DNA from: Reichenbachiella agarivorans | GTDB taxonomy: Bacteria > Bacteroidota > Bacteroidia > Cytophagales > Cyclobacteriaceae | Length of the DNA stretch: 64,000 nt | Direction: 5' to 3' | Assembly (NCBI RefSeq): GCF_025502585.1 | Contig: NZ_CP106679.1 | Coordinates: 62,001-126,000, forward strand | Shown: positions 1 through 64,000 of the stretch, in pieces | Layout of the letters: each line of letters opens with the position of its first letter | How positions within the stretch are numbered: the stretch's first letter is position 1 | Program-made: the position numbers and the translations under genes | The notes under the pieces: model-generated | The model's database searches: none | What the model was told of the DNA's origin: nothing | Seen by the model: only the letters and a program-made list of their open reading frames with translations

Positions 1-1382
1 AATCTATTTCTAGCATCCTCGTTGGTATTGTAGGCAGTAGTAAAATATGGGTTCAATATCACTCCTCCATTTGCATTCCAACGAAGTGGTGCATAGGTCA
101 CATCATCGCGCACATTGTTTTCCAAGTCTGAGTAACTAATGCTACGTGGCATGATTGCATACGAGTAATATGGATTATCAGGGTCTCTTGCCAATTTGAT
201 CCTGTTTTCACCCTGCGTATTGTTATAGTTCATGCTAAACTCTGTTTCAAAGGACTTGCCTAGTTTGGTTCCTCCTTTCAAAGCAGCATTTATCTTTTTG
301 ATGTTACTCGTAGGGAAGACACCTTTGTTGTAAGTATATCCTACAGAGGCTCTGATGTTCTTCACATCATCCGCAGCATACATTTCAATGGTGTTGACTG
401 TACTTAAGCCATTCTGCAAGAAGTCACGAATATCGTTATCTTTTGCTTCCATAGGCTTGGTTTCTCCAGTCCAATCTGTTATCTCCTGACCTGTCATTTC
501 AGGTCCCCAGCTCGCACCAGATGTAGGATCAAATACACCTAGACTCCCTTGACCATATTTATTCTGCATTTCGAGGTATTCCCTTGGGATCTCTACTACA
601 GTATTTGAATTGAAAGAAACTCCACTTGTACCTGATTTGGCACTTTTGGTGGTGATCATGATGACACCATTACCCGCTCTAGATCCGTATAGGGCAGACG
701 CAGCTGGGCCTTTCAAGACAGACACGCTCTCTACGTCATCCATGTTGATATCATTGAGTCCGTTACCATAGTCAATTTGTCTATCTCCCCAAGTGTTGTC
801 GGTTGCAGCTCCCATGTTGTCTATCGGCACACCATCTACTACGATGAGTGGTTGGTTGTTTCCAGACAAAAAGCTATTTCCACGGATGGTCACTTTAGAA
901 GAACCTCCCATTCCAGAACCAGATGGAGAAACACTCACACCAGGTACCTTTCCTGACAAGTTGTTTACAATGTTGGATTCTCTTGCCATAGCTAGCTCAT
1001 CACCATCTACTTGTGCCGCAGCATAAGAAAGTGAACGCTCTTCTCTGACAATACCCAATGCAGTCACTACTACTTCGTCTAGTTGCTCTACATCAGCCAC
1101 CATTGCTACATCAATTACTGATTTGGATCCAACTGCTTGTTCTGAATTCACATATCCAATAAATGAAAACACCAAAACGTCAGATTCTGATACTTCTAAG
1201 CTATAAGCTCCATTCATATCACTTACCGTACCTGTGGAAGTGCCCTTCACTAGTACATTGACTCCTGGCAAAGTTGCTCCATCCGCAGAATCGGTCAACT
1301 TACCAGATACCGTGCGAGTCTGAGCTTGTACGAACAATGTCGTGCAAAGCGCCAAACTCATCATGAGTATTCTTTTAATCAT
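1..1382 (-). CDS. SusC/RagA-family TonB-linked outer-membrane receptor, N-terminal part (runs off left edge)
   Basis: About 460 N-terminal codons are present; the rest of the beta-barrel lies beyond base 1. The ATG at 1382 begins a signal peptide (MIKRILMMSLALCTTLFVQA). A carboxypeptidase-regulatory-like beta-sandwich follows (roughly residues 24-95, start VSGKLTDSADGATLPGVNV), then the SusC hallmark LDEVVVTALGI, then a plug domain with VTIRGNSFLSGNNQPLIVVD and GSRAGNGVIMITTK. Family members form the TonB-driven outer-membrane channel of glycan or peptide uptake systems, normally paired with a SusD lipoprotein, which would lie to the left of the window. It diverges from the lytS/lytTR pair across a 262-bp gap. 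The family call is secure; the substrate cannot be told from this part. Confidence 0.93.
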   Translation of the reverse strand, partial: MIKRILMMSLALCTTLFVQAQTRTVSGKLTDSADGATLPGVNVLVKGTSTGTVSDMNGAYSLEVSESDVLVFSFIGYVNSEQAVGSKSVIDVAMVADVEQLDEVVVTALGIVREERSLSYAAAQVDGDELAMARESNIVNNLSGKVPGVSVSPSGSGMGGSSKVTIRGNSFLSGNNQPLIVVDGVPIDNMGAATDNTWGDRQIDYGNGLNDINMDDVESVSVLKGPAASALYGSRAGNGVIMITTKSAKSGTSGVSFNSNTVVEIPREYLEMQNKYGQGSLGVFDPTSGASWGPEMTGQEITDWTGETKPMEAKDNDIRDFLQNGLSTVNTIEMYAADDVKNIRASVGYTYNKGVFPTSNIKKINAALKGGTKLGKSFETEFSMNYNNTQGENRIKLARDPDNPYYSYAIMPRSISYSDLENNVRDDVTYAPLRWNANGGVILNPYFTTAYNTNEDARNR

Positions 1383-1644
1383 AGATTTAAAATTTAAGAT
1401 TTAGTAATCGTTTTTTGATTTTAACAATCTAATGTTCGTTACTAAATCATGAAATGGATAATAATTTAGCTAAATGGCATGAATTTGCCCCTGAACGATA
1501 GAAAGTGCGCTAAAACCTTCAAAAAGCGCATTTAGGATGCAATGACCTACATTTATCCCCCATACAGCTATATCGCATGCTAATCTAGATTTAAGTTTTT
1601 ATTATGCATAGTTTATGTACATCCTTGAACTATAATTATCTAAA

Positions 1645-2745
1645 TTGGCAAACTCTAACATTTATATATTGAACAATCGCTCGATAAATGTGCCCTCCTA
1701 TTTGGGATTCCTAAGCAATCCCTTCATACAGCACGCATTGTTCTGGATCATTTACTTTGCGTTCAATTGGATTCGCTGGGGCAGTTTCTTTGACGACTAT
1801 GTGTATTCCTTCAAATCCAATCTCGTAGAGTTCCCTTTGCACATAGCTTTGGTGTATTTTACGGTGTACTTTCTGATGCCTCGATTATTACCTGATAAAA
1901 TTGGCTGGTTCATAATTGCGCTATTTGGAGTCACCTTATTTATCTCCTATCTCAAAATCATCATCACCTTCATCGCTGTGACGACTGATATATATAAAGA
2001 AGCCAACCGGACAGATATCGGGATTTTTGATTTTGTATATGTAGCCGATGTATTTATTGGAGAATTGTATGTAGTCGCAGTGGCCATCTCTGTCAAAATC
2101 ACCATTGACTGGATTGCATATAAAAACAAAGCCAACGAACTGGTAAAAACCAACCTAGAAACTGAACTAGCATTTTTGAAATCTCAGATTCAACCTCACT
2201 TCTTCTTCAATACGCTCAACAACCTGTACTCACTCACACTAGACAAGTCGGACAAAGCACCCTACACGGTACTCAAACTCTCCGAACTGATGAGCTACGT
2301 GATCTATGACGCCAAACAAAAAAGAGTGCCACTCATCAATGAAATCAAACACATCCAAAACTACCTGGATTTGGAGATGCTCCGGTATGGCGATAAACTG
2401 GAGATCGATTTGGCAATCTCTGGTGATATAGAAGGGAAGAGGATACCCCCGGTACTCTTATTGCCATTCATCGAAAATAGCTTCAAGCATGGTACCAAAG
2501 CAGATAGTGAAACCATTCCCATTGATATTTCTTTGGAAGTGATTGATAATATGCTGACCTTTTCGACCGAGAACCTCAGATCAAAGGCTGATACATTGGA
2601 CAATGGTTTGGAAAACTACAAACAAGGTGTAGGGATGACCAATACAAAAAGACGTCTGAACCTAGTCTATGGTGACAAACACAGCATGAATATCATAGAG
2701 ACTGAGGATAAATATAAGATTGTACTGAAAATTCCATTGGACTAA
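1645..2745 (+). CDS. LytS/YehU-type sensor histidine kinase
   Basis: Membrane sensor kinase of the LytS (His_kinase, PF06580) class, 366 residues. Four hydrophobic segments lie at about 30-45, 62-78, 86-112 and 131-155. The phosphoacceptor motif QIQPHFFFNTLNNL has its histidine at residue 185, the N-box PFIENSFKHG spans 274-283, and a short ATPase C-terminus includes GVGMTNTKRRL. There is no periplasmic sensing domain, so it probably senses something in or near the membrane. The start is TTG at 1645: an in-frame stop lies only four codons upstream and no earlier ATG exists. The response-regulator gene begins 2 bp after its stop, so the two form a cognate pair. The signal and targets are unknown. 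Confidence 0.92.
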   Translation: MANSNIYILNNRSINVPSYLGFLSNPFIQHALFWIIYFAFNWIRWGSFFDDYVYSFKSNLVEFPLHIALVYFTVYFLMPRLLPDKIGWFIIALFGVTLFISYLKIIITFIAVTTDIYKEANRTDIGIFDFVYVADVFIGELYVVAVAISVKITIDWIAYKNKANELVKTNLETELAFLKSQIQPHFFFNTLNNLYSLTLDKSDKAPYTVLKLSELMSYVIYDAKQKRVPLINEIKHIQNYLDLEMLRYGDKLEIDLAISGDIEGKRIPPVLLLPFIENSFKHGTKADSETIPIDISLEVIDNMLTFSTENLRSKADTLDNGLENYKQGVGMTNTKRRLNLVYGDKHSMNIIETEDKYKIVLKIPLD

Positions 2746-2747
2746 AT

Positions 2748-3470
2748 ATGAATATCAAATGTCTGATCATAGATGACGAGCCGCTGGCCATCAATGTCAT
2801 CAAAAATTTCTTAGAAAATTTTGACCAATTCGAATTGAGTGGGACTTGTCCAGATGCTGTGGAGGCATTCAACTATCTCTCCAAAAACGAAGTTGATGTT
2901 ATCTTCTTGGATATCAACATGCCCAAAATGAGTGGTTTGGATTTCCTGAAAAGTCTAGCCAAACCTCCCCTAGTGGTGATCACTACTGCCTATCGAGAGT
3001 TTGCCGTAGAAAGCTTCGAGCTGGACGTAGTAGATTATATCGTCAAGCCGTTTTCTCTACAGCGCTTCATGAAGACAATCAATCGAATCGAGCAAAGGTT
3101 AGGCGAAAAGAAAGTCAGCAAAACAGACAGCATCATAGCCACAGAACACGAAAGAGCACACGTATTCTTCAAGGTGGACAAAAAGATGGTCAAGGTTTAT
3201 TTGGACGAAATTCTCTATATAGAGAGCCTCAAAGACTACATCAGAATCAAAACCTATGACGAAAGCCTCATCAATCACAACAACCTAGTAAGTGTCGCTG
3301 AGCTACTGCCACCAGACGAGTTTGTCAGAATTCATCGCTCCTACATCATTGCGATCAAAAAAGTGAAGGTCATAGATGGAAATCAAGTAGAGGTTGGAGA
3401 CAAATTGCTACCTATAGGCCGCAATTATCAGAAGGATGTCAAAGACATGTTGCTTGGTTTTAGTAGCTAA
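2748..3470 (+). CDS. LytTR-family response regulator
   Basis: Partner of the LytS-type kinase just upstream. The N-terminal receiver domain (about 1-115) has the acidic pair D9/D10, phosphoacceptor D55 in VIFLDINMPK, threonines at 79-80 and invariant K100 in VKPF. A LytTR DNA-binding domain follows (about 135-238; FVRIHRSYII is typical). Phosphorylated LytTR regulators bind paired direct repeats near promoters; none could be assigned here. The length of 240 residues is normal for the family. It converges with the GH20 gene; the two stop codons are about 43 bp apart. Confidence 0.94.
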   Translation: MNIKCLIIDDEPLAINVIKNFLENFDQFELSGTCPDAVEAFNYLSKNEVDVIFLDINMPKMSGLDFLKSLAKPPLVVITTAYREFAVESFELDVVDYIVKPFSLQRFMKTINRIEQRLGEKKVSKTDSIIATEHERAHVFFKVDKKMVKVYLDEILYIESLKDYIRIKTYDESLINHNNLVSVAELLPPDEFVRIHRSYIIAIKKVKVIDGNQVEVGDKLLPIGRNYQKDVKDMLLGFSS

Positions 3471-3477
3471 AAAAATA

Positions 3478-3519
3478 GTATTGAGATGTTAGATCATATC
3501 TATTGTCTATATCTCAATT
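3478..3519. terminator. Inverted repeat between convergent genes (weak bidirectional terminator candidate)
   Basis: ATTGAGAT at 3480-3487 is the exact inverse of ATCTCAAT at 3511-3518, with a 23-bp AT-rich loop. The right arm overlaps the stop codon of the GH20 gene. No long T tract follows on either strand, so termination activity is doubtful. The stretch also reads as degenerate 7-bp units starting GTATTGA. Confidence 0.35.
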
Positions 3520-5574
3520 CTGAGTTGATTTCATGATTTGAGTCATTTCGATAAGAGTGGCTATTGGGTCGATCACCTGTAGTTCTACTCTCCCGCTTTG
3601 GCTCTTGGCCTCTTCCAAATGTTGGATACTAGCTTTGTACCATTTCTTCGATGACTTTTTCCCTGTTTCGATATATTCTAATGCCTGTATAGCATCTTGT
3701 GCCATGATTTTTAGATTGGTAGAATGTGGCAAAGCTTGACCTAGTATAGGCGAGATATTTACCGTCTCTTGAATCACCGCATCATTGGCAATCCATACAT
3801 TCAATTGAGCGCTCATATCATCTGACACCATTTTTCCAGCCTGAAAATCTTCTACCATGTACTTGAAGCGCAAAGCATCTGGTGCATCTGCGGTACTAGC
3901 ATCTGCCAGTTTCGTATAAGGAGAAAACACGCTATACATGAATCCCCCAGGATTTCTGGTGTATCCTTTCATGGGTTCCAATACATTGACCAAGTTCCTG
4001 ACAGCTTCTACTTTTCTTGAATTTGCCAAGTTTCTCAATATTACCTCCTGATTGCGTATATGCTCCAATCCATAGTGCTCTAAAATCAGGGATACTTTTT
4101 CCATCCGCTGATACATATCACGCACATCATTGACCTCCACAGGTGACCAGTATCGTTCGGCAATGGCAGCCATCCTTGGCCAAATCCGTGTATCAATGGT
4201 CAACGGGGTAACCAGTTCGCTCCAAATAGTCGCCTCTCCACCTAGTATATTGGCCTTCATTTCATCATCCAAATCATAGCCAAAATAGGGATCAGTGTTG
4301 TAATGATCCTCTGCCTTGTACATCAAATCTATGTAGTAGCCATTGGACAATACAGTCTGAAATCCTTGTCTGGCTGCATTGAAAAGTGTCGTGGTATCTG
4401 TGAGTCCCTGTCCTCTCCCTCGCCATGAATGAATGATTGTTCCCTCGGGTGTATCGGCTGTATGTATTTCGTCCCAACCCATCATTGTCTTGTTGTACTT
4501 CTTCAGGATTTTAAACAATCTATTATTGAAATAAGACTGCAATTCGTGGTTGTTTTTCAGGCCTTTGTCCTTCATGAATGCCTGAATGGCTACATTTTCA
4601 TTCCAATGTTTTCCTTCGTTTTCATCTCCGCCAATATGAAAATATGGGTCAGGAAATATGCCCGCTACCTCACCAAACAACTCATCCAAAAAGACATAAG
4701 TCTGCTCTTTGATTGGGTTAAGCGTAGGATCAAAAACCCCTGCATTTCTCACCAAACTGTAGGTAGTATCCTTGCTACCCAACTCGGGAAAGGCCGTCAA
4801 AAGTGCGCTGGCATGCCCCGGCACATCGATTTCAGGCATCACACGGATGCCTCTATCATCCGCATATTTGATGATATCCTTGAGCTCCGCCACGGTATAA
4901 TAATCCCCATCAGAACTCACCTCATTCAATCTTGGAAACAACTTGGACTCGATTCTATAACCATGATCATCACAGAGGTGAAAATGTAGTACATTGAGCT
5001 TGACAGCTTCCATACCATCTAAGTTCCTTTTGATCACATCTACTGGCAAAAAATGTCGAGAAGCATCCAACATCAATCCTCTCCATTGAAATCTGGGAGC
5101 GTCCGACAGCTTCAATACTGGCAAATAATATCCCTCTTCATCCACCGAAATCAACTGAAACAAGGTCTGCAAACCTCTAATAGCCCCTATATCTGTAGTC
5201 GCCGAAAGAACAATACTCTCCGTACTAATTTGCAACTGATACGACTCGTCTTCTCCCAATGAAGTGATTCCCAATCTCTCCGCTCTGATCTGAAGTGCTG
5301 CTGAACTGCTCGTATCTTGTGAGCAGATGATCCCCTGACGAACAAATAATCCAGTGCGATTGGTCATCCTGTCTAGATATCTTGTAGCCGCTTTGCTCAG
5401 TCTCGGACCTCTCTCGGCACTCATAGCCAATTCAAAATCAGTCGTCAACCTAAATCTCCCCTCTCCCAATTCCATTTGTTGAGGCATAGGCATCAAATTG
5501 TCCAAGCCATTGGTGTTTTGAGCAAATGACAATTGGCTCACAATACAAAGCGTAGCTAATAGTATATATTTCAT
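3514..5574 (-). CDS. Secreted beta-N-acetylhexosaminidase, glycoside hydrolase family 20
   Basis: Hydrolyses terminal beta-linked N-acetylglucosamine or N-acetylgalactosamine residues, probably in the periplasm or at the surface; typical roles are chitin or glycoprotein use. The signal peptide is MKYILLATLCIVSQLSFA. A GH20b-like N-terminal domain covers about 25-155, and the catalytic barrel starts near 160 (FQWRGLMLDASRHFLP). The catalytic pair D317/E318 sits in FHIGGDENEG, the motif for substrate-assisted catalysis. MPEIDVPGHA near 246-255 and the C-terminal WPRMAAIAERYW are also typical. The length of 686 residues fits bacterial GH20 enzymes with an extra C-terminal alpha-helical extension (about 500-686). 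It seems to be transcribed alone. Confidence 0.95.
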   Translation of the reverse strand: MKYILLATLCIVSQLSFAQNTNGLDNLMPMPQQMELGEGRFRLTTDFELAMSAERGPRLSKAATRYLDRMTNRTGLFVRQGIICSQDTSSSAALQIRAERLGITSLGEDESYQLQISTESIVLSATTDIGAIRGLQTLFQLISVDEEGYYLPVLKLSDAPRFQWRGLMLDASRHFLPVDVIKRNLDGMEAVKLNVLHFHLCDDHGYRIESKLFPRLNEVSSDGDYYTVAELKDIIKYADDRGIRVMPEIDVPGHASALLTAFPELGSKDTTYSLVRNAGVFDPTLNPIKEQTYVFLDELFGEVAGIFPDPYFHIGGDENEGKHWNENVAIQAFMKDKGLKNNHELQSYFNNRLFKILKKYNKTMMGWDEIHTADTPEGTIIHSWRGRGQGLTDTTTLFNAARQGFQTVLSNGYYIDLMYKAEDHYNTDPYFGYDLDDEMKANILGGEATIWSELVTPLTIDTRIWPRMAAIAERYWSPVEVNDVRDMYQRMEKVSLILEHYGLEHIRNQEVILRNLANSRKVEAVRNLVNVLEPMKGYTRNPGGFMYSVFSPYTKLADASTADAPDALRFKYMVEDFQAGKMVSDDMSAQLNVWIANDAVIQETVNISPILGQALPHSTNLKIMAQDAIQALEYIETGKKSSKKWYKASIQHLEEAKSQSGRVELQVIDPIATLIEMTQIMKSTQN

Positions 5575-5894
5575 TTTCGAATACTTTTTCGTCGATTAAG
5601 TCTCACAATTCAATCATTGCTTGCCCAGAGTGGGTTGATTCAATTATGACAAGATAAAAGTATTTCTCAGACAAGAGGTGGAGAAATATATTAGCTAAGG
5701 GGGGTAATTCTAACGCTGAATGGTATCGGTTCCTAATTCAGACGATCAGCAGGTATAAAACTACGCAATCACCATATTTCCTGATTTATAGAAACATGGT
5801 ATTGAGGCCATATTTTACACGGTAATTAGAAAATGGCAAGATTAAATCTGGGTGAGTATTGAGTCTATGAAAGAATCGTAGAAGCAGCATACGA
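5575..5894. other. 320-bp intergenic region, nothing firm recognised
   Basis: This lies upstream of the GH20 gene and downstream of the propeller-chemoreceptor gene. No convincing TAnnTTTG promoter, hairpin or short gene was found. Two units of a 7-bp motif (GTATTGA, GTCTATG) lie at 5856-5869 and resemble repeats found at 3478 and 57992. Confidence 0.5.
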
Positions 5895-8800
5895 CTAACT
5901 ATTCCCAGTCAATTTGAACCTATCAACCTTTTGTTTTAGATCAATAGTCACAGCGCTAACTTGTTGACTTTTTTTGGTATAATTCTCCATCCCTGCGGAT
6001 AACTCTGTTGCAGAGCTAGCGGTTTGCTCGGTGCCCGCTGCAGTTTGTTCTGCAATCACGACGATTTCATTGATCAACCCTACGATGTCTCTCAAATGTT
6101 TGGTTTGCTGCTCAGTAGCGGCGACTATCATTTTTGACTTGTCCAAGGTCTCATTGTACCCCTGTGAAATCTTTTCAAGTGCTGACATAGAAAGTTTGGT
6201 AGCTTCCTCTCCTTTTTTGATACTACCTGACATCTCAGCAATCAATCCAACTGTTGCAGCAGTATCACCTTGCACTCCTGAGATCAAATGCTCAATTTCA
6301 CCCGCTGATTTTTTAGAATCCTCCGCCAACTTCCTTATCTCTTCAGCCACGACGGCAAAACCTCTCCCCGCATCTCCTGCTTGTGCCGCTTCGATCGCCG
6401 CATTCAATGCCAACAGATTGGTCTGAGCAGCTATATCCTTGATGATTCTGAGCACACTATTAATATCCTCCGAACGTCGGGAAAGAGAATTGATAGACAG
6501 ATTGGTTTTGGACGAATAATCTAAAATCACTTTCATCTCAGCATCCAAATTGCCGATTTGCTTCATGCCGCCATTACACATTTCAGCTCCAGATTGAGTT
6601 GCTTCATTGATAATACTAGCTTGATCATTGACCTGATTAGAAAATTGCAACAAACTCTCTATCAGCTGTGAAGATTGATCTACTTTGTACACCTGCTGCT
6701 GAGCACCTCCACTCATTTCAGAAATTGAGCTCGCTATTTCTCCTGTACTGCCATTCATCTCTTCGGCATTGACCAGCATGTCATTGGATGATAGACCGAT
6801 AGACTCTACCTGTCCCACTATATCCTTGAGCAAATTATCAATAATGTCTAGTGCCATGTTAAATTTGTCCGCTACCTCTCGGATATCACCACGAGCCTCC
6901 GCATCATACCTTTGAGTGAGATCCCCCTGTGACATGTAACCAACTATTTTGTTGATCTCCTCAAAGGGCAGCACTACGGATTCAAACATGGCATTGATAG
7001 ATTCGGCAAACTCCCGCCATTCTCCCGTATGATGACTAGCATCTATTCGCGCTTTGAGGTTACCAGATTCTACCACTTCCTTTACTACCTCTTTCACCTC
7101 TTGCATGACAGCCTCCAAGCTATGCTTTTGCTCTTGCAATTCTTGGTTTTGAACCAGCACCTTATCTGTAGCCTCTGCTATTTTTTGATTCAAAGTAATC
7201 TTGTCCTCCTTGATTTTGTTTTCCCTCCACTGGTAGCCGTACCACAGAATGGTTAAAATCACTGCAACGGAAAAAGTCCTAAACCACCAAGTTGCCCACC
7301 AAGGTGGTGCAACGATAATGACCAAATTAGCCTCATTGTCGGCCCATACGCCATCGTTGTTGGAACCCAACAACCGAAACACAAAGGTTCCAGGGTTCAA
7401 ATTTGTAAAAGACACGGAGTGACTATTTCCATTCTCTATCCACAAATCATTCAATCCTTCCATTTTGTATTTGAACTGATTCTTTTTAGGGTCCGTAAAC
7501 TCCAATGCTGCAAATCCCATGGATACATTGTTTTGATCATAGTTTAAGTAAACAGTATCTGTCCGATTGATTGTTTTGTCAGATCTAAATATTTCATTAT
7601 TTACTTTGAATTCGGTCAATACTACATCAGGAACATAAGTATTATTTTTCAGATCTGCAGGATCAAATATGGTCACACCAACAGACCCCCCTACTAGTAA
7701 ATCACCCCTGACACCTACAGCATGTGCTCCCATATCTAGAGCGTTGTTTTGGGATATAGTAAAATTCTTGATCTCATTATTTTCTAGCTTGATTCTAGAT
7801 AAACCATTGGGTGTACTCAACCAAATATTCCCGTGTTGGTCTGGTAGTATCCCAAAAATAATATCACTCGGCAACCCATCACTAGTTGTAAATCTTTGAA
7901 ATCTCCCCTTGTTCACTTCAAACTTGGCAAGACCAGTTCTCGTCCCCACCCACAACGTGCTGTCATCTTGTTGATACAATGACCTGATTTTCATCCCCAC
8001 TATGGACGTCTCATCTTCTTGCTCGGGTTGCCAGTTTTTCAATTCCAAACTATTGGTGTTTACCAAGAAAAGCCCATCGTTAGTACCTAACCACAGTTCA
8101 TCTTTCGATTTCTCTTCTAAAGACGTAACAACCAAATTGACCATCAACTTTTCAAATTTTCCTGTCCAAACTATTTTGGATATACTCTGGTCAAGTTTAT
8201 TATATGCCAATATCCCCATCCCATCACTACAAAGCCATAGTATATCTGGGCTCTTTTCATAGATGCAGTTGATCTTCCTCATGTTGTTGGTCAAAGGACT
8301 GCTAGCGTAGACAGGATCATGAATGAACCGATCCTGATCTGCCAAATACCTGTACAATGCTCCACTTTGTGAAGACACCCATAGATCTCCACCTTTTTCA
8401 CGATAGACCATTCTGATCCTGGGTGCACTCACATCATCTTTAAAATCAAAATCTTTGATGTAATTTTTAAAATTATTTGTTCCAGGATCATGGCGACTCA
8501 AACCAAAATTGGTCCCTACCCAAGTGGTTCCATCAGCATCTTGATGAATGGCTCTCACTTCATTGTTGGCCAAAGACGTTTTGTTGTCCATTTCATGAAC
8601 CCAATGACTAAACATTTGGTTTTTTAGATTGTATTTATTCAATCCTCCGCCCTTGGTAGCAACCCACAAGTTGTTAGAATAATCCACCAACAACCCTCCT
8701 ATAGAATTGCTACTCAAACCATGAGTCGCATCCAAAACTTCTATATCTCTAGACTTTGTTTTGTAATGAATCACACCATTTCCATTGGTAGTAATCCAAA

Positions 8801-9653
8801 GATCATTTTTGCCTCCTGCGTACACTTTTCTGGTAAACACATCAAGCTCCCCTTTATGCTTGGTACCATTGTATTTATCCAAAAACATATTGGTTTGGGT
8901 ATTCAATATAAAAAAACCTTGTGCAGTCGTGATATAAAGCAACTTATCTTCTAGATACAGACCATAGACAAAAAATGCACTAACATTGTAGTCATTCTTG
9001 TTGACAATGTTGGGAATAGAAAATTGATGCGTTGTTGTATTGAAGTAAAACAATCCTAATGATTCATCGCCTACCCATAGATTCCCTTGTTTATCTTCGA
9101 CCATAGATGTTGCCCAATGGATACAATTATCACAATTCATGTAATTCTTCCAATTAGTGAATGTTTCATTCTCAGGGTTAAACAAACTCAAGCCGTTCAG
9201 CGAACCGACCCAAATTCTCCCTTTGCTATCTTGGTAAAGTGAAATGATATTGTTGTGACTGATGCTTGAGGCATCATCAGGCTTGTTTAGAAACCGCTTG
9301 AATTTTCCCGTACTACTATTGTAAAAGTTAAGTCCTCCGCCTTCTGTTCCTAGCCAAAAATCCCCCCGAGAATCTTGCAACACGCACGTGATCCAATTGT
9401 TGGATATCGACGAGCTGTCATTGGCATCATTTACAATGTTTTTAAATTGATATCCATCATATCTACTGAGCCCGTTGTTAGTTGCTATCCAAAGAAAACC
9501 TTTGTTATCCTGTATGATTCCATTCAAATAATTGGAAGCCAACCCGTCTTCGACACTCAACCTTTCGAATAAATTATCTTGAGCACGACTCTCTATATTA
9601 AAAGCAAAGAATATTACAAACAAGTGCAATGCCCATTTATTTAGTCGAATCAT
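5895..9653 (-). CDS. Regulator-propeller sensor with methyl-accepting chemotaxis output domain
   Basis: A hybrid signalling protein of 1252 residues from the ATG at 9653; a TTG 21 bp upstream is open too, but the ATG starts the signal peptide cleanly (MIRLNKWALHLFVIFFAFNI). Residues about 25-680 are two-component-regulator propeller repeats (for example GLSRYDGYQFKN and repeated W(I/V)GT strands). A Y_Y_Y-type beta-sandwich spans about 684-778 and one membrane helix lies near 785-805. A coiled coil and HAMP-like region cover about 860-945. The C-terminal 300 residues are an MCP signalling domain with the conserved hairpin tip IAAQTNLLALNAAIEAAQAG near residue 1084. The periplasmic half is that of Bacteroidota hybrid two-component (HTCS) glycan sensors, but no histidine-kinase, receiver or AraC domain is present. 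Expected partners are CheW/CheA, which are not in the window. Confidence 0.9.
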   Translation of the reverse strand: MIRLNKWALHLFVIFFAFNIESRAQDNLFERLSVEDGLASNYLNGIIQDNKGFLWIATNNGLSRYDGYQFKNIVNDANDSSSISNNWITCVLQDSRGDFWLGTEGGGLNFYNSSTGKFKRFLNKPDDASSISHNNIISLYQDSKGRIWVGSLNGLSLFNPENETFTNWKNYMNCDNCIHWATSMVEDKQGNLWVGDESLGLFYFNTTTHQFSIPNIVNKNDYNVSAFFVYGLYLEDKLLYITTAQGFFILNTQTNMFLDKYNGTKHKGELDVFTRKVYAGGKNDLWITTNGNGVIHYKTKSRDIEVLDATHGLSSNSIGGLLVDYSNNLWVATKGGGLNKYNLKNQMFSHWVHEMDNKTSLANNEVRAIHQDADGTTWVGTNFGLSRHDPGTNNFKNYIKDFDFKDDVSAPRIRMVYREKGGDLWVSSQSGALYRYLADQDRFIHDPVYASSPLTNNMRKINCIYEKSPDILWLCSDGMGILAYNKLDQSISKIVWTGKFEKLMVNLVVTSLEEKSKDELWLGTNDGLFLVNTNSLELKNWQPEQEDETSIVGMKIRSLYQQDDSTLWVGTRTGLAKFEVNKGRFQRFTTSDGLPSDIIFGILPDQHGNIWLSTPNGLSRIKLENNEIKNFTISQNNALDMGAHAVGVRGDLLVGGSVGVTIFDPADLKNNTYVPDVVLTEFKVNNEIFRSDKTINRTDTVYLNYDQNNVSMGFAALEFTDPKKNQFKYKMEGLNDLWIENGNSHSVSFTNLNPGTFVFRLLGSNNDGVWADNEANLVIIVAPPWWATWWFRTFSVAVILTILWYGYQWRENKIKEDKITLNQKIAEATDKVLVQNQELQEQKHSLEAVMQEVKEVVKEVVESGNLKARIDASHHTGEWREFAESINAMFESVVLPFEEINKIVGYMSQGDLTQRYDAEARGDIREVADKFNMALDIIDNLLKDIVGQVESIGLSSNDMLVNAEEMNGSTGEIASSISEMSGGAQQQVYKVDQSSQLIESLLQFSNQVNDQASIINEATQSGAEMCNGGMKQIGNLDAEMKVILDYSSKTNLSINSLSRRSEDINSVLRIIKDIAAQTNLLALNAAIEAAQAGDAGRGFAVVAEEIRKLAEDSKKSAGEIEHLISGVQGDTAATVGLIAEMSGSIKKGEEATKLSMSALEKISQGYNETLDKSKMIVAATEQQTKHLRDIVGLINEIVVIAEQTAAGTEQTASSATELSAGMENYTKKSQQVSAVTIDLKQKVDRFKLTGNS

Positions 9654-9770
9654 CTCAGTATCATGTTTATACAATTTCGTTTTGAAGCAACTATCTCGGT
9701 GATTTCTAACCAGAGATAGTTGTACACCTCAAAAACTTATATAAATGTATAGCCAGATTGGTAATCATGC

Positions 9771-9786
9771 AATTGGTTAACCAATT
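9771..9786. promoter_or_regulatory. Perfect 16-bp palindrome, candidate operator
   Basis: AATTGGTTAACCAATT is a perfect inverted repeat with no spacer. It sits between two divergent genes, about 120 bp upstream of the propeller-sensor start and 240 bp upstream of the ATPase gene. This is the size and symmetry expected of a dimeric repressor site, but its regulator is unknown and the AT-rich context raises the chance of coincidence. Confidence 0.4.
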
Positions 9787-9935
9787 AATTTAATAGGTTT
9801 ATTTATCAAAGTTTAAAACCACATGAGCTACTTTCCCGACAGACATCCTTTGATTCATTAAAAACACTGCTCAAACGAAAAATTCAACCCTTTTCCCCGA
9901 TCTCAAGTACTCAAACAAAAGAATTTCTAATTTTC

Positions 9936-9943
9936 TATCTTTG
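9936..9943 (+). promoter_or_regulatory. Candidate -7 element for the efflux operon
   Basis: TATCTTTG matches the Bacteroidota -7 consensus TAnnTTTG. No TTG -33 element lies at the usual distance upstream, so support is partial. It would give a leader of roughly 75-80 nt before the ATPase ATG. Confidence 0.4.
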
Positions 9944-10026
9944 GTTTGTAATAAACAACTCGATCTCCGCACTTATAGCCCAAAGATCAAAACTTAATCA
10001 CTTAAAGCATTAACAATCACTTGCCC

Positions 10027-10731
10027 ATGATACAAATCAAAGACGTCCACAAGTCTTATCAGATGGGAAACAATTCCTTGAAGGTTCTCAAAGGAATCAA
10101 CCTACACATCAACGAAGGAGAATTAGTAGCCATCATGGGTTCTTCGGGATCTGGTAAATCTACCTTGCTCAACATCCTAGGCATGCTCGATGAAGCAGAT
10201 ACTGGTGAGTACATTCTTGACAATGTATTGATCAAAAACCTCAATGAAACCAAGGCTGCTCACTACCGAAACAAATTCCTTGGCTTTGTTTTTCAATCCT
10301 TCAACCTGATCAATTACAAAAACGCAGTTGAAAATGTGGCTCTGCCGCTCTACTACCAAAAGGTAGCTCGCAAGGATCGACAAGAGCGTGCGATAAAGTA
10401 CTTGACAAAAGTAGGACTGGGAGAATGGGCCACTCACCTGCCTAGCGAGATGTCAGGAGGACAAAAACAACGGGTAGCCATTGCCAGAGCATTGGCCGCT
10501 GATCCCAAATTGCTATTGGCGGATGAGCCTACTGGCGCCTTGGATTCCAAAACCTCCTATGAGGTCATGGATCTCATACAACAGATCAATGATGAAGGAA
10601 AAACCATCCTCATCGTCACCCACGAAGAGGACATTGCCAACATGTGCAAAAGAATCGTGAGATTAAAAGATGGCGTCATCATCGAAGACGTGAGTGTCAA
10701 CCAAGTAAGAGCCGCAGCTTATGTTCAGTAG
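10027..10731 (+). CDS. ABC transporter ATPase, MacB/LolD type
   Basis: Nucleotide-binding subunit of a tripartite efflux ABC system, 234 residues from the ATG at 10027; a TTG two codons upstream is possible but less likely. It shows Walker A GSSGSGKST (about 38-46), a Q-loop near 90, signature SGGQKQR (about 143-149), Walker B LLLADEPTGALD (from about 162) and the H-loop histidine near 199. PTGALDS is typical of the MacB/LolD/FtsE branch. The next gene starts before this one ends (11-bp overlap), so the ATPase and permease are translationally coupled. It probably energises export through the adaptor and TolC proteins encoded downstream. Confidence 0.95.
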   Translation: MIQIKDVHKSYQMGNNSLKVLKGINLHINEGELVAIMGSSGSGKSTLLNILGMLDEADTGEYILDNVLIKNLNETKAAHYRNKFLGFVFQSFNLINYKNAVENVALPLYYQKVARKDRQERAIKYLTKVGLGEWATHLPSEMSGGQKQRVAIARALAADPKLLLADEPTGALDSKTSYEVMDLIQQINDEGKTILIVTHEEDIANMCKRIVRLKDGVIIEDVSVNQVRAAAYVQ

Positions 10732-11950
10732 AGACCGTTGGCAGGAGATCTTCCAGACGATCTCTAAAAATAAACTCCGAACATTCTTGTCTGGCTTTAC
10801 AGTGGCACTCGGTATTTTCATCTTCGTGATTCTATTTGGATTAGGCAACGGATTGAAAAACACCTTTGAATCGTTCTTTCTCAACGATGCAACCAACTTG
10901 ATATGGGTATTTCCTGGCAGGACATCTATGCCCTACAAGGGCTACAAATCCAACCGACAGATTGAATTCAAAAATGATGATTTGGAAGACATCAAACATA
11001 ATTTTTCTATATACATAGATTATGTTTCGCCAGCGATCTACCGCAACCAAAAAATAAAATATGCCAATGAATACAACAATTACAATGTTCAAGCAGTAGG
11101 ACCTGGCTTTCAGTTTGCAGAAAAAACCTACCTCATGGCAGGTAGATTCATCAACGATGATGACACAAAACACAAGAACAAATACACCGTCATCGGTAGA
11201 CTGGTTCGAGACGACCTCTTTGGCAAAACAGATCCTCTTGGAGAGTTTGTAGATATTGGGGGCAGCATGTTCAAAGTCATCGGTGTATTCCAAGATGATG
11301 GTGGAGACAATGAAGAACGTAGGGTTTACATTCCCTATACGACCAAACAGCTCCAAGAAAAAAACACAGACAAAATTGATCAGGTCGTGATTGGTTTCAA
11401 GCCCGAGATTGGCTATTTCGGTGCGATCATGTTTGAAGAAAAATTGAGACAATTTCTAAAAGACAAACATCAGATCGACCCCAATGACCAGCGAGGGATT
11501 TTTATTCGCAACGTAGCAGATGACCTCCGTCAAAACCAGCAATTTGCCAGCGTACTACAGATCATCGTCACCTTCGTTGGATTGGGTACATTGATGGCAG
11601 GTATCATCGGGATCAGCAACATCATGGTCTTTGTGGTCAAGGAAAGAACCAAAGAGCTTGGGATCAGAAAAGCCCTCGGTGCTACTCCCCGATCCGTGAT
11701 CGCGATGATTCTGCAAGAATCCATCTTTATCACTACCATCGCTGGATACATTGGTCTATTTGCTGGGATACTAATACTCAATTCCTTAGGAGTCAAACTG
11801 GAGCATTACTTCATCAAGAATCCATACATCGACATGCAGACAGGTGTGTTTGCAACAGTTGTCCTAATCATTTTTGGCGCAATAGCCGGCTATATACCCG
11901 CCAGACGTGCTGCCAAAATCAAACCTATTGTTGCACTAAGAGACGAATAA
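10721..11950 (+). CDS. MacB-type ABC permease (first of two)
   Basis: Integral membrane subunit with the FtsX/MacB layout: one helix near the N-terminus (about 22-45), a large periplasmic domain (MacB_PCD, about 50-270), then three helices at about 277-303, 330-352 and 378-398. The FtsX signature KERTKELGIRKALGATP lies near 307-323. It has 409 residues. Unlike E. coli MacB, the ATPase is a separate polypeptide. A paralogous permease begins 1 bp after the stop, so the working transporter may be a heterodimer of the two. MacB-type pumps move substrates from the periplasm outward by a mechanical motion rather than through a membrane channel. Confidence 0.93.
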   Translation: MFSRDRWQEIFQTISKNKLRTFLSGFTVALGIFIFVILFGLGNGLKNTFESFFLNDATNLIWVFPGRTSMPYKGYKSNRQIEFKNDDLEDIKHNFSIYIDYVSPAIYRNQKIKYANEYNNYNVQAVGPGFQFAEKTYLMAGRFINDDDTKHKNKYTVIGRLVRDDLFGKTDPLGEFVDIGGSMFKVIGVFQDDGGDNEERRVYIPYTTKQLQEKNTDKIDQVVIGFKPEIGYFGAIMFEEKLRQFLKDKHQIDPNDQRGIFIRNVADDLRQNQQFASVLQIIVTFVGLGTLMAGIIGISNIMVFVVKERTKELGIRKALGATPRSVIAMILQESIFITTIAGYIGLFAGILILNSLGVKLEHYFIKNPYIDMQTGVFATVVLIIFGAIAGYIPARRAAKIKPIVALRDE

Positions 11951-11951
11951 G

Positions 11952-13214
11952 ATGAAACTCATATTTAACAGTGACACATGGCAAGAAATATTCGGCTCGA
12001 TCCGAAAAAACAAGGCTCGTACAGCCATCACCGTAGTAGGTGTACTCTGGGGGATATTTATATACATCACCCTGTCAGGTGCGGCCAAGGGTCTCAATAA
12101 CGGCTTTGAATTAGAATTCCAAGACATGGCAACCAACAGCATGTTTGTTTGGTCCAACCAAACCAGTGTTCCCTATGATGGATTCAAGACAGGACGAAGA
12201 CCTCAGTTCAAGCTTTCGGATGTGGATCAGCTCAAAAGAAAAGTACCACAGATAGAATTCATCGCCCCTCGCAATGTCCGAGGCATGTGGGGAGGCACCC
12301 CTGCCAAGGTAGTTTATGGACAAAAGGACGGTAGTTACAATATCTATGGAGACTTCCCTTCCCTTGTGAAGATTGCTGCAAAAAAAATCTTTGATGGTGG
12401 GAGATTCATCAACGAGGATGATATCAAAGACGCTCGAAAAGTCTGTGTCATAGGAGAAAGAAATAAAACGGATCTATTCGAAAAAGATGCAAACCCAGTG
12501 GGAGAATATATAAGAATCGACGGCAGCTATTTCAAGGTAATAGGTGTGCACAAATATGAACCTGGGGGTGGTTTTGAGTCTGACAATGATATTTATATCC
12601 CATTCACAACCTTTAAAAAACTCTATAACTCTGGCGAAAACGTAGGTTGGTTTGCCATAGCCGCCTATGATGATGCCAACGTGATACAAGTAGAACAAGA
12701 TGTAAAAAGCACCTTGAAAAAGATCCACCACATAGCACCAGAGGATGAAAGAGCATTAGGTTCTTTCAATCTAGGAGAGATGTTTGGACGAATCATGGGT
12801 TTCTCCAATGGTATGACTTTCCTATCACTCGTGGTGGGTATTGCTACCATCTTGGCAGGAGTCATTGGGATAGGCAATATCCTCTTGATCTCAGTCAAGG
12901 AGCGAACCAAAGAACTCGGCATCAGACGAGCACTGGGTGCTACCCCTGGAGAAGTCCGTGGATTGATCCTACTAGAGTCCGTCTTTTTGACACTCGTGGC
13001 AGGAGTGATGGGCATAGTCATGGGAGCATTTGTCCTGTTCGGCATCAATGCCGCCACGCAGGGACTAGACTTTCCATATGCCAACCCTACAGTTCCTATT
13101 TCTTTCATACTAGGAGCCCTGGCTATCATGATCATATTAGGAACATTGATCGGTCTGATCCCTGCACAGCGTGCAGTGAGCATCAAACCAATCGATGCAC
13201 TCAGAGAAGAATAA
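11952..13214 (+). CDS. MacB-type ABC permease (second of two)
   Basis: A paralogue of the preceding gene, 420 residues, with the same order: N-terminal helix, periplasmic MacB_PCD domain, three C-terminal helices, and the signature KERTKELGIRRALGATP near 315-331. Both proteins begin with a similar DxWQEIF...KNKxRT segment that may be the coupling helix contacting the ATPase. The divergence between the two copies argues for a heterodimeric pump rather than a recent duplication. It is part of the same operon; 49 bp separate it from the adaptor gene. Confidence 0.93.
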   Translation: MKLIFNSDTWQEIFGSIRKNKARTAITVVGVLWGIFIYITLSGAAKGLNNGFELEFQDMATNSMFVWSNQTSVPYDGFKTGRRPQFKLSDVDQLKRKVPQIEFIAPRNVRGMWGGTPAKVVYGQKDGSYNIYGDFPSLVKIAAKKIFDGGRFINEDDIKDARKVCVIGERNKTDLFEKDANPVGEYIRIDGSYFKVIGVHKYEPGGGFESDNDIYIPFTTFKKLYNSGENVGWFAIAAYDDANVIQVEQDVKSTLKKIHHIAPEDERALGSFNLGEMFGRIMGFSNGMTFLSLVVGIATILAGVIGIGNILLISVKERTKELGIRRALGATPGEVRGLILLESVFLTLVAGVMGIVMGAFVLFGINAATQGLDFPYANPTVPISFILGALAIMIILGTLIGLIPAQRAVSIKPIDALREE

Positions 13215-13263
13215 ATACATAACTAACTAGGAGATAAGCTTTAACCTCATAATTAATTTAACA

Positions 13264-14385
13264 ATGAAAAAAATATTCAAATACCTTGTAATCGTAATTG
13301 CCCTGGGCGGAGTAGCTTTTGCGACTTACTTCTTTATCCAGTCCAATAGCAAGACGGTAGAAGTTTTTGAAACAGAAAAACCTTTCAAAGCTACTATTCA
13401 GAAAAAATCAGTAGCCACAGGCAAGGTCGTCCCAGAACAAGAGGTAGAAATCAAACCTCAATTATCTGGAATCGTCGACAAGTTGTATGTCAAGGAAGGT
13501 GAAGTGATCAAAACAGGAGATCTAATTGCGAAAATAAAGGTTGTCCCCAACGAAGCATCTCTCATCAGTGCTCAAGGTCGTGTCAAGAATGCAGAAATCG
13601 TATTGAGAAATGCACAGATAGATTTTGATCGAAACAAAACCCTATTTGAAAAAGGAATCATTGCTGACCAAGCATTTAACACCGCGGAATTCAACCATTC
13701 GCAAGCCATCCAAAGTCTGCAAAATGCCAAAAATGATCTCAAAATCATCAAAGAAGGCACAGCAGGTGGTGGAGCAACCAATACCTTGATCCGTGCGACA
13801 GTACCTGGCACCATCTTAGAAATCCCTGTAGAAGAAGGTGATCAAGTAATCGAAAGCAACAACTTCAATGACGGCACCACCATTGCCACTATTGCCGATT
13901 TGACGAAAATGATCTTTGAAGGCAAAGTGGATGAAGCAGAAGTAGGCAAACTCACCATTGGTATGCCACTCGTAATCAGTCTGGCTGCTGTCAATGACAA
14001 AGAATTTGATGCCAAATTGAAATTTGTCGCACCCAAAGGGACCGAGGAATCTGGCACGGTACAGTTTACCATCGAGGGGGATGTTTACCTAGACGAAGGC
14101 TTCTTTATACGTGCGGGATACAGTGCCAACGCATCCATGATTATTGATTCTAGAGACAGCGTACTGTCTATTCAAGAGGTCTTGTTGCAGTTCGACAAAG
14201 AAACAGGAGATCCCTTTGTAGAGGTAGAAACTGGCGTTCAGGTGTTTGAACGTAAGGACCTAAAACTAGGTCTTTCGGATGGCATCAATGTGGAAATACT
14301 CTCAGGAGTCACAGCAGAAGACAAAATCAAGGTTTGGAACAAAACAGAACCAATCAAACGTGAAAGCCAATATTCCAACGATTAA
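13264..14385 (+). CDS. Periplasmic adaptor (membrane-fusion protein), MacA/HlyD type
   Basis: Bridges the inner-membrane pump and the TolC channel. An N-terminal membrane anchor (about 5-26) is followed by a lipoyl-like half-motif (about 52-92; GIVDKLYVKEGEVIKTGDL), an alpha-helical hairpin (about 95-165; FEKGIIADQAFNTAEFNH), the second lipoyl half (IPVEEGDQVIE) and a beta-barrel with membrane-proximal domains to residue 373. The KLYVKEGEVI...GD pattern is typical of MacA-like adaptors. Its place between two permeases and a TolC gene makes the assignment firm. The cargo could be an antibiotic, lipid or peptide. Confidence 0.94.
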   Translation: MKKIFKYLVIVIALGGVAFATYFFIQSNSKTVEVFETEKPFKATIQKKSVATGKVVPEQEVEIKPQLSGIVDKLYVKEGEVIKTGDLIAKIKVVPNEASLISAQGRVKNAEIVLRNAQIDFDRNKTLFEKGIIADQAFNTAEFNHSQAIQSLQNAKNDLKIIKEGTAGGGATNTLIRATVPGTILEIPVEEGDQVIESNNFNDGTTIATIADLTKMIFEGKVDEAEVGKLTIGMPLVISLAAVNDKEFDAKLKFVAPKGTEESGTVQFTIEGDVYLDEGFFIRAGYSANASMIIDSRDSVLSIQEVLLQFDKETGDPFVEVETGVQVFERKDLKLGLSDGINVEILSGVTAEDKIKVWNKTEPIKRESQYSND

Positions 14386-14407
14386 TTAGCATCATAAAAG
14401 AATTGTA

Positions 14408-15838
14408 ATGAAACTAAAACTAACGATAGCGGCTCTTGCTCTCCTACTCAGTAATATTTCTTATGGTCAAGCCAAGAAATGGACGCTAGAGGAATGTGTC
14501 AACTATGCTTTGGAGAACAATATCTCGATCCAACAAAGTATCCTAGATGCAGAGTCAGCCGAATACACTAAAAAACAGGCTATAGGGAACTTCCTTCCAT
14601 CGGTCAATGCCAATGCCACCCACTCTTGGAACATCGGTTTGAACCAAGACATCACCACAGGGGTTTTGGTGAATCAAACCACACAAAACACGGGGTTGGG
14701 TGCGACGGTAGGTGTAGACATCTTTAGGGGCTTGAGAAATCTTAACCAACTCCATCAGGCCAATCTTCAGATTTTAGCCAATCAGTACCAAATCGACGGT
14801 ATGAAGGATGACATCTCATTAATGGTAGCCAATTCATTCCTACAGATTTTATTCAACAAAGAATCTCTCAAAGTAGTACAGTCACAGTACAAATTGACTG
14901 AATCTGAAATCAATAGGACTAAAACACTCATTGAAAATGGTCAACTGCCTCAAGGTGAAATCTACCAGTTGGAAGCCAATGCTGCCAGCCAGAGTCAGCA
15001 AATAGTCGTGGCGGAAAACAACGTCCGCTTATCTACTATCTCTTTGGCCCAACTTCTTTTAATCAATGACTATGAAAATTTTGACATTGCTTCGAATGAC
15101 TATGACATTCCAGCGACTGCTATCATAGAAACCAGTCCTAGAGATATCTATCAAAAATCTCTAGAGATCAGAAACGAAGTAAAAATATCAGAAACCAATG
15201 TCGAGATTGCCGAAAAGAACTATGATTTGGCCGTAGGTGGTGCCATGCCCACTCTCTCAGCATTTTATTCCTACAACACCCGAGCCTCCAATAGAGGAGT
15301 GGTCACGGGCACTCAGCTTAGCCCTACTCAACCCACCCAAGAGATTGGGGTAGTTGAGACTACTGGACAGTCAGTAGTTGCGCCAAATTACGAAATAGTT
15401 ACAGGCGGTGCAGATCCACTCTTTGACCAGTTCAAATTCAACAAAGGTCACTCATTTGGTCTGCAACTCAACGTACCGATCTTCAATGGGTTCACAAACC
15501 ATGTCAACATGCAACGCAACCGTGTCAGTCTCGAAAAAGCAAGATTGACTCTGGAGAACACCAAGATAGAACTAGAAAGCAGCGTCTATCAGTCATACAA
15601 TGATGCTACTGCAGCAGCCAAAGCTTATGAGGCTTCTGAAAAAACTTTGGTCGCCCGCCAACAAGCATTCAACTACGCACAAGAGCGCTACAGTGTAGGG
15701 GTAATCAACTCATTTGAATTTACCCAAACACAGCAGGCATTGGAGGCAGCTCAATCAGAAGTAATCCGCGCCAAGTTTGATTACATCTTTAAGATCAAGG
15801 TTTTAGAGTTTTACTTTGGGATCCCTATCACGGAATAA
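14408..15838 (+). CDS. TolC-family outer-membrane efflux channel
   Basis: A full-length TolC homologue of 476 residues: signal peptide about 1-20, then two repeats of the outer-membrane-efflux family built of long helices around beta-strands. Typical segments are WTLEECVNYALENNISIQQS near the mature N-terminus and YSVGVINSFEFTQTQQALE near the C-terminus. It trimerises into the outer-membrane duct used by the adaptor and permeases upstream. It is the last gene of the operon; a strong terminator begins 30 bp after the stop. Confidence 0.95.
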   Translation: MKLKLTIAALALLLSNISYGQAKKWTLEECVNYALENNISIQQSILDAESAEYTKKQAIGNFLPSVNANATHSWNIGLNQDITTGVLVNQTTQNTGLGATVGVDIFRGLRNLNQLHQANLQILANQYQIDGMKDDISLMVANSFLQILFNKESLKVVQSQYKLTESEINRTKTLIENGQLPQGEIYQLEANAASQSQQIVVAENNVRLSTISLAQLLLINDYENFDIASNDYDIPATAIIETSPRDIYQKSLEIRNEVKISETNVEIAEKNYDLAVGGAMPTLSAFYSYNTRASNRGVVTGTQLSPTQPTQEIGVVETTGQSVVAPNYEIVTGGADPLFDQFKFNKGHSFGLQLNVPIFNGFTNHVNMQRNRVSLEKARLTLENTKIELESSVYQSYNDATAAAKAYEASEKTLVARQQAFNYAQERYSVGVINSFEFTQTQQALEAAQSEVIRAKFDYIFKIKVLEFYFGIPITE

Positions 15839-15867
15839 AACCTAACGCCACACCCGCATTTTTTGGA

Positions 15868-15906
15868 ATGATGACAGTACTCTTTTTGAACTGTCATCAT
15901 TTTTTA
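15868..15906 (+). terminator. Rho-independent terminator of the efflux operon
   Basis: An 11-bp perfect stem, ATGATGACAGT (15868-15878) with ACTGTCATCAT (15890-15900), an 11-nt loop, and a T run through 15905. It cleanly separates the tolC gene from the histidine-kinase gene. Confidence 0.9.
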
Positions 15907-16011
15907 TTTAATTCCTGATAGAATACAAATTCGTCTACAGCAGCGATTATAATTACTTCCTGAATCATTAAAGGATTATATTCGCCTGTTGTTAATCAAC
16001 CCCATATTCAA

Positions 16012-18282
16012 GTGAGAAAACTTTACTGCATCATTCTATTACATTTTTTGATCCAAACATCGTCGATTGGTCAGCACATCAATCGGGCTGAAGAATTGCG
16101 TATCAACCATCTGTTGGAAGAAGGTCGAAAAAGTTTTGCGGCAGGCAACCATAGTGCTGCACTCCAAACCGCGATACAAGCAGAGAATAGAGCAGAAAAA
16201 ATCGAGCACGTGCAGTTGAGCTGGGAAGCACGCAACCTACAAGGAGAGGTATTTCTTACCACAGGCAATTATGAAAAAACCGTGAATCTTTTCATGGATA
16301 TGGCAATACACGCAGAAAAGCGTGAAAACTACTCAGTGTCTGCCAACGCTTATTTCTCTCTCGCCAATGCGTTCTCAGCGTTGAGTGCTTTTGACATAGC
16401 GACTTCATACTACGAAAAAGCCTATCAGCAATTTGAAATGATTGATTATGAACTCGGAATGATAGAGATTGCCCTTGCATCAGGTTACAACTTGATCAGA
16501 GCACATGACTTGGTCAATTCAGAAAAACAATTCCAAAACCTACTGACTTTGGCCGTCAAAGACAGCATTCGCTATTTCGAATATGAGGCCTACGATGCAT
16601 TGATTGAAATATATGACGCCAAAAATGAACCAAAATTTGGTTCCAAATACGCCAAGGCATACTATGACTTGATCAAAGATGAAGGAGACAGCAAAAAAAT
16701 AAGCCTATTAGCCTATCACCTATCTGTTTTTTATGAGCAGATGAAACTTCAGGATAAGGCAGATGAATTCCTAAAAATCGCTCTCTCCAAGAATCCTCAA
16801 AACAAGAAAGCGTATGAATCCAAAAGTATTGGTTTCAACATGCCTAAGAAACTATCAGAAAGTGAAGTCAACAAAGCAAACCTTCTGGCCAAGAAATTAG
16901 AAAGTGAGGCTTTGGCAATGATCAAATCCAAAGACCAAGAATTTGTATTCGCAGAAGAAAACGCCATCAAAAATGTACAGAAGCAAGAAAAAATGCAACT
17001 GTCAGAGTTGGCGCACAACTTCCTACTAGGAGACAAAGAAATGGATCATAGTGCTTTACAAACTGAGTACAGTCACCAAGATCTACTTATCTCTCACCAT
17101 GAGTATGAGACCCGAGAGCGACAAGCTGAGTTGGCACGCTACAAGTTGGAGTCCAAACTCAACCAATTGGCCAAGGAAGATGAAGAAAATAAAAGAAAGA
17201 TAGCCGAAGAAGAAAAGGTAATCCTGCAGCAAGAAGTAGAAATTAAAAATCAACAGACGCTCTATTATGTCACCCTGTTGATTGCTGTTGCGATTCTGAT
17301 TATCATATTGAGTATCGAGTATGTCAGAGTACGAAAGCTGAACAAAATGCTAGCCAAGCAACAACAGACCATTCATCAAAGTAACATCCAGCTAAAAGCA
17401 TCCAACGAAGACATCAAAAAAGCCAACATCGAACTTCAGAAAGCACAAGATGATCTAAGTGCCATCTTCCTCAAAGAAAAGAAAATCAGAATTGCACTCG
17501 AAAAAGCACTCGGAGAATTGAAACAAACTCAGAGCAGTTTGATCCAAGCAGAGAAAATGTCGGCTTTGGGGATGCTCACCGCTGGTATCGCTCATGAGCT
17601 TAAAAACCCGATCAACTTTATCTCCAATGGTGTACTGCTCATCGAAGAAAATGCAGACGAGGTATTCAAACACCTCAGTACACTAGAAGAAGAAAATGAT
17701 ACCATTGCAGAACTCAAATCTGACATCAGCGAACTCATCAAAGACACCAAGTTCGGCACAGAGAGAATCCAAGAAATCGTAGAGGGATTAAGAGTATATT
17801 CCAGAAAAGACGAAGCAGAATTCAAAAAAGCAGATGTCGTTCAAATCATGAATTCTGCCTTGCTTATTTTAAAACCAAAGTATAAACACAAAGCAGAAAT
17901 CGTCAAGAAATTTGACGAGAACATACCGAATATCGATTGCTTCCAAGGTGAAATCAATCAGGCTTTTATCAATATCATTGGTAATGGTGTAGATGCTTTG
18001 AACAAATTTGGCACCATCACCATAACTATCAACAACCTAGAAAATAAATTCGTCAGAGTGATTATTCAGGACAATGGAAGCGGGATTCCAGATGATGTCA
18101 AAGCCAAGATTTTTAGCCCCCTCTTCACTACAAAAACTGAAAGTGAAGGAACAGGCTTAGGACTATCCATCACCGCCGACATCATCAAAAAACACCATGG
18201 TAAACTTCAATTGAAAACCAAAATGGGTGTAGGGACTGCTTTTATCATTACTCTACCTGTGGATCAAACTACTACTAGCTAA
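16012..18282 (+). CDS. TPR-containing sensor histidine kinase
   Basis: A 756-residue kinase. A GTG start at 16012 leads into a signal peptide (MRKLYCIILLHFLIQTSSIG). Periplasmic tetratricopeptide-like helices cover about 25-270, an extended charged coiled coil about 280-410, one membrane helix about 415-438, and a cytoplasmic coiled coil about 445-515. The kinase core has the H-box AGIAHELKNPINF with the phosphoacceptor at H528, an N-box near 654 (NIIGNGVDAL), G1 DNGSGIP and G2 GTGLGLSI. No receiver domain is attached and no regulator gene is adjacent, so the partner is elsewhere. It ends 2 bp from the stop of a convergent operon, leaving no room for a separate terminator. Confidence 0.93.
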   Translation: MRKLYCIILLHFLIQTSSIGQHINRAEELRINHLLEEGRKSFAAGNHSAALQTAIQAENRAEKIEHVQLSWEARNLQGEVFLTTGNYEKTVNLFMDMAIHAEKRENYSVSANAYFSLANAFSALSAFDIATSYYEKAYQQFEMIDYELGMIEIALASGYNLIRAHDLVNSEKQFQNLLTLAVKDSIRYFEYEAYDALIEIYDAKNEPKFGSKYAKAYYDLIKDEGDSKKISLLAYHLSVFYEQMKLQDKADEFLKIALSKNPQNKKAYESKSIGFNMPKKLSESEVNKANLLAKKLESEALAMIKSKDQEFVFAEENAIKNVQKQEKMQLSELAHNFLLGDKEMDHSALQTEYSHQDLLISHHEYETRERQAELARYKLESKLNQLAKEDEENKRKIAEEEKVILQQEVEIKNQQTLYYVTLLIAVAILIIILSIEYVRVRKLNKMLAKQQQTIHQSNIQLKASNEDIKKANIELQKAQDDLSAIFLKEKKIRIALEKALGELKQTQSSLIQAEKMSALGMLTAGIAHELKNPINFISNGVLLIEENADEVFKHLSTLEEENDTIAELKSDISELIKDTKFGTERIQEIVEGLRVYSRKDEAEFKKADVVQIMNSALLILKPKYKHKAEIVKKFDENIPNIDCFQGEINQAFINIIGNGVDALNKFGTITITINNLENKFVRVIIQDNGSGIPDDVKAKIFSPLFTTKTESEGTGLGLSITADIIKKHHGKLQLKTKMGVGTAFIITLPVDQTTTS

Positions 18283-18284
18283 GG

Positions 18285-20483
18285 CTATTTCACCACGAAA
18301 TAAGACGATCGACTGATAGGCTCTCCCTCTGGCGTGACCCCTTCTATCCGCAGCTCATAGTGACCTGTCAGGTCTGAAGTATAAAACGACAAATCCAAAA
18401 CAGGTTGTTTCAGGGTGATATCTGATTGCCAATACAAGAGATCATTGAACAAGGGCTTTCTGCCAACACTGTCTATTTTCAAATCAAGGACTGGCGACTG
18501 CACTGGTACCAAGTTGACTTTATCTCCCAATGGCTCTGTATCGCCTCCATTGTTGTCCGTCGTATGAACAGCTATGACACCATCAAACATCACACTACCC
18601 ATAAAGTAACGTTTGTTCATGACATCAATCCGCTCGACCAAATATGGAGACAATTTCAAAATATCTTCAGCAGTAGAAAAAGCACCATCCAATAGCACCA
18701 TGGTCTCCACTTTATTCTTATCGTTATAATCAATGTCCATTGTCCTCATGTTGAAGGCATACTTATTTTCATTTTTGCTCACTCCTACTTCGAAGATCAA
18801 TTCAATAAATGTGTCTCGCATGGTCGGAAACCTGGTGTAATCAGCTAGTGTGTAAGTAACCACCTCGTCGATTTCTGGAAATTCTCTCGTCGTTTTTTTG
18901 CTGTCTCTAATCTCAAAATATGCGTTTTCTATTTGATTGGCAATGGCACGTTCTGTGATTTGTACCAAGCGCGTACTATCCAAGGCCAAAGAAAAACCAG
19001 TCATAGGTTCATACTTCTCGTAGTATTCTGGATATATCTCTACTTTATAATCATTGTTAGGATCATTGAGTACTCGAACTACCCCTTTGTCGTTAGCAAA
19101 GTCAGGGTCATACTTTAGAAAAAACTCACCATTTGGCCGAACAGTTGTTGCATCTATCTCATAATCTGCCCCTCGAAAAGACAGTGCCACATTGACTTTC
19201 GATGATACATTTTTGGTCTCCGACACAATACGACCTTGTACGATTCCAGATCGGTACTCAGGCAAGTAGCGTACAGAATCGACCTCACTCGTATCCACCA
19301 TACCTAGCTCTGCTATCAGCAAACGATCGATCAAATCAACATCCAAAGATGAAAACCTAATCTCCTTGAATACATCAGGAATAATTTGATGATGCGTAAT
19401 ATCCTCTGGGAGTTGATTACCGTAGGTTTTCTTTACAGAAACTGAAAGACGAGTCCCAACTGGCAATGGATAGGATTGACTCACTTCCTCCCGAGTGCCA
19501 TATTGACTCACACTTGAAATCGCTATATTTTGCGTTCGGCCATGTAGAAAACTTCTTTCATTGACCAGAAGACCATCAACATACAACAACACAGTTATCC
19601 TTCCTGTAGGTAATTCACTACCCGTTATCAATTGTTCGGTATTGAGCGTTGTGGTGATTTCTTTGACCTTCCCTGTCACACTCCATATCTCTAATCGGCC
19701 AGTCTTTGTCTCCCAGTCGGGACTTGAATAAATTTTGACTCTATAATTGTCCAATATCTTGGTCAAATCCAGATGACTACATACCGCACATGCCACTGGC
19801 AAATCATAGAAATCAAAGCTCGATTGATACTCCAAAGCCAAACGGTATTGCTCTCCCTCCACTGGAGTGAAATTGATCATTCCCAATCCATACTGATCCA
19901 AATTCACATCCAATACTTTTTCCCCATTGGCAGAAAGTATTCTTGCCTTGGGGTTGAGTCCCTGGTTGTGTTGGTCTCGGACATAAACCAACACGCTATT
20001 TTCTATATCAGACAAAACAGTTCCTCCTTCAGGATAAAAAGATACCGATACCTTTCTCTTTTCCTCATCCACTACTAGTGGTTCATATATTTTGTATGGA
20101 TTGACAATCACTATCTTTTGACTATAATAGGAGTCGAAATTTTTCATCCACCGGGTGTACGCCACTATTTGGTATAGATTGGTTTCCAAATCTGAAGATA
20201 AGAATATGGAACCTGATCCTCTGCCTCGATCCAACTCGATCTTGGTCTGATGAACTGCATTACCTTTTGCATCCATTAACTCCACGTACAATAAGTTACT
20301 CAGATCAGACAACCTACCTGTAGTGTGACTGGAAACAAATGCCGAAAAGTACAGCGTCTCACCTACTATCAGATCACTGGCACTGAGATGCAAAAAGGCT
20401 GCTTCTTTGATGTTTTGCTGCGCCCAGCTCTGCCCCAAAAATTGAAATATCAGGATGGCTATTGTAACTATTTTCTTAATCAT
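18285..20483 (-). CDS. Large secreted protein with macroglobulin MG2-like N-terminal domain
   Basis: Not identified beyond a family resemblance. The ATG at 20483 gives 732 residues and a signal peptide (MIKKIVTIAILIFQFLGQSWA). The region around 25-125 (for example GETLYFSAFVSS) resembles the MG2-like beta-sandwich of Bacteroidota alpha-2-macroglobulin-type proteins; further beta-rich segments follow, and residues near 420-490 resemble a carboxypeptidase-regulatory fold. No thioester motif or sorting domain was seen. The start overlaps the stop of the DUF4249 gene as ATGA, so translation is coupled. It is the last gene of a four-gene operon with a TonB receptor, so an outer-membrane or periplasmic role with that receptor is inferred. 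Confidence 0.75.
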   Translation of the reverse strand: MIKKIVTIAILIFQFLGQSWAQQNIKEAAFLHLSASDLIVGETLYFSAFVSSHTTGRLSDLSNLLYVELMDAKGNAVHQTKIELDRGRGSGSIFLSSDLETNLYQIVAYTRWMKNFDSYYSQKIVIVNPYKIYEPLVVDEEKRKVSVSFYPEGGTVLSDIENSVLVYVRDQHNQGLNPKARILSANGEKVLDVNLDQYGLGMINFTPVEGEQYRLALEYQSSFDFYDLPVACAVCSHLDLTKILDNYRVKIYSSPDWETKTGRLEIWSVTGKVKEITTTLNTEQLITGSELPTGRITVLLYVDGLLVNERSFLHGRTQNIAISSVSQYGTREEVSQSYPLPVGTRLSVSVKKTYGNQLPEDITHHQIIPDVFKEIRFSSLDVDLIDRLLIAELGMVDTSEVDSVRYLPEYRSGIVQGRIVSETKNVSSKVNVALSFRGADYEIDATTVRPNGEFFLKYDPDFANDKGVVRVLNDPNNDYKVEIYPEYYEKYEPMTGFSLALDSTRLVQITERAIANQIENAYFEIRDSKKTTREFPEIDEVVTYTLADYTRFPTMRDTFIELIFEVGVSKNENKYAFNMRTMDIDYNDKNKVETMVLLDGAFSTAEDILKLSPYLVERIDVMNKRYFMGSVMFDGVIAVHTTDNNGGDTEPLGDKVNLVPVQSPVLDLKIDSVGRKPLFNDLLYWQSDITLKQPVLDLSFYTSDLTGHYELRIEGVTPEGEPISRSSYFVVK

Positions 20484-21655
20484 GGATTCCAAAAATCTGG
20501 TTTATCGAGAGAACCATAGTGTCTACAATCACTGCATCTCGAAGGCATTATTATCGCATCAACAAGTTCAGGGTCGACCAATCTAATTACTTCATAGCCA
20601 GTCCCCAACCCTACATACGTATTCAATTCCGCAATGGCAACCGTGTCTGCAATCCGATCATATATACACTCATATGACATTGATGGACTAAACCCCTGAT
20701 CTCTAAATGCCCCACTAGCAAATATTCTATAGCCTGAAGACACACCTGACACCTCAAAATAACCCAGTACGGGATACCCCGCATCTCTGACATTGCTAAT
20801 ATTACCCAGTACCGTACCTTTCTGCTTGTCAAAAAAACTACCCGAAGATTCATTGTTCTCTTTTAGGTTTTTGTAATACTGATAGGCACTGGGTGTAATC
20901 GCATATTGGTTCACAGTGAGGGAAAAATTGCTACGCAGCTGAGCATCTATATCTTCAATATATACTAATGGAAATTCAGACAATCGGTTCTCAGACAAAC
21001 CACTTGTAGTCTCCGCTAGGAGTTCATCCGAGACTATACGGTTATAACAGCTTGCTATACTAATCTCTCTGTATAGCAGTGTATCGTTCATCGCATCCCA
21101 CTCATATACAGATGGATAGATAACATTAATCTGATAATCCTCCACATAGTCATAACGATAGTTAGAAAAGCTCTCATCAAAATTATGGTTATCCACAAAA
21201 AACTGAACGCCTTTTAGTTGCCTACTATCTTGAGTAGAATTCTTTTCGATATATCGTCCATAGATGCTATCGATAGGCACAGGCTTGGGTACGGTCTCCT
21301 TGCTGGACGTGAATTCTTCTCCATCTGCCGTGGTGAAATGTAGTACATAACTTTGACCAGGAACCGCAGCATATTCAGTGGTAGTTTGATAGGTACCAGA
21401 TGTACCATCTTCCTTGAAGATTACCTTCTGTCCATTTTCGTCCTCTACCCAAACAGTGGCACCAGAATAAGGAGCAGGCACATTTTCATCTAGTGCATAA
21501 GATACCGACAACTGCACAGTTTGTATCTTCAGCTCGCTCGTCAACACTGCGTCCACTACCAATACCGTCTCTGTATCCTTGACTTTAAAATCAAAAGGCT
21601 CCACACAGGCATACAGTACCAGCAAAACAAAAATCAAAGAAAAAACCTTTTTCAT
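20480..21655 (-). CDS. DUF4249 outer-membrane-associated lipoprotein
   Basis: A 391-residue lipoprotein: signal MKKVFSLIFVLLVLYAC with the lipobox cysteine at 17, then a beta-rich DUF4249-type body (VEPFDFKVKDTETVLVVD is a typical opening). In Bacteroidota, DUF4249 genes commonly lie directly after a TonB-dependent receptor gene, as here (3 bp gap), and are thought to act as surface partners of the receptor, somewhat like SusD; this is association, not proven function. A late CSDCRHYGSLDKP segment contains paired cysteines. It shares an ATGA overlap with the downstream gene. Confidence 0.88.
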   Translation of the reverse strand: MKKVFSLIFVLLVLYACVEPFDFKVKDTETVLVVDAVLTSELKIQTVQLSVSYALDENVPAPYSGATVWVEDENGQKVIFKEDGTSGTYQTTTEYAAVPGQSYVLHFTTADGEEFTSSKETVPKPVPIDSIYGRYIEKNSTQDSRQLKGVQFFVDNHNFDESFSNYRYDYVEDYQINVIYPSVYEWDAMNDTLLYREISIASCYNRIVSDELLAETTSGLSENRLSEFPLVYIEDIDAQLRSNFSLTVNQYAITPSAYQYYKNLKENNESSGSFFDKQKGTVLGNISNVRDAGYPVLGYFEVSGVSSGYRIFASGAFRDQGFSPSMSYECIYDRIADTVAIAELNTYVGLGTGYEVIRLVDPELVDAIIMPSRCSDCRHYGSLDKPDFWNP

Positions 21656-21658
21656 GAC

Positions 21659-24424
21659 TTAGAAAGTAAAATTATAGGTGATGGTAGGAATAGGTGTTGG
21701 GAAAACTGTCATCTTATACCCTTTGACCTCTCCATCCTCTACTTTGAAAAATACCGAATAAACATTGTCTCGGCCTAGCAAATTGTAAATCGAGAATGAC
21801 CAAAAAGAATGTGCTAACTTCTTGATTTTATGATTCCCTTCTATATTGATTCCCAAATCCATCCGGAAGTAATCGGGAATACGATAGGCATTTCTATCCG
21901 AGTACAGTAGACTCTCAGAACCCTGAAAATTATACTTACCAGTCGGGTAGGTCACAGGTACTCCAGTAGCATAGACCACATTCAAAGTCATTGTCAACCT
22001 TCGGGTAAATTTATAATTAGTCACAGAATTGATGTAATGCGGTTTGTCATACCCTGTAGGGAAATACTCGCCTCCATTGATGACCTCATCTGGAAAATCT
22101 CCATCCAACTGGATCAACGAGCGAGAATAAGTATAATTGATCCAACCAGTCAACCAACCAGATGTTTTCTTGAGTGACAATTCCAAACCATAGGATCTGC
22201 CCTTGCCTTGCAGCAAATCAGTTTCGATGTTTTTGTTGAATTGTAAATCAGCACCAACTTTAAAATCCAAAAGGTTTTGAATGTGCTTGTAATACAGCTC
22301 CGCAGAAGCCTCTACCATGTGCTTACCATAGAAGTTGCGGTAATACCCAACGGAAACCTGATCAGCTATCTGAGGTTTGATATGTGCATTGGACAATCTC
22401 CACATATCCGTAGGAGCAATCGATGCAGAGTTTAACAACAAGTGAATATTTTGTCTTGTTCTATTGTAGCTTGCCTTGACCGAATTAGTCTCATTAAGTG
22501 AGTAACGAGACGACAACCTAAACTCTGGTCCATGATAGGTCTCTATGATCTCATTCTTGTCATAGTTATCCACTTTGCTGATAAAATCTATATCCACAGG
22601 CTCACCTTCGGTATACCTGTTGACCTGCCCAGGGCCCAACACATTGAAGATTGAATACCTGATACCTCCCTCGACCGATATCCGGTCATTGGGACTATAC
22701 AACGCAGAAAAGTAAGGTGCGATTTCCAATGATTGCTCCTGCCCCACTTCGTCCTTTTCGATCAGTGATTCACTTCCGGTTGGATTTTTGACACCAGGCA
22801 CCACTTGCGTATGCTTGACCTCCGTCCCAAATTTGTAATTCAACTTCTCATTGACATAATAATCAAATTTGGCAGAAGCATGATTTTCCTTCACCCCATA
22901 ATCGATCCTAAATGCTTGGGTAGGCAATACATCATAGCCAATATCATAATCATAATGGCTAATCCCTACATTGAAATCTGCCAACAATTTAGAACTAAAT
23001 ACATGCCGCCAATTCGATGACAACAATTTATTAGCATAAGAAAAATCAGTGTATGACAACAACGTGTCAGAAGTCAATTGGAAGCGATCAAAACTGTAGT
23101 AACCACTCAATGTAACCGTGTTTTTATCATTGATCTCATAGTCGAGCTTTCCGACGAGATCATAAAAAGTCACTTCATTATTCTTGAGTGGAGAATCTTT
23201 GATCTTGTTGATCACATAATCCGAATAGGTTGCACGCCCCCCAACCATAAATGTCGGTCCATTTTTAAAAGTAGGACCTTCGAGCATGATCTTGGAAGTG
23301 ACAGGACCAATCCCAGCGACACCACTTATTTTTTCTTGATTGGGTTCTTTGGATGAAATGTCAAAAACTGATGAGAGGCGTCCACCAAATTCTGCTGGAA
23401 TAGCACTTTTGTACAATTCCATTCCAGACAACGCGTCTGAATTGAATACAGAAAAGAAGCCAAAGAAGTGATTGGTATTGTAAACTGGCGTACCATCAAA
23501 CAAGAACAGATTTTGATCGGCTTTTCCTCCTCGGATGTTGATACCTGCTGATCCTTCGCCCAAATATTGAACACCAGCTGTAGTGGTCGCTACTCTCACC
23601 ATGTCCTTCTCACCAAGCAATGCTGGAACAATTTTCAGGCTTTCTGGACTAATTTTGGTCATCCCCATTTGAGGACTTTTGGTATTGGCTTCTCTTTCGG
23701 CGCTAACGGTCACGGCATTCAATGCGATGACATCCACCTCCATATCAACGTCCAGTCTCCCGTCCGAATAGACCATCAGACGTCTGTAGGTATTTTTCAT
23801 ATTGACCGATTGGATTAAAATATTTCGTTTCCCATTCGGTACATTGAGAGAGAAAAAACCCTCCTCATCGGTAGTAGTTCCTACGAAAGGACTCTCGATG
23901 TACACATATGCATCAGGTACAGGCTTGTCCGTTCCGATCTCACGAACATACCCAGCTACAACACTGCGCTTGTTTGGTTCATATTGCTTTCTATTCCCAA
24001 TGGTAATCAGTGTTTCCTCCAGCCCCAGACCTTTTGCCTTTTGCTCTCTGGTGAAAAACACTTCTTCCAGATCGGTAGGCTCACCAGCATCTTGTCTTTG
24101 CGTAATCAACGGCGTTGTGATGATTTCTACATTGTACAACAAGATGACCTGATCTCTTTGCCTATAATAGGTAATGGCTGTCTGAGAGAGGAGTGCATCA
24201 AACTGTGACATGACATCACCACTGTAGTCTATAGATCCATGTACATACACGTGACTCACCCATTGATCCTTGTAAAAAAATTGCAATTGAGTATGCTGCT
24301 CTATGTCGCGAATCACATTCTGAAGCAAGGTAGAATCTTGGGATTGGCTCGCAATGGCATTCACACTTTGACCATTGACAGTCCCACACACAATCAAGAA
24401 TGCAAGTATTGATAAATATTTCAT
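21659..24424 (-). CDS. TonB-dependent outer-membrane receptor with N-terminal STN-like and carboxypeptidase-regulatory domains
   Basis: A 921-residue receptor. Signal peptide about 1-18; an STN-like secretin/TonB short domain about 25-100, which in other receptors contacts an anti-sigma factor; a carboxypeptidase-regulatory-like domain about 160-233 (PVPDAYVYIESPFVGTTTDE); a plug domain about 240-385 with INIRGGKADQNLFLFDGTPV and PAEFGGRLSSVFDI; then the barrel to the C-terminal aromatic residue. It is paired with a DUF4249 lipoprotein. No FecR/sigma gene lies nearby despite the STN-like domain. The start overlaps the stop of the upstream gene as ATGA. Confidence 0.92.
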   Translation of the reverse strand: MKYLSILAFLIVCGTVNGQSVNAIASQSQDSTLLQNVIRDIEQHTQLQFFYKDQWVSHVYVHGSIDYSGDVMSQFDALLSQTAITYYRQRDQVILLYNVEIITTPLITQRQDAGEPTDLEEVFFTREQKAKGLGLEETLITIGNRKQYEPNKRSVVAGYVREIGTDKPVPDAYVYIESPFVGTTTDEEGFFSLNVPNGKRNILIQSVNMKNTYRRLMVYSDGRLDVDMEVDVIALNAVTVSAEREANTKSPQMGMTKISPESLKIVPALLGEKDMVRVATTTAGVQYLGEGSAGINIRGGKADQNLFLFDGTPVYNTNHFFGFFSVFNSDALSGMELYKSAIPAEFGGRLSSVFDISSKEPNQEKISGVAGIGPVTSKIMLEGPTFKNGPTFMVGGRATYSDYVINKIKDSPLKNNEVTFYDLVGKLDYEINDKNTVTLSGYYSFDRFQLTSDTLLSYTDFSYANKLLSSNWRHVFSSKLLADFNVGISHYDYDIGYDVLPTQAFRIDYGVKENHASAKFDYYVNEKLNYKFGTEVKHTQVVPGVKNPTGSESLIEKDEVGQEQSLEIAPYFSALYSPNDRISVEGGIRYSIFNVLGPGQVNRYTEGEPVDIDFISKVDNYDKNEIIETYHGPEFRLSSRYSLNETNSVKASYNRTRQNIHLLLNSASIAPTDMWRLSNAHIKPQIADQVSVGYYRNFYGKHMVEASAELYYKHIQNLLDFKVGADLQFNKNIETDLLQGKGRSYGLELSLKKTSGWLTGWINYTYSRSLIQLDGDFPDEVINGGEYFPTGYDKPHYINSVTNYKFTRRLTMTLNVVYATGVPVTYPTGKYNFQGSESLLYSDRNAYRIPDYFRMDLGINIEGNHKIKKLAHSFWSFSIYNLLGRDNVYSVFFKVEDGEVKGYKMTVFPTPIPTITYNFTF

Positions 24425-25152
24425 AGGGACGGTACTAAGCTTTCACAGTAATCCAATACAGTAGCCAAATCTGTCTCATCCTTGAGGTTCATGTATGTCA
24501 AATTGGATTTAATGAATTTTTTGATGTCATTTTTATGAGCTGGAAATATATCGTACAGGCTTTTCTTATTTCTGAACTTATAATAGCTGGACCCAACTTG
24601 TATAAACAAGATATCCGCTTCATCATACTCTACAGACTGTGGCCCGACACTGCTTGTTTTGATTCGTTTGGCCAACAGACGAATTTGATCACCTTGATAC
24701 ACCACTTGATAAAATCCCTTTCCGTATGGCGGTTCTTGACTTTGCAAATTCAAAAAAAGACTCTCTCCAATGGTAAACTGCGTGATTTTCTTTTGATTGG
24801 GTTGTAGCGCTGGATAACTCGATCGGTACATACCACTATTGTCTACAATCAACAAATCTTGAAAGGTATTGTAGAGCATCCTTATATCATTAAAAGATTG
24901 ATTTTCAATAATTAAAAACCCTTCCTTCCACGCAGCAGATTCAAAAAACTGATGCTCCAAAACTGTCTGACTTTGGATTTTGTAATATGTCCCCTCTGCA
25001 ATTGGTGTATGTTCTCTACCGATGGTTTGATTATACCATGTCTCAATCCCCTCATTTAGGTTCAGATCAACTACCGAAATTTGTGCCCTTACAGTAGGTG
25101 AATGCAGCACCATGAAACACAATACACAGCACAAAAGTCTAATAATCATCAT
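24421..25152 (-). CDS. Secreted protein of unknown function, first gene of the receptor operon
   Basis: Not recognised. I place the start at the ATG at 25152, which gives a clean signal peptide (MMIIRLLCCVLCFMVLHSP) and 243 residues; a longer frame to 25242 adds 30 hydrophobic residues that would make an unlikely double signal. The mature part looks beta-rich, contains many tyrosines and short strands, and ends with a helical stretch (HKNDIKKFIKSNLTYMNLKD). It overlaps the TonB-receptor start by 4 bp, so it is co-translated with the receptor, lipoprotein and MG2-like protein, and probably belongs to the same envelope system. Confidence 0.72.
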   Translation of the reverse strand: MMIIRLLCCVLCFMVLHSPTVRAQISVVDLNLNEGIETWYNQTIGREHTPIAEGTYYKIQSQTVLEHQFFESAAWKEGFLIIENQSFNDIRMLYNTFQDLLIVDNSGMYRSSYPALQPNQKKITQFTIGESLFLNLQSQEPPYGKGFYQVVYQGDQIRLLAKRIKTSSVGPQSVEYDEADILFIQVGSSYYKFRNKKSLYDIFPAHKNDIKKFIKSNLTYMNLKDETDLATVLDYCESLVPSL

Positions 25153-25650
25153 GCAAAACAGAAACGGGATTAACAATATTGAATCGTACCAATAGAGGAT
25201 GAGCGTAATATATAAAAATAATCGTTTCATTAGTACGCACATGTATTTTTACTGATTAGAGCATGTCAAAAAACAGCATATTATACTTAATGGAAAACTA
25301 CTTGGGTGCTCTTCCAAATAAGTAATATCACTTAGGAAATACTCATAATAGAACTAAATCAAGATTTAATATTCATTCCTTACTAATCTGCATTTTTTCT
25401 ACTCAAAACACATAATTTTTAAACCCTGATAAGGTTTGTAAGTAAACATATTCTATTAAATTTGATATTATGATGATGACGTAAGTTACTATTAAGCGGC
25501 TATCGAGAAGTAGACAGCTTTTCTTTCAATCCAATCACATTTCTTCAGCTAGCAGTGTGAGAAAGAGAAAAATAAATTGACAGCTTAGTACAACCAGTTA
25601 TGGTGATTCCTGAACAAAGTCAGTAATTTTCATCATACTAAAACTTAACC
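25153..25650. other. 498-bp divergent intergenic region upstream of the polysaccharide locus
   Basis: It separates the minus-strand receptor operon from the plus-strand polysaccharide operon. It is AT-rich with one good Bacteroidota promoter facing right (25435-25464). No promoter facing left, short gene, riboswitch or terminator could be supported. Confidence 0.55.
25435..25464 (+). promoter_or_regulatory. Bacteroidota-type promoter of the first polysaccharide operon
   Basis: TTTG at 25435-25438, 18 bp, then TAAATTTG at 25457-25464 fits the Bacteroidota primary-sigma pattern (TTG, about 17-21 bp, TAnnTTTG). It predicts a start site near 25470 and a long leader of about 180 nt before the receiver gene. 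Confidence 0.6.
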
Positions 25651-26070
25651 ATGTATCTACTAAAAAACCGCCCAACCAAGAAAAAGTCTGTATTGCTCGT
25701 AGATGATAACAAAATCATGTGTCGTCTTACAACTAAAATTCTTGAACAGAATTTTACGGTACACTCATTTCATAGTGCGATTGACGCCATCAATTGGCTG
25801 TCAGAAGGGAAAAATATTCCTAATGTGATCGTGTCAGATATTGCCATGTCTGATATGAGCGGATTAGAATTTGGACAATTTCTCAAGCTCAATGGTCTCT
25901 ACGAACATATCCCTTTGGTCTATATGTCAGGTATTCCTGAGCATGAAGTAACCAACTACCCTGTATCGGTCAATTACAGTGCCTATGCCCAAAAGCCATT
26001 TTGCCCAGACGGGCTCGTACGGATGCTGGAGGATGTGACTAATTTGACAACCACAGAAACACAAGCATAA
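25651..26070 (+). CDS. Single-domain response regulator (receiver only)
   Basis: A 139-residue receiver protein with no output domain: acidic pair D18/D19, phosphoacceptor D63 in VSDIAMSDMSG, serine at the Thr/Ser switch position (S93 in YMSG) and invariant K115 in QKPF. All phosphorylation residues are intact. The next gene, an initiating sugar transferase with its own degenerate receiver-like domain, starts immediately after this stop codon (TAA then GTG), so they are made together. It may relay a kinase signal onto exopolysaccharide initiation; the kinase is not nearby. Confidence 0.9.
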   Translation: MYLLKNRPTKKKSVLLVDDNKIMCRLTTKILEQNFTVHSFHSAIDAINWLSEGKNIPNVIVSDIAMSDMSGLEFGQFLKLNGLYEHIPLVYMSGIPEHEVTNYPVSVNYSAYAQKPFCPDGLVRMLEDVTNLTTTETQA

Positions 26071-27195
26071 GTGAGTGATTTTATTAGCACAGAGGTGTTG
26101 GATGCCAAGTCCGATGATCAGATAGTTACGGTCAATATTCAGGAAGATCTGAACCAACCGATTATTGTCTATCTGGGGTCAGAATTATTGTCGAATATCC
26201 AAAACATACTTGATAGTAAGTACCAGTTGATCGATGGACAAAACATTGAGAAGTTCATTTCTTTGCTAAAGGACTGGAGCAGGCATTTCCATACCCTTCC
26301 TGAGGTAATCTTGATACACGACTCTCTTTTAGCTGATCTCTCAAAAATCAAATTTGATGAGGTGAAGAAAAAAAGTGGTTTCAAAACCGTGCCCGTCATT
26401 GTTTTTTCCAATCAATTGAACAAAAAAGTCAAACAACAAGCATGGTCTATAGGCGCTGACGAGTACTTCCACGAGCCTATTAAGTTTAAATCACTCATAC
26501 CTAGGATAAAATTCTATAAAAGACTCAAAGCTGCTGGTTTTTCTAGACAAGACGCAATCCTCAAAAAGGACAAAGTCTACAAAATGTATTTTCTAAAGAG
26601 ATCATTCGATATAGCTGTTGCAGGTACGGCCTTACTCTTGTTCTCTCCAATATTGATTTTAGTAGCGATTGCCATCAAATTGGAATCTAAGGGGCCAATT
26701 TTCTACGTCTCTCGACGAGCAGGCACAAACTACAAAGTGTTTAATTTCTACAAATTCAGATCTATGCAAGTAGATGCTGATACGCAACTCGAAAAACTAA
26801 AAGAGACCTCCAATCAGTATCAGGATGGCAATCAATTTGTCAAAATCAAGAATGACCCTAGAGTTACGCGGATTGGTGACTTCCTCAGAAACAGCAGCTT
26901 GGATGAGATTCCGCAGCTCTTCAATGTTTTAAAAGGAGACATGTCCATCGTGGGCAATCGCCCACTCCCACTCTATGAGGCCAAACTACTCACCACAGAC
27001 AATCACGCAGAACGCTTTTTAGGGCCTGCAGGCATCACAGGACTCTGGCAAACAATGAAAAGAGGCAAAGCTGAAATGTCAGCAGAAGAACGAATCATGC
27101 TGGACAGGATATATGTTAGGAAGAATTCACTCCTGTTTGATTTCAAACTCATGCTCATGACCATACCTGCACTTATTCAATCAGAAAAGGTTTAA
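26071..27195 (+). CDS. Initiating sugar-phosphate transferase with N-terminal degenerate receiver domain
   Basis: The C-terminal half (about 175-374) is a polyprenyl-phosphate sugar-phosphotransferase of the bacterial sugar transferase family (PF02397): a hydrophobic hairpin at about 178-203, then FYKFRSMQVDAD, KNDPRVTRIGDFLRNSSLDE, PQLFNVLKGDMSIVGNRPL and PAGITGLWQ. It moves a sugar phosphate from a nucleotide sugar to undecaprenyl phosphate, the first step of repeat-unit assembly. Residues about 28-150 have receiver-fold periodicity: D84 in LIHDSLL, S113 in VIVFSN, and HEPIK where receivers have a Lys-Pro pair (E135 replaces the lysine). Phosphorylation is therefore doubtful. The start is GTG directly behind the preceding stop codon. 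Confidence 0.9.
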   Translation: MSDFISTEVLDAKSDDQIVTVNIQEDLNQPIIVYLGSELLSNIQNILDSKYQLIDGQNIEKFISLLKDWSRHFHTLPEVILIHDSLLADLSKIKFDEVKKKSGFKTVPVIVFSNQLNKKVKQQAWSIGADEYFHEPIKFKSLIPRIKFYKRLKAAGFSRQDAILKKDKVYKMYFLKRSFDIAVAGTALLLFSPILILVAIAIKLESKGPIFYVSRRAGTNYKVFNFYKFRSMQVDADTQLEKLKETSNQYQDGNQFVKIKNDPRVTRIGDFLRNSSLDEIPQLFNVLKGDMSIVGNRPLPLYEAKLLTTDNHAERFLGPAGITGLWQTMKRGKAEMSAEERIMLDRIYVRKNSLLFDFKLMLMTIPALIQSEKV

Positions 27196-27200
27196 TCACT

Positions 27201-28370
27201 ATGTTTTTAATAGAAATACTTCTTATTAGTTATTTTATCTACTTTGTTAGCTACTCAGTCTTCTTTTCAATTGGTGGATTATTCTACCAACCTAAGAAAG
27301 TGTCGAAGCTTCCCAGTGCTTATAAGAAATTTGCAGTACTCATCCCTGGGTACAAAGAAGATCATGTCATTCTCAATTCTGTAGAAAAAAACCTTGAAAT
27401 CAATTACCCAAAAAACAACTTTGATCTAATAGTGATAGCGGATTCATTTCAATCCTCAACGATTGAAAAACTTGTCCAGTACCCGATAATCATACAAGAA
27501 GTCTCTTTTGAGAAAAGCACCAAGGTCAAGTCATTGAAACTCACCATCAATGAACTTCCTGATGATTATGACTACATAGTGATCTTGGATGCAGACAACG
27601 TAATGGAAACTGACTACCTGTCCAAAGTCAACCTCTATCTACAGACTGCACCACAAGCTGCAGTACAAACTCAACGCTGGCCGAAAAACATCAATACGGA
27701 TTTGGCTATACTAGATGGAATCAGCGAGTCTATCAATAACCATATATACCGTCAAGGAGCTGAAGCAACGGGTTTCTCAGTTTCGTTGAGTGGGTCAGGG
27801 ATGATTTTTGAAAGAAATATCTTCCAACAGACCATTTCACAGATGGATAGCATTGGTGGTTTTGATCGAGAATTAGAGTTTAGACTACTCGAACAGGGTG
27901 TCAAAGTTCATTACTACAAAGAAGCCAAAGTACTAGATCAAAAAACAGACGATCACGGCAACTTCCAAAAACAAAGAACACGATGGATTTCTAGTCAATA
28001 TGTGTATCTATTGAGATACTTGGGCAAAGGCTTCTTGGGTTTGCTAAAAGGCAATATTGTCTACTTCCACAGTACTGTCTGGAGAAACATCCAGTTGCCA
28101 AGGCTGATCAATCTAGGTCTGCTTACCATCTTTACTCTACTAGCGATTGTTCTACGCAATTACTTGAATATTTCTTACACCATTTGGATCCTATTGTGGG
28201 CACTCAATGCTGTTTCGATGATGATTGCTATTCCCAAAGACCTTTATAACAAAAAGCTGGTCGTTTCGATTCTGATGCTGCCCAAACTATTTATATCTAT
28301 GCTCCTCATCCTGTTCAAAATAAAGGGTGCCAACAAGAAATTCATACACACCGAACACAAAGCAGTATAA
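27201..28370 (+). CDS. Membrane glycosyltransferase, family 2, with QxxRW motif
   Basis: An inverting GT2 enzyme of 389 residues: an N-terminal membrane helix (about 3-25), catalytic domain with FAVLIPGYKE, the metal-binding DAD near residue 131 and the acceptor-site motif QRTRW near 258, then about three C-terminal helices. The D,DxD,QxxRW set is that of cellulose-synthase-like and related membrane GT2 enzymes. It lies 5 bp after the initiating transferase, so it probably adds an early sugar of the repeat unit. The sugar and linkage cannot be read from sequence. Confidence 0.9.
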   Translation: MFLIEILLISYFIYFVSYSVFFSIGGLFYQPKKVSKLPSAYKKFAVLIPGYKEDHVILNSVEKNLEINYPKNNFDLIVIADSFQSSTIEKLVQYPIIIQEVSFEKSTKVKSLKLTINELPDDYDYIVILDADNVMETDYLSKVNLYLQTAPQAAVQTQRWPKNINTDLAILDGISESINNHIYRQGAEATGFSVSLSGSGMIFERNIFQQTISQMDSIGGFDRELEFRLLEQGVKVHYYKEAKVLDQKTDDHGNFQKQRTRWISSQYVYLLRYLGKGFLGLLKGNIVYFHSTVWRNIQLPRLINLGLLTIFTLLAIVLRNYLNISYTIWILLWALNAVSMMIAIPKDLYNKKLVVSILMLPKLFISMLLILFKIKGANKKFIHTEHKAV

Positions 28371-28373
28371 CTA

Positions 28374-29270
28374 ATGTCAACCACACAACCACTTGTTTCT
28401 GTCATATCTGTCAACTACAACGAACCCGAGGAAACCGAATTATTTTTAGAATCATTGTATCAATCAGATTATCACAATTTTGAAACATTGCTAGTAGACA
28501 ATGGTTCCAAGCGAAACATAGACCCTTCGGTTGAAAACAGGTACTCCAATCTAAGTCTTATTGTAAGTGAAAAAAATCTAGGTTTTGCAGGAGGAAATAA
28601 TTTGGGTGTGGCCAAAGCAAAAGGAAAGTATCTTATCTTTCTAAATAACGACACATTATTACCTAGAGACTTTATTGACAAACTCGTCATGTTCATGGAG
28701 ACCCACCCAGAAGCAGGAATGGTCTCTCCAAAGATTGTATTCCCAAATGGAAAAATACAATATGCTGGGTCTTTAGATATCAATGGAATCACAGGGAGAG
28801 GAAAAAGAATAGGGTATTTAGAAGAAGACCACGGTCAATACGACAAAAATTACCCCACCGATCTCCCACATGGTGCAGCAATGATTGTACCTGCCAAAGT
28901 CATCTCAGAGGTAGGTTCGATGTACGAAGAATACTTCTTGTACTACGAAGAGCATGACTGGAGCATGGCCATCAAAAGAGCTGGATACAAAATCTACTTC
29001 TTTGGGGAGACAAATATTATTCACAAACAATCAATCAGTGTGGGTATAGACAGTCCACTCAAAGTTTACTACATGAGTAGAAATAGACTACTTTTTCAGA
29101 AACGAAATTTTAGTCCTTTTAATACTGTATTGAGTGTGTTGTTTTATTCGTTCTTTGCCCTACCAAAGTCTTCAATCAAATATTTATCTTCTGGCAAAAC
29201 AGCCCAATTCAAGAATTTATGGCGAGGTTATCTATGGCACTTAAATAAAAATTATGTTTTCAAAGGTTAA
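28374..29270 (+). CDS. Glycosyltransferase family 2, rhamnosyltransferase-like
   Basis: A soluble or membrane-associated GT2 enzyme of 298 residues. The nucleotide-binding strand [21 protein letters not shown], the conserved [11 protein letters not shown] and the metal site LNNDT near residue 92 match the WbbL/RfbN-like branch, often rhamnosyltransferases. [20 protein letters not shown] near 185-204 is the typical catalytic-base region. It overlaps the following acetyltransferase gene by 17 bp. The donor is inferred only from family resemblance. Confidence 0.9.
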
Positions 29271-29901
29271 GAATAAGTGGCTACAATACAGGAAAGACAA
29301 TCCAGACCACAGTACAATTAGCTTGTTTTTCAATGCAGTAGCTGGTGTATGGAGAATTGTAATGGCCAAATATTACCTAAGAAACTGTAGTCAGATAGGT
29401 AAATTCGTCAGTGTCAATGGAAGACCAAAAATAAAAAGCAGTGGCAAAATAATCCTCGGTGACGATGTGAGAATCTGGTCCAATATTGAGCAAACCAAAT
29501 TGTTTACTGGTAAAAAAGGTCAACTCATCATAGGTAGCAACAGTAGAATCAACGGCTCCCATATCACCGCACAAAACAGAATAGAAATCGGGGACAATTG
29601 CAGAATATCTCCTTATACACTGATCATGGATAGTAGTTTTCACGATATTCATGATCATTTTACTGATGTAGAAGGTGAAACAATCATCATAGAGGATGAC
29701 GTTTGGGTGGCATCCAAAGCCACTATACTCAAAGGCGTAAGAATAGGAAAAGGAGCGGTCATTGCTACAGGAGCTGTGGTAACCAAAGATGTTGCGCCTT
29801 ATACTCTGGTAGGAGGAGTTCCTGCCAAGCTGATTTCCAAACTAAAAAACAATACAGAAGAAGATTCAACAGTTGTATCTTCGCCCACAATACTGACTTA
29901 A
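29254..29901 (+). CDS. Hexapeptide-repeat acyltransferase
   Basis: A left-handed beta-helix acyltransferase of 215 residues. Hexapeptide repeats run from about 55 to 190 ([66 protein letters not shown]), ending in the characteristic VGGVPAKLI. The likely catalytic histidine region is SSFHDIHDH. Such enzymes O- or N-acetylate sugars, here probably a repeat-unit sugar. It overlaps the preceding glycosyltransferase gene and is the last enzyme gene of this run. Confidence 0.92.
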
Positions 29902-29970
29902 AAGCATATACAAGCAGCCTATGATAGAAAGAAATAATTAATCTTTTTTTAAACCAATTAATCTATAACT

Positions 29971-31950
29971 ATGAAACCCCTACCTGTACTACTATTACTC
30001 ATTATCCTGAGTCATGGACTCTATGCCCAAGACTGTGGGTGCGATCATACGATCGAACCCAAGGCCAACGGACAGGCATTTTGTGCCAATCCTGGTGTGG
30101 ATTGTCCAATTACTTACGCCGAAAAAAACAACATTACTGACGTAAAACCAGGTGATGTGATCTGTATCAAAGCTGGCACATACCCTGGCTATCTCGATTT
30201 TTACAATCTTTTGGGTACAAAAGAAGAGCCTATTATCATCAAAAACTGTGGAGGAAAAGTCATTATTAATGCCATAGACAGTCAAGATGGAATGGACTTC
30301 TGGAATAGCAATGATGTACACATCACTGGAACGGGCGATCCAAGTACCTTTTATGGTATCCGTGTAAATGGAGGACAAAATGGTATTCGCCTCAACCACG
30401 TATCTATCAACTATGAAGTAGATCACATCGAAATCTATGACAGTGGAAATCACGGACTCGATCTAAAAAATGACCCTGATTGCCGAGACGAACGAAGTTT
30501 AAGAAGTGGGAACTACCCCAACGAAAGAGTAAGTGTGCATGACATATATGTGGATGGTACCAAATACGAAGGTTTCTACATAGGTGACTCTCATTACAAC
30601 ATCACCGTGCCTGGTACAGGGTGTACCGAAAATGTAGAAGAACAGTCTGTGCTAGATGTAGAAGTGTACAATTGTATAGTCAAAAATAATGGATGGGATG
30701 GGATTCAAGTAGGTAGTGTAATCGGGCAAGCAAGAATCTATAACAACAGAGTAGAAGACTATGGATTATTGTTGAACAATAACGACCAAGCAGGTTTTCA
30801 AATCAACCCTGGCACCAAGGCAGTTATGTATAACAACATCGCATTGAACGGTTCTGGAACAGCCTATTTTATCAATGGGGATGGATTGGAAATGTACAAC
30901 AATATTTCATATAATTCGCTCACTGCACTTTCTGTTTTTGCTAAACTCACGAGTCCTGACTCTAAATACATCATCTATAACAACACCTTTTTACAGGCTA
31001 CTTTTACAGGGCTATCTATCTTGCCTGCCTCTTTCACGATTCCTTCCAATCAATTCTACAACAACATTGTGCACTACACCCCAAACAATTGTAAACAGTG
31101 TACAGATGATCCTGCTTACAGGTACAAAATAGAGTTTGCTTGGAATGAGGAAAACGACCAAAACAACATCTACACCACAGATCTCTCGTCACTCAAGTTT
31201 GTCGATCCAGACAACTACAACTATAGGCTAACTACTGAATCTACATTGGCATTAGACTTGGGTGATTGTTCTCCATTCGCAAATATGGTTGCTGATTTTG
31301 ATGGCTATGCTAGGGATTACAACGCTGCCTGTGACATAGGAGCATTTGAGTACACGATCCCCTCCGTCACTTTCAATGAACAATCAATTGATTTTCCACT
31401 CAATTCTAATGAGATCAAAAATTATACTCTGACTGGTTCGTATTTGAGAAGCAATATTAAAATTCCCGTTCCAGACAACTTCAGTATCTCAACTGACCCT
31501 GATAATTTTGAAGATATCGATACATTGTATATTGATATGGATCACATCAATTCCATCAATACTACCGTCTATGTGAAATTTTCACCTAATGGCATTGGAG
31601 AGTTTTCCGAGCAATTGATTCACATTACTGACGAACTAGGTGAAAAATCGCTTAAATTAACTGGAGAGTATATCGTCTTGTCAACTAAGAGTAACCTAGA
31701 TGGTGTTAAAGTCTACCCCAATCCAGTAAACGATGAACACATATCATTGCATATTGACTTAGGTAAACATTCTTCTAAGTCTACAACTATGATCATGATA
31801 GACGCATCTGGCAAGGAATATTTAAGAAGACAATCTACCGAACAAACTTTCTCTATGGACATTCCCTCTACAATGACAAGTGGATTGTATTTTGTCAAAG
31901 TTATTATTGACAACAAACAAGAGTTAATTCAAAAGGTTTACATCAACTGA
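29971..31950 (+). CDS. Secreted right-handed beta-helix protein with T9SS sorting domain
   Basis: A 659-residue secreted protein: signal peptide MKPLPVLLLLIILSHGLYAQ; a long beta-helix region (about 35-460) with repeats such as VHITGTGD, YNNRVEDYG, MYNNIALNG and YNNTFLQ; a beta-sandwich (about 465-575); and a Por-secretion C-terminal sorting domain (about 585-659; YPNPVNDE...GLYFVKV). Parallel beta-helices are common in polysaccharide lyases, hydrolases and epimerases, so it may modify or cut the polymer made here, but no catalytic residue set could be assigned. The T9SS signal predicts export to the surface or medium. Confidence 0.88.
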   Translation: MKPLPVLLLLIILSHGLYAQDCGCDHTIEPKANGQAFCANPGVDCPITYAEKNNITDVKPGDVICIKAGTYPGYLDFYNLLGTKEEPIIIKNCGGKVIINAIDSQDGMDFWNSNDVHITGTGDPSTFYGIRVNGGQNGIRLNHVSINYEVDHIEIYDSGNHGLDLKNDPDCRDERSLRSGNYPNERVSVHDIYVDGTKYEGFYIGDSHYNITVPGTGCTENVEEQSVLDVEVYNCIVKNNGWDGIQVGSVIGQARIYNNRVEDYGLLLNNNDQAGFQINPGTKAVMYNNIALNGSGTAYFINGDGLEMYNNISYNSLTALSVFAKLTSPDSKYIIYNNTFLQATFTGLSILPASFTIPSNQFYNNIVHYTPNNCKQCTDDPAYRYKIEFAWNEENDQNNIYTTDLSSLKFVDPDNYNYRLTTESTLALDLGDCSPFANMVADFDGYARDYNAACDIGAFEYTIPSVTFNEQSIDFPLNSNEIKNYTLTGSYLRSNIKIPVPDNFSISTDPDNFEDIDTLYIDMDHINSINTTVYVKFSPNGIGEFSEQLIHITDELGEKSLKLTGEYIVLSTKSNLDGVKVYPNPVNDEHISLHIDLGKHSSKSTTMIMIDASGKEYLRRQSTEQTFSMDIPSTMTSGLYFVKVIIDNKQELIQKVYIN

Positions 31951-31974
31951 ATACGAGATCCTATTCTACAACAA

Positions 31975-32007
31975 TAAAAAAGGGGGAGCCTAAGCTCCCC
32001 CTTTTTT
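31975..32007. terminator. Bidirectional Rho-independent terminator
   Basis: A perfect 8-bp GC-rich stem, GGGGGAGC (31982-31989) with GCTCCCCC (31994-32001), loop CTAA, with an A tract before and a T tract after. It serves the beta-helix gene on the plus strand and the SDR gene on the minus strand; the T tract overlaps the SDR stop region. Confidence 0.93.
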
Positions 32008-32743
32008 ACATCTTTAGTTTCTTAAAAATCTGCTCTGGTATGCTACGAATGATCAACATGATCCATCTCCATACAAAACTCACGTAGATCGTATTCTTTT
32101 TCCTTAGCTGAGCTTTATAAATAACCTCGGCTACCTGCTCAGGCGATGAAGTCAATGCAGGAGGTAAATCCAAATGCCCAGTCATTTTAGTAGCTACAAA
32201 GCCCGGCTTCACTGTCATCACATGCAATCCTGAATGATACAGTCTATTGCGTAATCCATCCAAATAGACTGTAAAACCAGCCTTGGCACTGCCATAGAGA
32301 TAATTGCTAGATCTACCTCTATCTCCAGCCACCGAACTAATACCTATGATAGTGCCAGATCCTTGTATCAAGAATTTTTCAGCGATACGATTGAGGATAG
32401 AGACAGCTCCCGTGTAATTGCAGTGTATAATCCTCTCACACTCCTTCCAGTCTTGCTCTGCTATGGATTGATCTCCCAAATAACCAAACACGCAAACTGC
32501 CAGATCAAGTTTAGTCAAACATGCCTCTTGGACAAAGACCTCATGAGAAGATATATCCTCTGCATCAAACTCCATCAATTCAACCTCCACGGCACACTTC
32601 AATTTGATATCTTCCTGATATGGAAGCAATCTTTCAACTTTTCGTCCCGCCATTACCAAATCATGACCCTCCCGAGCATACACTTGGCCAATGGCCATTG
32701 CCATATCTGAGGTTCCTCCTAATATCAATATCTTTTTTTTCAT
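32006..32743 (-). CDS. SDR oxidoreductase resembling DprE2 (decaprenyl-phospho-2-keto-pentose reductase)
   Basis: A 245-residue short-chain dehydrogenase. The nucleotide-binding motif is GGTSDMAMAIG (from residue 9); the catalytic set is S136/S137 in ISSVAGDRGRSSN with Y150 and K154 in YGSAK. GGTS...SSVAG.R.R.SN..YG..KAG matches what I know of mycobacterial DprE2, which reduces the 2'-keto intermediate to polyprenyl-phospho-arabinofuranose. The DprE1-like gene lies 2 bp upstream, the same order as in mycobacteria. The C-terminus is hydrophobic and basic (WRWIMLIIRSIP), suggesting membrane contact. A generic SDR is the alternative, but the gene pairing makes the DprE2-like role likely. Confidence 0.85.
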   Translation of the reverse strand: MKKKILILGGTSDMAMAIGQVYAREGHDLVMAGRKVERLLPYQEDIKLKCAVEVELMEFDAEDISSHEVFVQEACLTKLDLAVCVFGYLGDQSIAEQDWKECERIIHCNYTGAVSILNRIAEKFLIQGSGTIIGISSVAGDRGRSSNYLYGSAKAGFTVYLDGLRNRLYHSGLHVMTVKPGFVATKMTGHLDLPPALTSSPEQVAEVIYKAQLRKKNTIYVSFVWRWIMLIIRSIPEQIFKKLKM

Positions 32744-32745
32744 CT

Positions 32746-34095
32746 CTATTCTGTTAACCCCAGTCTTTTACTCAACTGCGATTCAAATTTTCCTCCTAGG
32801 TTATACTTCTTCAATACTGATTTCACCTCTGGCAGCTGAGGGTAGGTAGTTTCAAAAGTAGATCGGGACATTCTCGCGTCCTTGGACAAATAAATTCTAC
32901 CTCCATATTTGATCACTTGCTCATCCATCAGATCCAAAAACTCAAAAAGCCCATCTTTGATAGGAAAATCCAAAGCCAGTGTATATCCTTCCATAGGAAA
33001 AGAAAACTCATTATCCTTAGCTCCAAACAACTTCAAAACAGCCAAAAAAGAACCATAACCACTCGTCCTAATCATGTCCAGCATCACTTTCAATCCTTCG
33101 ATACTACCTTCCAGAGGTAGTACAAACTGATATTGAATAAAGCCCCTTCTCCCATAGAGTTTATTCCATTCTAAAATCGAGTCTAATGGGTAGAAAAATC
33201 CCTCATAATGTACCAACTTCTTGGATTGCTTCTTCCATTGTTTATGATAGTACAAAAAATTGAATAACCGAATGGTAAAACCATTCAATGCCCAGTTGGG
33301 CAAATCCATCGGCATCTTCAATTTCGGCTTGGGTGAAGATGTATGTGCCTTGGGTGATTCTTTGCCATTTACCTGCTCCTTGCTAGCATGCTCTCCCAGC
33401 ATCAATACGCTGCGGCCTATAGACGACCCTTTTTGATAGCAGTCTATCCAGGCTACAGAGTATGTGTAGTCCTTGTGCTTTTGAAACAACTCGAAAACCT
33501 CCTCCAAATTGGACGCTTTGATGTTCAATGTATCTATGAGTGCATTATCTATTTTCTTGAGACGGATTTTGGCAGACAGTACCACACCAGTCAAACCCAT
33601 TCCTCCATGTGTCAAATCAAACAATTCAGGATTGTCTTGAGCACAGACCTCCACGATAGTATGATCTGCTTGCAACAACTCAAACGACTCTACAAAATTT
33701 GAAAATGACCCCTCCTTGTGGTGATTTTTGCCATGTACATTGGATGCAATCGCTCCTCCTACTGTGATAAATTTCGTCCCAGGTGTCACAGGTAGAAACC
33801 ATCCCTTTGGGACAATAAAGTCCAATATATCAGACAGTAAAATCCCACTCTGTACCTCGATGATCCCTGTCATAGGATCAAAAGCAAGAATCTTATTTAG
33901 TTTGAGTGTAGACAATACCTGCACGTTGAGAGAAGCATCACCATAGCATCGACCATTACCTCTAGCAATCACTCGCTCCTTCTTGTCAATTTCCTTTATG
34001 ACGTCATCACAAAAAGCAGGTTCTGTCAATTCGGCTTCAATCACAGGGAAGCGTGTCCAGTTGGATAGTTTTGTTCTTCTAATCTTTTTTGACAT
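32746..34095 (-). CDS. FAD-dependent oxidase resembling DprE1 (decaprenyl-phospho-ribose 2'-epimerase subunit)
   Basis: A 449-residue FAD-binding (PP-loop, PF01565-type) oxidoreductase. FAD-binding motif ARGNGRCYGDAS (residues 44-55), PGTKFITVGGAIASNVHGK (105-123), and a C-terminal block SFPMEGYTLALDFPIKDGL plus GGRIYLSKDAR (K405) that closely matches mycobacterial DprE1 as I remember it. DprE1 oxidises polyprenyl-phospho-ribofuranose at C2', and DprE2 then reduces it to the arabino form. At the position of mycobacterial Cys387, the benzothiazinone target, this protein has Ala374. It overlaps the upstream GT-C-like gene by 17 bp. Confidence 0.87.
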   Translation of the reverse strand: MSKKIRRTKLSNWTRFPVIEAELTEPAFCDDVIKEIDKKERVIARGNGRCYGDASLNVQVLSTLKLNKILAFDPMTGIIEVQSGILLSDILDFIVPKGWFLPVTPGTKFITVGGAIASNVHGKNHHKEGSFSNFVESFELLQADHTIVEVCAQDNPELFDLTHGGMGLTGVVLSAKIRLKKIDNALIDTLNIKASNLEEVFELFQKHKDYTYSVAWIDCYQKGSSIGRSVLMLGEHASKEQVNGKESPKAHTSSPKPKLKMPMDLPNWALNGFTIRLFNFLYYHKQWKKQSKKLVHYEGFFYPLDSILEWNKLYGRRGFIQYQFVLPLEGSIEGLKVMLDMIRTSGYGSFLAVLKLFGAKDNEFSFPMEGYTLALDFPIKDGLFEFLDLMDEQVIKYGGRIYLSKDARMSRSTFETTYPQLPEVKSVLKKYNLGGKFESQLSKRLGLTE

Positions 34096-35698
34096 AAACT
34101 TCTATAAACTCTGTTGTGTATTCACGAGGAGCCTGAAATGTAAATAATAACTGATACTCTTTCGAAAGTAATTCTCTTGTTGAAAATGGATAAAAATTAT
34201 TCAACTGTGGGATAAACTCGAAGATCACCATATCATAATAGTCATTGCTAATTCTACTCTCGATCTTCTTTAATTCTCTATCAAACATGGCAACATTGAG
34301 ATGATACCACAAAGGCATCCCCTTTTCCAGTTCAAAGCCCATAATATCTGCCAAAGGCGTCAACTCTGACATATTCAACACCTTGGGGTTCTCAATTCCA
34401 CTTGTGACCTTCCATTGTTTCAATCGCTCGATGGCGTCAATACATTCTGGCGGCAATTTGATTTTATCAAACGCCTTCTCAGGACTAATAGACCAATTAG
34501 ATTTATCCAATACTGTCGTATCTGCTACATTGGTATATGAGCTCATCGAAACCACATTCTTACTTGTCTCCTTTGGCGCGAGTAAGTTGGAAAAAATTCG
34601 ACCTGCGTATTTCCAATATACCCCAGACCACCATACGAATATCAATACGACCAAAGGTAAAAGAAACTTGACCTTACTAAAATTGACATCAACCTTGATA
34701 TTTGATAAAATGTAATAGAACATAAAACTATGAAAGTAGATGTTGCCATCTACTGGCACATAACTCGTCACTTGCAATACTGAAGCCTGTCCCAACACGC
34801 CTAATGTAAGCAACAAAAACAGCCCTTCATTTTTATTCTTAACCCAGCTCGTCCCTTGGCTAAACTTGAACATTACGATCAATACAATCAGCAAAAGGTA
34901 AAACTTAATAAAACTAGAATCTCCAAAAATCACACCGAGCAAATCCAGAACATTGACACGAGAATAATGAGGCTCCTGTCCATAGTTGAACCAATAACCA
35001 AATTCATGCGGCACCAAAGGCAAAATAAAGGCACATGCTATCGTAGCGAAAGACAATCCATAAACCACGATCGGTATCCATTGTCTTGATATTACAGTAT
35101 AATATAGTAGCAAAAGACCTGAAATCAGTACAGCAAAAGCACCGCCATCCTGTTTCGTGAAGAATGAAAGGAAAGCAAATAAAGCAGACAATACAATCAA
35201 AACGATACTCATCCAGCCTCGGCTATCATCTTGTTTTAACACCGATAACAATAAGGCAAAAGCTACAAACTCAAATACTATGACTGTATGATTGTACCAT
35301 GGCCAATAATTGAAGAATGAATATGAAACCACATACAAGAAAGTAGATGCAGCGATCAGTCCATAGTTCTTGGTAAAAGATCTCAGAATCGACATGAATG
35401 CTAGCCCAGATACGATGTTGATCACCACTTGAATCTTGATCAGTGAAAAGAAATATGGCCCAAACAGTTTGAATGAGAGTGCTGGCATCAGCCAAAAGGC
35501 ATACCCCATCGGTAAACCAAAATCCACAAAGGGCATTTGTCCTTGATACATCCTATAAGCTCCCTCCCATGTCAAATAAATATTATCTCTGAATGGAACA
35601 TTGACAAATAAAGGCACGCATGCAAAAACAGTTATTACTGCTAACTCAAGAACCATTAATTGTGTGGGACTTAATTCCCAATTAAAAAGACGTTTCAT
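34079..35698 (-). CDS. Polytopic membrane protein, GT-C-like glycosyltransferase
   Basis: A 539-residue protein with about ten membrane helices in the first 380 residues and a soluble C-terminal domain of roughly 150 residues. The first external loop has acidic residues (RDNIYLTWEGAYRMYQGQ from residue 37, and VDFG at 58), as in GT-C enzymes that take polyprenyl-phospho-sugars. It is coupled to the DprE1-like gene by a 17-bp overlap and begins right after the stop of the acyltransferase gene. From the context I infer it may transfer the pentofuranose made by the neighbouring enzymes; the protein was not recognised by close family. Confidence 0.65.
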   Translation of the reverse strand: MKRLFNWELSPTQLMVLELAVITVFACVPLFVNVPFRDNIYLTWEGAYRMYQGQMPFVDFGLPMGYAFWLMPALSFKLFGPYFFSLIKIQVVINIVSGLAFMSILRSFTKNYGLIAASTFLYVVSYSFFNYWPWYNHTVIVFEFVAFALLLSVLKQDDSRGWMSIVLIVLSALFAFLSFFTKQDGGAFAVLISGLLLLYYTVISRQWIPIVVYGLSFATIACAFILPLVPHEFGYWFNYGQEPHYSRVNVLDLLGVIFGDSSFIKFYLLLIVLIVMFKFSQGTSWVKNKNEGLFLLLTLGVLGQASVLQVTSYVPVDGNIYFHSFMFYYILSNIKVDVNFSKVKFLLPLVVLIFVWWSGVYWKYAGRIFSNLLAPKETSKNVVSMSSYTNVADTTVLDKSNWSISPEKAFDKIKLPPECIDAIERLKQWKVTSGIENPKVLNMSELTPLADIMGFELEKGMPLWYHLNVAMFDRELKKIESRISNDYYDMVIFEFIPQLNNFYPFSTRELLSKEYQLLFTFQAPREYTTEFIEVYVKKD

Positions 35699-36715
35699 TT
35701 AACTACCGATTAAGTATCTACTCTTATTTTTAAATATCATTTTTACTATCATCACGAATACATAAGAAATGATTACCACCACACCCCATTCGATCAACCA
35801 CTCATACCAAAACCTTGGGTACTCACTATGTAGAATTCTATTCATAATTACTCTCACACCCAAAATGACATAAAAATGGATGAAGTAAATGCCAAAACTT
35901 GTTTCAGCAAGCCGACTACACAAGTCTTTCCAAAAACTACCCTTGATCCTGTCCAAAAAATGCATCAAAACTGGTATAGCTACGACCTTCTGTACAAATA
36001 TGAACTGGTGTCTCCATGGGAATTCATACAGACAGAAAACAAAAAGGACAAGTAAACCCAAACTCACTACTACTATATACTTGGAGACCCATTGACGTAC
36101 CATTTCAAGATTGCGGCTATACCACATTCCTAGTACATATATCGACGCAAAGTGAACAAACATCCTTGGAATGTCATTCATGTTCTCCAAGTTGCGAGGG
36201 AACAACAAAGAAACAACCAAGAGCAGAGGCAGTAACCAATACATTCTTGGGCTGTCATCCCATAATTTAAAAATTGGTCCCAACACAAAAAAGATCGCTA
36301 TCATAGGCAAATACCAAAGCGGTAACAAATGCGACCCTGTAGCAAGATAAAAGGCCAGTTGACACCACGCATTAGACTCTCCTATATCAGGCCAACTTTG
36401 AAGAGCCAAATATGACGGTCCGCTATACCATCTAAGTGTCAAAGCTGGAATAGAGACTATCAAATAAGGCAACATTACGTTGAGCCATTTTCTTTTGAGA
36501 TATTTTTTATAATCAAATTTGTAAGCCAAATGCTGGAACAAATAGCCAGAAATGAACACATAAAATATGGTAGAGTTCAAGTAAACTGCACTTGTAAAAA
36601 AGTAAAAATTAGATTCCAAGTCAGCATACAGTAGATGACTTGATACTATCAGCAAAATCGCAATTCCTCTAAAATAATGTATGCCTCCTAAAAAGTCATT
36701 TTTTGTTTGATCCAT
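35699..36715 (-). CDS. Membrane acyltransferase, acyltransferase-3 (OafA-like) family
   Basis: A 338-residue protein with about ten membrane helices. The N-terminal HYFRGIAILLIVSSHLL has the conserved arginine (R16) and histidine (H27) of acyltransferase family 3, whose members O-acetylate or otherwise acylate surface glycans and lipids. No SGNH extension is fused. It overlaps the upstream HTTM gene by 28 bp and abuts the GT-C-like gene. A role in decorating the glycan of this locus is inferred. Confidence 0.88.
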   Translation of the reverse strand: MDQTKNDFLGGIHYFRGIAILLIVSSHLLYADLESNFYFFTSAVYLNSTIFYVFISGYLFQHLAYKFDYKKYLKRKWLNVMLPYLIVSIPALTLRWYSGPSYLALQSWPDIGESNAWCQLAFYLATGSHLLPLWYLPMIAIFFVLGPIFKLWDDSPRMYWLLPLLLVVSLLFPRNLENMNDIPRMFVHFASIYVLGMWYSRNLEMVRQWVSKYIVVVSLGLLVLFVFCLYEFPWRHQFIFVQKVVAIPVLMHFLDRIKGSFWKDLCSRLAETSFGIYFIHFYVILGVRVIMNRILHSEYPRFWYEWLIEWGVVVIISYVFVMIVKMIFKNKSRYLIGS

Positions 36716-37701
36716 TTAATCAGGTTGGTTAGATATGAATATAGATAGGGCCAATCTACGAGGCAAAGACATATCACTTGATAATCTAAGAATCCTAAGC
36801 CCATAAAAAGTCTAATTGAAAAATGAAAGCCTACGGCTGACAAAAGAAAAAACACTCTATACGGCTTCCAAAACAAAATACCCAGAGCTCCTAATTCAAA
36901 CAATATTGTCACAACACTAAGCAACGACATCAGCCAATCACTTTTGGATAATATTTTTGTCCATTCTATTAACTGAGGCTTTGATTGAAAGTTGCCATAG
37001 GTATACGCAACGATCCCATTCGTACCTTTCCAATCCACAGATTCAGAAACAGGAATAAATTTTTGAGCGACTGGGTTTAAGAATGAAGCTTGGCCAGATA
37101 AATAATAGGACAACGTTTCTCCGTCCATCCAATTGAATGTACCATATCTTATTTTGGATACTCCCGCCGTAAAATACCCTAATACAATTAACAGCATTAT
37201 CAGCTTAAGCCCCCAGTCATTGTACGACTCAATTTTCAACCAAGAATTAAACTGAAATCGATTTTTAATCAAGTTGTCTAAAGAGAAGTTTTTAATCCCA
37301 GGTGCCATCGATAGTACCAACAAGATTTGAACAGATAGTCCAGTTTCATGGTTGTAAATACCCGTGCTCGTATCAAAGTAAATGACCATCAGATATGTCA
37401 ACGCATATATAGAAAGAGTCCATCTAGTCATCAAACCCAATGCTGCAAAACAACCCACTATCACAAACAGATAAAAGAACTGGGTAGGATAGCTTGAAAA
37501 CAAAGCATACAAAGCATCTGTCAAAGCATCGGATCTATAAAACAATACAGGCTCGGAAAAATATGCTCTGAACTTATGACTAACAGTGATCAACTCCTTG
37601 AGGCTGATTAAAACCAGAAAAATTCGGAGTAAGGGAATATATGGCTTGTCTGTCCTTCTGAACAGTTGAAGATAAAGGCTATTGATCTTGCTCAAAATCA
37701 T
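36688..37701 (-). CDS. HTTM-like integral membrane protein
   Basis: A 337-residue polytopic protein (about seven to eight helices) resembling the HTTM / vitamin-K-dependent-carboxylase-like membrane family: YNHETGLSVQILLVLSMAPG near 113-132 carries the conserved His and the helix that follows, and GYFTAGVSKIRYGTFNW near 175-190 is typical. The biochemical role of bacterial HTTM proteins is mostly unknown. It shares an ATGA overlap with the small gene upstream and overlaps the acyltransferase downstream, so it belongs to the six-gene operon that ends with the DprE1/DprE2-like pair. Confidence 0.75.
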   Translation of the reverse strand: MILSKINSLYLQLFRRTDKPYIPLLRIFLVLISLKELITVSHKFRAYFSEPVLFYRSDALTDALYALFSSYPTQFFYLFVIVGCFAALGLMTRWTLSIYALTYLMVIYFDTSTGIYNHETGLSVQILLVLSMAPGIKNFSLDNLIKNRFQFNSWLKIESYNDWGLKLIMLLIVLGYFTAGVSKIRYGTFNWMDGETLSYYLSGQASFLNPVAQKFIPVSESVDWKGTNGIVAYTYGNFQSKPQLIEWTKILSKSDWLMSLLSVVTILFELGALGILFWKPYRVFFLLSAVGFHFSIRLFMGLGFLDYQVICLCLVDWPYLYSYLTNLIKWIKQKMTF

Positions 37702-38189
37702 AGAGAATTAAATGATCTAGATTCAACATCATAATAGCCCAATGTATCAATCTTAAATGCACGTTCTGATGGAGTCAACCAGTCCATCAAAAGATAAATA
37801 CCCTCTGTATCTGAATTCTTGGCAAGAATTAAATCACTCAATTTAAGAAAAAACGCCTCATTTCTTTGTTCGAAACCTTCTACCCCTCCTTCAAAATAAC
37901 CCTGTGGAGATCCTGGTTCTGATGAACCATACACGTTGCTAAAATAATATCGCTTTAACTTGACCTCCCATAAACCATATTTGGGATAGTCAATGGGCTT
38001 CATTTCATTGTTTGAACTAGCAATAACAAAATCAAAGGTCACCGTTGTATCCTGTGTAGTCACATAGTGACCAAACATCGGATTATTAGAAAATGGAAAG
38101 TGCTCTTGACCTACAGTTATTTCAATCAGATTTGGTATCAAAAAAGCACCAAAAACAATAAATACAATAAGTGGATAAAATTTAGGCAT
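37698..38189 (-). CDS. Small membrane-anchored protein of unknown function paired with HTTM gene
   Basis: Not recognised. It has 163 residues with one N-terminal membrane helix (about 4-24; FYPLIVFIVFGAFLIPNLI) and an external domain that starts with FPFSNNPMFGHYV, then mixed strands and helices. The 4-bp ATGA overlap with the HTTM gene suggests the two proteins act together. It is the first gene of the operon, and the only space upstream of it holds a terminator hairpin. Confidence 0.7.
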   Translation of the reverse strand: MPKFYPLIVFIVFGAFLIPNLIEITVGQEHFPFSNNPMFGHYVTTQDTTVTFDFVIASSNNEMKPIDYPKYGLWEVKLKRYYFSNVYGSSEPGSPQGYFEGGVEGFEQRNEAFFLKLSDLILAKNSDTEGIYLLMDWLTPSERAFKIDTLGYYDVESRSFNSL

Positions 38190-38224
38190 GGTTAAAATTA
38201 CAGCCCACTTTTTGGGTGGGCTGT
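38190..38224 (-). terminator. Hairpin terminator after the giant T9SS gene
   Basis: ACAGCCCAC (38200-38208) pairs with GTGGGCTGT (38216-38224) around a 7-nt loop. On the minus strand it lies 6 bp after the stop of the giant gene and is followed by TAATTTTAA, a modest U tract. On the plus strand the T tract is stronger, but no plus-strand gene needs it. It fills the 41-bp gap before the next operon. Confidence 0.7.
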
Positions 38225-38230
38225 TTCTTT

Positions 38231-41200
38231 TTATTTTTTAACTAGTTTGATCGTTTCGATCTTGTCATCTTCATTTTGAATTTGTAGAAAATACATTCCA
38301 GATGTGAGTGAACTTGTATTGATGTTGAGTTCGTTAATACCCTCTAGCATGGCTTCACTTTTCGTATAGACAACCTGCCCCATTTGATTATAGATATTGA
38401 TGCGAGACATTTTATTTTCTGATACATTTACCTTGAGGTTGATTTCACTTTCAAAAGGATTAGGATACGCGACTATAGCTTCCTGATAGACTTCCAATTC
38501 TTCTTTCAACTCTACATCCTCTCGTTCTCTTGCTAGAGCTTCAACATTCCCCCCAAATGCATTTGAAACTTTCAAAACAATTGCATTGACATATGCCAGA
38601 TTTGTCCCTGTCATAGTTCTCATATCAATAGTCATATTACCTATTTCATCAGAAACCACATCCGAAATCATTGCCGTCTCAGTAGTATTAAATGAGGCAT
38701 TCAAAGAGACAGATTTTTCTCCTATTGTAAATTGTGTCCCTCTGTATGTAGCAGCACGACTAGCAAAGAAAATCACGTCATATTGCTGATTCAAAGCAAG
38801 ATTAGAGAATTTTACCGAAGCAACTTCTGCTTGCTCTATCCAATAATACGACTGAAGTACTACATCAGGATAAACTCCAGAATTATCACCAGTTACTGAT
38901 CCTTGGCTACCAGAAGTATTGAAGGTAGTAGAAAAAGAATTTGCAACTACTGTCATACTAATTCCTGTATTGTTACCAGAATCATTCTTCAAATCGCTCG
39001 TAACATTACCTACGAAGGGAACTTGGGCTGTATTGTTCCAGGGTGCAGGTGCTATAGAATTTTCATCACCGATGTTTAAGTAAACATAGTAGGAATAAGT
39101 ATACTCTTCTACTACATTGGAGTACAATGAAGGACTCACATCATTAAAAGCCCTTGCTTTATAAAAGTAACCAGTATTGGTGCTCAATCCCTGATCAATA
39201 TATTGATTCACTCCAGCAGGTAGTGTAGATATGAGTGTCCATGGACCAGAACTACTCGTAGACCTATATAGCTCAAATCCATCTTCATTGCTACTGTTGT
39301 CATTCCAATTCAATCTGATGGCTTGTTTTGATTCCGCTTGTGCAGTCAAATTAGAAGGTGCTTCTGGATAATCAGGCATTTCATAGAATCGAATCTCCAT
39401 GGCATTGATATACTTCCAAGGAGAACTAGCTGGTTTTTTCACCGTAAATACAATTTGTCCAGCCGCATCTGGTTTCAATCCTTTGATCTCTGCTACAGAG
39501 GTAGAATTGTTGGTAGCATTCAGATCAACAGTAGTGCTACCCACAGTATATTGGGTGATTCGGGTATCAGAAATATCTCCTCTACTACCAAAGAAAACCA
39601 AATCATATACTTTATCAACATCCAATCCGCTCAAAACAAAGTCCTTATTGTTGGTCGTATTATCGGCAAAATATGAAGCCATTGCTAAATCAGGATATAC
39701 CCCAGAGTTATTGCCTGTATTTATTCCACTATTATTACCTCCCGCCCAACTATTAGATAACCTCAATGCATATCCAGTATTGACTCCAGATGTAGTACTG
39801 ATATTGCTAATGCTGAGGTTGGCAGACGGTGTGCCAATCATATTGTTCCAAGGAGCGGGTACCGCATAACTTGAGTTAATACTAAAATTGATCAATGCTG
39901 TTTCATATACAAACTCCGTGACAGAAGCCACAAAAGTTACTGATGCCCTGTTATTGTTAATATCAATGGCTTCAATTTCAATAGTGTATGTACCCAAATC
40001 ATAAACTGTAGCATCAAAAACTATATTTCCATTGTTGGCATCAATCATTTCGAATGTAGCGAATGCAGGTAGATTAAGTACGTCAACACTCATATCATCG
40101 CCTTCTGGATCTGTCACAGAAAAGCTAATTGTTCTTGACAATCCTGCTTCTATGCTTATGTCATAATACCCTTGGATCAATGGTTCACGATTCGAGTATT
40201 CATAATGTACTGAACCACTGAAAGCAGAATTGCCAAAATCATTTACTGCGCGTACCTTATAGTATTGATCCTGCAAACTCAGGTTGGTATCAGTGTAAGT
40301 AGGGGTCGAGACGGTCGCGATTAATTCATAATTATCTTCATTACCGATAGATCTAAACACTTCAAATCCAGTCTCATTGTAGGCATGATCTGTCCAATCC
40401 AAAGTGACTCCTCCCTCCAGCGACAATTGTAGGTCTGATGGAGCAAATGGAACTATTCCTGAGAAACTCACTGCCTCAACGATCAGGGTGTTCAAATAGG
40501 CAATGCTAAATCCACCAGCATAGGTGATATTATTAACACTCACTCTTATTTCTCCATTAACATCAGGAGATATACCCTCCAACCGAGCTATCTGGTCTGT
40601 ATTATATGACGTCTGTACTTGAGAAGTCTCTGATCCAATTCCAAATACTGTCGTACGATCACCTCCTGAATTCCTACTTCCAAAAAAATCAAAATTATAT
40701 ACAGCATTGACGTCAAGCCCCGTAATTCTAAGGTATTCAGGACCACTATTACTCCAGAAATAAGACATTCTAGCTTCATCTTCATAGACTCCCGTAGGCA
40801 TACCTCCACTCACTCCTGAGCCATTCCAAGTGGTTTCTAGTATTACAGACATATTGCTCATCACAAACCCTTGATCATTTTTGATGTCGGTCAGTGTTAC
40901 TCCTGCGGTAGGAGTGGTTACCATTAGGTTGTTCCATGGCGATGGAGCTACAGATTGACTACCAAAATTAATGTACACCTTGTGGTTTGGGTCGAATGGA
41001 ACAACAGTCAATTCAATCACTTGCTCATCAAAACCTGTACGAACTGCATTGTCATCTTCTACACGGACATTGATAAAATAATGCCCACCATCAGTAGACA
41101 AACTAGGACTAAATACAATTGACATACCCAGTCCATCTTCGCTTGATTCGGTCGTAGCAAACTCAGGTAAGCCTGTCACAATCCAGCTCAAATTATCACC

Positions 41201-44200
41201 ATTCAAATCACTGGCAATGAATGGGATGGTCAATGATTGGGCTCCAAACATCTCGTAGGAAGTTTCAACCTCGTCGATGACAGGGTCATAATTGCTAATC
41301 ACCTGAAGATCAAAATAGACTACAGCACTTTCTCCTCCAAATGCATCCATCGCCTTCACTCCCAGTTGACTATATGCCCCTTCATTGATCGCTTCTGGTG
41401 CAATATTCAAAGTAATTGTATTACCGTCTTGAGATATGAGAGAGGCAAAACTGGGGAAATTAACTGCTTCAAACGTCAACGGATCTCCATCAAAATCCTC
41501 TGCCGATACCACAAGATTGATTTCATCCTCATAGAAAATACTAAAGTCTGGAATATCTGTCATCACCGCAGGTACACTGTTAGGTGTAGTTGCTGACTTA
41601 ATAAGTGACAAATCAGAATACCCTTGCACACTCAGGGATCTGACAGCATAAAAATAGGTTCTACGCGGATTGAGATTCACATCAGTAAATTCCTGAACTG
41701 TTGGCTCTAATACTGCCACCAATTGGAAATTTTGATCATCATCAACAGACCTCAACACTTCGTATGCAGCTGCTCCTACACCTCCCCAAGTAACTTTCAT
41801 AGACTTACTATTGATAGGCGTGACCGTCACATTAGAAGGCGCATCCGTCGCTTTGGGCAATGAAAAAGTCGTCGCTCTAGATCTAGTATCGGCTCTTTTG
41901 ATCAGAGAATTGATTACCGAACCATCGATAGTCGTACCAAACATGAAGAAATCGTCAATCCAACCATTGAAGTTGTTGTTATTAGAATCAAAGGCATTGT
42001 TGCTATTAGTAGCTCCTAGACCTGCACCATTAGAGTGGGCATTTACCGTGGTATATCCAATATTCAGATTTTCGGCCATCAAAACACCATCCAAATAGAG
42101 TGACATATGACCATTGTCAAAACTGGTAGCGACATGAACCCATGCTTTGTCAGCTACTGGTGCTGATATGATGGTTTTGTTATTACTTATTTGCACAACA
42201 AATTCAAGAACACCATTGTTGATTCTGATCGCATAACCATCTACATTGCTGCCTTCCTCGAACACATCTTGAATACCTACTGTTGTGTCTGTGTACAACC
42301 AGAAGGCGACTGATCTTTCTGTAAATGCATTGTGAATAAATTTATTCCCATTGTCGAGATTGACGTAATCAGCAGTCGCATGAAAATGCAAGGAATGTGA
42401 TCCTTGTTTGATTTGATTAGAATCAAAAATAGGAGTCCTATAATAGGTGGAAACGGAATAATTACCTGACTCATCGTCTATGTTGTCATCCAGTTCTAGT
42501 TGCATCAGTATCCCGTCATATTTGACAGTCGCTACTGATGACTCTGTATAGTTGCCCAATGCTACGACTTGATAATAGTAAGTAGTCTCTGGCAACAAAT
42601 CTGTATCTGTATATTGCGTAGTGCCAGCAGGCAAAATAGCCTGTGATGTATAATTCAAATCATCTCCATCTGATCTGAATATTTGAAATGATATTTCATT
42701 GCTACTATTATCCAACCATGTCAAAGCTATCTCATCAATAGCTGTAGCAGTAGCTACCACATCTGATGGTGCTACTACCACTTCGGTTGGAATCGACACT
42801 TCATCACTAAATGCATTACTAGGAATCAATTGTCTGGATCCTACACCATGCGCGGTATTCTTCCAATATACCCTCATTGTGTTTCCCCCTGTAGCCTCGA
42901 AATATGTGATCACAATTGGGTATGCCCCAGCAGTTGGGAACACATATGTACCTTCTCTATACTGGCTGCCATGTGCCCCATCGTTGTTTACAACCAAATC
43001 ATTTTCATCATAGTCTCCTATATACAACTTGCTACCATCATCTGAGTAGGTCTCAAAAGTATATGATCCTGCAACGGGTATTTTAATATATCCTTCCCAA
43101 TAAAAAGCAAAACGATCGTTTACTTCGCTGATGCTAATATCTACATCATCTGATATTCCTTCCTTCACCGGGGTCAATGCATTAAAATTAGGCAGACTGC
43201 TCCAAGTGCCCTCGAAATATTTGTAATTCAAACCCGAAAAAACAGGGGAAGCAACTACTCTGTTGCTAAAGACGGATTCATTACCAGAATAATCAACAGC
43301 TACTACTTGAAATTTGTATATAGCTGCTTCTACAAGGTTATAAACTGTCATAGCAGTCTGCGTAGTAGAAAGTACTTTTACCCCATCTTGATAAATATCA
43401 TATTTTTTGACCCCAACATCGTCAGTAGCGGCATCCCATTCAAGACTTACACTAAAATTGGTAGTACTGACAACCGTTAGATTTTTAGGCGCTGTTGGGT
43501 TGATCTGATCACGGTCTGTGGTAGCAGACACTTCAGTAGACAAGACAGAAGCACCATTCTCATTGATTGCTCTCAAAGAATATGAATATTCAGTCCCTGC
43601 CTCCAAACCAGTATCCACGTAGCTGGTAGTACCTGCAGCCAGTACCGTCAATAAACTGTACGCACCTGTGTGTGCCTTCCTTCTGTACAATTCAAAGCCT
43701 GTTTCGTCAGAAGAGTTATCACTCCAAGCAACATTGAGTACAGTCTTGGACTCTGTAGCAACAGATATATTGCTCGGTACAGTAGGCACTCCCACTCCAG
43801 TATTACTAAAAATAACAAATGGATCTGAATATAAACTCGAGCACCCATAAAGTTCTTGTACCAGTGCCCTGTAAACACCAGGCGTAGCATTAATCGTCTG
43901 AGAAGTACCTGCCAACACACCATCTTTGTACCACTCGTACACTTCATATCCGTCTGGTAAGCCCAAACTTACGCTAGTACTACCATTAGGATCGGGAAGA
44001 ATAACACTTTGATATGAAATCTGTGCAATAGGAGGTGTCTGAGTAGGCTGTCGTTCTCCTACAGTTTTGACATCTGACCACTCTGTCCAAGTACCATCAA
44101 TATTAATTCTAACTGTGTAGTCACCATACTCCGTGACATGCAGTTGGTTTTGGTTTTGCCCCGTGATCAGTACGCCATTTTTTCTCCATTCATAGGAATT

Positions 44201-45097
44201 ATGCCTTGGATTCACTCCCAAAGTAACATCTACCGCATCTTCAGGACATACATCACTATAGTTGAACTTGGCATATATTTTATTAGCCTTATGTTCTAGA
44301 AACCAAGAGAAAAAATCGCTCCTATTATACATGGCATTCCACGTACCATGTCCCAACTCGGGGAGATAAAAACGCTCCATCTGACCACCAGCAGCTGCAA
44401 ATTCAGCAGCTTCCTGATTGACAAAAACTGGATTTGGGTTCTTATCAAGACCTCCGTTAGCAACTCTAAATGGTGTATAAACCAAATCATCATAACTATA
44501 ATTACTGAAATCATCTTCGTTAACCATCCCTGACATTGGGAAGACTGCTGCAGCCACTTCAGGGTATGACAAGGCAAAATTCCAAACAAATTTTGCTCCA
44601 TTTGACAAGCCATGTATATAAACCCTCGTTTGATCAATTGGAAGACCCGTATCTATCAACGCATCCAAGATTGATTTGACAGTTTCGGCACTAATATTTT
44701 GTGGGTAGACCAAGAAACCAGGGAATTCTCCACTCAATACAGCGTCTCTGTGACGCTGTCCTCCATGCTTCAATTGGTTATTGTTGTCATTACCTGACTC
44801 CCCCTTCCCGTGAAAGAACAGGATGATTGGATACTTTTCATTCGCGTCAAATGACCAAGAATTATTACCACTGTTGTAAGTGACACCATTCGGAGGCATC
44901 AACCTGAATGCATGATAATCATAAATAAACGGCAAATACGGAGATGTATCCCAGTTGGTACCTACTTGAGTATAACCCCATGGTGCAACGACATTGGGAT
45001 TAGGATTGCTCGGAAAAGGTACTGATTGACTATAAACTGAAAAAGATACAAACAGGAGGCTCAATAGAGCCAGTAGGTTAAGGTTAAGCGTCTTCAT
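38231..45097 (-). CDS. Giant T9SS-secreted esterase/adhesin-like multidomain protein
   Basis: A 2288-residue secreted protein. Signal peptide about 1-23. An alpha/beta-hydrolase of PHB-depolymerase/feruloyl-esterase type (about 55-280) has IILFFHGKGESG, nucleophile motif GLSNG in YIHGLSNGAKF, and a likely catalytic His in ELGHGTWN. Then come two Ig-like segments (285-432), FN3 (432-529, 532-618), PA14 (619-755), FN3 (768-860), a LamG/concanavalin-like domain (862-1072), FN3 (1082-1169), cadherin-like repeats (1172-1369), and three copies of an unnamed module containing A(P/x)xPWNN, alternating with FN3 and cadherin-like domains. A T9SS type A sorting domain ends it (about 2205-2288; YPNPFESEINLKV). 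Domain edges are estimates from nucleotide position. It is probably a cell-surface carbohydrate-binding esterase. Confidence 0.9.
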   Translation of the reverse strand: MKTLNLNLLALLSLLFVSFSVYSQSVPFPSNPNPNVVAPWGYTQVGTNWDTSPYLPFIYDYHAFRLMPPNGVTYNSGNNSWSFDANEKYPIILFFHGKGESGNDNNNQLKHGGQRHRDAVLSGEFPGFLVYPQNISAETVKSILDALIDTGLPIDQTRVYIHGLSNGAKFVWNFALSYPEVAAAVFPMSGMVNEDDFSNYSYDDLVYTPFRVANGGLDKNPNPVFVNQEAAEFAAAGGQMERFYLPELGHGTWNAMYNRSDFFSWFLEHKANKIYAKFNYSDVCPEDAVDVTLGVNPRHNSYEWRKNGVLITGQNQNQLHVTEYGDYTVRINIDGTWTEWSDVKTVGERQPTQTPPIAQISYQSVILPDPNGSTSVSLGLPDGYEVYEWYKDGVLAGTSQTINATPGVYRALVQELYGCSSLYSDPFVIFSNTGVGVPTVPSNISVATESKTVLNVAWSDNSSDETGFELYRRKAHTGAYSLLTVLAAGTTSYVDTGLEAGTEYSYSLRAINENGASVLSTEVSATTDRDQINPTAPKNLTVVSTTNFSVSLEWDAATDDVGVKKYDIYQDGVKVLSTTQTAMTVYNLVEAAIYKFQVVAVDYSGNESVFSNRVVASPVFSGLNYKYFEGTWSSLPNFNALTPVKEGISDDVDISISEVNDRFAFYWEGYIKIPVAGSYTFETYSDDGSKLYIGDYDENDLVVNNDGAHGSQYREGTYVFPTAGAYPIVITYFEATGGNTMRVYWKNTAHGVGSRQLIPSNAFSDEVSIPTEVVVAPSDVVATATAIDEIALTWLDNSSNEISFQIFRSDGDDLNYTSQAILPAGTTQYTDTDLLPETTYYYQVVALGNYTESSVATVKYDGILMQLELDDNIDDESGNYSVSTYYRTPIFDSNQIKQGSHSLHFHATADYVNLDNGNKFIHNAFTERSVAFWLYTDTTVGIQDVFEEGSNVDGYAIRINNGVLEFVVQISNNKTIISAPVADKAWVHVATSFDNGHMSLYLDGVLMAENLNIGYTTVNAHSNGAGLGATNSNNAFDSNNNNFNGWIDDFFMFGTTIDGSVINSLIKRADTRSRATTFSLPKATDAPSNVTVTPINSKSMKVTWGGVGAAAYEVLRSVDDDQNFQLVAVLEPTVQEFTDVNLNPRRTYFYAVRSLSVQGYSDLSLIKSATTPNSVPAVMTDIPDFSIFYEDEINLVVSAEDFDGDPLTFEAVNFPSFASLISQDGNTITLNIAPEAINEGAYSQLGVKAMDAFGGESAVVYFDLQVISNYDPVIDEVETSYEMFGAQSLTIPFIASDLNGDNLSWIVTGLPEFATTESSEDGLGMSIVFSPSLSTDGGHYFINVRVEDDNAVRTGFDEQVIELTVVPFDPNHKVYINFGSQSVAPSPWNNLMVTTPTAGVTLTDIKNDQGFVMSNMSVILETTWNGSGVSGGMPTGVYEDEARMSYFWSNSGPEYLRITGLDVNAVYNFDFFGSRNSGGDRTTVFGIGSETSQVQTSYNTDQIARLEGISPDVNGEIRVSVNNITYAGGFSIAYLNTLIVEAVSFSGIVPFAPSDLQLSLEGGVTLDWTDHAYNETGFEVFRSIGNEDNYELIATVSTPTYTDTNLSLQDQYYKVRAVNDFGNSAFSGSVHYEYSNREPLIQGYYDISIEAGLSRTISFSVTDPEGDDMSVDVLNLPAFATFEMIDANNGNIVFDATVYDLGTYTIEIEAIDINNNRASVTFVASVTEFVYETALINFSINSSYAVPAPWNNMIGTPSANLSISNISTTSGVNTGYALRLSNSWAGGNNSGINTGNNSGVYPDLAMASYFADNTTNNKDFVLSGLDVDKVYDLVFFGSRGDISDTRITQYTVGSTTVDLNATNNSTSVAEIKGLKPDAAGQIVFTVKKPASSPWKYINAMEIRFYEMPDYPEAPSNLTAQAESKQAIRLNWNDNSSNEDGFELYRSTSSSGPWTLISTLPAGVNQYIDQGLSTNTGYFYKARAFNDVSPSLYSNVVEEYTYSYYVYLNIGDENSIAPAPWNNTAQVPFVGNVTSDLKNDSGNNTGISMTVVANSFSTTFNTSGSQGSVTGDNSGVYPDVVLQSYYWIEQAEVASVKFSNLALNQQYDVIFFASRAATYRGTQFTIGEKSVSLNASFNTTETAMISDVVSDEIGNMTIDMRTMTGTNLAYVNAIVLKVSNAFGGNVEALAREREDVELKEELEVYQEAIVAYPNPFESEINLKVNVSENKMSRINIYNQMGQVVYTKSEAMLEGINELNINTSSLTSGMYFLQIQNEDDKIETIKLVKK
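38570..40985 (-). repeat. Three dispersed copies of a ~170-residue protein module
   Basis: Protein-level repeats inside the giant gene at about 40470-40985, 39376-39906 and 38570-39090. Each has PWNN near its start, GVYPD or GVYED, a (S/Q)Y(F/Y)W-like strand, FF(G/A)SR after an L-x(3)-Y segment, and a closing strand with (Y)xNA or YLNT. FN3 or FN3 plus cadherin-like domains separate the copies. They are diverged, so this is an old expansion. Confidence 0.8.
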
Positions 45098-45199
45098 TAG
45101 AATATTAGATAGTTCTATTAGGTACTAGATACTTAACTGGTCGTACTACGAAATTAGATGTTTCGCTCGATTGTAAAAACTTATCTTATAAGAAAAATT

Positions 45200-45207
45200 C
45201 AAATTTA
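45200..45207 (-). promoter_or_regulatory. Candidate -7 element for the giant T9SS gene
   Basis: On the minus strand this reads TAAATTTG, an exact TAnnTTTG match about 100 bp upstream of the ATG. No good -33 TTG lies at the normal spacing. Confidence 0.4.
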
Positions 45208-45276
45208 GATTATAATCATAGTTTATATAAACATTGTACAATAATCATATACCTAAATATAGGGAGGTGATTATCA

Positions 45277-45306
45277 ATGAACCAAAAATTGAAAAAAGGG
45301 AGGTAA
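45277..45306 (+). CDS. Nine-codon open frame with perfect Shine-Dalgarno (doubtful)
   Basis: ATG at 45277 starts MNQKLKKGR then stop. GGAGGTGAT at 45263-45271 is a full match to the 16S rRNA 3' end at ideal spacing, which is unusual because Bacteroidota rarely use such sites. A second GGGAGGT lies at 45298-45304, overlapping the stop. It could be a leader peptide or just an AG-rich coincidence. Confidence 0.2.
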   Translation: MNQKLKKGR

Positions 45307-45639
45307 CTCCAAAAAACATATCTATCTAAAAACACGCTCAAAATGCAACAAAAAAGCGACATGAACAGGTTTTAGAAGAACTAAACAGAATACCTGCTAT
45401 ATCGCAGACAACAAGATTCATATTTACAAATAATTTGATTAATACAGATTGAATGCTAGCTTGCTACTAAAATAAATTGTAACACCACTGCATTTACATA
45501 CCTTCTTAATCAATGTTATTTATTGAAATAATCCAATTTTATCCTTTCGTTATTATGATTCTAAAATTAAATTTCAGAATATCCCTGTTGTAGAAGTCAA
45601 GTAAGTACCGTGAGAAAAAGTATAATTCGCATTTTTTTT

Positions 45640-45647
45640 CATATTTG
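45640..45647 (+). promoter_or_regulatory. Weak candidate -7 element for the flippase operon
   Basis: CATATTTG, followed by CA, differs from TAnnTTTG by one base and lies 39 bp upstream of the flippase ATG. A matching -33 element was not found. Confidence 0.3.
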
Positions 45648-45686
45648 CATTTCTCAATCTATCTAGCCTAAACCGTACATCATTAA

Positions 45687-47027
45687 ATGTCTAACCTCAA
45701 GTATTGGATCAATCGAGCTAGCTTTTCGCTCATTAATCGATTCACCATTTTTTTCTTTGGTTTTGCTACGTACTTTGTACTAGTCAGGTACTTAGACAAA
45801 TCTGACTTTGGAATCTATACATTGTATATGATCATTGTGACATTCACAGAGATGGCTAGAAATGCATTTGTCCAAAATGGATTTGTCAAGCACTATGTGG
45901 ACGAACGATTTAATCCAAAAGAAGTAGTAACTGCCTCCCTTGTTCTAAATGTAGGACTGACGGTTGTATCGGCATTTGGATTGTACATTTTTGCAGGAGC
46001 AATCGGTGATTCTTATAAGTCCAACGATTTGGCAGACATGATTCGCATCTACAGCTATGCTTCTATCTTGTTCGTACCATACTCTCAGTTGACCTACTAC
46101 CTGAGTGCACATGCCAATTTCAAACAAATGTCTGTTTTGTCAATATGTCGCTATACCTCCTACTTCGGCATGGTACTGACGGGCGTATTGTTAGACCCTA
46201 CAATTGACCTCATTGTTTTAACTCAATTGCATGCTGTATCCATTTTCATTGGATCTGCTCTTGCTTTATATGTCATTATCAAAATCGGAATAGATAAACC
46301 CGCATTTAGTATGCCCTTGATTAAAACATTATTCAACTTCGGTAAGTACACCTTCGGCACAGGTCTCAATTCGTTCCTAACGAGAAGTGTCGATCAGTTG
46401 ATGCTAGGCTATTTCATCTCCAGCGAGGCTGTAGCTACCTACAACATTGCTGGGCGTTTTCTCAACTTCATAGAAATACCCATTGCTTCTATCTCACACA
46501 TGATGTACCCCAAGTTTGCCAACAGCATCAACATGGAGGATGTGCAAGGTGAAAGAGCGAGATTGTATGAGAAATCTACAGGTATGCTGCTTGCTGCCAT
46601 TACTCCTTTTATCTTAGTTATATTCATCTTTCCATCATTTTGCATCACGGTAATTGCAGGAGAAAAGTACCTCGATGCTGTCCCTGTCTTACAAATATTC
46701 ATTATTCTAAACCTGCTTAAGCCACTCGGTGTGCAGGCTGGTTCAGTCCTAGAAGTAGCGGGCAAACCCAAAGTAATATTCTATGCTTTGCTATCTAGTA
46801 CTGTATTGAATATCATTTGCAACTATTACCTGATTCGAATGGAGGGGCCATTTGGGGGATACATAGGTGCCGCCCTTGCTTCGGCTCTTTCGATCGTTTT
46901 TTTTACAACCATAGCCATGTCATATGTATATAGAGAGTGTTATTTCAAATTCACTGGCATTTTTGCACATATGATGGATGCGTATCGAATTGGGTTTGAA
47001 CTCTTGAAAACCAAACTCTCAAAATAA
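45687..47027 (+). CDS. Oligosaccharide flippase, Wzx/MATE-like
   Basis: A 446-residue polytopic protein with about twelve helices, of the polysaccharide-biosynthesis (Wzx) type. FGKYTFGTGLNSFLTRSVDQ near 210-229 and MLGYFISSEAVATYNIAGRF near 231-250 are typical of this family. It flips lipid-linked repeat units across the inner membrane. It heads a three-gene run with a glycosyltransferase and a short TolC-like protein. Confidence 0.9.
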   Translation: MSNLKYWINRASFSLINRFTIFFFGFATYFVLVRYLDKSDFGIYTLYMIIVTFTEMARNAFVQNGFVKHYVDERFNPKEVVTASLVLNVGLTVVSAFGLYIFAGAIGDSYKSNDLADMIRIYSYASILFVPYSQLTYYLSAHANFKQMSVLSICRYTSYFGMVLTGVLLDPTIDLIVLTQLHAVSIFIGSALALYVIIKIGIDKPAFSMPLIKTLFNFGKYTFGTGLNSFLTRSVDQLMLGYFISSEAVATYNIAGRFLNFIEIPIASISHMMYPKFANSINMEDVQGERARLYEKSTGMLLAAITPFILVIFIFPSFCITVIAGEKYLDAVPVLQIFIILNLLKPLGVQAGSVLEVAGKPKVIFYALLSSTVLNIICNYYLIRMEGPFGGYIGAALASALSIVFFTTIAMSYVYRECYFKFTGIFAHMMDAYRIGFELLKTKLSK

Positions 47028-47037
47028 AAAACCTAAC

Positions 47038-48228
47038 ATGACCCCTAAACAAAAGAACTTCATCATTGTAAGTGTGACGCCATGGGATTTCGAATATGGC
47101 AGCAATGTCAGAGATATTTCTCAGGAATTGTCAAAAAACCATCGTGTGTTGTTTGTCAACATCCCCATGAAACGTACGGAGCTTAGATCCAGCAAAAAGA
47201 AATGGACCGAAGACAGAAAATCTGTCATTCAATCTAAAAAGAATCATTACAAAAAAGTCAATTCCAATTACCATATCGTGACGACACCTGTCATATTCGA
47301 ACCGATCAACAGACTCAAGCCATCCTTCCTTTTTGACCTACTCAACAAAACCAATAACAAACGCTACGCAAAAGCTATCCAACAAGCAGCCAAAGATTTC
47401 GATTTTGAGGAGTATTACTTAATCAATGACAATGATTTTTACTCAGGTTTCTATCTTCCTGACTATTTGATTCCCATCAAATCTATCTACTACCTAAGGG
47501 ATAATTTCAGGGCGATGAATTACTGGCGCACTCACTCTGATAGGTTAGAACCTAGGCTGATAACCAAATATGATCTCACGCTCACCAACTCCGTCTACTT
47601 AGCTAATTATGCTGCGGCATTTAACACGAGTGCCAAATACGTAGGACAAGGCTGTGACATTGATTACTTCTTGCAAGCTACCAAAGATGTTGAAAAACCA
47701 GAAGATATGAAATCTATCAATGGACCTACTATAGGGTACATAGGTGCACTCAACTCCGAAAGATTAGACATAGGCTTGATCAAATTTTTAGCAGAAGACA
47801 ACCCTACTTATCAGTTCGTATTGGTGGGCCCCGAAGATCAAAATTTTAAGACCTCTGATTTACATCAGGTCAACAACGTTCATTTTTTAGGTTCCAAGGA
47901 TTTTTCATTGCTCAATGAATACTTACAATCATTTGATGTGTGTATCAATCCCCAAGCCATCAACCCTATTACAATTGGTAATTACCCAAGAAAAATCGAT
48001 GAGTATTTGGCGGTCGGCAAGCCTGTTGTCGCCTCATACACTGAGACGATGACGCCATTTGAGACCGTAACTTACTTATCAAAAAACAAAAAGGAATTTT
48101 CCGAGAATATTCGAAAAGCTTTGGCAGAAAATGATGAATCCAAAACAAAAGCCCGGATTGCATTGGCCAGTGATCATACCTGGAAAAATTCTGTAGATTT
48201 AATGCTTAAATACATTACACAATCATGA
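47038..48228 (+). CDS. Glycosyltransferase family 1/4-like (GT-B fold)
   Basis: A 396-residue GT-B enzyme. The N-terminal acceptor domain has the glycine-containing TPWDFEYGSNVRDIS, and the C-terminal donor domain has TIGYIGALNSERLD, YQFVLVGPED, VHFLGSKDF, the CINPQ strand and KIDEYLAVGKPVVAS, where the family's E-x7-E region lies. It probably adds one sugar of the repeat unit. Ten bp separate it from the flippase gene, and its stop overlaps the next start as ATGA. Confidence 0.9.
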   Translation: MTPKQKNFIIVSVTPWDFEYGSNVRDISQELSKNHRVLFVNIPMKRTELRSSKKKWTEDRKSVIQSKKNHYKKVNSNYHIVTTPVIFEPINRLKPSFLFDLLNKTNNKRYAKAIQQAAKDFDFEEYYLINDNDFYSGFYLPDYLIPIKSIYYLRDNFRAMNYWRTHSDRLEPRLITKYDLTLTNSVYLANYAAAFNTSAKYVGQGCDIDYFLQATKDVEKPEDMKSINGPTIGYIGALNSERLDIGLIKFLAEDNPTYQFVLVGPEDQNFKTSDLHQVNNVHFLGSKDFSLLNEYLQSFDVCINPQAINPITIGNYPRKIDEYLAVGKPVVASYTETMTPFETVTYLSKNKKEFSENIRKALAENDESKTKARIALASDHTWKNSVDLMLKYITQS

Positions 48229-48911
48229 TTTACAAAAAACTATTCATACTTGCCTACCTAGCCCTAATCGGTCTCGGAACGTTTGCTCAAGAAAACATAG
48301 AGGTCAATCAAGAACACTTAGACAAATTGATAATCACTGCTATTCAAAACAGTACCAAATTGGACAAGCAGCAGATCGAATTAAACTCAACCGACTATCA
48401 GACCAAAATGCTCAATAACGAGCATTTAAGTTTATTCTTTATCTCTGGTAACCTCAATGAATACAGTATAAGGGAATTGAGTGGTGACAATACGGTTCCT
48501 AATTTTTATCCTCGGTACAACCTAGGTGTAAATGTCAGGCTGAATCACTTTTCTGAAGTCAAGAATAGAAAAAAACTAATCCTACAGGAACAACAGCTCA
48601 TACTCAAAGATGCAGAAGAGGCCGAGAGAGACATCACTGCTGAAGTCACTAAAAAGTACATCAGCTATTTAAAGCAAAAGAAAATTTACAACATCAAAAA
48701 AACACTTGAACAATTCAGCATTGCAGATTTCAATGCTTTGGAACAAAAATTCATTGAAGGAGAGTTGGACATAGACAAATACAATAATTCTAGGAGAGTC
48801 TATTACTCTACCAAGGTAGATGTCATCAATGCCGAAAGTGACCTATTGACAAGTAAAACCGAGCTAGAATCTTTCGTGGGCAGCACATTGGCAACACTGG
48901 GAATAGAGTAA
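48225..48911 (+). CDS. Short TolC-like secreted coiled-coil protein
   Basis: A 228-residue protein with a signal peptide (MIYKKLFILAYLALIGLGTFA). The body looks like about one repeat of the outer-membrane-efflux (TolC) fold: a helix (IEVNQEHLDKLIITAIQNS), a strand region (YNLGVNVRLNHFSEVKNRK), then long helices (AEEAERDITAEVTKKYISYL and onward). TolC proteins have two such repeats and about 450 residues, so this is half-size. It is translationally coupled to the glycosyltransferase upstream. It may be a partner for polysaccharide export or a structural remnant. The family call is moderate. Confidence 0.7.
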   Translation: MIYKKLFILAYLALIGLGTFAQENIEVNQEHLDKLIITAIQNSTKLDKQQIELNSTDYQTKMLNNEHLSLFFISGNLNEYSIRELSGDNTVPNFYPRYNLGVNVRLNHFSEVKNRKKLILQEQQLILKDAEEAERDITAEVTKKYISYLKQKKIYNIKKTLEQFSIADFNALEQKFIEGELDIDKYNNSRRVYYSTKVDVINAESDLLTSKTELESFVGSTLATLGIE

Positions 48912-48922
48912 CCCGATTCGCC

Positions 48923-50338
48923 TTATTGCTCCGATTTGCTCATCAAACATACGTGTGCCATACAAAAGCCTAGCAGTATTTTTAACGACCCAATATTGAG
49001 TATCTGTTGGGGATATTGACCCAATAAGAACATAAAAAGGAGTGCAAAAATAACTTTGTTGAGATTGTCCGAAAAATCATCTTCCTTGACCTTTAGGGTA
49101 TCCAATGATTTGCTAAGAATGAGATAAAAAATCACCAGCCAGATCGCCAAACCAATCACGCCCGTTTCAATCACGATTCTGACCAATTCAGAATCTGGAG
49201 GAAATGAGCCTAAAAAGGTGTTGGGAGAATATTTCATCCCTAAGTACCCTGTGCTACCGAGACCAAATCCAATAGGAGATTTACTCAAGTATCCACGCAA
49301 AACCTTTTGGTTGTCATACCTCACCTGCATAGAGTTGTCTTCCTCAGGATTAAATGCTGTCGTCATCACATGCAGAGCTGCACCACCCCCTGTCTTAGCT
49401 ACATACCCGACCAATAAGACTGCGATGATGCAAGTGTAAACCAACAATTCCTTGCTCCTACTCAATACTATATATATAGCCGCACCCGCAACAAACATGA
49501 CCGTAGCAGTACGGGTGCCCGTGTAAATCATAGCCCATGCAGATAACCCACAAAGCAACAAGAGCGTATATTTTTTACTTGGCTTGATGTTGTTTTGAAA
49601 TGCCAAACCTAAGCATAGTACAGCATTGAAAGCGAGGATCACCCCGTTTTCCATTGGACCTGAAAAAAAGGAAATCTTTCTAAACCTCCCCCAGGTGTAA
49701 ATCAAAGAAATAGACTCCTCGCTTCTTGTTACAAACTTGTAATCCCATGGTGGGAACCCTCCAAACTCTTGTACAAAAGTATAGAGAGCTGCTAGCAAGC
49801 AGAAAAACAACCAAAATTTAAGCAAGGTCTTTATAGTCCCTCTGTCGTGCATAAACAAAGAGTATATTACAAAGAAAGGAATGATATTGTTGATCACCTG
49901 ACGGATCGCATGGAACCAAGCGACTCTAGACGCGGCAAAGGGATTGAACAACTCGATAAAACTAACCAGTAACCATAATAGCAACAAATAACCAAACAAG
50001 GTAGTAAACCCTTTGAGTTGTCTTTTAAAAACTAACACCAGTACAGCTAGAAAATTCAACCCCTCCAAAACAAAACCAAGTGGAATAGAGGTAATCCCCA
50101 GCAATCGGTAAAAAGTAAAAAAAAGAAGAAATGTAGATCCCAAATTAGCAACCACAGCATACAGTGGATTGGTTATCACTACACCGATCACCATGCTGGC
50201 AATCATTATTGCCAATATAAATACTCCAAAAACAAGATTGAGAGATGTCAGAAAATTGGCCATCACTACTAGCACTACTATCAAAGTAATGAGCACCCAT
50301 GAGTTATTCTTTATCTTATCTAAAATCAGATAATACAT
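48923..50338 (-). CDS. O-antigen ligase / Wzy-type polymerase
   Basis: A 471-residue membrane protein with about twelve helices and one large external loop (about 325-375), the layout of the Wzy_C / O-antigen-ligase family. The segment KSPIGFGLGSTGY near 355-367 matches the family's usual G-x-G motif, and LSAWAMIYTGTRTATVMFVAG near 265-285 resembles its conserved SxSR-type helix. It polymerises or ligates repeat units on the outer face of the inner membrane. It follows a 39-codon gene and the Wzz-like gene; the gap to the convergent TolC-like gene is 11 bp. Confidence 0.88.
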   Translation of the reverse strand: MYYLILDKIKNNSWVLITLIVVLVVMANFLTSLNLVFGVFILAIMIASMVIGVVITNPLYAVVANLGSTFLLFFTFYRLLGITSIPLGFVLEGLNFLAVLVLVFKRQLKGFTTLFGYLLLLWLLVSFIELFNPFAASRVAWFHAIRQVINNIIPFFVIYSLFMHDRGTIKTLLKFWLFFCLLAALYTFVQEFGGFPPWDYKFVTRSEESISLIYTWGRFRKISFFSGPMENGVILAFNAVLCLGLAFQNNIKPSKKYTLLLLCGLSAWAMIYTGTRTATVMFVAGAAIYIVLSRSKELLVYTCIIAVLLVGYVAKTGGGAALHVMTTAFNPEEDNSMQVRYDNQKVLRGYLSKSPIGFGLGSTGYLGMKYSPNTFLGSFPPDSELVRIVIETGVIGLAIWLVIFYLILSKSLDTLKVKEDDFSDNLNKVIFALLFMFLLGQYPQQILNIGSLKILLGFCMAHVCLMSKSEQ

Positions 50339-50345
50339 CTCAGAC

Positions 50346-50465
50346 TTACAAATAATTAATCTTTAGCAAAAAAAACAAAGACAAAAGAGCACAAACGATC
50401 TTTAACCCAAAGATGATCAAGTTCAAAAACGGATCGCTACTCTCCTTCTCCTTATACCTACGCAT
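50346..50465 (-). CDS. Small membrane protein (39 residues) between co-polymerase and polymerase genes
   Basis: An ATG at 50465 begins inside the last codons of the Wzz-like gene, reads 39 codons and stops 7 bp before the polymerase start. The peptide has a charged N-terminus (MRRYKEKESSDPF) and one membrane helix (NLIIFGLKIVCALLSLFFLL), so a cytoplasmic N-terminus is expected. The overlap with the upstream stop and the short gap downstream are signs of a genuine coupled gene. Its role could be to join or regulate the polymerase complex. No known family was recognised. Confidence 0.65.
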   Translation of the reverse strand: MRRYKEKESSDPFLNLIIFGLKIVCALLSLFFLLKINYL

Positions 50466-52656
50466 CTTCTGGATCTACTTTGTTCAAAATGACAGGTCCT
50501 ACCTTACCTTCATGCTGTAAGATAAAATCAAGTGAAGTCTTATCTTTCTTGGTAAATTCATCATCTACACTGAAAATGGGTACCACCATATCTACATATC
50601 TTGTCAGTTCATGGGAATCAGAATATTGATTCAAAGCAGCCCCTTCAATAAAAATATAATCATATTCGGGACTCAACAAGTTGATCAGACGCTTAAAATC
50701 CAATTCTGCGAACACCTCTTCGGGTGACCTCTGCAAACTTTGGCTTTTCACAATGTAAACAAAGCCATTGGAGGTTCTCGACACTAGGCTAGAGTTGACC
50801 ATGCCCAACATCTCCGTATCACTCTTCTGCAGCCAACCGTGCTTATTCAACTCAATAACACCATCCAACTCTCCTTCCTGAATTTGACCATCTTTAGATA
50901 GCTGTGTAGAGAGAAAATTGTTTCTGAAATTGGTATCTATGATCAATACTCTTTTTCTTATCAAACTCATCGAATATGCCATAGCTGTAAGTAAAAATGA
51001 TTTTCCAGCACCTTGACGCAACGAAGTAAACATGATTACTTTGACTGGTTGTCCTAATATCTCATACCTCACTTTCCTGAGTGTGTGTGTCAGATTGGTG
51101 ATATATTCTTCCTTTTCTTTCTCAAACGCGCCAACCAACACATTAGACAGATTCATTTTTAACAACTTTAACCTAACGACAGTACCAGAAGGATCCAAAT
51201 TGGTCTGTCTTCTGAACTTAATTGGATTTTTGAATCTCATATCCAACAGCTCCAATGCCAACAACACAAACAGAGTCATGACAAAACCTACGATAAGTCC
51301 TAAGGCCGTGAAAATTACAGTTTTTCGTGATTGAGGATCCTCAGGCACATCTCCATAATAGGATATTTTCACTGAACTGGTACCTACCAATAACTCACTC
51401 CTGGCTTGATTGTACTTGTCTTGGGCTGCAATAAACTCATTTCTAGCTTGTACCACTTCTGTCTCCAAGTTTTCAAGACCTGATTTAGTAGAGGCCAAAC
51501 TCTGAACTGTTCCCTTTTCTACTTGGAATTGATCCTTCAACCTTTTCAAATCACCAAGTGCTATTTGATATTGGAGTTCAAGTTCATTCTCTTCAACAAA
51601 CAAATTGTCCAACTCTCGCTTTCCACCACTCGTCGATGTGTGCAGATACATCTCTGATTGTAATTCTCTACGCAACAACACAAGAGAATCCATCAATTGC
51701 TGATTATTAGGCTGCTGCATCAGTTTTGAGCTTAATCTGTCCAATTCAGATTTGAGTCCTACTATCTTTTTGTGATTCTCAAAATTACTTGTCTTATCCA
51801 TCTTGGCGATCTTCTCTCTCAAGTTCTCCAACCTGAAATTGATACTGCGGACGTTGCTCTCTTTCTCTCTAATGAGCTTTTCAAACTCAGCAATTGGGTC
51901 AGAGTCAGAATTTGAAGTGAGGAAGTTATACCTAGTTTTGTATCTGTTGAGCTTCTCTGTATTTTGGTTAAGCAACTGCTGTTTGTCTTTCAATATCTGA
52001 TCCAACACTGCCAAAGATTCATTTAGTCGGTTGGTCTTCTGATAATCATTGTACGCCACAAAATCTTCCGCCCAAAGATTTGCCACATAGGCAGATAGAT
52101 AGGGTACTTCTGAGGAAAAGCGAATGTTGATAAAATCTGTATTGCCAACCCTATGTATGTCTACATTCTGTAACATGTCCTTTTCCACATACTCATAGAT
52201 CTCAAGCAAGTCATAAATATATCTCCCTATATCGTCGGTTTTACTCACAAATGAGAAATCACCAATAGCCTTTCTCAATTCGGACATTACACTATCCAAC
52301 ATCTCTCCTTCTGGCTTCAATACCTCTTCCTTTTCAAAAGCAGGTCGTCTAAATGGTTTTTCGGAAGACAAATCATGAAGTAACAGCTTGTATGACAATC
52401 TGCTCACAACACGTTTTGATTTCATGTTTTCAATCAGATTGCTAAAACTCAACGACGTTTGAAAGGGATTGATTTTGCTCTGATCCCCCACATAATCGAT
52501 CGCAATGGTCAACCCAGTAGACAACTGAGATTCTGATATATAAATCCGATCCGTCATAAATCGCAATACAAAAGCAAGCATCGCCGACACCAAAGGGATC
52601 AGTACCAAGTAAAATTTCTTCCTAATGAGCAGTTTAATAAGTTCTTGAAACTCCAT
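50458..52656 (-). CDS. Wzz-type polysaccharide co-polymerase with cytoplasmic ATPase domain
   Basis: A 732-residue protein with the layout of Wzc-like co-polymerases: a Wzz N-terminal domain with a membrane helix at about 14-31, a long periplasmic coiled coil at about 205-435, a second helix at about 452-472, and a ParA/BY-kinase-like ATPase at about 535-732. The Walker A reads SLRQGAGKS (near 541-549), the Walker A' aspartate is in LIIDTN (near 571), and IFIEGAALNQ is the Walker B strand region. The C-terminus stops at NKVDPEDA with no tyrosine cluster, so autophosphorylation like that of Wzc is doubtful. It controls chain length and export. It is the first gene of a three-gene set with the small membrane protein and the polymerase. 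Confidence 0.88.
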   Translation of the reverse strand: MEFQELIKLLIRKKFYLVLIPLVSAMLAFVLRFMTDRIYISESQLSTGLTIAIDYVGDQSKINPFQTSLSFSNLIENMKSKRVVSRLSYKLLLHDLSSEKPFRRPAFEKEEVLKPEGEMLDSVMSELRKAIGDFSFVSKTDDIGRYIYDLLEIYEYVEKDMLQNVDIHRVGNTDFINIRFSSEVPYLSAYVANLWAEDFVAYNDYQKTNRLNESLAVLDQILKDKQQLLNQNTEKLNRYKTRYNFLTSNSDSDPIAEFEKLIREKESNVRSINFRLENLREKIAKMDKTSNFENHKKIVGLKSELDRLSSKLMQQPNNQQLMDSLVLLRRELQSEMYLHTSTSGGKRELDNLFVEENELELQYQIALGDLKRLKDQFQVEKGTVQSLASTKSGLENLETEVVQARNEFIAAQDKYNQARSELLVGTSSVKISYYGDVPEDPQSRKTVIFTALGLIVGFVMTLFVLLALELLDMRFKNPIKFRRQTNLDPSGTVVRLKLLKMNLSNVLVGAFEKEKEEYITNLTHTLRKVRYEILGQPVKVIMFTSLRQGAGKSFLLTAMAYSMSLIRKRVLIIDTNFRNNFLSTQLSKDGQIQEGELDGVIELNKHGWLQKSDTEMLGMVNSSLVSRTSNGFVYIVKSQSLQRSPEEVFAELDFKRLINLLSPEYDYIFIEGAALNQYSDSHELTRYVDMVVPIFSVDDEFTKKDKTSLDFILQHEGKVGPVILNKVDPEDA

Positions 52657-52707
52657 CTTCTTATTTTAATATAAACTAAATATTACTACTTCAACACCTA
52701 AACATGA

Positions 52708-53682
52708 TCACTCATTCTGCTGCTCCGACTGGTGTCGACCTAGCATTTTTGAATTCAATTCCTTTTCGACAAACCTCAACCCCTGGTGGCTGAGATGACC
52801 ATGATCTATGTAATTTTCTACCTGATCTCTAAATGACAAATACCTGTCAGTATTAAAATCCAGGATCAACTCATCCTCAAAAAACAATGCCGAAACTCTG
52901 TTCTGATACTTTCGATGTTCTGATTCATTTGCCTGCCAAATTTGAGCAGGAATGGGATGAAAATATGCTGAAACAACGATTTCCTTTTGTCTCAATTCTT
53001 TCAACAAAACATCTAATTCTTCCAGCGCCATCTCATCTACCTCAATAGGCTCATCTTGATGTAGAATGGACTCCTCTTTAATTTTACCAGCCACATCTTT
53101 GACTCTGAATAGTGCATTGTAATCATTGGTACCATAGAACGTATATTGTTCTTTTGGGAACTTGTGAGGCATCAGGTCATACTCACGTATCACATAGAGT
53201 GCATATGTCTGGTACAAATTCAGTGATCCAAATGCCTCATAGTACAACGCCTGATCCAATTGTCCCCCTTTGCTCCCAGAGTCCTTGGTCAAATAGGGAT
53301 GCAAACATATGATTACCGATTGCACATCACCATACTTTATTACATTGTTCAATATCTGCTTGAGTTCAGAGATATTGGCACCCATGACACTGGCATTATA
53401 GTACTTCAGTTCACCAGACCACAGCTTGGTTACGTCAAGATTATCTGATAGTGAGGGGCCTATCAATACTCCCTTAAAACGACTTGGGATATAATTATAG
53501 GACATAATATATTTAGAAGTCTTCTCGTTGTGATAGATTTTCTTGTCCCCGTGCTGTCCATCTCCAAACAAACCAAAAATATCAATCCAAATATTGATTA
53601 GAGTAATGATTCCCAAAACAACTATACTACCAAGCAATGTCAGTACTAAAAACCTCCTTGTTTTATTTCGTTTGACGGTCAT
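52708..53682 (-). CDS. SGNH-like membrane-anchored partner of MBOAT
   Basis: A 324-residue protein from the ATG at 53682; a TTG frame to 53718 would overlap the MBOAT stop and add 12 residues. One membrane helix (about 10-30) precedes an external domain with a block-I-like VLIGPSLSDNLD near residue 74 (Ser in place of a GDS motif) and a terminal block DHGHLSHQG near 296, where Asp and His would complete an SGNH triad. Such proteins follow MBOAT genes in alginate and DltD-like systems and complete acyl transfer outside the membrane. It starts 5 bp after the MBOAT stop. The SGNH assignment rests on the two motifs and position. Confidence 0.72.
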   Translation of the reverse strand: MTVKRNKTRRFLVLTLLGSIVVLGIITLINIWIDIFGLFGDGQHGDKKIYHNEKTSKYIMSYNYIPSRFKGVLIGPSLSDNLDVTKLWSGELKYYNASVMGANISELKQILNNVIKYGDVQSVIICLHPYLTKDSGSKGGQLDQALYYEAFGSLNLYQTYALYVIREYDLMPHKFPKEQYTFYGTNDYNALFRVKDVAGKIKEESILHQDEPIEVDEMALEELDVLLKELRQKEIVVSAYFHPIPAQIWQANESEHRKYQNRVSALFFEDELILDFNTDRYLSFRDQVENYIDHGHLSHQGLRFVEKELNSKMLGRHQSEQQNE

Positions 53683-53686
53683 GTTT

Positions 53687-55081
53687 TTAAAAATCAAAAT
53701 ACAAGAATTCTTGATCAATAGAAGAGTTCAAAAACGTCACATTGAGTACCGTCAATACTACAATAACAACTGCATGCCGAGCATTGATCTGAAATCGCTC
53801 AGCAAACTCTTGGCTATTGGGAGCAAATAGTAAAACGACTCCTGCTACCCAAATAGGAAAATCATACAATTGTGAAATCAATTTAAATCCTTCTCCTGTA
53901 GTCTCTAAGTGTATCATGCTATTGAGTACATGCAAAGCATCACCCCATGATTCAGCTCTGAAAAACACCCACGCCATATTCACAAACAAAAAAGTAATCC
54001 CAAGTCCTACAACATAAGGGATTCTAATTTTCAACTTCTCAAAAAAACTATGAATCACCAGACCCAAACCATGCAAAAAACCCCAAAACAAGAAAGTCCA
54101 TCCTGCTCCATGCCAAATCCCACCTATCAGAAAAGTTGCCATCAAATTGAGTCTTGTTCTAAAAGCTCCTTTGCGATTGCCGCCTAGTGGTATATAGATA
54201 TAATCTCTCAAAAATCTACTCAAAGTCATATGCCATTTCCTCCAAAACTCTTTGATACTTGAGGATTTGTATGGAGACCAAAAATTGTTGGGAATGATGA
54301 TATTGAAAAACAAAGCAATCCCAATCGCCATATCTGTATATCCGCTAAAATCAAAATAAAGCTGAACTGTATAAGCCAAAGATGTCACCCAACTATCTAT
54401 AGTCCCCAAAATCGATGCATGACCATATCCTGCATTTGCAATCTTGCCAAAAGCATCTGCCACAATTACCTTTTTAGCCAAACCCATATTGAATACAAAC
54501 AATCCCTTGGATATATTCTCAGCATTTATTCTCTTCTTGGATTGATCAAAAAATTGGGGCATCATTTCGGCATGGTGTACAATGGGTCCTGCTATCAACT
54601 GAGGAAAGAAAGAAACAAACAGCGCATAATTGAGAAGCTCCATTTCCTCTACTACATCCTTGTACGTATCCACCAAAAATGCAATCTGCTGAAAAGTAAA
54701 GAAGCTAATACCCAGTGGTAATATGATATGCAAGAGGTTGTAATTGTCCCCTGTCAAAGCATTGAAGTTGGAAATAAAAAAATCAGCATACTTATAGTAT
54801 CCCAGTACCGAGACATTGAGCCCAATACCTATGACCAACAGCATTTTTTTCCTCCCTCCATTATGTTGGGCTTTGATAAGTTTATGAAAACCATAATTTA
54901 CCAAAATTGAACTTATAATCAGTGTGACGTACAGCGGATTCCACCATCCATAGAAAAACAAAGAAGCCAACAGTAACCAAACCTTAGACAATTCAAACTT
55001 GTCAAAATGATTGAGTATAAAATAAACTATGAACGTAACTGGAAGAAATAAGAATATGAATTCAAAAGAATTGAAAAGCAT
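53687..55081 (-). CDS. MBOAT-family O-acyltransferase (AlgI/DltB-like)
   Basis: A 464-residue polytopic membrane acyltransferase. IKEFWRKWHMTLSRFLRDYIY near 270-290 and WHGAGWTFLFWGFLHGLGL near 322-340, with the invariant histidine, are family hallmarks. MBOAT proteins of this branch carry acyl groups (usually acetyl) across the membrane to periplasmic glycans. The downstream SGNH-like protein is the expected partner. A TAnnTTTG-type element lies about 65 bp upstream of the ATG. Confidence 0.94.
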   Translation of the reverse strand: MLFNSFEFIFLFLPVTFIVYFILNHFDKFELSKVWLLLASLFFYGWWNPLYVTLIISSILVNYGFHKLIKAQHNGGRKKMLLVIGIGLNVSVLGYYKYADFFISNFNALTGDNYNLLHIILPLGISFFTFQQIAFLVDTYKDVVEEMELLNYALFVSFFPQLIAGPIVHHAEMMPQFFDQSKKRINAENISKGLFVFNMGLAKKVIVADAFGKIANAGYGHASILGTIDSWVTSLAYTVQLYFDFSGYTDMAIGIALFFNIIIPNNFWSPYKSSSIKEFWRKWHMTLSRFLRDYIYIPLGGNRKGAFRTRLNLMATFLIGGIWHGAGWTFLFWGFLHGLGLVIHSFFEKLKIRIPYVVGLGITFLFVNMAWVFFRAESWGDALHVLNSMIHLETTGEGFKLISQLYDFPIWVAGVVLLFAPNSQEFAERFQINARHAVVIVVLTVLNVTFLNSSIDQEFLYFDF

Positions 55082-55147
55082 GTTAATTAGGTGTAGGCTT
55101 AGCTAATGACTAGGTAAATAATAGCTTGGTTTATAAACGTGAATTTA

Positions 55148-55155
55148 CAAAAATA
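55148..55155 (-). promoter_or_regulatory. Candidate -7 element for the MBOAT operon
   Basis: On the minus strand this reads TATTTTTG, matching TAnnTTTG. A second match, TAATTTTG, lies at 55169-55176. Neither has a well-spaced -33 TTG. Confidence 0.4.
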
Positions 55156-55339
55156 TATTACCAAGTATCAAAATTAGAGCATAAGACATGGTAATATTTC
55201 TCATCATGAATACCTAAATAATACTATATACAGAACCAATTGTACTTATCAGGAATTCATCTCCACGAATAGTCATTTACCCTAGACTTTTCATCTATCA
55301 ATTTTATATTGCGCTGAGATTTAACCTTCTAACCTAACC

Positions 55340-56215
55340 ATGAAAACCCTTTCTTTGCTCAACAGTGTATTTAGAATCAAACACTGGGTCAAAAACACTT
55401 TCATTTTTATTCCTAGTTTCTTTGCTGGTCATTTTTTGCTAGGCGATGAACTGGTTGATCTTATCCAAGCCTTTTTCTCGGTATGTCTGGTAGCCAGTTC
55501 GATCTACATCATCAATGACATCCGAGACGTTGAGATGGACAGACTGCATCCAGAAAAAATGCACCGCCCCTTTGCTGCTAGGCTGATCTCGCCGATACAA
55601 GGTTATCTATTGATGATAGTGATCTTAGGTATTGGTTTGACCTCTGCCTATCATCTATCTACTCAATTTTTCGGACTGTGTCTGCTATACCTAGCTATCA
55701 ACATTGCCTACTCCCTAGGGTTAAAATCTATCGCTATTGTTGATTTGCTACTCGTATCTTCTGGTTTTTTGATCAGAGTGTATATGGGTGGTGTCATTTC
55801 TGGTGTGGCAGTATCTCATTGGTTATCCATTATGATTTTTCTTCTCTCTCTTTTCATCGTTCTTGCCAAGAGGAGTGATGACATCAGAATTTTTGAAGAA
55901 GACGGTACGGTCGTGCGCAAAACCAGTTCAAAATACAATCGCGTGTTCATCAACTCCTGCATCACGATGGTCAGTGGTATTATCATTGTGTGCTATATAC
56001 TCTACTGTGTTTCGCCAGAGATCACACAACAATGGCAATCGGACTATATTTTCGTCACGACCATCTTCGTCATCGCAGGTATCATGAGATACCTACAGCT
56101 CACCATGGTAGAAAACAAAACTGGCTCACCAGTTCAAATCCTGTACAAGGATAAATTCATCATTCTCACACTCATTGGCTGGCTATTAGCATTCGGTTTC
56201 ATCATCTACATCTGA
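55340..56215 (+). CDS. UbiA-family phosphoribosyltransferase, decaprenyl-phosphate phosphoribosyltransferase-like
   Basis: A 291-residue polytopic prenyltransferase. The Mg-diphosphate site IINDIRDVEMDRLHPEKMHRP (N59, D60, D63, D67, R68; HRP at 75-77) resembles that of mycobacterial Rv3806c rather than heme or quinone enzymes. The second cytosolic loop has LAKRSDDIRIF. This branch joins phosphoribose from PRPP to polyprenyl phosphate, the first committed step to polyprenyl-phospho-arabinofuranose. It is followed by a HAD phosphatase gene that can supply the next step; DprE1- and DprE2-like genes lie in another operon of this locus. Another polyprenyl transfer is possible but less likely. Confidence 0.85.
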   Translation: MKTLSLLNSVFRIKHWVKNTFIFIPSFFAGHFLLGDELVDLIQAFFSVCLVASSIYIINDIRDVEMDRLHPEKMHRPFAARLISPIQGYLLMIVILGIGLTSAYHLSTQFFGLCLLYLAINIAYSLGLKSIAIVDLLLVSSGFLIRVYMGGVISGVAVSHWLSIMIFLLSLFIVLAKRSDDIRIFEEDGTVVRKTSSKYNRVFINSCITMVSGIIIVCYILYCVSPEITQQWQSDYIFVTTIFVIAGIMRYLQLTMVENKTGSPVQILYKDKFIILTLIGWLLAFGFIIYI

Positions 56216-56230
56216 TTCTGGTTATCATTT

Positions 56231-56821
56231 ATGAAAACACTCGCTCTGTTTGATTTTGACGGCACCCTCACCCAAAAAGACAGTTTGTTTGAAATGGCGA
56301 AGCATGTTTCGTCTCCAGCGATATACTATCTCAAAATCAGCGTATTGATTCCTGTTTTTACTTTGATGAAAACATCCCTTCTATCCAAACAAAGGGGGAA
56401 GGAAATCTTCATGCAATTATTCTTTGGCGGGATGAAAATCGAGGATTTCAATCAACAGTGCTATAAATTTTGCAACCAAAGGCTGCCTGAGATCATCAGA
56501 CCCAAAGCACTCATAGCACTGCAACAGTACCAAGAAAATAATACCGATACATACATCGTGTCTGCCTCTCCTGAAAATTGGATCAAACCATGGGCTGAAA
56601 AACTTGGAATCAAAGTCCTAAGTACTCAACTAGAAGTACAAAACCTCAGAATCACAGGACGCATACTTGGCAACAACTGCAACCATGAAGAGAAAGTGAA
56701 TCGAATCAAAAACCATATCAACCTGACCGAATACAACCATATTGTTGCATATGGAGACACAAAGGGTGACTTCCCTATGCTCAATCTAGCTAATACCAAA
56801 CACTACAAACCTTTTCAATAA
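56231..56821 (+). CDS. HAD-IB-type phosphatase
   Basis: A 196-residue haloacid-dehalogenase-fold hydrolase. Motif I is ALFDFDGTLTQKDSL with nucleophile D8 and acid D10, motif II is TYIVSASPENW, motif III is a lysine in the middle region, and motif IV is YGDTKGDFPML. The HAD-IB helical cap contains KQRGKEIFMQLFFGG. Its place between a phosphoribosyltransferase and a glycosyltransferase suggests it dephosphorylates polyprenyl-phospho-5-phosphoribose, a reaction assigned to a different phosphatase type in mycobacteria. The stop overlaps the next ATG by one base. Confidence 0.86.
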   Translation: MKTLALFDFDGTLTQKDSLFEMAKHVSSPAIYYLKISVLIPVFTLMKTSLLSKQRGKEIFMQLFFGGMKIEDFNQQCYKFCNQRLPEIIRPKALIALQQYQENNTDTYIVSASPENWIKPWAEKLGIKVLSTQLEVQNLRITGRILGNNCNHEEKVNRIKNHINLTEYNHIVAYGDTKGDFPMLNLANTKHYKPFQ

Positions 56822-57981
56822 TGGAAATTGCTTTCTGGCTACTCATTACCCTCGTTTTCTATACCTATGTTGGTTATGGAATCGTCCTTTTCATCCTGGT
56901 CAAAATCAGGGGATCCAAAGTCTCTCCTAAAATTTATGATTCGGTCAATGAAGTGGCAATCACTCACATCGTAGCTGCTTTCAACGAGGAGGCATATATT
57001 GAAGAAAAAATCCAAAACTCACTGGCTCTCAACTATCCACAATCCAAAAACATCTTGTGGATCGTAACCGATGGCAGTACAGATAGCACACCCGAACTGG
57101 TTCAGAAATACGAAAACGTCAGACTCTTCCATAGTCCAGAACGCAAGGGAAAAATCCATGCGGTCAACAGAGTCATGCCACTGGTAGAAACGCCCATCGT
57201 CGTGTATTCTGACGCCAACACCATTCTCAATCAAGAGTCTCTCCACAACATCACCAGACACTATATCGATCCCAAGGTAGGCTGCGTATCAGGTGAAAAA
57301 CGAATCCGTCAGGATGACAAAGACGAAGCATCCAGTGCGGGTGAAGGCATGTACTGGAAATATGAGTCCTTCCTCAAAAAATATGACTACCACCTACACT
57401 CAGTGGTAGGTGCAGCAGGAGAGTTGTTCTCTATCCGAACTGACCTCTATGAACATATCAATCCTGACACGTTGATTGAGGATTTTTACCTGTCTCTAAG
57501 AATCGCTCAAAAGGGATACAAAATAGCCTACGAGCCAGAAGCCTATGCACTAGAAAACTCTTCTGAATCCATCAAAGAAGAATCCAAACGAAAAATCAGA
57601 ATAGCCGCAGGTGGTCATCAGGCAATCTGGAGATTAAGATCACTCCTCAACTTCTTCCAATACGGCTGGTTGAGTTTTCAATTCATCTCGCACAGGGTAC
57701 TGAGGTGGACCTTGACTCCTCTAGCGTTGAGTTTACTTTTGGTTCTCAATGCTTTCTTGGCTGTCAACAACATTCTCTATCAACTGATATTGGTAGCACA
57801 ATTGGGCTTTTATGGCCTGGCTTTTTTGGGTCACTTTTTCCAAAAGCGAAAAATCAAAGTCAAAGCTCTATTTGTACCCTTTTACTTTACCTTCATGAAT
57901 ATATCTGTCTATCAGGGTTTTTTCAGATACATCAAAGGAAGTCAATCTGTACTGTGGGAACGAGCATCACGAAAAGTGTAA
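56821..57981 (+). CDS. Membrane glycosyltransferase, family 2
   Basis: A 386-residue GT2 enzyme: an N-terminal membrane helix (about 3-25), catalytic domain with ITHIVAAFNEEAYIEEKIQN, VTDGSTDSTPEL, metal site YSDANT, LIEDFYLSLRIAQKGYKIAY, and KRKIRIAAGGHQA at the position where others have QxxRW, then two or three C-terminal helices. It is transcribed with the phosphoribosyltransferase and phosphatase genes and overlaps the latter by one base. It may build a sugar onto the lipid intermediate. The donor is unknown. Confidence 0.88.
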   Translation: MEIAFWLLITLVFYTYVGYGIVLFILVKIRGSKVSPKIYDSVNEVAITHIVAAFNEEAYIEEKIQNSLALNYPQSKNILWIVTDGSTDSTPELVQKYENVRLFHSPERKGKIHAVNRVMPLVETPIVVYSDANTILNQESLHNITRHYIDPKVGCVSGEKRIRQDDKDEASSAGEGMYWKYESFLKKYDYHLHSVVGAAGELFSIRTDLYEHINPDTLIEDFYLSLRIAQKGYKIAYEPEAYALENSSESIKEESKRKIRIAAGGHQAIWRLRSLLNFFQYGWLSFQFISHRVLRWTLTPLALSLLLVLNAFLAVNNILYQLILVAQLGFYGLAFLGHFFQKRKIKVKALFVPFYFTFMNISVYQGFFRYIKGSQSVLWERASRKV

Positions 57982-57991
57982 TGAGGCTTTA

Positions 57992-58026
57992 GTATTGAGA
58001 TATGAGTATTGAGTAATCAGATATTA
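57992..58026. repeat. Degenerate 7-bp tandem units in a convergent gap
   Basis: It reads GTATTGA, GATATGA, GTATTGA, GTAATCA, GATATTA in register. The same GTATTGA word occurs at 3478 and 5856. It lies between the glycosyltransferase and miaE genes, which converge; no clear terminator was found in this gap. Confidence 0.6.
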
Positions 58027-58080
58027 GATTTGGACAAAAACCAAAAAGCGTTAAGCGGTTAACTAATAGCGCAAAGCCAA

Positions 58081-58674
58081 TCAATGCATGCGGTCAGACC
58101 TGACTTCCAATCCCTCCATGATTTTGGCTTCCGCTACGAGAAACTCATCCCAACGTGCTTTGACGTAGGTCTCCCCCATATATTTTTTCGCTAATTCCAA
58201 GAAGGTGTGATAGTGTCCAGCCTCAGAGACCATGAGTTCGTAGTAGAATTTGGCCAAATCTTCATCCTGAATATGCTGCGAGAGTAGTTTGAAACGCTCA
58301 CAACTCCTGGCTTCTATGAGCGCATTGAGCAAGAGTTTTTCTACGAGTTGTTCATCTCTGCTACCACCTGACTTGAGAATCGCTCCTATTGCGACGACAT
58401 ATTCATCTTTGCGCTTGGGACCAAGAGAGATACCACGATCTTTCATTTTGCCCAAAACACGTTCAAAATGCCCCCATTCTTCTGCTACTAGGTCTGTCAT
58501 CACCTCCACCAAGTCTGCACGCTCGGGATAGGTCACAATCAGTGAGATTCCAGATGAGGCCGCCTTTTGCTCGCAATATGCATGATCGATCAATATCTCC
58601 GCAAGATCCATCTCAGCCACATTTGCCCAGCGTGGATCTGTGGGTAAGTTTAGTCCTAATGTTGTCTTTTCCAT
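58081..58674 (-). CDS. miaE: tRNA 2-methylthio-N6-isopentenyladenosine-37 hydroxylase
   Basis: A 197-residue diiron enzyme that hydroxylates the isopentenyl group on A37 of tRNAs reading U-starting codons. Ferritin-like diiron ligands are visible: E35 in YCEQKAAS, E66/H69 in EEWGHF, E121 in IEARSCERF, and E151/H154 in SEAGHYHTF. Length and motif spacing match MiaE closely. The leader contains nine 7-bp repeats directly upstream, which may alter spacing to an upstream promoter. It is probably read together with, or just after, the putative porin gene 102 bp upstream. Confidence 0.94.
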   Translation of the reverse strand: MEKTTLGLNLPTDPRWANVAEMDLAEILIDHAYCEQKAASSGISLIVTYPERADLVEVMTDLVAEEWGHFERVLGKMKDRGISLGPKRKDEYVVAIGAILKSGGSRDEQLVEKLLLNALIEARSCERFKLLSQHIQDEDLAKFYYELMVSEAGHYHTFLELAKKYMGETYVKARWDEFLVAEAKIMEGLEVRSDRMH

Positions 58675-58710
58675 ACGTGTTTACGCTTTGATTTCCTCTA
58701 CAATGAAACA

Positions 58711-58777
58711 TCTTGAATCTTGAATCTTGAATCTTGAATCTTGAATCTTGAATCTTGAATCTTGAATCTTGAATCTT
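58711..58777. repeat. Heptanucleotide tandem repeat, nine perfect copies
   Basis: TCTTGAA repeats nine times at 58711-58773, plus TCTT at 58774-58777. It begins 37 bp upstream of the miaE start and ends at the stop codon of the putative porin gene, with no interruptions. Perfect tracts of this type change copy number by slippage. A long false reading frame with a 7-residue period spans it. Confidence 0.97.
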
Positions 58778-60605
58778 AATCAAAAAACATCCATCTAATG
58801 CCCAAATCAATGGCTCTGCGCTGACCTGGATAGTATGGCGTAGCAAAATACCCTTTGTCGCGCCCTTGGTTCAAGTACTCCCAGTTAAAAAACAAGGTCA
58901 GGTTATTGGCTTTCATCACAAAGAACAAATCGCTTGTGAAGTAAGAAGGCAATTCAAAATCGTCCTGCAGATGAAACTGCTGTGTAATGGGATCATAGGC
59001 CTTGGCATAATATGCCGACTGCCAGCGCAAATCAAAACCCAATTCAAACTCCATAAAATCATTAAAGACTATGTCTTTGTAATAGAGCTTTCCGAAATAA
59101 TTCCAGTCAGGTATTCTCATGGCATTGGCTCCCTGACCCGATACATTGTTCCACACCAGTCGGTTGTCCAAATGCATGTGCTTGATAAAAGTCAAATTGG
59201 CCTTCACCGAATACTTGTTGATCAGTATGGGGTTACTCTCCTGCTTGGGGGTCTTGTCATACCCAAAATAAATATACTCATCTACAGTGGACAAGTCGAC
59301 TTCAGGCTCCAGAGACAAGAAAGGCAGCGCGTAGTATAGAGAACCTTTGATGCTATTTGCGAAGGTAGAGTTGAAACTATTGTACCACTCATAATGATTT
59401 CCAAAATAACTTTCACTCAAGAATGAAGGTGCTGACAAGCTACTCGTGTAGCTAGCCTTGAGGTACTTGTTGTTGAAGAATCCTCTGAAGTAGTAATTGC
59501 CTGCATCCATCACCTCCGCTTGTCCTCCCAGTGTGTTGGTGGGGGTGATATGAATTTTAATATCGCCTCCCAGATAATTCTCCCCTACGTGATCCAATTC
59601 CAAAAATCGATACCGATAGTCCAAATCTCTGCGCTTGACATAGGCCGAATAGAAAATTCGCTGAGCAATTCGTCCTTTGATTCCTGCCTCTATCTTGGTC
59701 TGTTTCATACTAGAAGCATCCAGTGTGGAATCTGTCCGAATCAATATTTGATCATAGTAATCAAAAGAATCATCAGTCAACGGTGTATCAGTATATTTAT
59801 TCACCACATTGGATCGCTCGATGCTGTTGTAGAGTTCAAAGAAAGGCTTGAGCGAATATTGATGATAGAGAAACAAACGTGTTCGCTTGTCAAAACTTTG
59901 TGCATTGGTCAGGTAGATGTTTGCATCAAGGTACTGATAGTAGTCCTTTTCTTCTGTTGTCGTTTCTATTCCTCCTGTCTCAAGGATCGTTTGGTCTATC
60001 CTGTAGACATGAAACATCATTTGATATTTGCGATTGATACTCCTATAAAATGTATAAACATCTATCCCTGTGGTCTTGACCTGATTCTCTCTAAGGGAAG
60101 ACGTGCCGATTTGTTTTTCTGAGGACACGTGATTGACATCAAACCCTACATTCCACTGTGGATTGATATTGCGTGAAAATGAAAAATCCACCTGTGGTCT
60201 TCCCTTCCCTCCAAAATCCACTTCCAAATTGATGAATGGAGACTTGCTGTCGTAGTATTTGAACTCTTCCGCACTTTTGACATAGGGATCATAGGCGTAG
60301 AATCCAGTCGTACGACCTATGGTGGTAGGGATGCTGTAATATTTCGGCTTGAGTGCCGTTCCATTGTTGCCCAAATCTTGGTAATCAACCGTAGATTTAC
60401 GATGGGTCTCAAAGTTCTCCATGTTGTGAATAGAAGTATCCATCACATGATACAATGTATCACTGTGCTTCATATCCTCCATCAAAATATAACGCGTAGA
60501 GGTCGGCCCATACACCAAATGCGTAGAATCATCCACAATCTGCGCCATCAAACTTGATGACACGACCCACAAAGCAACAAGGAGACTTATTTTTTTGATT
60601 ACCAC
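58776..60605 (-). CDS. Putative porin (Porin_10-like outer-membrane beta-barrel)
   Basis: A 609-residue outer-membrane protein: signal peptide MVIKKISLLVALWVVSSSLMA from a GTG start at 60605, an N-terminal soluble segment (about 25-125), then many alternating amphipathic strands (for example SPFINLEVDFGGKGRPQVDF and QVDFSFSRNINPQWNVGFDV) typical of the Bacteroidota putative porin family (PF14121). It ends in FFD after an arginine-rich strand. The previous gene stops 4 bp upstream, so the two are coupled. Confidence 0.85.
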   Translation of the reverse strand: MVIKKISLLVALWVVSSSLMAQIVDDSTHLVYGPTSTRYILMEDMKHSDTLYHVMDTSIHNMENFETHRKSTVDYQDLGNNGTALKPKYYSIPTTIGRTTGFYAYDPYVKSAEEFKYYDSKSPFINLEVDFGGKGRPQVDFSFSRNINPQWNVGFDVNHVSSEKQIGTSSLRENQVKTTGIDVYTFYRSINRKYQMMFHVYRIDQTILETGGIETTTEEKDYYQYLDANIYLTNAQSFDKRTRLFLYHQYSLKPFFELYNSIERSNVVNKYTDTPLTDDSFDYYDQILIRTDSTLDASSMKQTKIEAGIKGRIAQRIFYSAYVKRRDLDYRYRFLELDHVGENYLGGDIKIHITPTNTLGGQAEVMDAGNYYFRGFFNNKYLKASYTSSLSAPSFLSESYFGNHYEWYNSFNSTFANSIKGSLYYALPFLSLEPEVDLSTVDEYIYFGYDKTPKQESNPILINKYSVKANLTFIKHMHLDNRLVWNNVSGQGANAMRIPDWNYFGKLYYKDIVFNDFMEFELGFDLRWQSAYYAKAYDPITQQFHLQDDFELPSYFTSDLFFVMKANNLTLFFNWEYLNQGRDKGYFATPYYPGQRRAIDLGIRWMFFD

Positions 60606-60609
60606 TCGG

Positions 60610-61374
60610 TTAATTTCTTTCTCTAAAAAGCGAAGTTATAAACATGCGTCCAAAGGTATCATGATCCTCAATAAATTCTGTTTGATCCTCCGAATAATAT
60701 AGCCTTTTCACTGCACACGCATCATCAGACTCCAACTCTAAAAATACCACCTGAACCTGTTCTCCACAATATTGTCGGGCTTCATGCACGCATTTCGCAA
60801 AATCAGGAAGTGGCGAAGTAAAACTAAACATCACAATCGCTACATCTCTTAAATTCACCATAGACTCAAATCGGTTGCCTATCGGCCAAAATTTTTCCTT
60901 CCAATATGGTCGATCTACCCAGCTCAACAATACGGACACCTCATGCCTGACTTCATTGTGCAACTTGGTCTTGATCAATGCAAACACATCGTGATCGGGA
61001 TACAAACTCACAGACTCAGACATAGGCAATACAGGACTGTTGCGGTAGGCAAAAGCCTTCAGATCAGTACGAGTATGCAAAACAGGATGAATATACTCTG
61101 CTCCCTCCAGTGTCTGATTCTCAAAACCTAACTGACGAGAGATGCTTTGATGCATGAGTACAGTAGGCTGATGATTGTTCTTGCGCAGCGTTTGATCCAG
61201 CCAATGAAGAGTTGGAAGAATATTATCCTCAGGATTGCAAAGGATGGCAAGGGTCGGCAATTCAAAGGCCACGGACTTCCAGACACCCATTTCAAACTGA
61301 CGTTTTCGCCAACAAGCAAAAAAACCTGTCATCAAAGCCCAAGGATACAACAGCAATTTAAAAACTACATTCAT
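60610..61374 (-). CDS. Unrecognised protein, first gene before the putative porin
   Basis: Not recognised. I choose the ATG at 61374, giving 254 residues; the frame is open to 61545, but that extension would overlap the divergent promoter region and the Nif3-type gene. The N-terminus is hydrophobic and then basic (MNVVFKLLLYPWALMTGFFA then CWRKRQ), perhaps a membrane anchor. The rest alternates strands and helices (LPTLAILCNPEDN, NLRDVAIVMFSFTSP, VQVVFLELESDDACA), suggesting a Rossmann-like fold. It is co-transcribed with the porin gene. Confidence 0.75.
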   Translation of the reverse strand: MNVVFKLLLYPWALMTGFFACWRKRQFEMGVWKSVAFELPTLAILCNPEDNILPTLHWLDQTLRKNNHQPTVLMHQSISRQLGFENQTLEGAEYIHPVLHTRTDLKAFAYRNSPVLPMSESVSLYPDHDVFALIKTKLHNEVRHEVSVLLSWVDRPYWKEKFWPIGNRFESMVNLRDVAIVMFSFTSPLPDFAKCVHEARQYCGEQVQVVFLELESDDACAVKRLYYSEDQTEFIEDHDTFGRMFITSLFRERN

Positions 61375-61410
61375 CGTGCAAAAATATTCATATTGGTCTG
61401 TAAAAAGCCT

Positions 61411-61418
61411 TAGATTTG
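61411..61418 (+). promoter_or_regulatory. Candidate -7 element for the Nif3-family gene
   Basis: TAGATTTG matches TAnnTTTG. A TTG at 61393-61395 is 15 bp upstream, shorter than usual. The leader would be about 90 nt. Confidence 0.4.
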
Positions 61419-61513
61419 AATCAGAAAAAGTCCATAGTTGGTGCAATGAGATGTGGTATGCATCAATCATCATTAAATTATTTCCATTTACGCCCAAATC
61501 AACAAAACTACAC

Positions 61514-62608
61514 ATGAAGATCAGTGACATAATCAGTATCCTCAACCAATGGGCTCCCCCAGCCTACCAAGAATCCTATGACAATGCCCAATTGATTGTA
61601 GGTGATCCACAAACTGAGGTGAAAGGTATCCTGATCTCTCTCGACTGTATCGAGTCCGTCGTGGAAGAGGCCATTCGCAAAAACTGCAATTTGATTGTCT
61701 CCCACCACCCTATTGTTTTCAAAGGATTGAAAAGTCTCACAGGACGAAACTACGTCGAACGGACCGTCATCAAAGCAATCCGACACGACATTGCACTCTT
61801 TAGCATCCATACCAACCTGGATAGTGTGCAAACAGGCGTCAACCAAAAAATCTGTGAACTGATCGGTCTGGAGAACTGCAAAATACTGGCTCCCAAAAGT
61901 CAAATACTCAGCAAACTCACCACATTCGCACCTAGAGATCAGGCTGATCAAATCCTCAGTACATTGCATCAAGCCGGAGCAGGCAATATTGGCAACTATG
62001 ACCAGTGTAGCTTCTCCGTGGACGGCACGGGTCGCTTTCGTCCCAACGAAAAAGCCAACCCATACAGCGGTACTTCTGGTGAAATCCAGCACGAGGCTGA
62101 GACTCGCATCGAAGTGATGCTACCCACTCACTTGAGTCACAAAGTCATTCGCGCTTTGCACAAAGCTCACCCCTACGAAGAGGTCGCCTACTACCTCAAC
62201 GAACTAAGCAATATCAATCAAGAGGTAGGCGCGGGCATGGTTGGAGAGCTACCTACGGAGATGCCTATCGCCGCAGCGATGCAACATCTCAAGGACACTT
62301 TCAATCTCTCAGTGATCAAACACACCCGATTTCACAAAGAAAAAATCAAGAGAATTGCAGTATGTGGAGGTGCGGGGAGCTTCCTACTTGGCAAAGCCAA
62401 AGCTGCTGGCGCAGACCTGTTTGTGACGGGGGATTTCAAGTACCACGAGTTTTTTGATGCGGAAGATTCGATAGTGGTTGCAGATATCGGACACTATGAA
62501 AGTGAAGTATTTACAAAAGAATTAATTTATGATTTTTTAATAGAAAAAATCGGTAATATTGCACTCAATTTCTCGGAGGAGAATACAAATCCGGTAAAAT
62601 ACTTTTAG
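61514..62608 (+). CDS. Nif3-like dinuclear metal-centre protein
   Basis: Nif3/YbgI family, 364 residues from the ATG at 61514; the frame is open upstream to 61376, but that part has no family similarity and overlaps the divergent gene's upstream region. It shows DNAQLIVGD near 23-31, the metal-binding SHHPIVFKG (H64, H65), and C-terminal DLFVTGDFKYHEFF and GHYESE motifs. An inserted YqfO/CutA-like domain (about 125-245) includes HPYEEVAYYL. Members form toroidal hexamers and have been annotated as GTP cyclohydrolase type 2, but the true activity is uncertain. It lies 7 bp before the zinc-ribbon gene, an arrangement common in Bacteroidota. Confidence 0.93.
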   Translation: MKISDIISILNQWAPPAYQESYDNAQLIVGDPQTEVKGILISLDCIESVVEEAIRKNCNLIVSHHPIVFKGLKSLTGRNYVERTVIKAIRHDIALFSIHTNLDSVQTGVNQKICELIGLENCKILAPKSQILSKLTTFAPRDQADQILSTLHQAGAGNIGNYDQCSFSVDGTGRFRPNEKANPYSGTSGEIQHEAETRIEVMLPTHLSHKVIRALHKAHPYEEVAYYLNELSNINQEVGAGMVGELPTEMPIAAAMQHLKDTFNLSVIKHTRFHKEKIKRIAVCGGAGSFLLGKAKAAGADLFVTGDFKYHEFFDAEDSIVVADIGHYESEVFTKELIYDFLIEKIGNIALNFSEENTNPVKYF

Positions 62609-62615
62609 AAAATAC

Positions 62616-63389
62616 ATGGAAAGTACTGTAGCGCAAAAGCTTGAAGCTCTCACTAAATTACAATCAATAGATTCAGAACTAGACGAAATCATCAAGGTTC
62701 GTGGAGCATTGCCAGAAGAGGTAATGGATCTCGAAGATGAAGTAGCAGGGTATGAAACCAGAGTGGGCAACCACAACAGTGCTATTGAGGAGTTGGAGTT
62801 ATCTATTACTAACAACAAAACTGCTATCAAGGATTCAGAAAAGCTGATCCAAAAATACGAGGAGCAGCAAATGAATGTTAGAAACAATAGAGAATACGAC
62901 GCAATCACCAAAGAGGTGGAGTTGCAGCAACTAGAAATTCAGATTCTTGAGAAAAGAATCAAAGAAGCTTACGCTAAAATCGAATCCAGAAATGAAGAGA
63001 TCCTAGAAACCAAAAATGCTTTGGTCGAAAGACAAAAAGATCTTGACAACAAAAGAGGCGAACTAGACAATATCACTGCTGAAAGCGAAGAAGAAGAAAA
63101 GAAACTTCTCAAAGGCAGAGAAAAAGCAGCAGCAGCGATCGAAGAAAGACTATTGATCTCCTACAACAAGATCAGAAAGAACGTGAAAAACGGTCTAGCG
63201 GTAGTCCCCGTCAAAAGAGACGCTTGTGGTGGTTGTTTCAACGTAGTACCTCCACAAAAACAAGCAGAGATCAGAGAAAGAAAAAAACTGATCGTATGCG
63301 AGCACTGTGGTAGAGTTTTGGCCGATGTAGAGGATGTAGAAGTAGAAGAGAAAAAACCTACTAGAACAAGAAGAACAGCTAAAAAATAA
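62616..63389 (+). CDS. Coiled-coil zinc-ribbon protein (DUF164 / CT398-like)
   Basis: A 257-residue cytoplasmic protein: a long helical hairpin coiled coil (about 5-185, rich in E and K), then a C4 zinc ribbon with cysteines C204 and C207 (DACGGCF) and C228 and C231 (VCEHCGR), and a basic tail (KKPTRTRRTAKK). The family resembles chlamydial CT398 and is linked to secretion or nucleic-acid contact; function is not established. It is coupled to the Nif3 gene. A hairpin with a T tract follows 40 bp downstream. Confidence 0.92.
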   Translation: MESTVAQKLEALTKLQSIDSELDEIIKVRGALPEEVMDLEDEVAGYETRVGNHNSAIEELELSITNNKTAIKDSEKLIQKYEEQQMNVRNNREYDAITKEVELQQLEIQILEKRIKEAYAKIESRNEEILETKNALVERQKDLDNKRGELDNITAESEEEEKKLLKGREKAAAAIEERLLISYNKIRKNVKNGLAVVPVKRDACGGCFNVVPPQKQAEIRERKKLIVCEHCGRVLADVEDVEVEEKKPTRTRRTAKK

Positions 63390-63425
63390 GATAGTTTGCT
63401 TCGGGAGATTATATATACAAAGAAA

Positions 63426-64000
63426 ATGAAGGTGGGTTATACTCACCTTTTTTTGTTTGTCCTCATCGCGACCAGCTCCCTACAGCTGCAAGCTCAAAAA
63501 TCCATCGATGACTACCCAAAAATCTACTCCGCCTACCAAGATATCCTCAAACTAAAACTCAGCTCGGGTAGAAAAAAACTCAAAGCCATCATCCCCAGTC
63601 ACGAAGAACTCGGGCACTACCATTACACACAGAGCCTCGCCGATGTGGTCGAAATCCTCGTCTCAGAAGACAGCGATCTGTACAAAAAATATGAAGACAG
63701 CGAAGGAGAGCACTTGGATGGTCTCAGCGAGCTCGATAGCAAAGATCCCTACAAGCGATTTTACTCCGCAGAGATCAAAATACAGTGGGCATTGGTCAGT
63801 ACACTGTTTCAAGACGAGATGAAAGCTGGCTGGTCTCTCAAAAGTGCCTACGGCGAAATCCAAGAAAACATCAAACAACACCCCGATTTCATTCACAACA
63901 ACAAGTCTCTCGGTACACTGCATGTGCTGTTTGCTACAGTACCTGAAAGCTACCACTGGGTGCTAAAAATTTTTGGCTTGAAGTCCAACGTCATAGAGGG
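63426..64000 (+). CDS. Secreted protein of unknown function, N-terminal part (runs off right edge)
   Basis: An open frame of 191 codons reaching the edge of the window. The ATG at 63426 starts a plausible signal peptide (MKVGYTHLFLFVLIATSSLQ). The mature part is mainly helical (QDILKLKLSSGRKKLKAI; DPYKRFYSAEIKIQWALVST) and may contain tetratricopeptide-like units, but the family was not recognised. A terminator-like hairpin covers codons 2-8, immediately after the ATG. Confidence 0.75.
   Translation, partial: MKVGYTHLFLFVLIATSSLQLQAQKSIDDYPKIYSAYQDILKLKLSSGRKKLKAIIPSHEELGHYHYTQSLADVVEILVSEDSDLYKKYEDSEGEHLDGLSELDSKDPYKRFYSAEIKIQWALVSTLFQDEMKAGWSLKSAYGEIQENIKQHPDFIHNNKSLGTLHVLFATVPESYHWVLKIFGLKSNVIE
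63429..63454 (+). terminator. Hairpin with T tract overlapping a start codon region
   Basis: AAGGTGGGT (63429-63437) pairs with ACTCACCTT (63441-63449), one G-U pair, 3-nt loop, followed by a run of T through 63454. This is a good Rho-independent terminator for the zinc-ribbon gene, yet it directly follows the ATG of the next gene. Confidence 0.75.

Follow-up and report, generated by a model that had tools for sequence, protein, structure and literature searches.

Known routes to lipid-linked arabinofuranose

DprE1 is most familiar as a target of tuberculosis drugs, and the pathway to which it belongs, the decaprenyl-phosphoryl-arabinose pathway of mycobacteria and corynebacteria (Rv3806c, Rv3807c, DprE1, DprE2 and the Emb/Aft transferases), is one of the closest described counterparts of the genes discussed here. 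Pathways of this type are already known beyond the mycobacteria, and there is biochemical precedent for a UbiA protein and a HAD phosphatase together yielding polyprenyl-phosphate ribofuranose (PMC11127046). Two Gram-negative examples are also among the closest. The three-component systems of Citrobacter youngae O1 and O2 combine UbiA and HAD proteins, a periplasmic GT-C transferase and a polyprenyl-phosphate donor (PMC11127046). In the TfpW system of Pseudomonas aeruginosa PA7/Pa5196, as described in PMC11127046 and PMC11841053, lipid-linked D-arabinofuranose is the proposed donor, a GT-C protein the transferase and pilin the acceptor. Among the literature matches listed, from a coverage that omits most subscription papers, no title concerns DprE1 or arabinofuranose donor genes in Bacteroidota.

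The locus described here lies in a stretch of 64,000 nucleotides (the window) of Reichenbachiella agarivorans, contig NZ_CP106679.1. The original prediction likened four of its genes to the mycobacterial route. For UbiA, DprE1 and DprE2, which match the solved structures and are homologous over nearly their full length, this likeness stands. It does not extend to the phosphatase, which is a HAD protein, Rv3807c being unrelated to that superfamily (PMC11127046). As in mycobacteria, a GT-C fold transferase is encoded alongside, and its structure also gives weaker matches to AftA, EmbC and AftB; unlike in mycobacteria, its profile has no sequence match to the solved Emb/Aft chains and the genes sit in a Wzx/Wzy-type glycan locus. 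The HAD phosphatase instead follows the Citrobacter design, from which the locus differs in that HAD and UbiA are separate genes, that there are two operons and that no MATE flippase is tied to the cassette. The likeness to TfpW is drawn from its description, and where that system modifies pilin, the one here would probably modify a Wzy-type glycan or a surface protein of the T9SS. What is new is a split, HAD-type Bacteroidota version of the pathway with a dedicated GT-C family.

Organisation of the locus and proposed pathway

The genes of the locus, in window positions, are as follows.

26071..27195, +: initiating sugar-phosphate transferase (Bac_transf)
27201..28370, +: family 2 glycosyltransferase
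28374..29270, +: family 2 glycosyltransferase
29254..29901, +: hexapeptide-repeat transferase
29971..31950, +: right-handed beta-helix protein, T9SS-sorted, adjoining DprE2
32006..32743, -: DprE2-like SDR reductase, 245 aa, with YGSAK (YxxxK)
32746..34095, -: DprE1-like FAD oxidase, 449 aa
34079..35698, -: GT-C fold membrane glycosyltransferase, unnamed, candidate arabinofuranosyltransferase
35699..36715, -: acyltransferase 3 family membrane protein, in the DprE1/GT-C operon
36688..37701, -: HTTM-domain membrane protein, same operon
37698..38189, -: 163-aa protein, same operon, without Pfam or NCBIfam match
38231..45097, -: T9SS-sorted surface protein, 2288 aa (four Fn3, PA14, laminin G, Por_Secre_tail)
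45687..47027, +: MOP/MATE-type flippase (Wzx-like), candidate for repeat unit or lipid-linked pentose
47038..48228, +: group 1 (GT4-type) glycosyltransferase
48225..48911, +: TolC-like outer-membrane protein, short
48923..50338, -: Wzy/O-antigen-ligase-like protein
50458..52656, -: Wzc-like chain-length/ATPase protein (Wzz and AAA_31 matches below Pfam cut-offs)
52708..53718, -: 336-aa protein adjoining MBOAT
53687..55081, -: MBOAT O-acyltransferase
55340..56215, +: UbiA-superfamily polyprenyl-phosphate phosphoribosyltransferase (Rv3806c-like, PPPRS), 291 aa, motif NDIRDVEMDRLHPEKMHRP
56231..56821, +: HAD-IB phosphatase, candidate 5'-phosphoribose phosphatase (PRP-like), 196 aa
56821..57981, +: family 2 glycosyltransferase (GT2), 52% identity to its plasmid-locus homolog

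An ORF check found the UbiA, HAD, DprE1-like and DprE2-like reading frames where they had originally been placed, on the same strands, and the proposed division into two operons is borne out by gene spacing, with gaps of 2-15 bp and overlaps of 1-17 bp. UbiA and HAD are separated by 15 bp and HAD overlaps GT2 by 1 bp; the gap between DprE1 and DprE2 is 2 bp, and GT-C overlaps DprE1 by 17 bp.

Observed gene identities by homology, the grouping of UbiA, co-occurrence, co-localisation and the GT-C fold are best explained, with a probability of about 0.8, by a Wzx/Wzy-type surface glycan locus, spanning roughly 26-58 kb in window positions, for the synthesis and use of polyprenyl-phosphate D-arabinofuranose. 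In this pathway, for which we infer the reactions, the lipid, the acceptor and the flippase alike, UbiA would transfer phosphoribose from PRPP to polyprenyl phosphate, HAD would strip the 5'-phosphate from the lipid-linked phosphoribose, DprE1 would oxidise the resulting lipid-linked ribofuranose at C2, and DprE2 would reduce the ketone with inversion to give lipid-linked D-arabinofuranose. The donor would then be flipped and its arabinofuranose moved by GT-C onto the glycan in the periplasm, making arabinofuranose a putative component of the surface glycan. The present arrangement may have arisen when an ancestral operon was split by rearrangement, so that the export genes now lie between DprE1-DprE2-GT-C and UbiA-HAD.

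Co-occurrence across Bacteroidota

DprE1 is found in 52 of 247 Bacteroidota genomes sampled, approximately one fifth; a DNA search of E. coli genomes gave no DprE1 match. UbiA is matched in 51 of the 52 DprE1 genomes vs 38 of the other 195 (Fisher 3e-27), and the two genes lie at most 2 kb apart in 40 of the 52 and 2-30 kb apart in a further 4. In part of the 51, DprE1 may be paired with an unrelated UbiA. In a 60-row tree the UbiA of genome G184 clusters with a mutase-linked subfamily and those of G128 and G164 lie outside the cassette clade; in G208, UbiA and DprE1 are 971 kb apart.

The gene order UbiA-DprE1-DprE2-HAD is contiguous in three relatives (G146, G099 and G210), and the two-operon split is common to sister genomes. 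Moreover, long UbiA reading frames in other Bacteroidota proved to be HAD-UbiA fusions in all five scanned of the six fetched. Co-occurrence, contiguous four-gene operons and fusions thus support the original proposal that the two operons serve one pathway. A DprE1-less cassette with a lone SDR epimerase, considered for loci of the UbiA-DprE2-HAD type, was rejected, DprE1 being encoded elsewhere in all 24 such genomes. At the limit of E 1e-20 applied in that search for an off-locus DprE1, the model also matches Bacillus subtilis and Methanosarcina acetivorans, but all 26 genomes searched score at least 422 bits.

The GT-C transferase

The original prediction passed over the GT-C protein, which is the likely user of the donor. 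No Pfam or NCBIfam family scores above its cut-off, and a profile search of PDB sequences returned nothing relevant, the solved Emb/Aft chains giving no match at E <=1; 'unnamed' is meant relative to Pfam, NCBIfam and those chains. A predicted model (pLDDT 88.2, pTM 0.90) has ArnT as its best Foldseek match (E 7.3e-05, probability 1.00, TM-score 0.47-0.55). ArnT is known as a 4-amino-4-deoxy-L-arabinose transferase. Other strong fold matches are C- and O-mannosyltransferases and oligosaccharyltransferases, and AftA (2.7e-03), EmbC (2.1e-02) and AftB (3.8e-02) follow; only four PDB matches reach E 0.001 or better, none of them an arabinofuranosyltransferase. Residues E45 and D59 are invariant across 46 aligned sequences and are candidates for an acidic catalytic residue in the first extracytoplasmic loop.

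The fold ranking, together with the fact that GT-C folds are common to many donors, would fit a transferase of another lipid-linked sugar, of aminoarabinose or mannose type, its linkage to the dprE genes reflecting only the company kept in variable glycan loci. Such a reading is unlikely, since the co-occurrence of GT-C and DprE1 is near-exclusive: in one family (f5, 147 genomes, a sample overlapping the 80-locus set below) DprE1 is present in 35/35 GT-C carriers vs 2/112 non-carriers, including contrasts within single genera (g13, g125 and g143). Moreover, Chitinophaga loci carry the cassette without a MATE homolog, so that a common Wzx/Wzy locus is a poor explanation of the linkage. Among 80 loci fetched by GT-C alone, UbiA lies within a flank of at most 10 kb in 74, DprE2 in 71, HAD in 67 and DprE1 in 56; all six genomes with a UbiA-less GT-C locus have a UbiA match elsewhere, and DprE1 and UbiA are both matched in the genomes of all 80. 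The converse dependence is weaker, GT-C being absent from 47 of the 52 phylum-sample genomes that encode DprE1. On gene linkage and the modelled fold, GT-C probably places arabinofuranose on the surface glycan.

The epimerase pair

The oxidase scores 411.5 bits against the DprE1 model NF053785 over residues 2-449 of 449, with the next family at 48.1 bits, and matches solved DprE1 at E 1.8e-82, the next-best oxidase in the PDB search being at 5.1e-09. Both gaps rule out an unrelated FAD oxidase, in keeping with the identity first proposed. Its score is below the NF053785 equivalog cut-off of 500 bits, which none of the 247 Bacteroidota genomes passes but the Corynebacterium glutamicum control does. 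An alignment counted by hand places Lys at the position of the catalytic Lys418 of the solved structure and Ala at that of Cys387. For the reductase, the closest solved structure is DprE2 (21gq chain C, E 2.6e-40; next SDR 4.2e-16). It scores 227.9 bits against NF053786, under the equivalog cut-off of 250, and higher, at 326.4 bits, against the generic SDR model NF005489 (cut-off 267).

With both proteins under their equivalog cut-offs, the lipid-linked pentofuranose might be finished as something other than D-arabinofuranose (ribofuranose or another epimer), the oxidase or the reductase acting at another position or on another substrate. Indeed, the choice of epimerase decides the sugar in described systems, where an SDR epimerase gives xylofuranose and the GT-C is promiscuous (PMC11127046). 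This outcome is nevertheless judged quite improbable, given that both halves of a C2 epimerase are present, adjacent and DprE1/DprE2-like over nearly their full length, that the lysine is retained, and that DprE1/DprE2 homologs are reported in candidate systems for arabinofuranose-containing glycans (PMC11127046).

UbiA and the HAD phosphatase

For UbiA, the best PDB match is decaprenyl-phosphate phosphoribosyltransferase (DPPRS; 8j8j, E 1.9e-38, residues 10-287 of 291), the quinone enzyme 4od4 reaching only 0.0096. Scores against heme and quinone NCBIfam models are low (best quinone model TIGR01474, 26.1 bits), vs 213.4 bits for NF008977. The latter is under the equivalog cut-off of 234 bits, as is the Corynebacterium glutamicum control; sister genome G146 (246.0 bits) and locus L090 (241.1 bits) pass. 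Residues 59-67, NDIRDVEMD, match the loop II motif NDxxDxxxD named for PPPRS/DPPRS enzymes (PMC11127046), and its N, D, D and D are unvaried with four DprE1-linked relatives. The 60-row tree, built of NF008977-type UbiAs with quinone and heme enzymes left out, places the window UbiA in a 24-row clade (100/99) whose members are all linked to DprE1 or the GT-C cassette, apart from the mutase-linked UbiAs; DprE1-linked UbiAs as a whole are scattered rather than one clade (8 changes). NCBIfam scores, PDB matches and tree together rule out a quinone, heme or aromatic UbiA, which agrees with the original assignment.

NF008977 itself is not specific: when the 30 Bacteroidota UbiA loci with the highest scores were fetched, 24 held a methylmalonyl-CoA-mutase-type gene. 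These belong to another UbiA subfamily, and the idea that UbiA-only Bacteroidota are ribofuranose makers is unsupported. One mutase-linked UbiA (L032) matches solved DPPRS at E 3.6e-36, close to the window protein, and DPPRS similarity is by itself therefore no proof of the pathway. That the window UbiA acts as a prenyltransferase of aromatic or lipid substrates and lies near the dprE genes only incidentally, as the many mutase-adjoining proteins above the cut-off and the in vitro farnesylation of quinolines by the Bacteroidota enzyme Ubi-297 (PMC9235831) might suggest, is very hard to credit against its cassette clade, the absence of EboC (the Ubi-297 type) among its listed NCBIfam matches and a UbiA homolog in nearly all GT-C loci.

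The phosphatase scores 128.2 bits against TIGR01490 (cut-off 98.3) and carries the DxDGT nucleophile motif as DFDGT, membership of HAD-IB not being specific to PRP. Its candidacy as the phosphoribose phosphatase comes from gene linkage and the HAD-UbiA fusions. A search of the Thermoflavifilum loci gave no HAD.

Flippase, plasmid module and T9SS neighbours

A dedicated flippase tied to the cassette was found neither in a genome search of R. agarivorans for GtrA, which gave no match, nor in the 80 GT-C loci, where a MATE homolog occurs in only 10. An EamA-like gene, named by eye, adjoins GT-C in 29 of the 80 and is viewed as Chitinophaga synteny.

Of the 22 locus genes compared, 17 have a homolog on the 53.6-kb plasmid CP139022.1; those for the HAD, acyltransferase, HTTM, 163-aa and hexapeptide proteins do not. 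The N-terminus of the 2288-aa T9SS protein is alpha/beta-hydrolase-like, with weak Pfam/NCBIfam matches, and an alpha/beta-hydrolase-domain protein occurs in 23 of the 80 GT-C loci. A single-sequence search of 20 genomes put the background at 0-5 matches each, a lower bound, since it overlooked the copy that the L121 genome carries. For this reason, and since the loci are not independent, a link of esterase or T9SS protein to GT-C is kept as speculative. A wider proposal, in which GT-C is a new family of D-arabinofuranosyltransferases gained and lost with the donor genes in Cytophagales and Chitinophagales, travelling on a plasmid-borne glycan module whose glycan is linked to giant T9SS proteins, is tentative and, as a whole, rather doubtful.

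Biological significance

DprE1 homologs are present in 52 of 247 sampled Bacteroidota, mostly adjoining a UbiA of phosphoribosyltransferase type, and GT-C gives the arabinose donor a directly testable candidate user. Its presence or absence predicts DprE1 almost perfectly in family f5, and would mark D-arabinofuranose glycans genomically. Enzymes that degrade D-arabinan, for example those of Dysgonomonas gadei (PMC10115798), might find a natural substrate in such glycans. If the wider proposal were true, the arabinosylated glycan could be bound or trimmed by the giant T9SS proteins encoded beside the cassette, or could serve as their anchor.

Four donor genes and their identity

The window lies in a single-contig genome of 4.47 Mb (C1:62001-126000). 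The original prediction read four of its genes as successive steps towards a polyprenyl-phospho-arabinose donor, arranged in two operons of one glycan locus; all four genes are found, both gene pairs are closely packed, and a fifth gene overlaps DprE1:

55340-56215, plus strand, UbiA
56231-56821, plus strand, HAD phosphatase
32746-34095, minus strand, DprE1
32006-32743, minus strand, DprE2
34079-35698, minus strand, GT-C, an unnamed membrane glycosyltransferase

UbiA matches the solved decaprenyl-phosphate phosphoribosyltransferase at E 1.9e-38 and the solved 4-hydroxybenzoate octaprenyltransferase at E 0.0096 only, and in NCBIfam it scores 213.4 bits with NF008977 against 26.1 for the top quinone model, which places it apart from the heme and quinone enzymes. 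Its motif NDIRDVEMDRLHPEKMHRP aligns opposite NDVRDVEADREHPTKRFRP of the solved phosphoribosyltransferase. Similarly, DprE1 is distinguished from unrelated FAD oxidases by a score of 411.5 bits with NF053785, compared with 48.1 for the next family, and by a match at E 1.8e-82 to the solved mycobacterial enzyme. By hand count on the alignment to that solved chain, Lys418, a catalytic residue, is also Lys in the window, and Cys387, which is inhibitor-binding, is Ala. DprE2 matches solved DprE2 at E 2.6e-40 (next SDR, 4.2e-16), and the HAD protein matches TIGR01490 above its cut-off.

None of the window UbiA, DprE1 and DprE2 reaches its NCBIfam equivalog cut-off. The DprE1 cut-off, however, is passed by 0 of 247 Bacteroidota genomes and by the control Corynebacterium glutamicum, whereas that of UbiA is passed by 42 of the 247 and failed by the control; these cut-offs therefore judge the pathway poorly here, in both directions.

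The pathway is already known outside mycobacteria: it is described in PMC11127046, which also reports DprE1/E2 homologues among candidate systems for arabinofuranose, and both that paper and PMC11841053 cite the arabinosylation of pilin by TfpW. In the Flavobacteria covered by PMC9235831 no decaprenyl-phosphate phosphoribosyltransferase group was found, and no title on an arabinofuranose donor pathway in Bacteroidota was among the matches listed from the open-access literature. In PMC11127046, farnesyl-P-ribofuranose is made by a HAD-UbiA protein, and Rv3807c, the mycobacterial phosphatase, has no relation to HAD phosphatases; on that account the window, unlike the mycobacterial system, matches the Citrobacter design at this step. 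HAD is fused to UbiA in other Bacteroidota families: of six long UbiA regions fetched, the five that were scanned all match HAD at the N-terminus above the Pfam cut-off, one of them having no single stretch that passes E 0.001. UbiA, HAD, DprE1 and DprE2 themselves match known systems, and what is new is the split locus and the unnamed GT-C partner.

Distribution and the split of the operon

DprE1 occurs in 52 of the 247 Bacteroidota genomes and UbiA of the NF008977 type in 89, a count to be read with caution since this model also takes in a second Bacteroidota UbiA subfamily. UbiA is found in 51 of the 52 DprE1 genomes, as against 38 of the 195 without DprE1; in the sole exception (G157), DprE1 is close to a contig end. 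The two genes lie within 2 kb of each other in 40 genomes, 2-30 kb apart in four (the window, G049, G186 and G131), further apart in three and on separate contigs in four. In G208, which is outside the UbiA tree, the distance is 971 kb. In a Cesiribacter genome (G252; loci L197 and L198) the DprE1-adjacent UbiA spans two frames of one contig, and may be broken or reflect a sequencing error.

In three relatives (G146, G099 and G210) UbiA, DprE1, DprE2 and HAD are contiguous on the same strand. The predicted split is borne out in the window and recurs in G049 and G186, with UbiA-HAD at one end, DprE1-DprE2-GT-C at the other, and Wzc, MATE, Wzy and TolC in between. Because the layout of these three genomes agrees with the order of the tree, a single rearrangement before the genera diverged would fit the split.

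In that tree the window UbiA sits in a clade of 24 rows (support 100/99), every one linked to DprE1 or GT-C, closest to the sister genomes G049 and G186 (100/92) and then to G146 (99/92). DprE1-linked UbiAs overall do not form one clade (8 changes). Those of loci L050 (G128) and L041 (G164) fall outside the 24-row clade, and that of G184 falls within the second subfamily. This subfamily is mutase-linked, a mutase-type gene family being present in 24 of the 30 best-scoring UbiA loci fetched (L032-L061; the single member scanned is a methylmalonyl-CoA mutase), and a gene for a CNNM/CorC transporter or DUF362 is often there too. For one UbiA of this subfamily the match to the solved phosphoribosyltransferase is at E 3.6e-36, near the value for the window. 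The subfamily passes the cut-off for decaprenyl-phosphate phosphoribosyltransferase, an annotation that may be wrong for it. A phage-labelled record from human faeces (MT837543.1, 6.6 kb) holds a UbiA 42% identical to that of the window.

A candidate user of the donor

GT-C is proposed as a candidate for the missing user of the arabinose donor. It has no Pfam or NCBIfam family (top sub-threshold Pfam match, E 0.039), and its nearest homologue among the named genomes fetched, in Fulvivirga lutimaris, is 53% identical, which suggests a Cytophagales-type Bacteroidota as the host. The 80 best of 203 relatives from a scan of genome contigs with a four-row GT-C alignment were taken further; these loci, mostly from Chitinophagaceae and hence not independent, carry in their fetched flanks UbiA (74/80), DprE2 (71/80), HAD (67/80), DprE1 (56/80) and MATE (10/80). 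A family census of the same 80 loci without chosen queries gave GT-C 80, UbiA 73, DprE2 69, HAD 65 and DprE1 55, the next family reaching 38. All 24 GT-C loci lacking DprE1 have it elsewhere in the genome, as do two controls, and all six lacking UbiA have a match elsewhere (two above cut-off, one in two frames).

At the family level, GT-C occurs in 35 and DprE1 in 37 of 147 genomes, DprE1 being present in 35 of 35 carriers of GT-C against 2 of 112 non-carriers; this one-family sample overlaps the 80 loci, five DprE1 places sharing coordinates (for example in G381 and G264). Three genera each contain a genome with both genes and one with neither (g13, G382/G033; g125, G381/G286; g143, G398/G305). 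Across the 247 genomes, GT-C is found in five, all with DprE1, and is absent from 47 of the 52 DprE1 genomes, so that different acceptor enzymes must act in those 47 if the donor is used there too.

The AlphaFold2 model of GT-C is confident (pLDDT 88.2, pTM 0.90). Against the PDB, only four matches reach E 0.001, two of them to ArnT and one each to a C-mannosyltransferase and an oligosaccharyltransferase, with protein O-mannosyltransferases, AftA, EmbC and AftB following at weaker E-values and probability 1.00. TM-scores are moderate (at most 0.55 in the rows shown), such that 34079-35698 is predicted to be a GT-C enzyme by fold, with no solved enzyme a close relative.

A plasmid counterpart and the neighbouring surface proteins

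CP139022.1, a 53.6-kb plasmid that is typed as non-mobilizable and comes from a Flammeovirgaceae bacterium, has homologues for 17 of the 22 genes at 26071-57981 of the window: the initiating transferase, three GT2s, a GT4, MATE, MBOAT and its partner, Wzy, Wzc and TolC, together with GT-C, UbiA, DprE1, DprE2, the beta-helix protein and the giant surface protein. Over the whole plasmid no homologue of the HAD, acyltransferase 3, HTTM, 163-aa or hexapeptide protein was found (best E 0.36); acyltransferases of different sequence are annotated there. The record names UbiA a decaprenyl-phosphate phosphoribosyltransferase and GT-C a hypothetical protein. That 17 of 22 genes have homologues on one plasmid suggests that the window from about 26 to 58 kb is one functional unit. 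DprE1 homologues occur on 64 plasmids, including 34 from Rhizobium; in two of 20 DprE1 plasmids listed, a GtrA gene, a flippase type absent from the window's genome, lies under the match.

Upstream of the GT-C operon is a 2288-aa protein (38231-45097) in which an N-terminal alpha/beta-hydrolase-like domain is combined with Fn3, PA14, laminin-G and T9SS sorting domains. Homologues of the hydrolase-like domain occur in 23 of the 80 GT-C loci; a single-sequence search of 20 genomes put the background at 0-5 matches in each, a lower bound because the copy in the L121 genome was missed. Giant surface proteins with the domain recur beside the cassette in the window and in loci L089, L094, L119, L131, L153 and L160; the check for T9SS sorting tails covered the window, L067 (slightly below cut-off) and L089. 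A T9SS-sorted beta-helix protein (29971-31950) adjoins DprE2 and has relatives in GT-C loci L087, L089 and L092 and on CP139022.1. It is possible that the glycan is connected to T9SS cargo.
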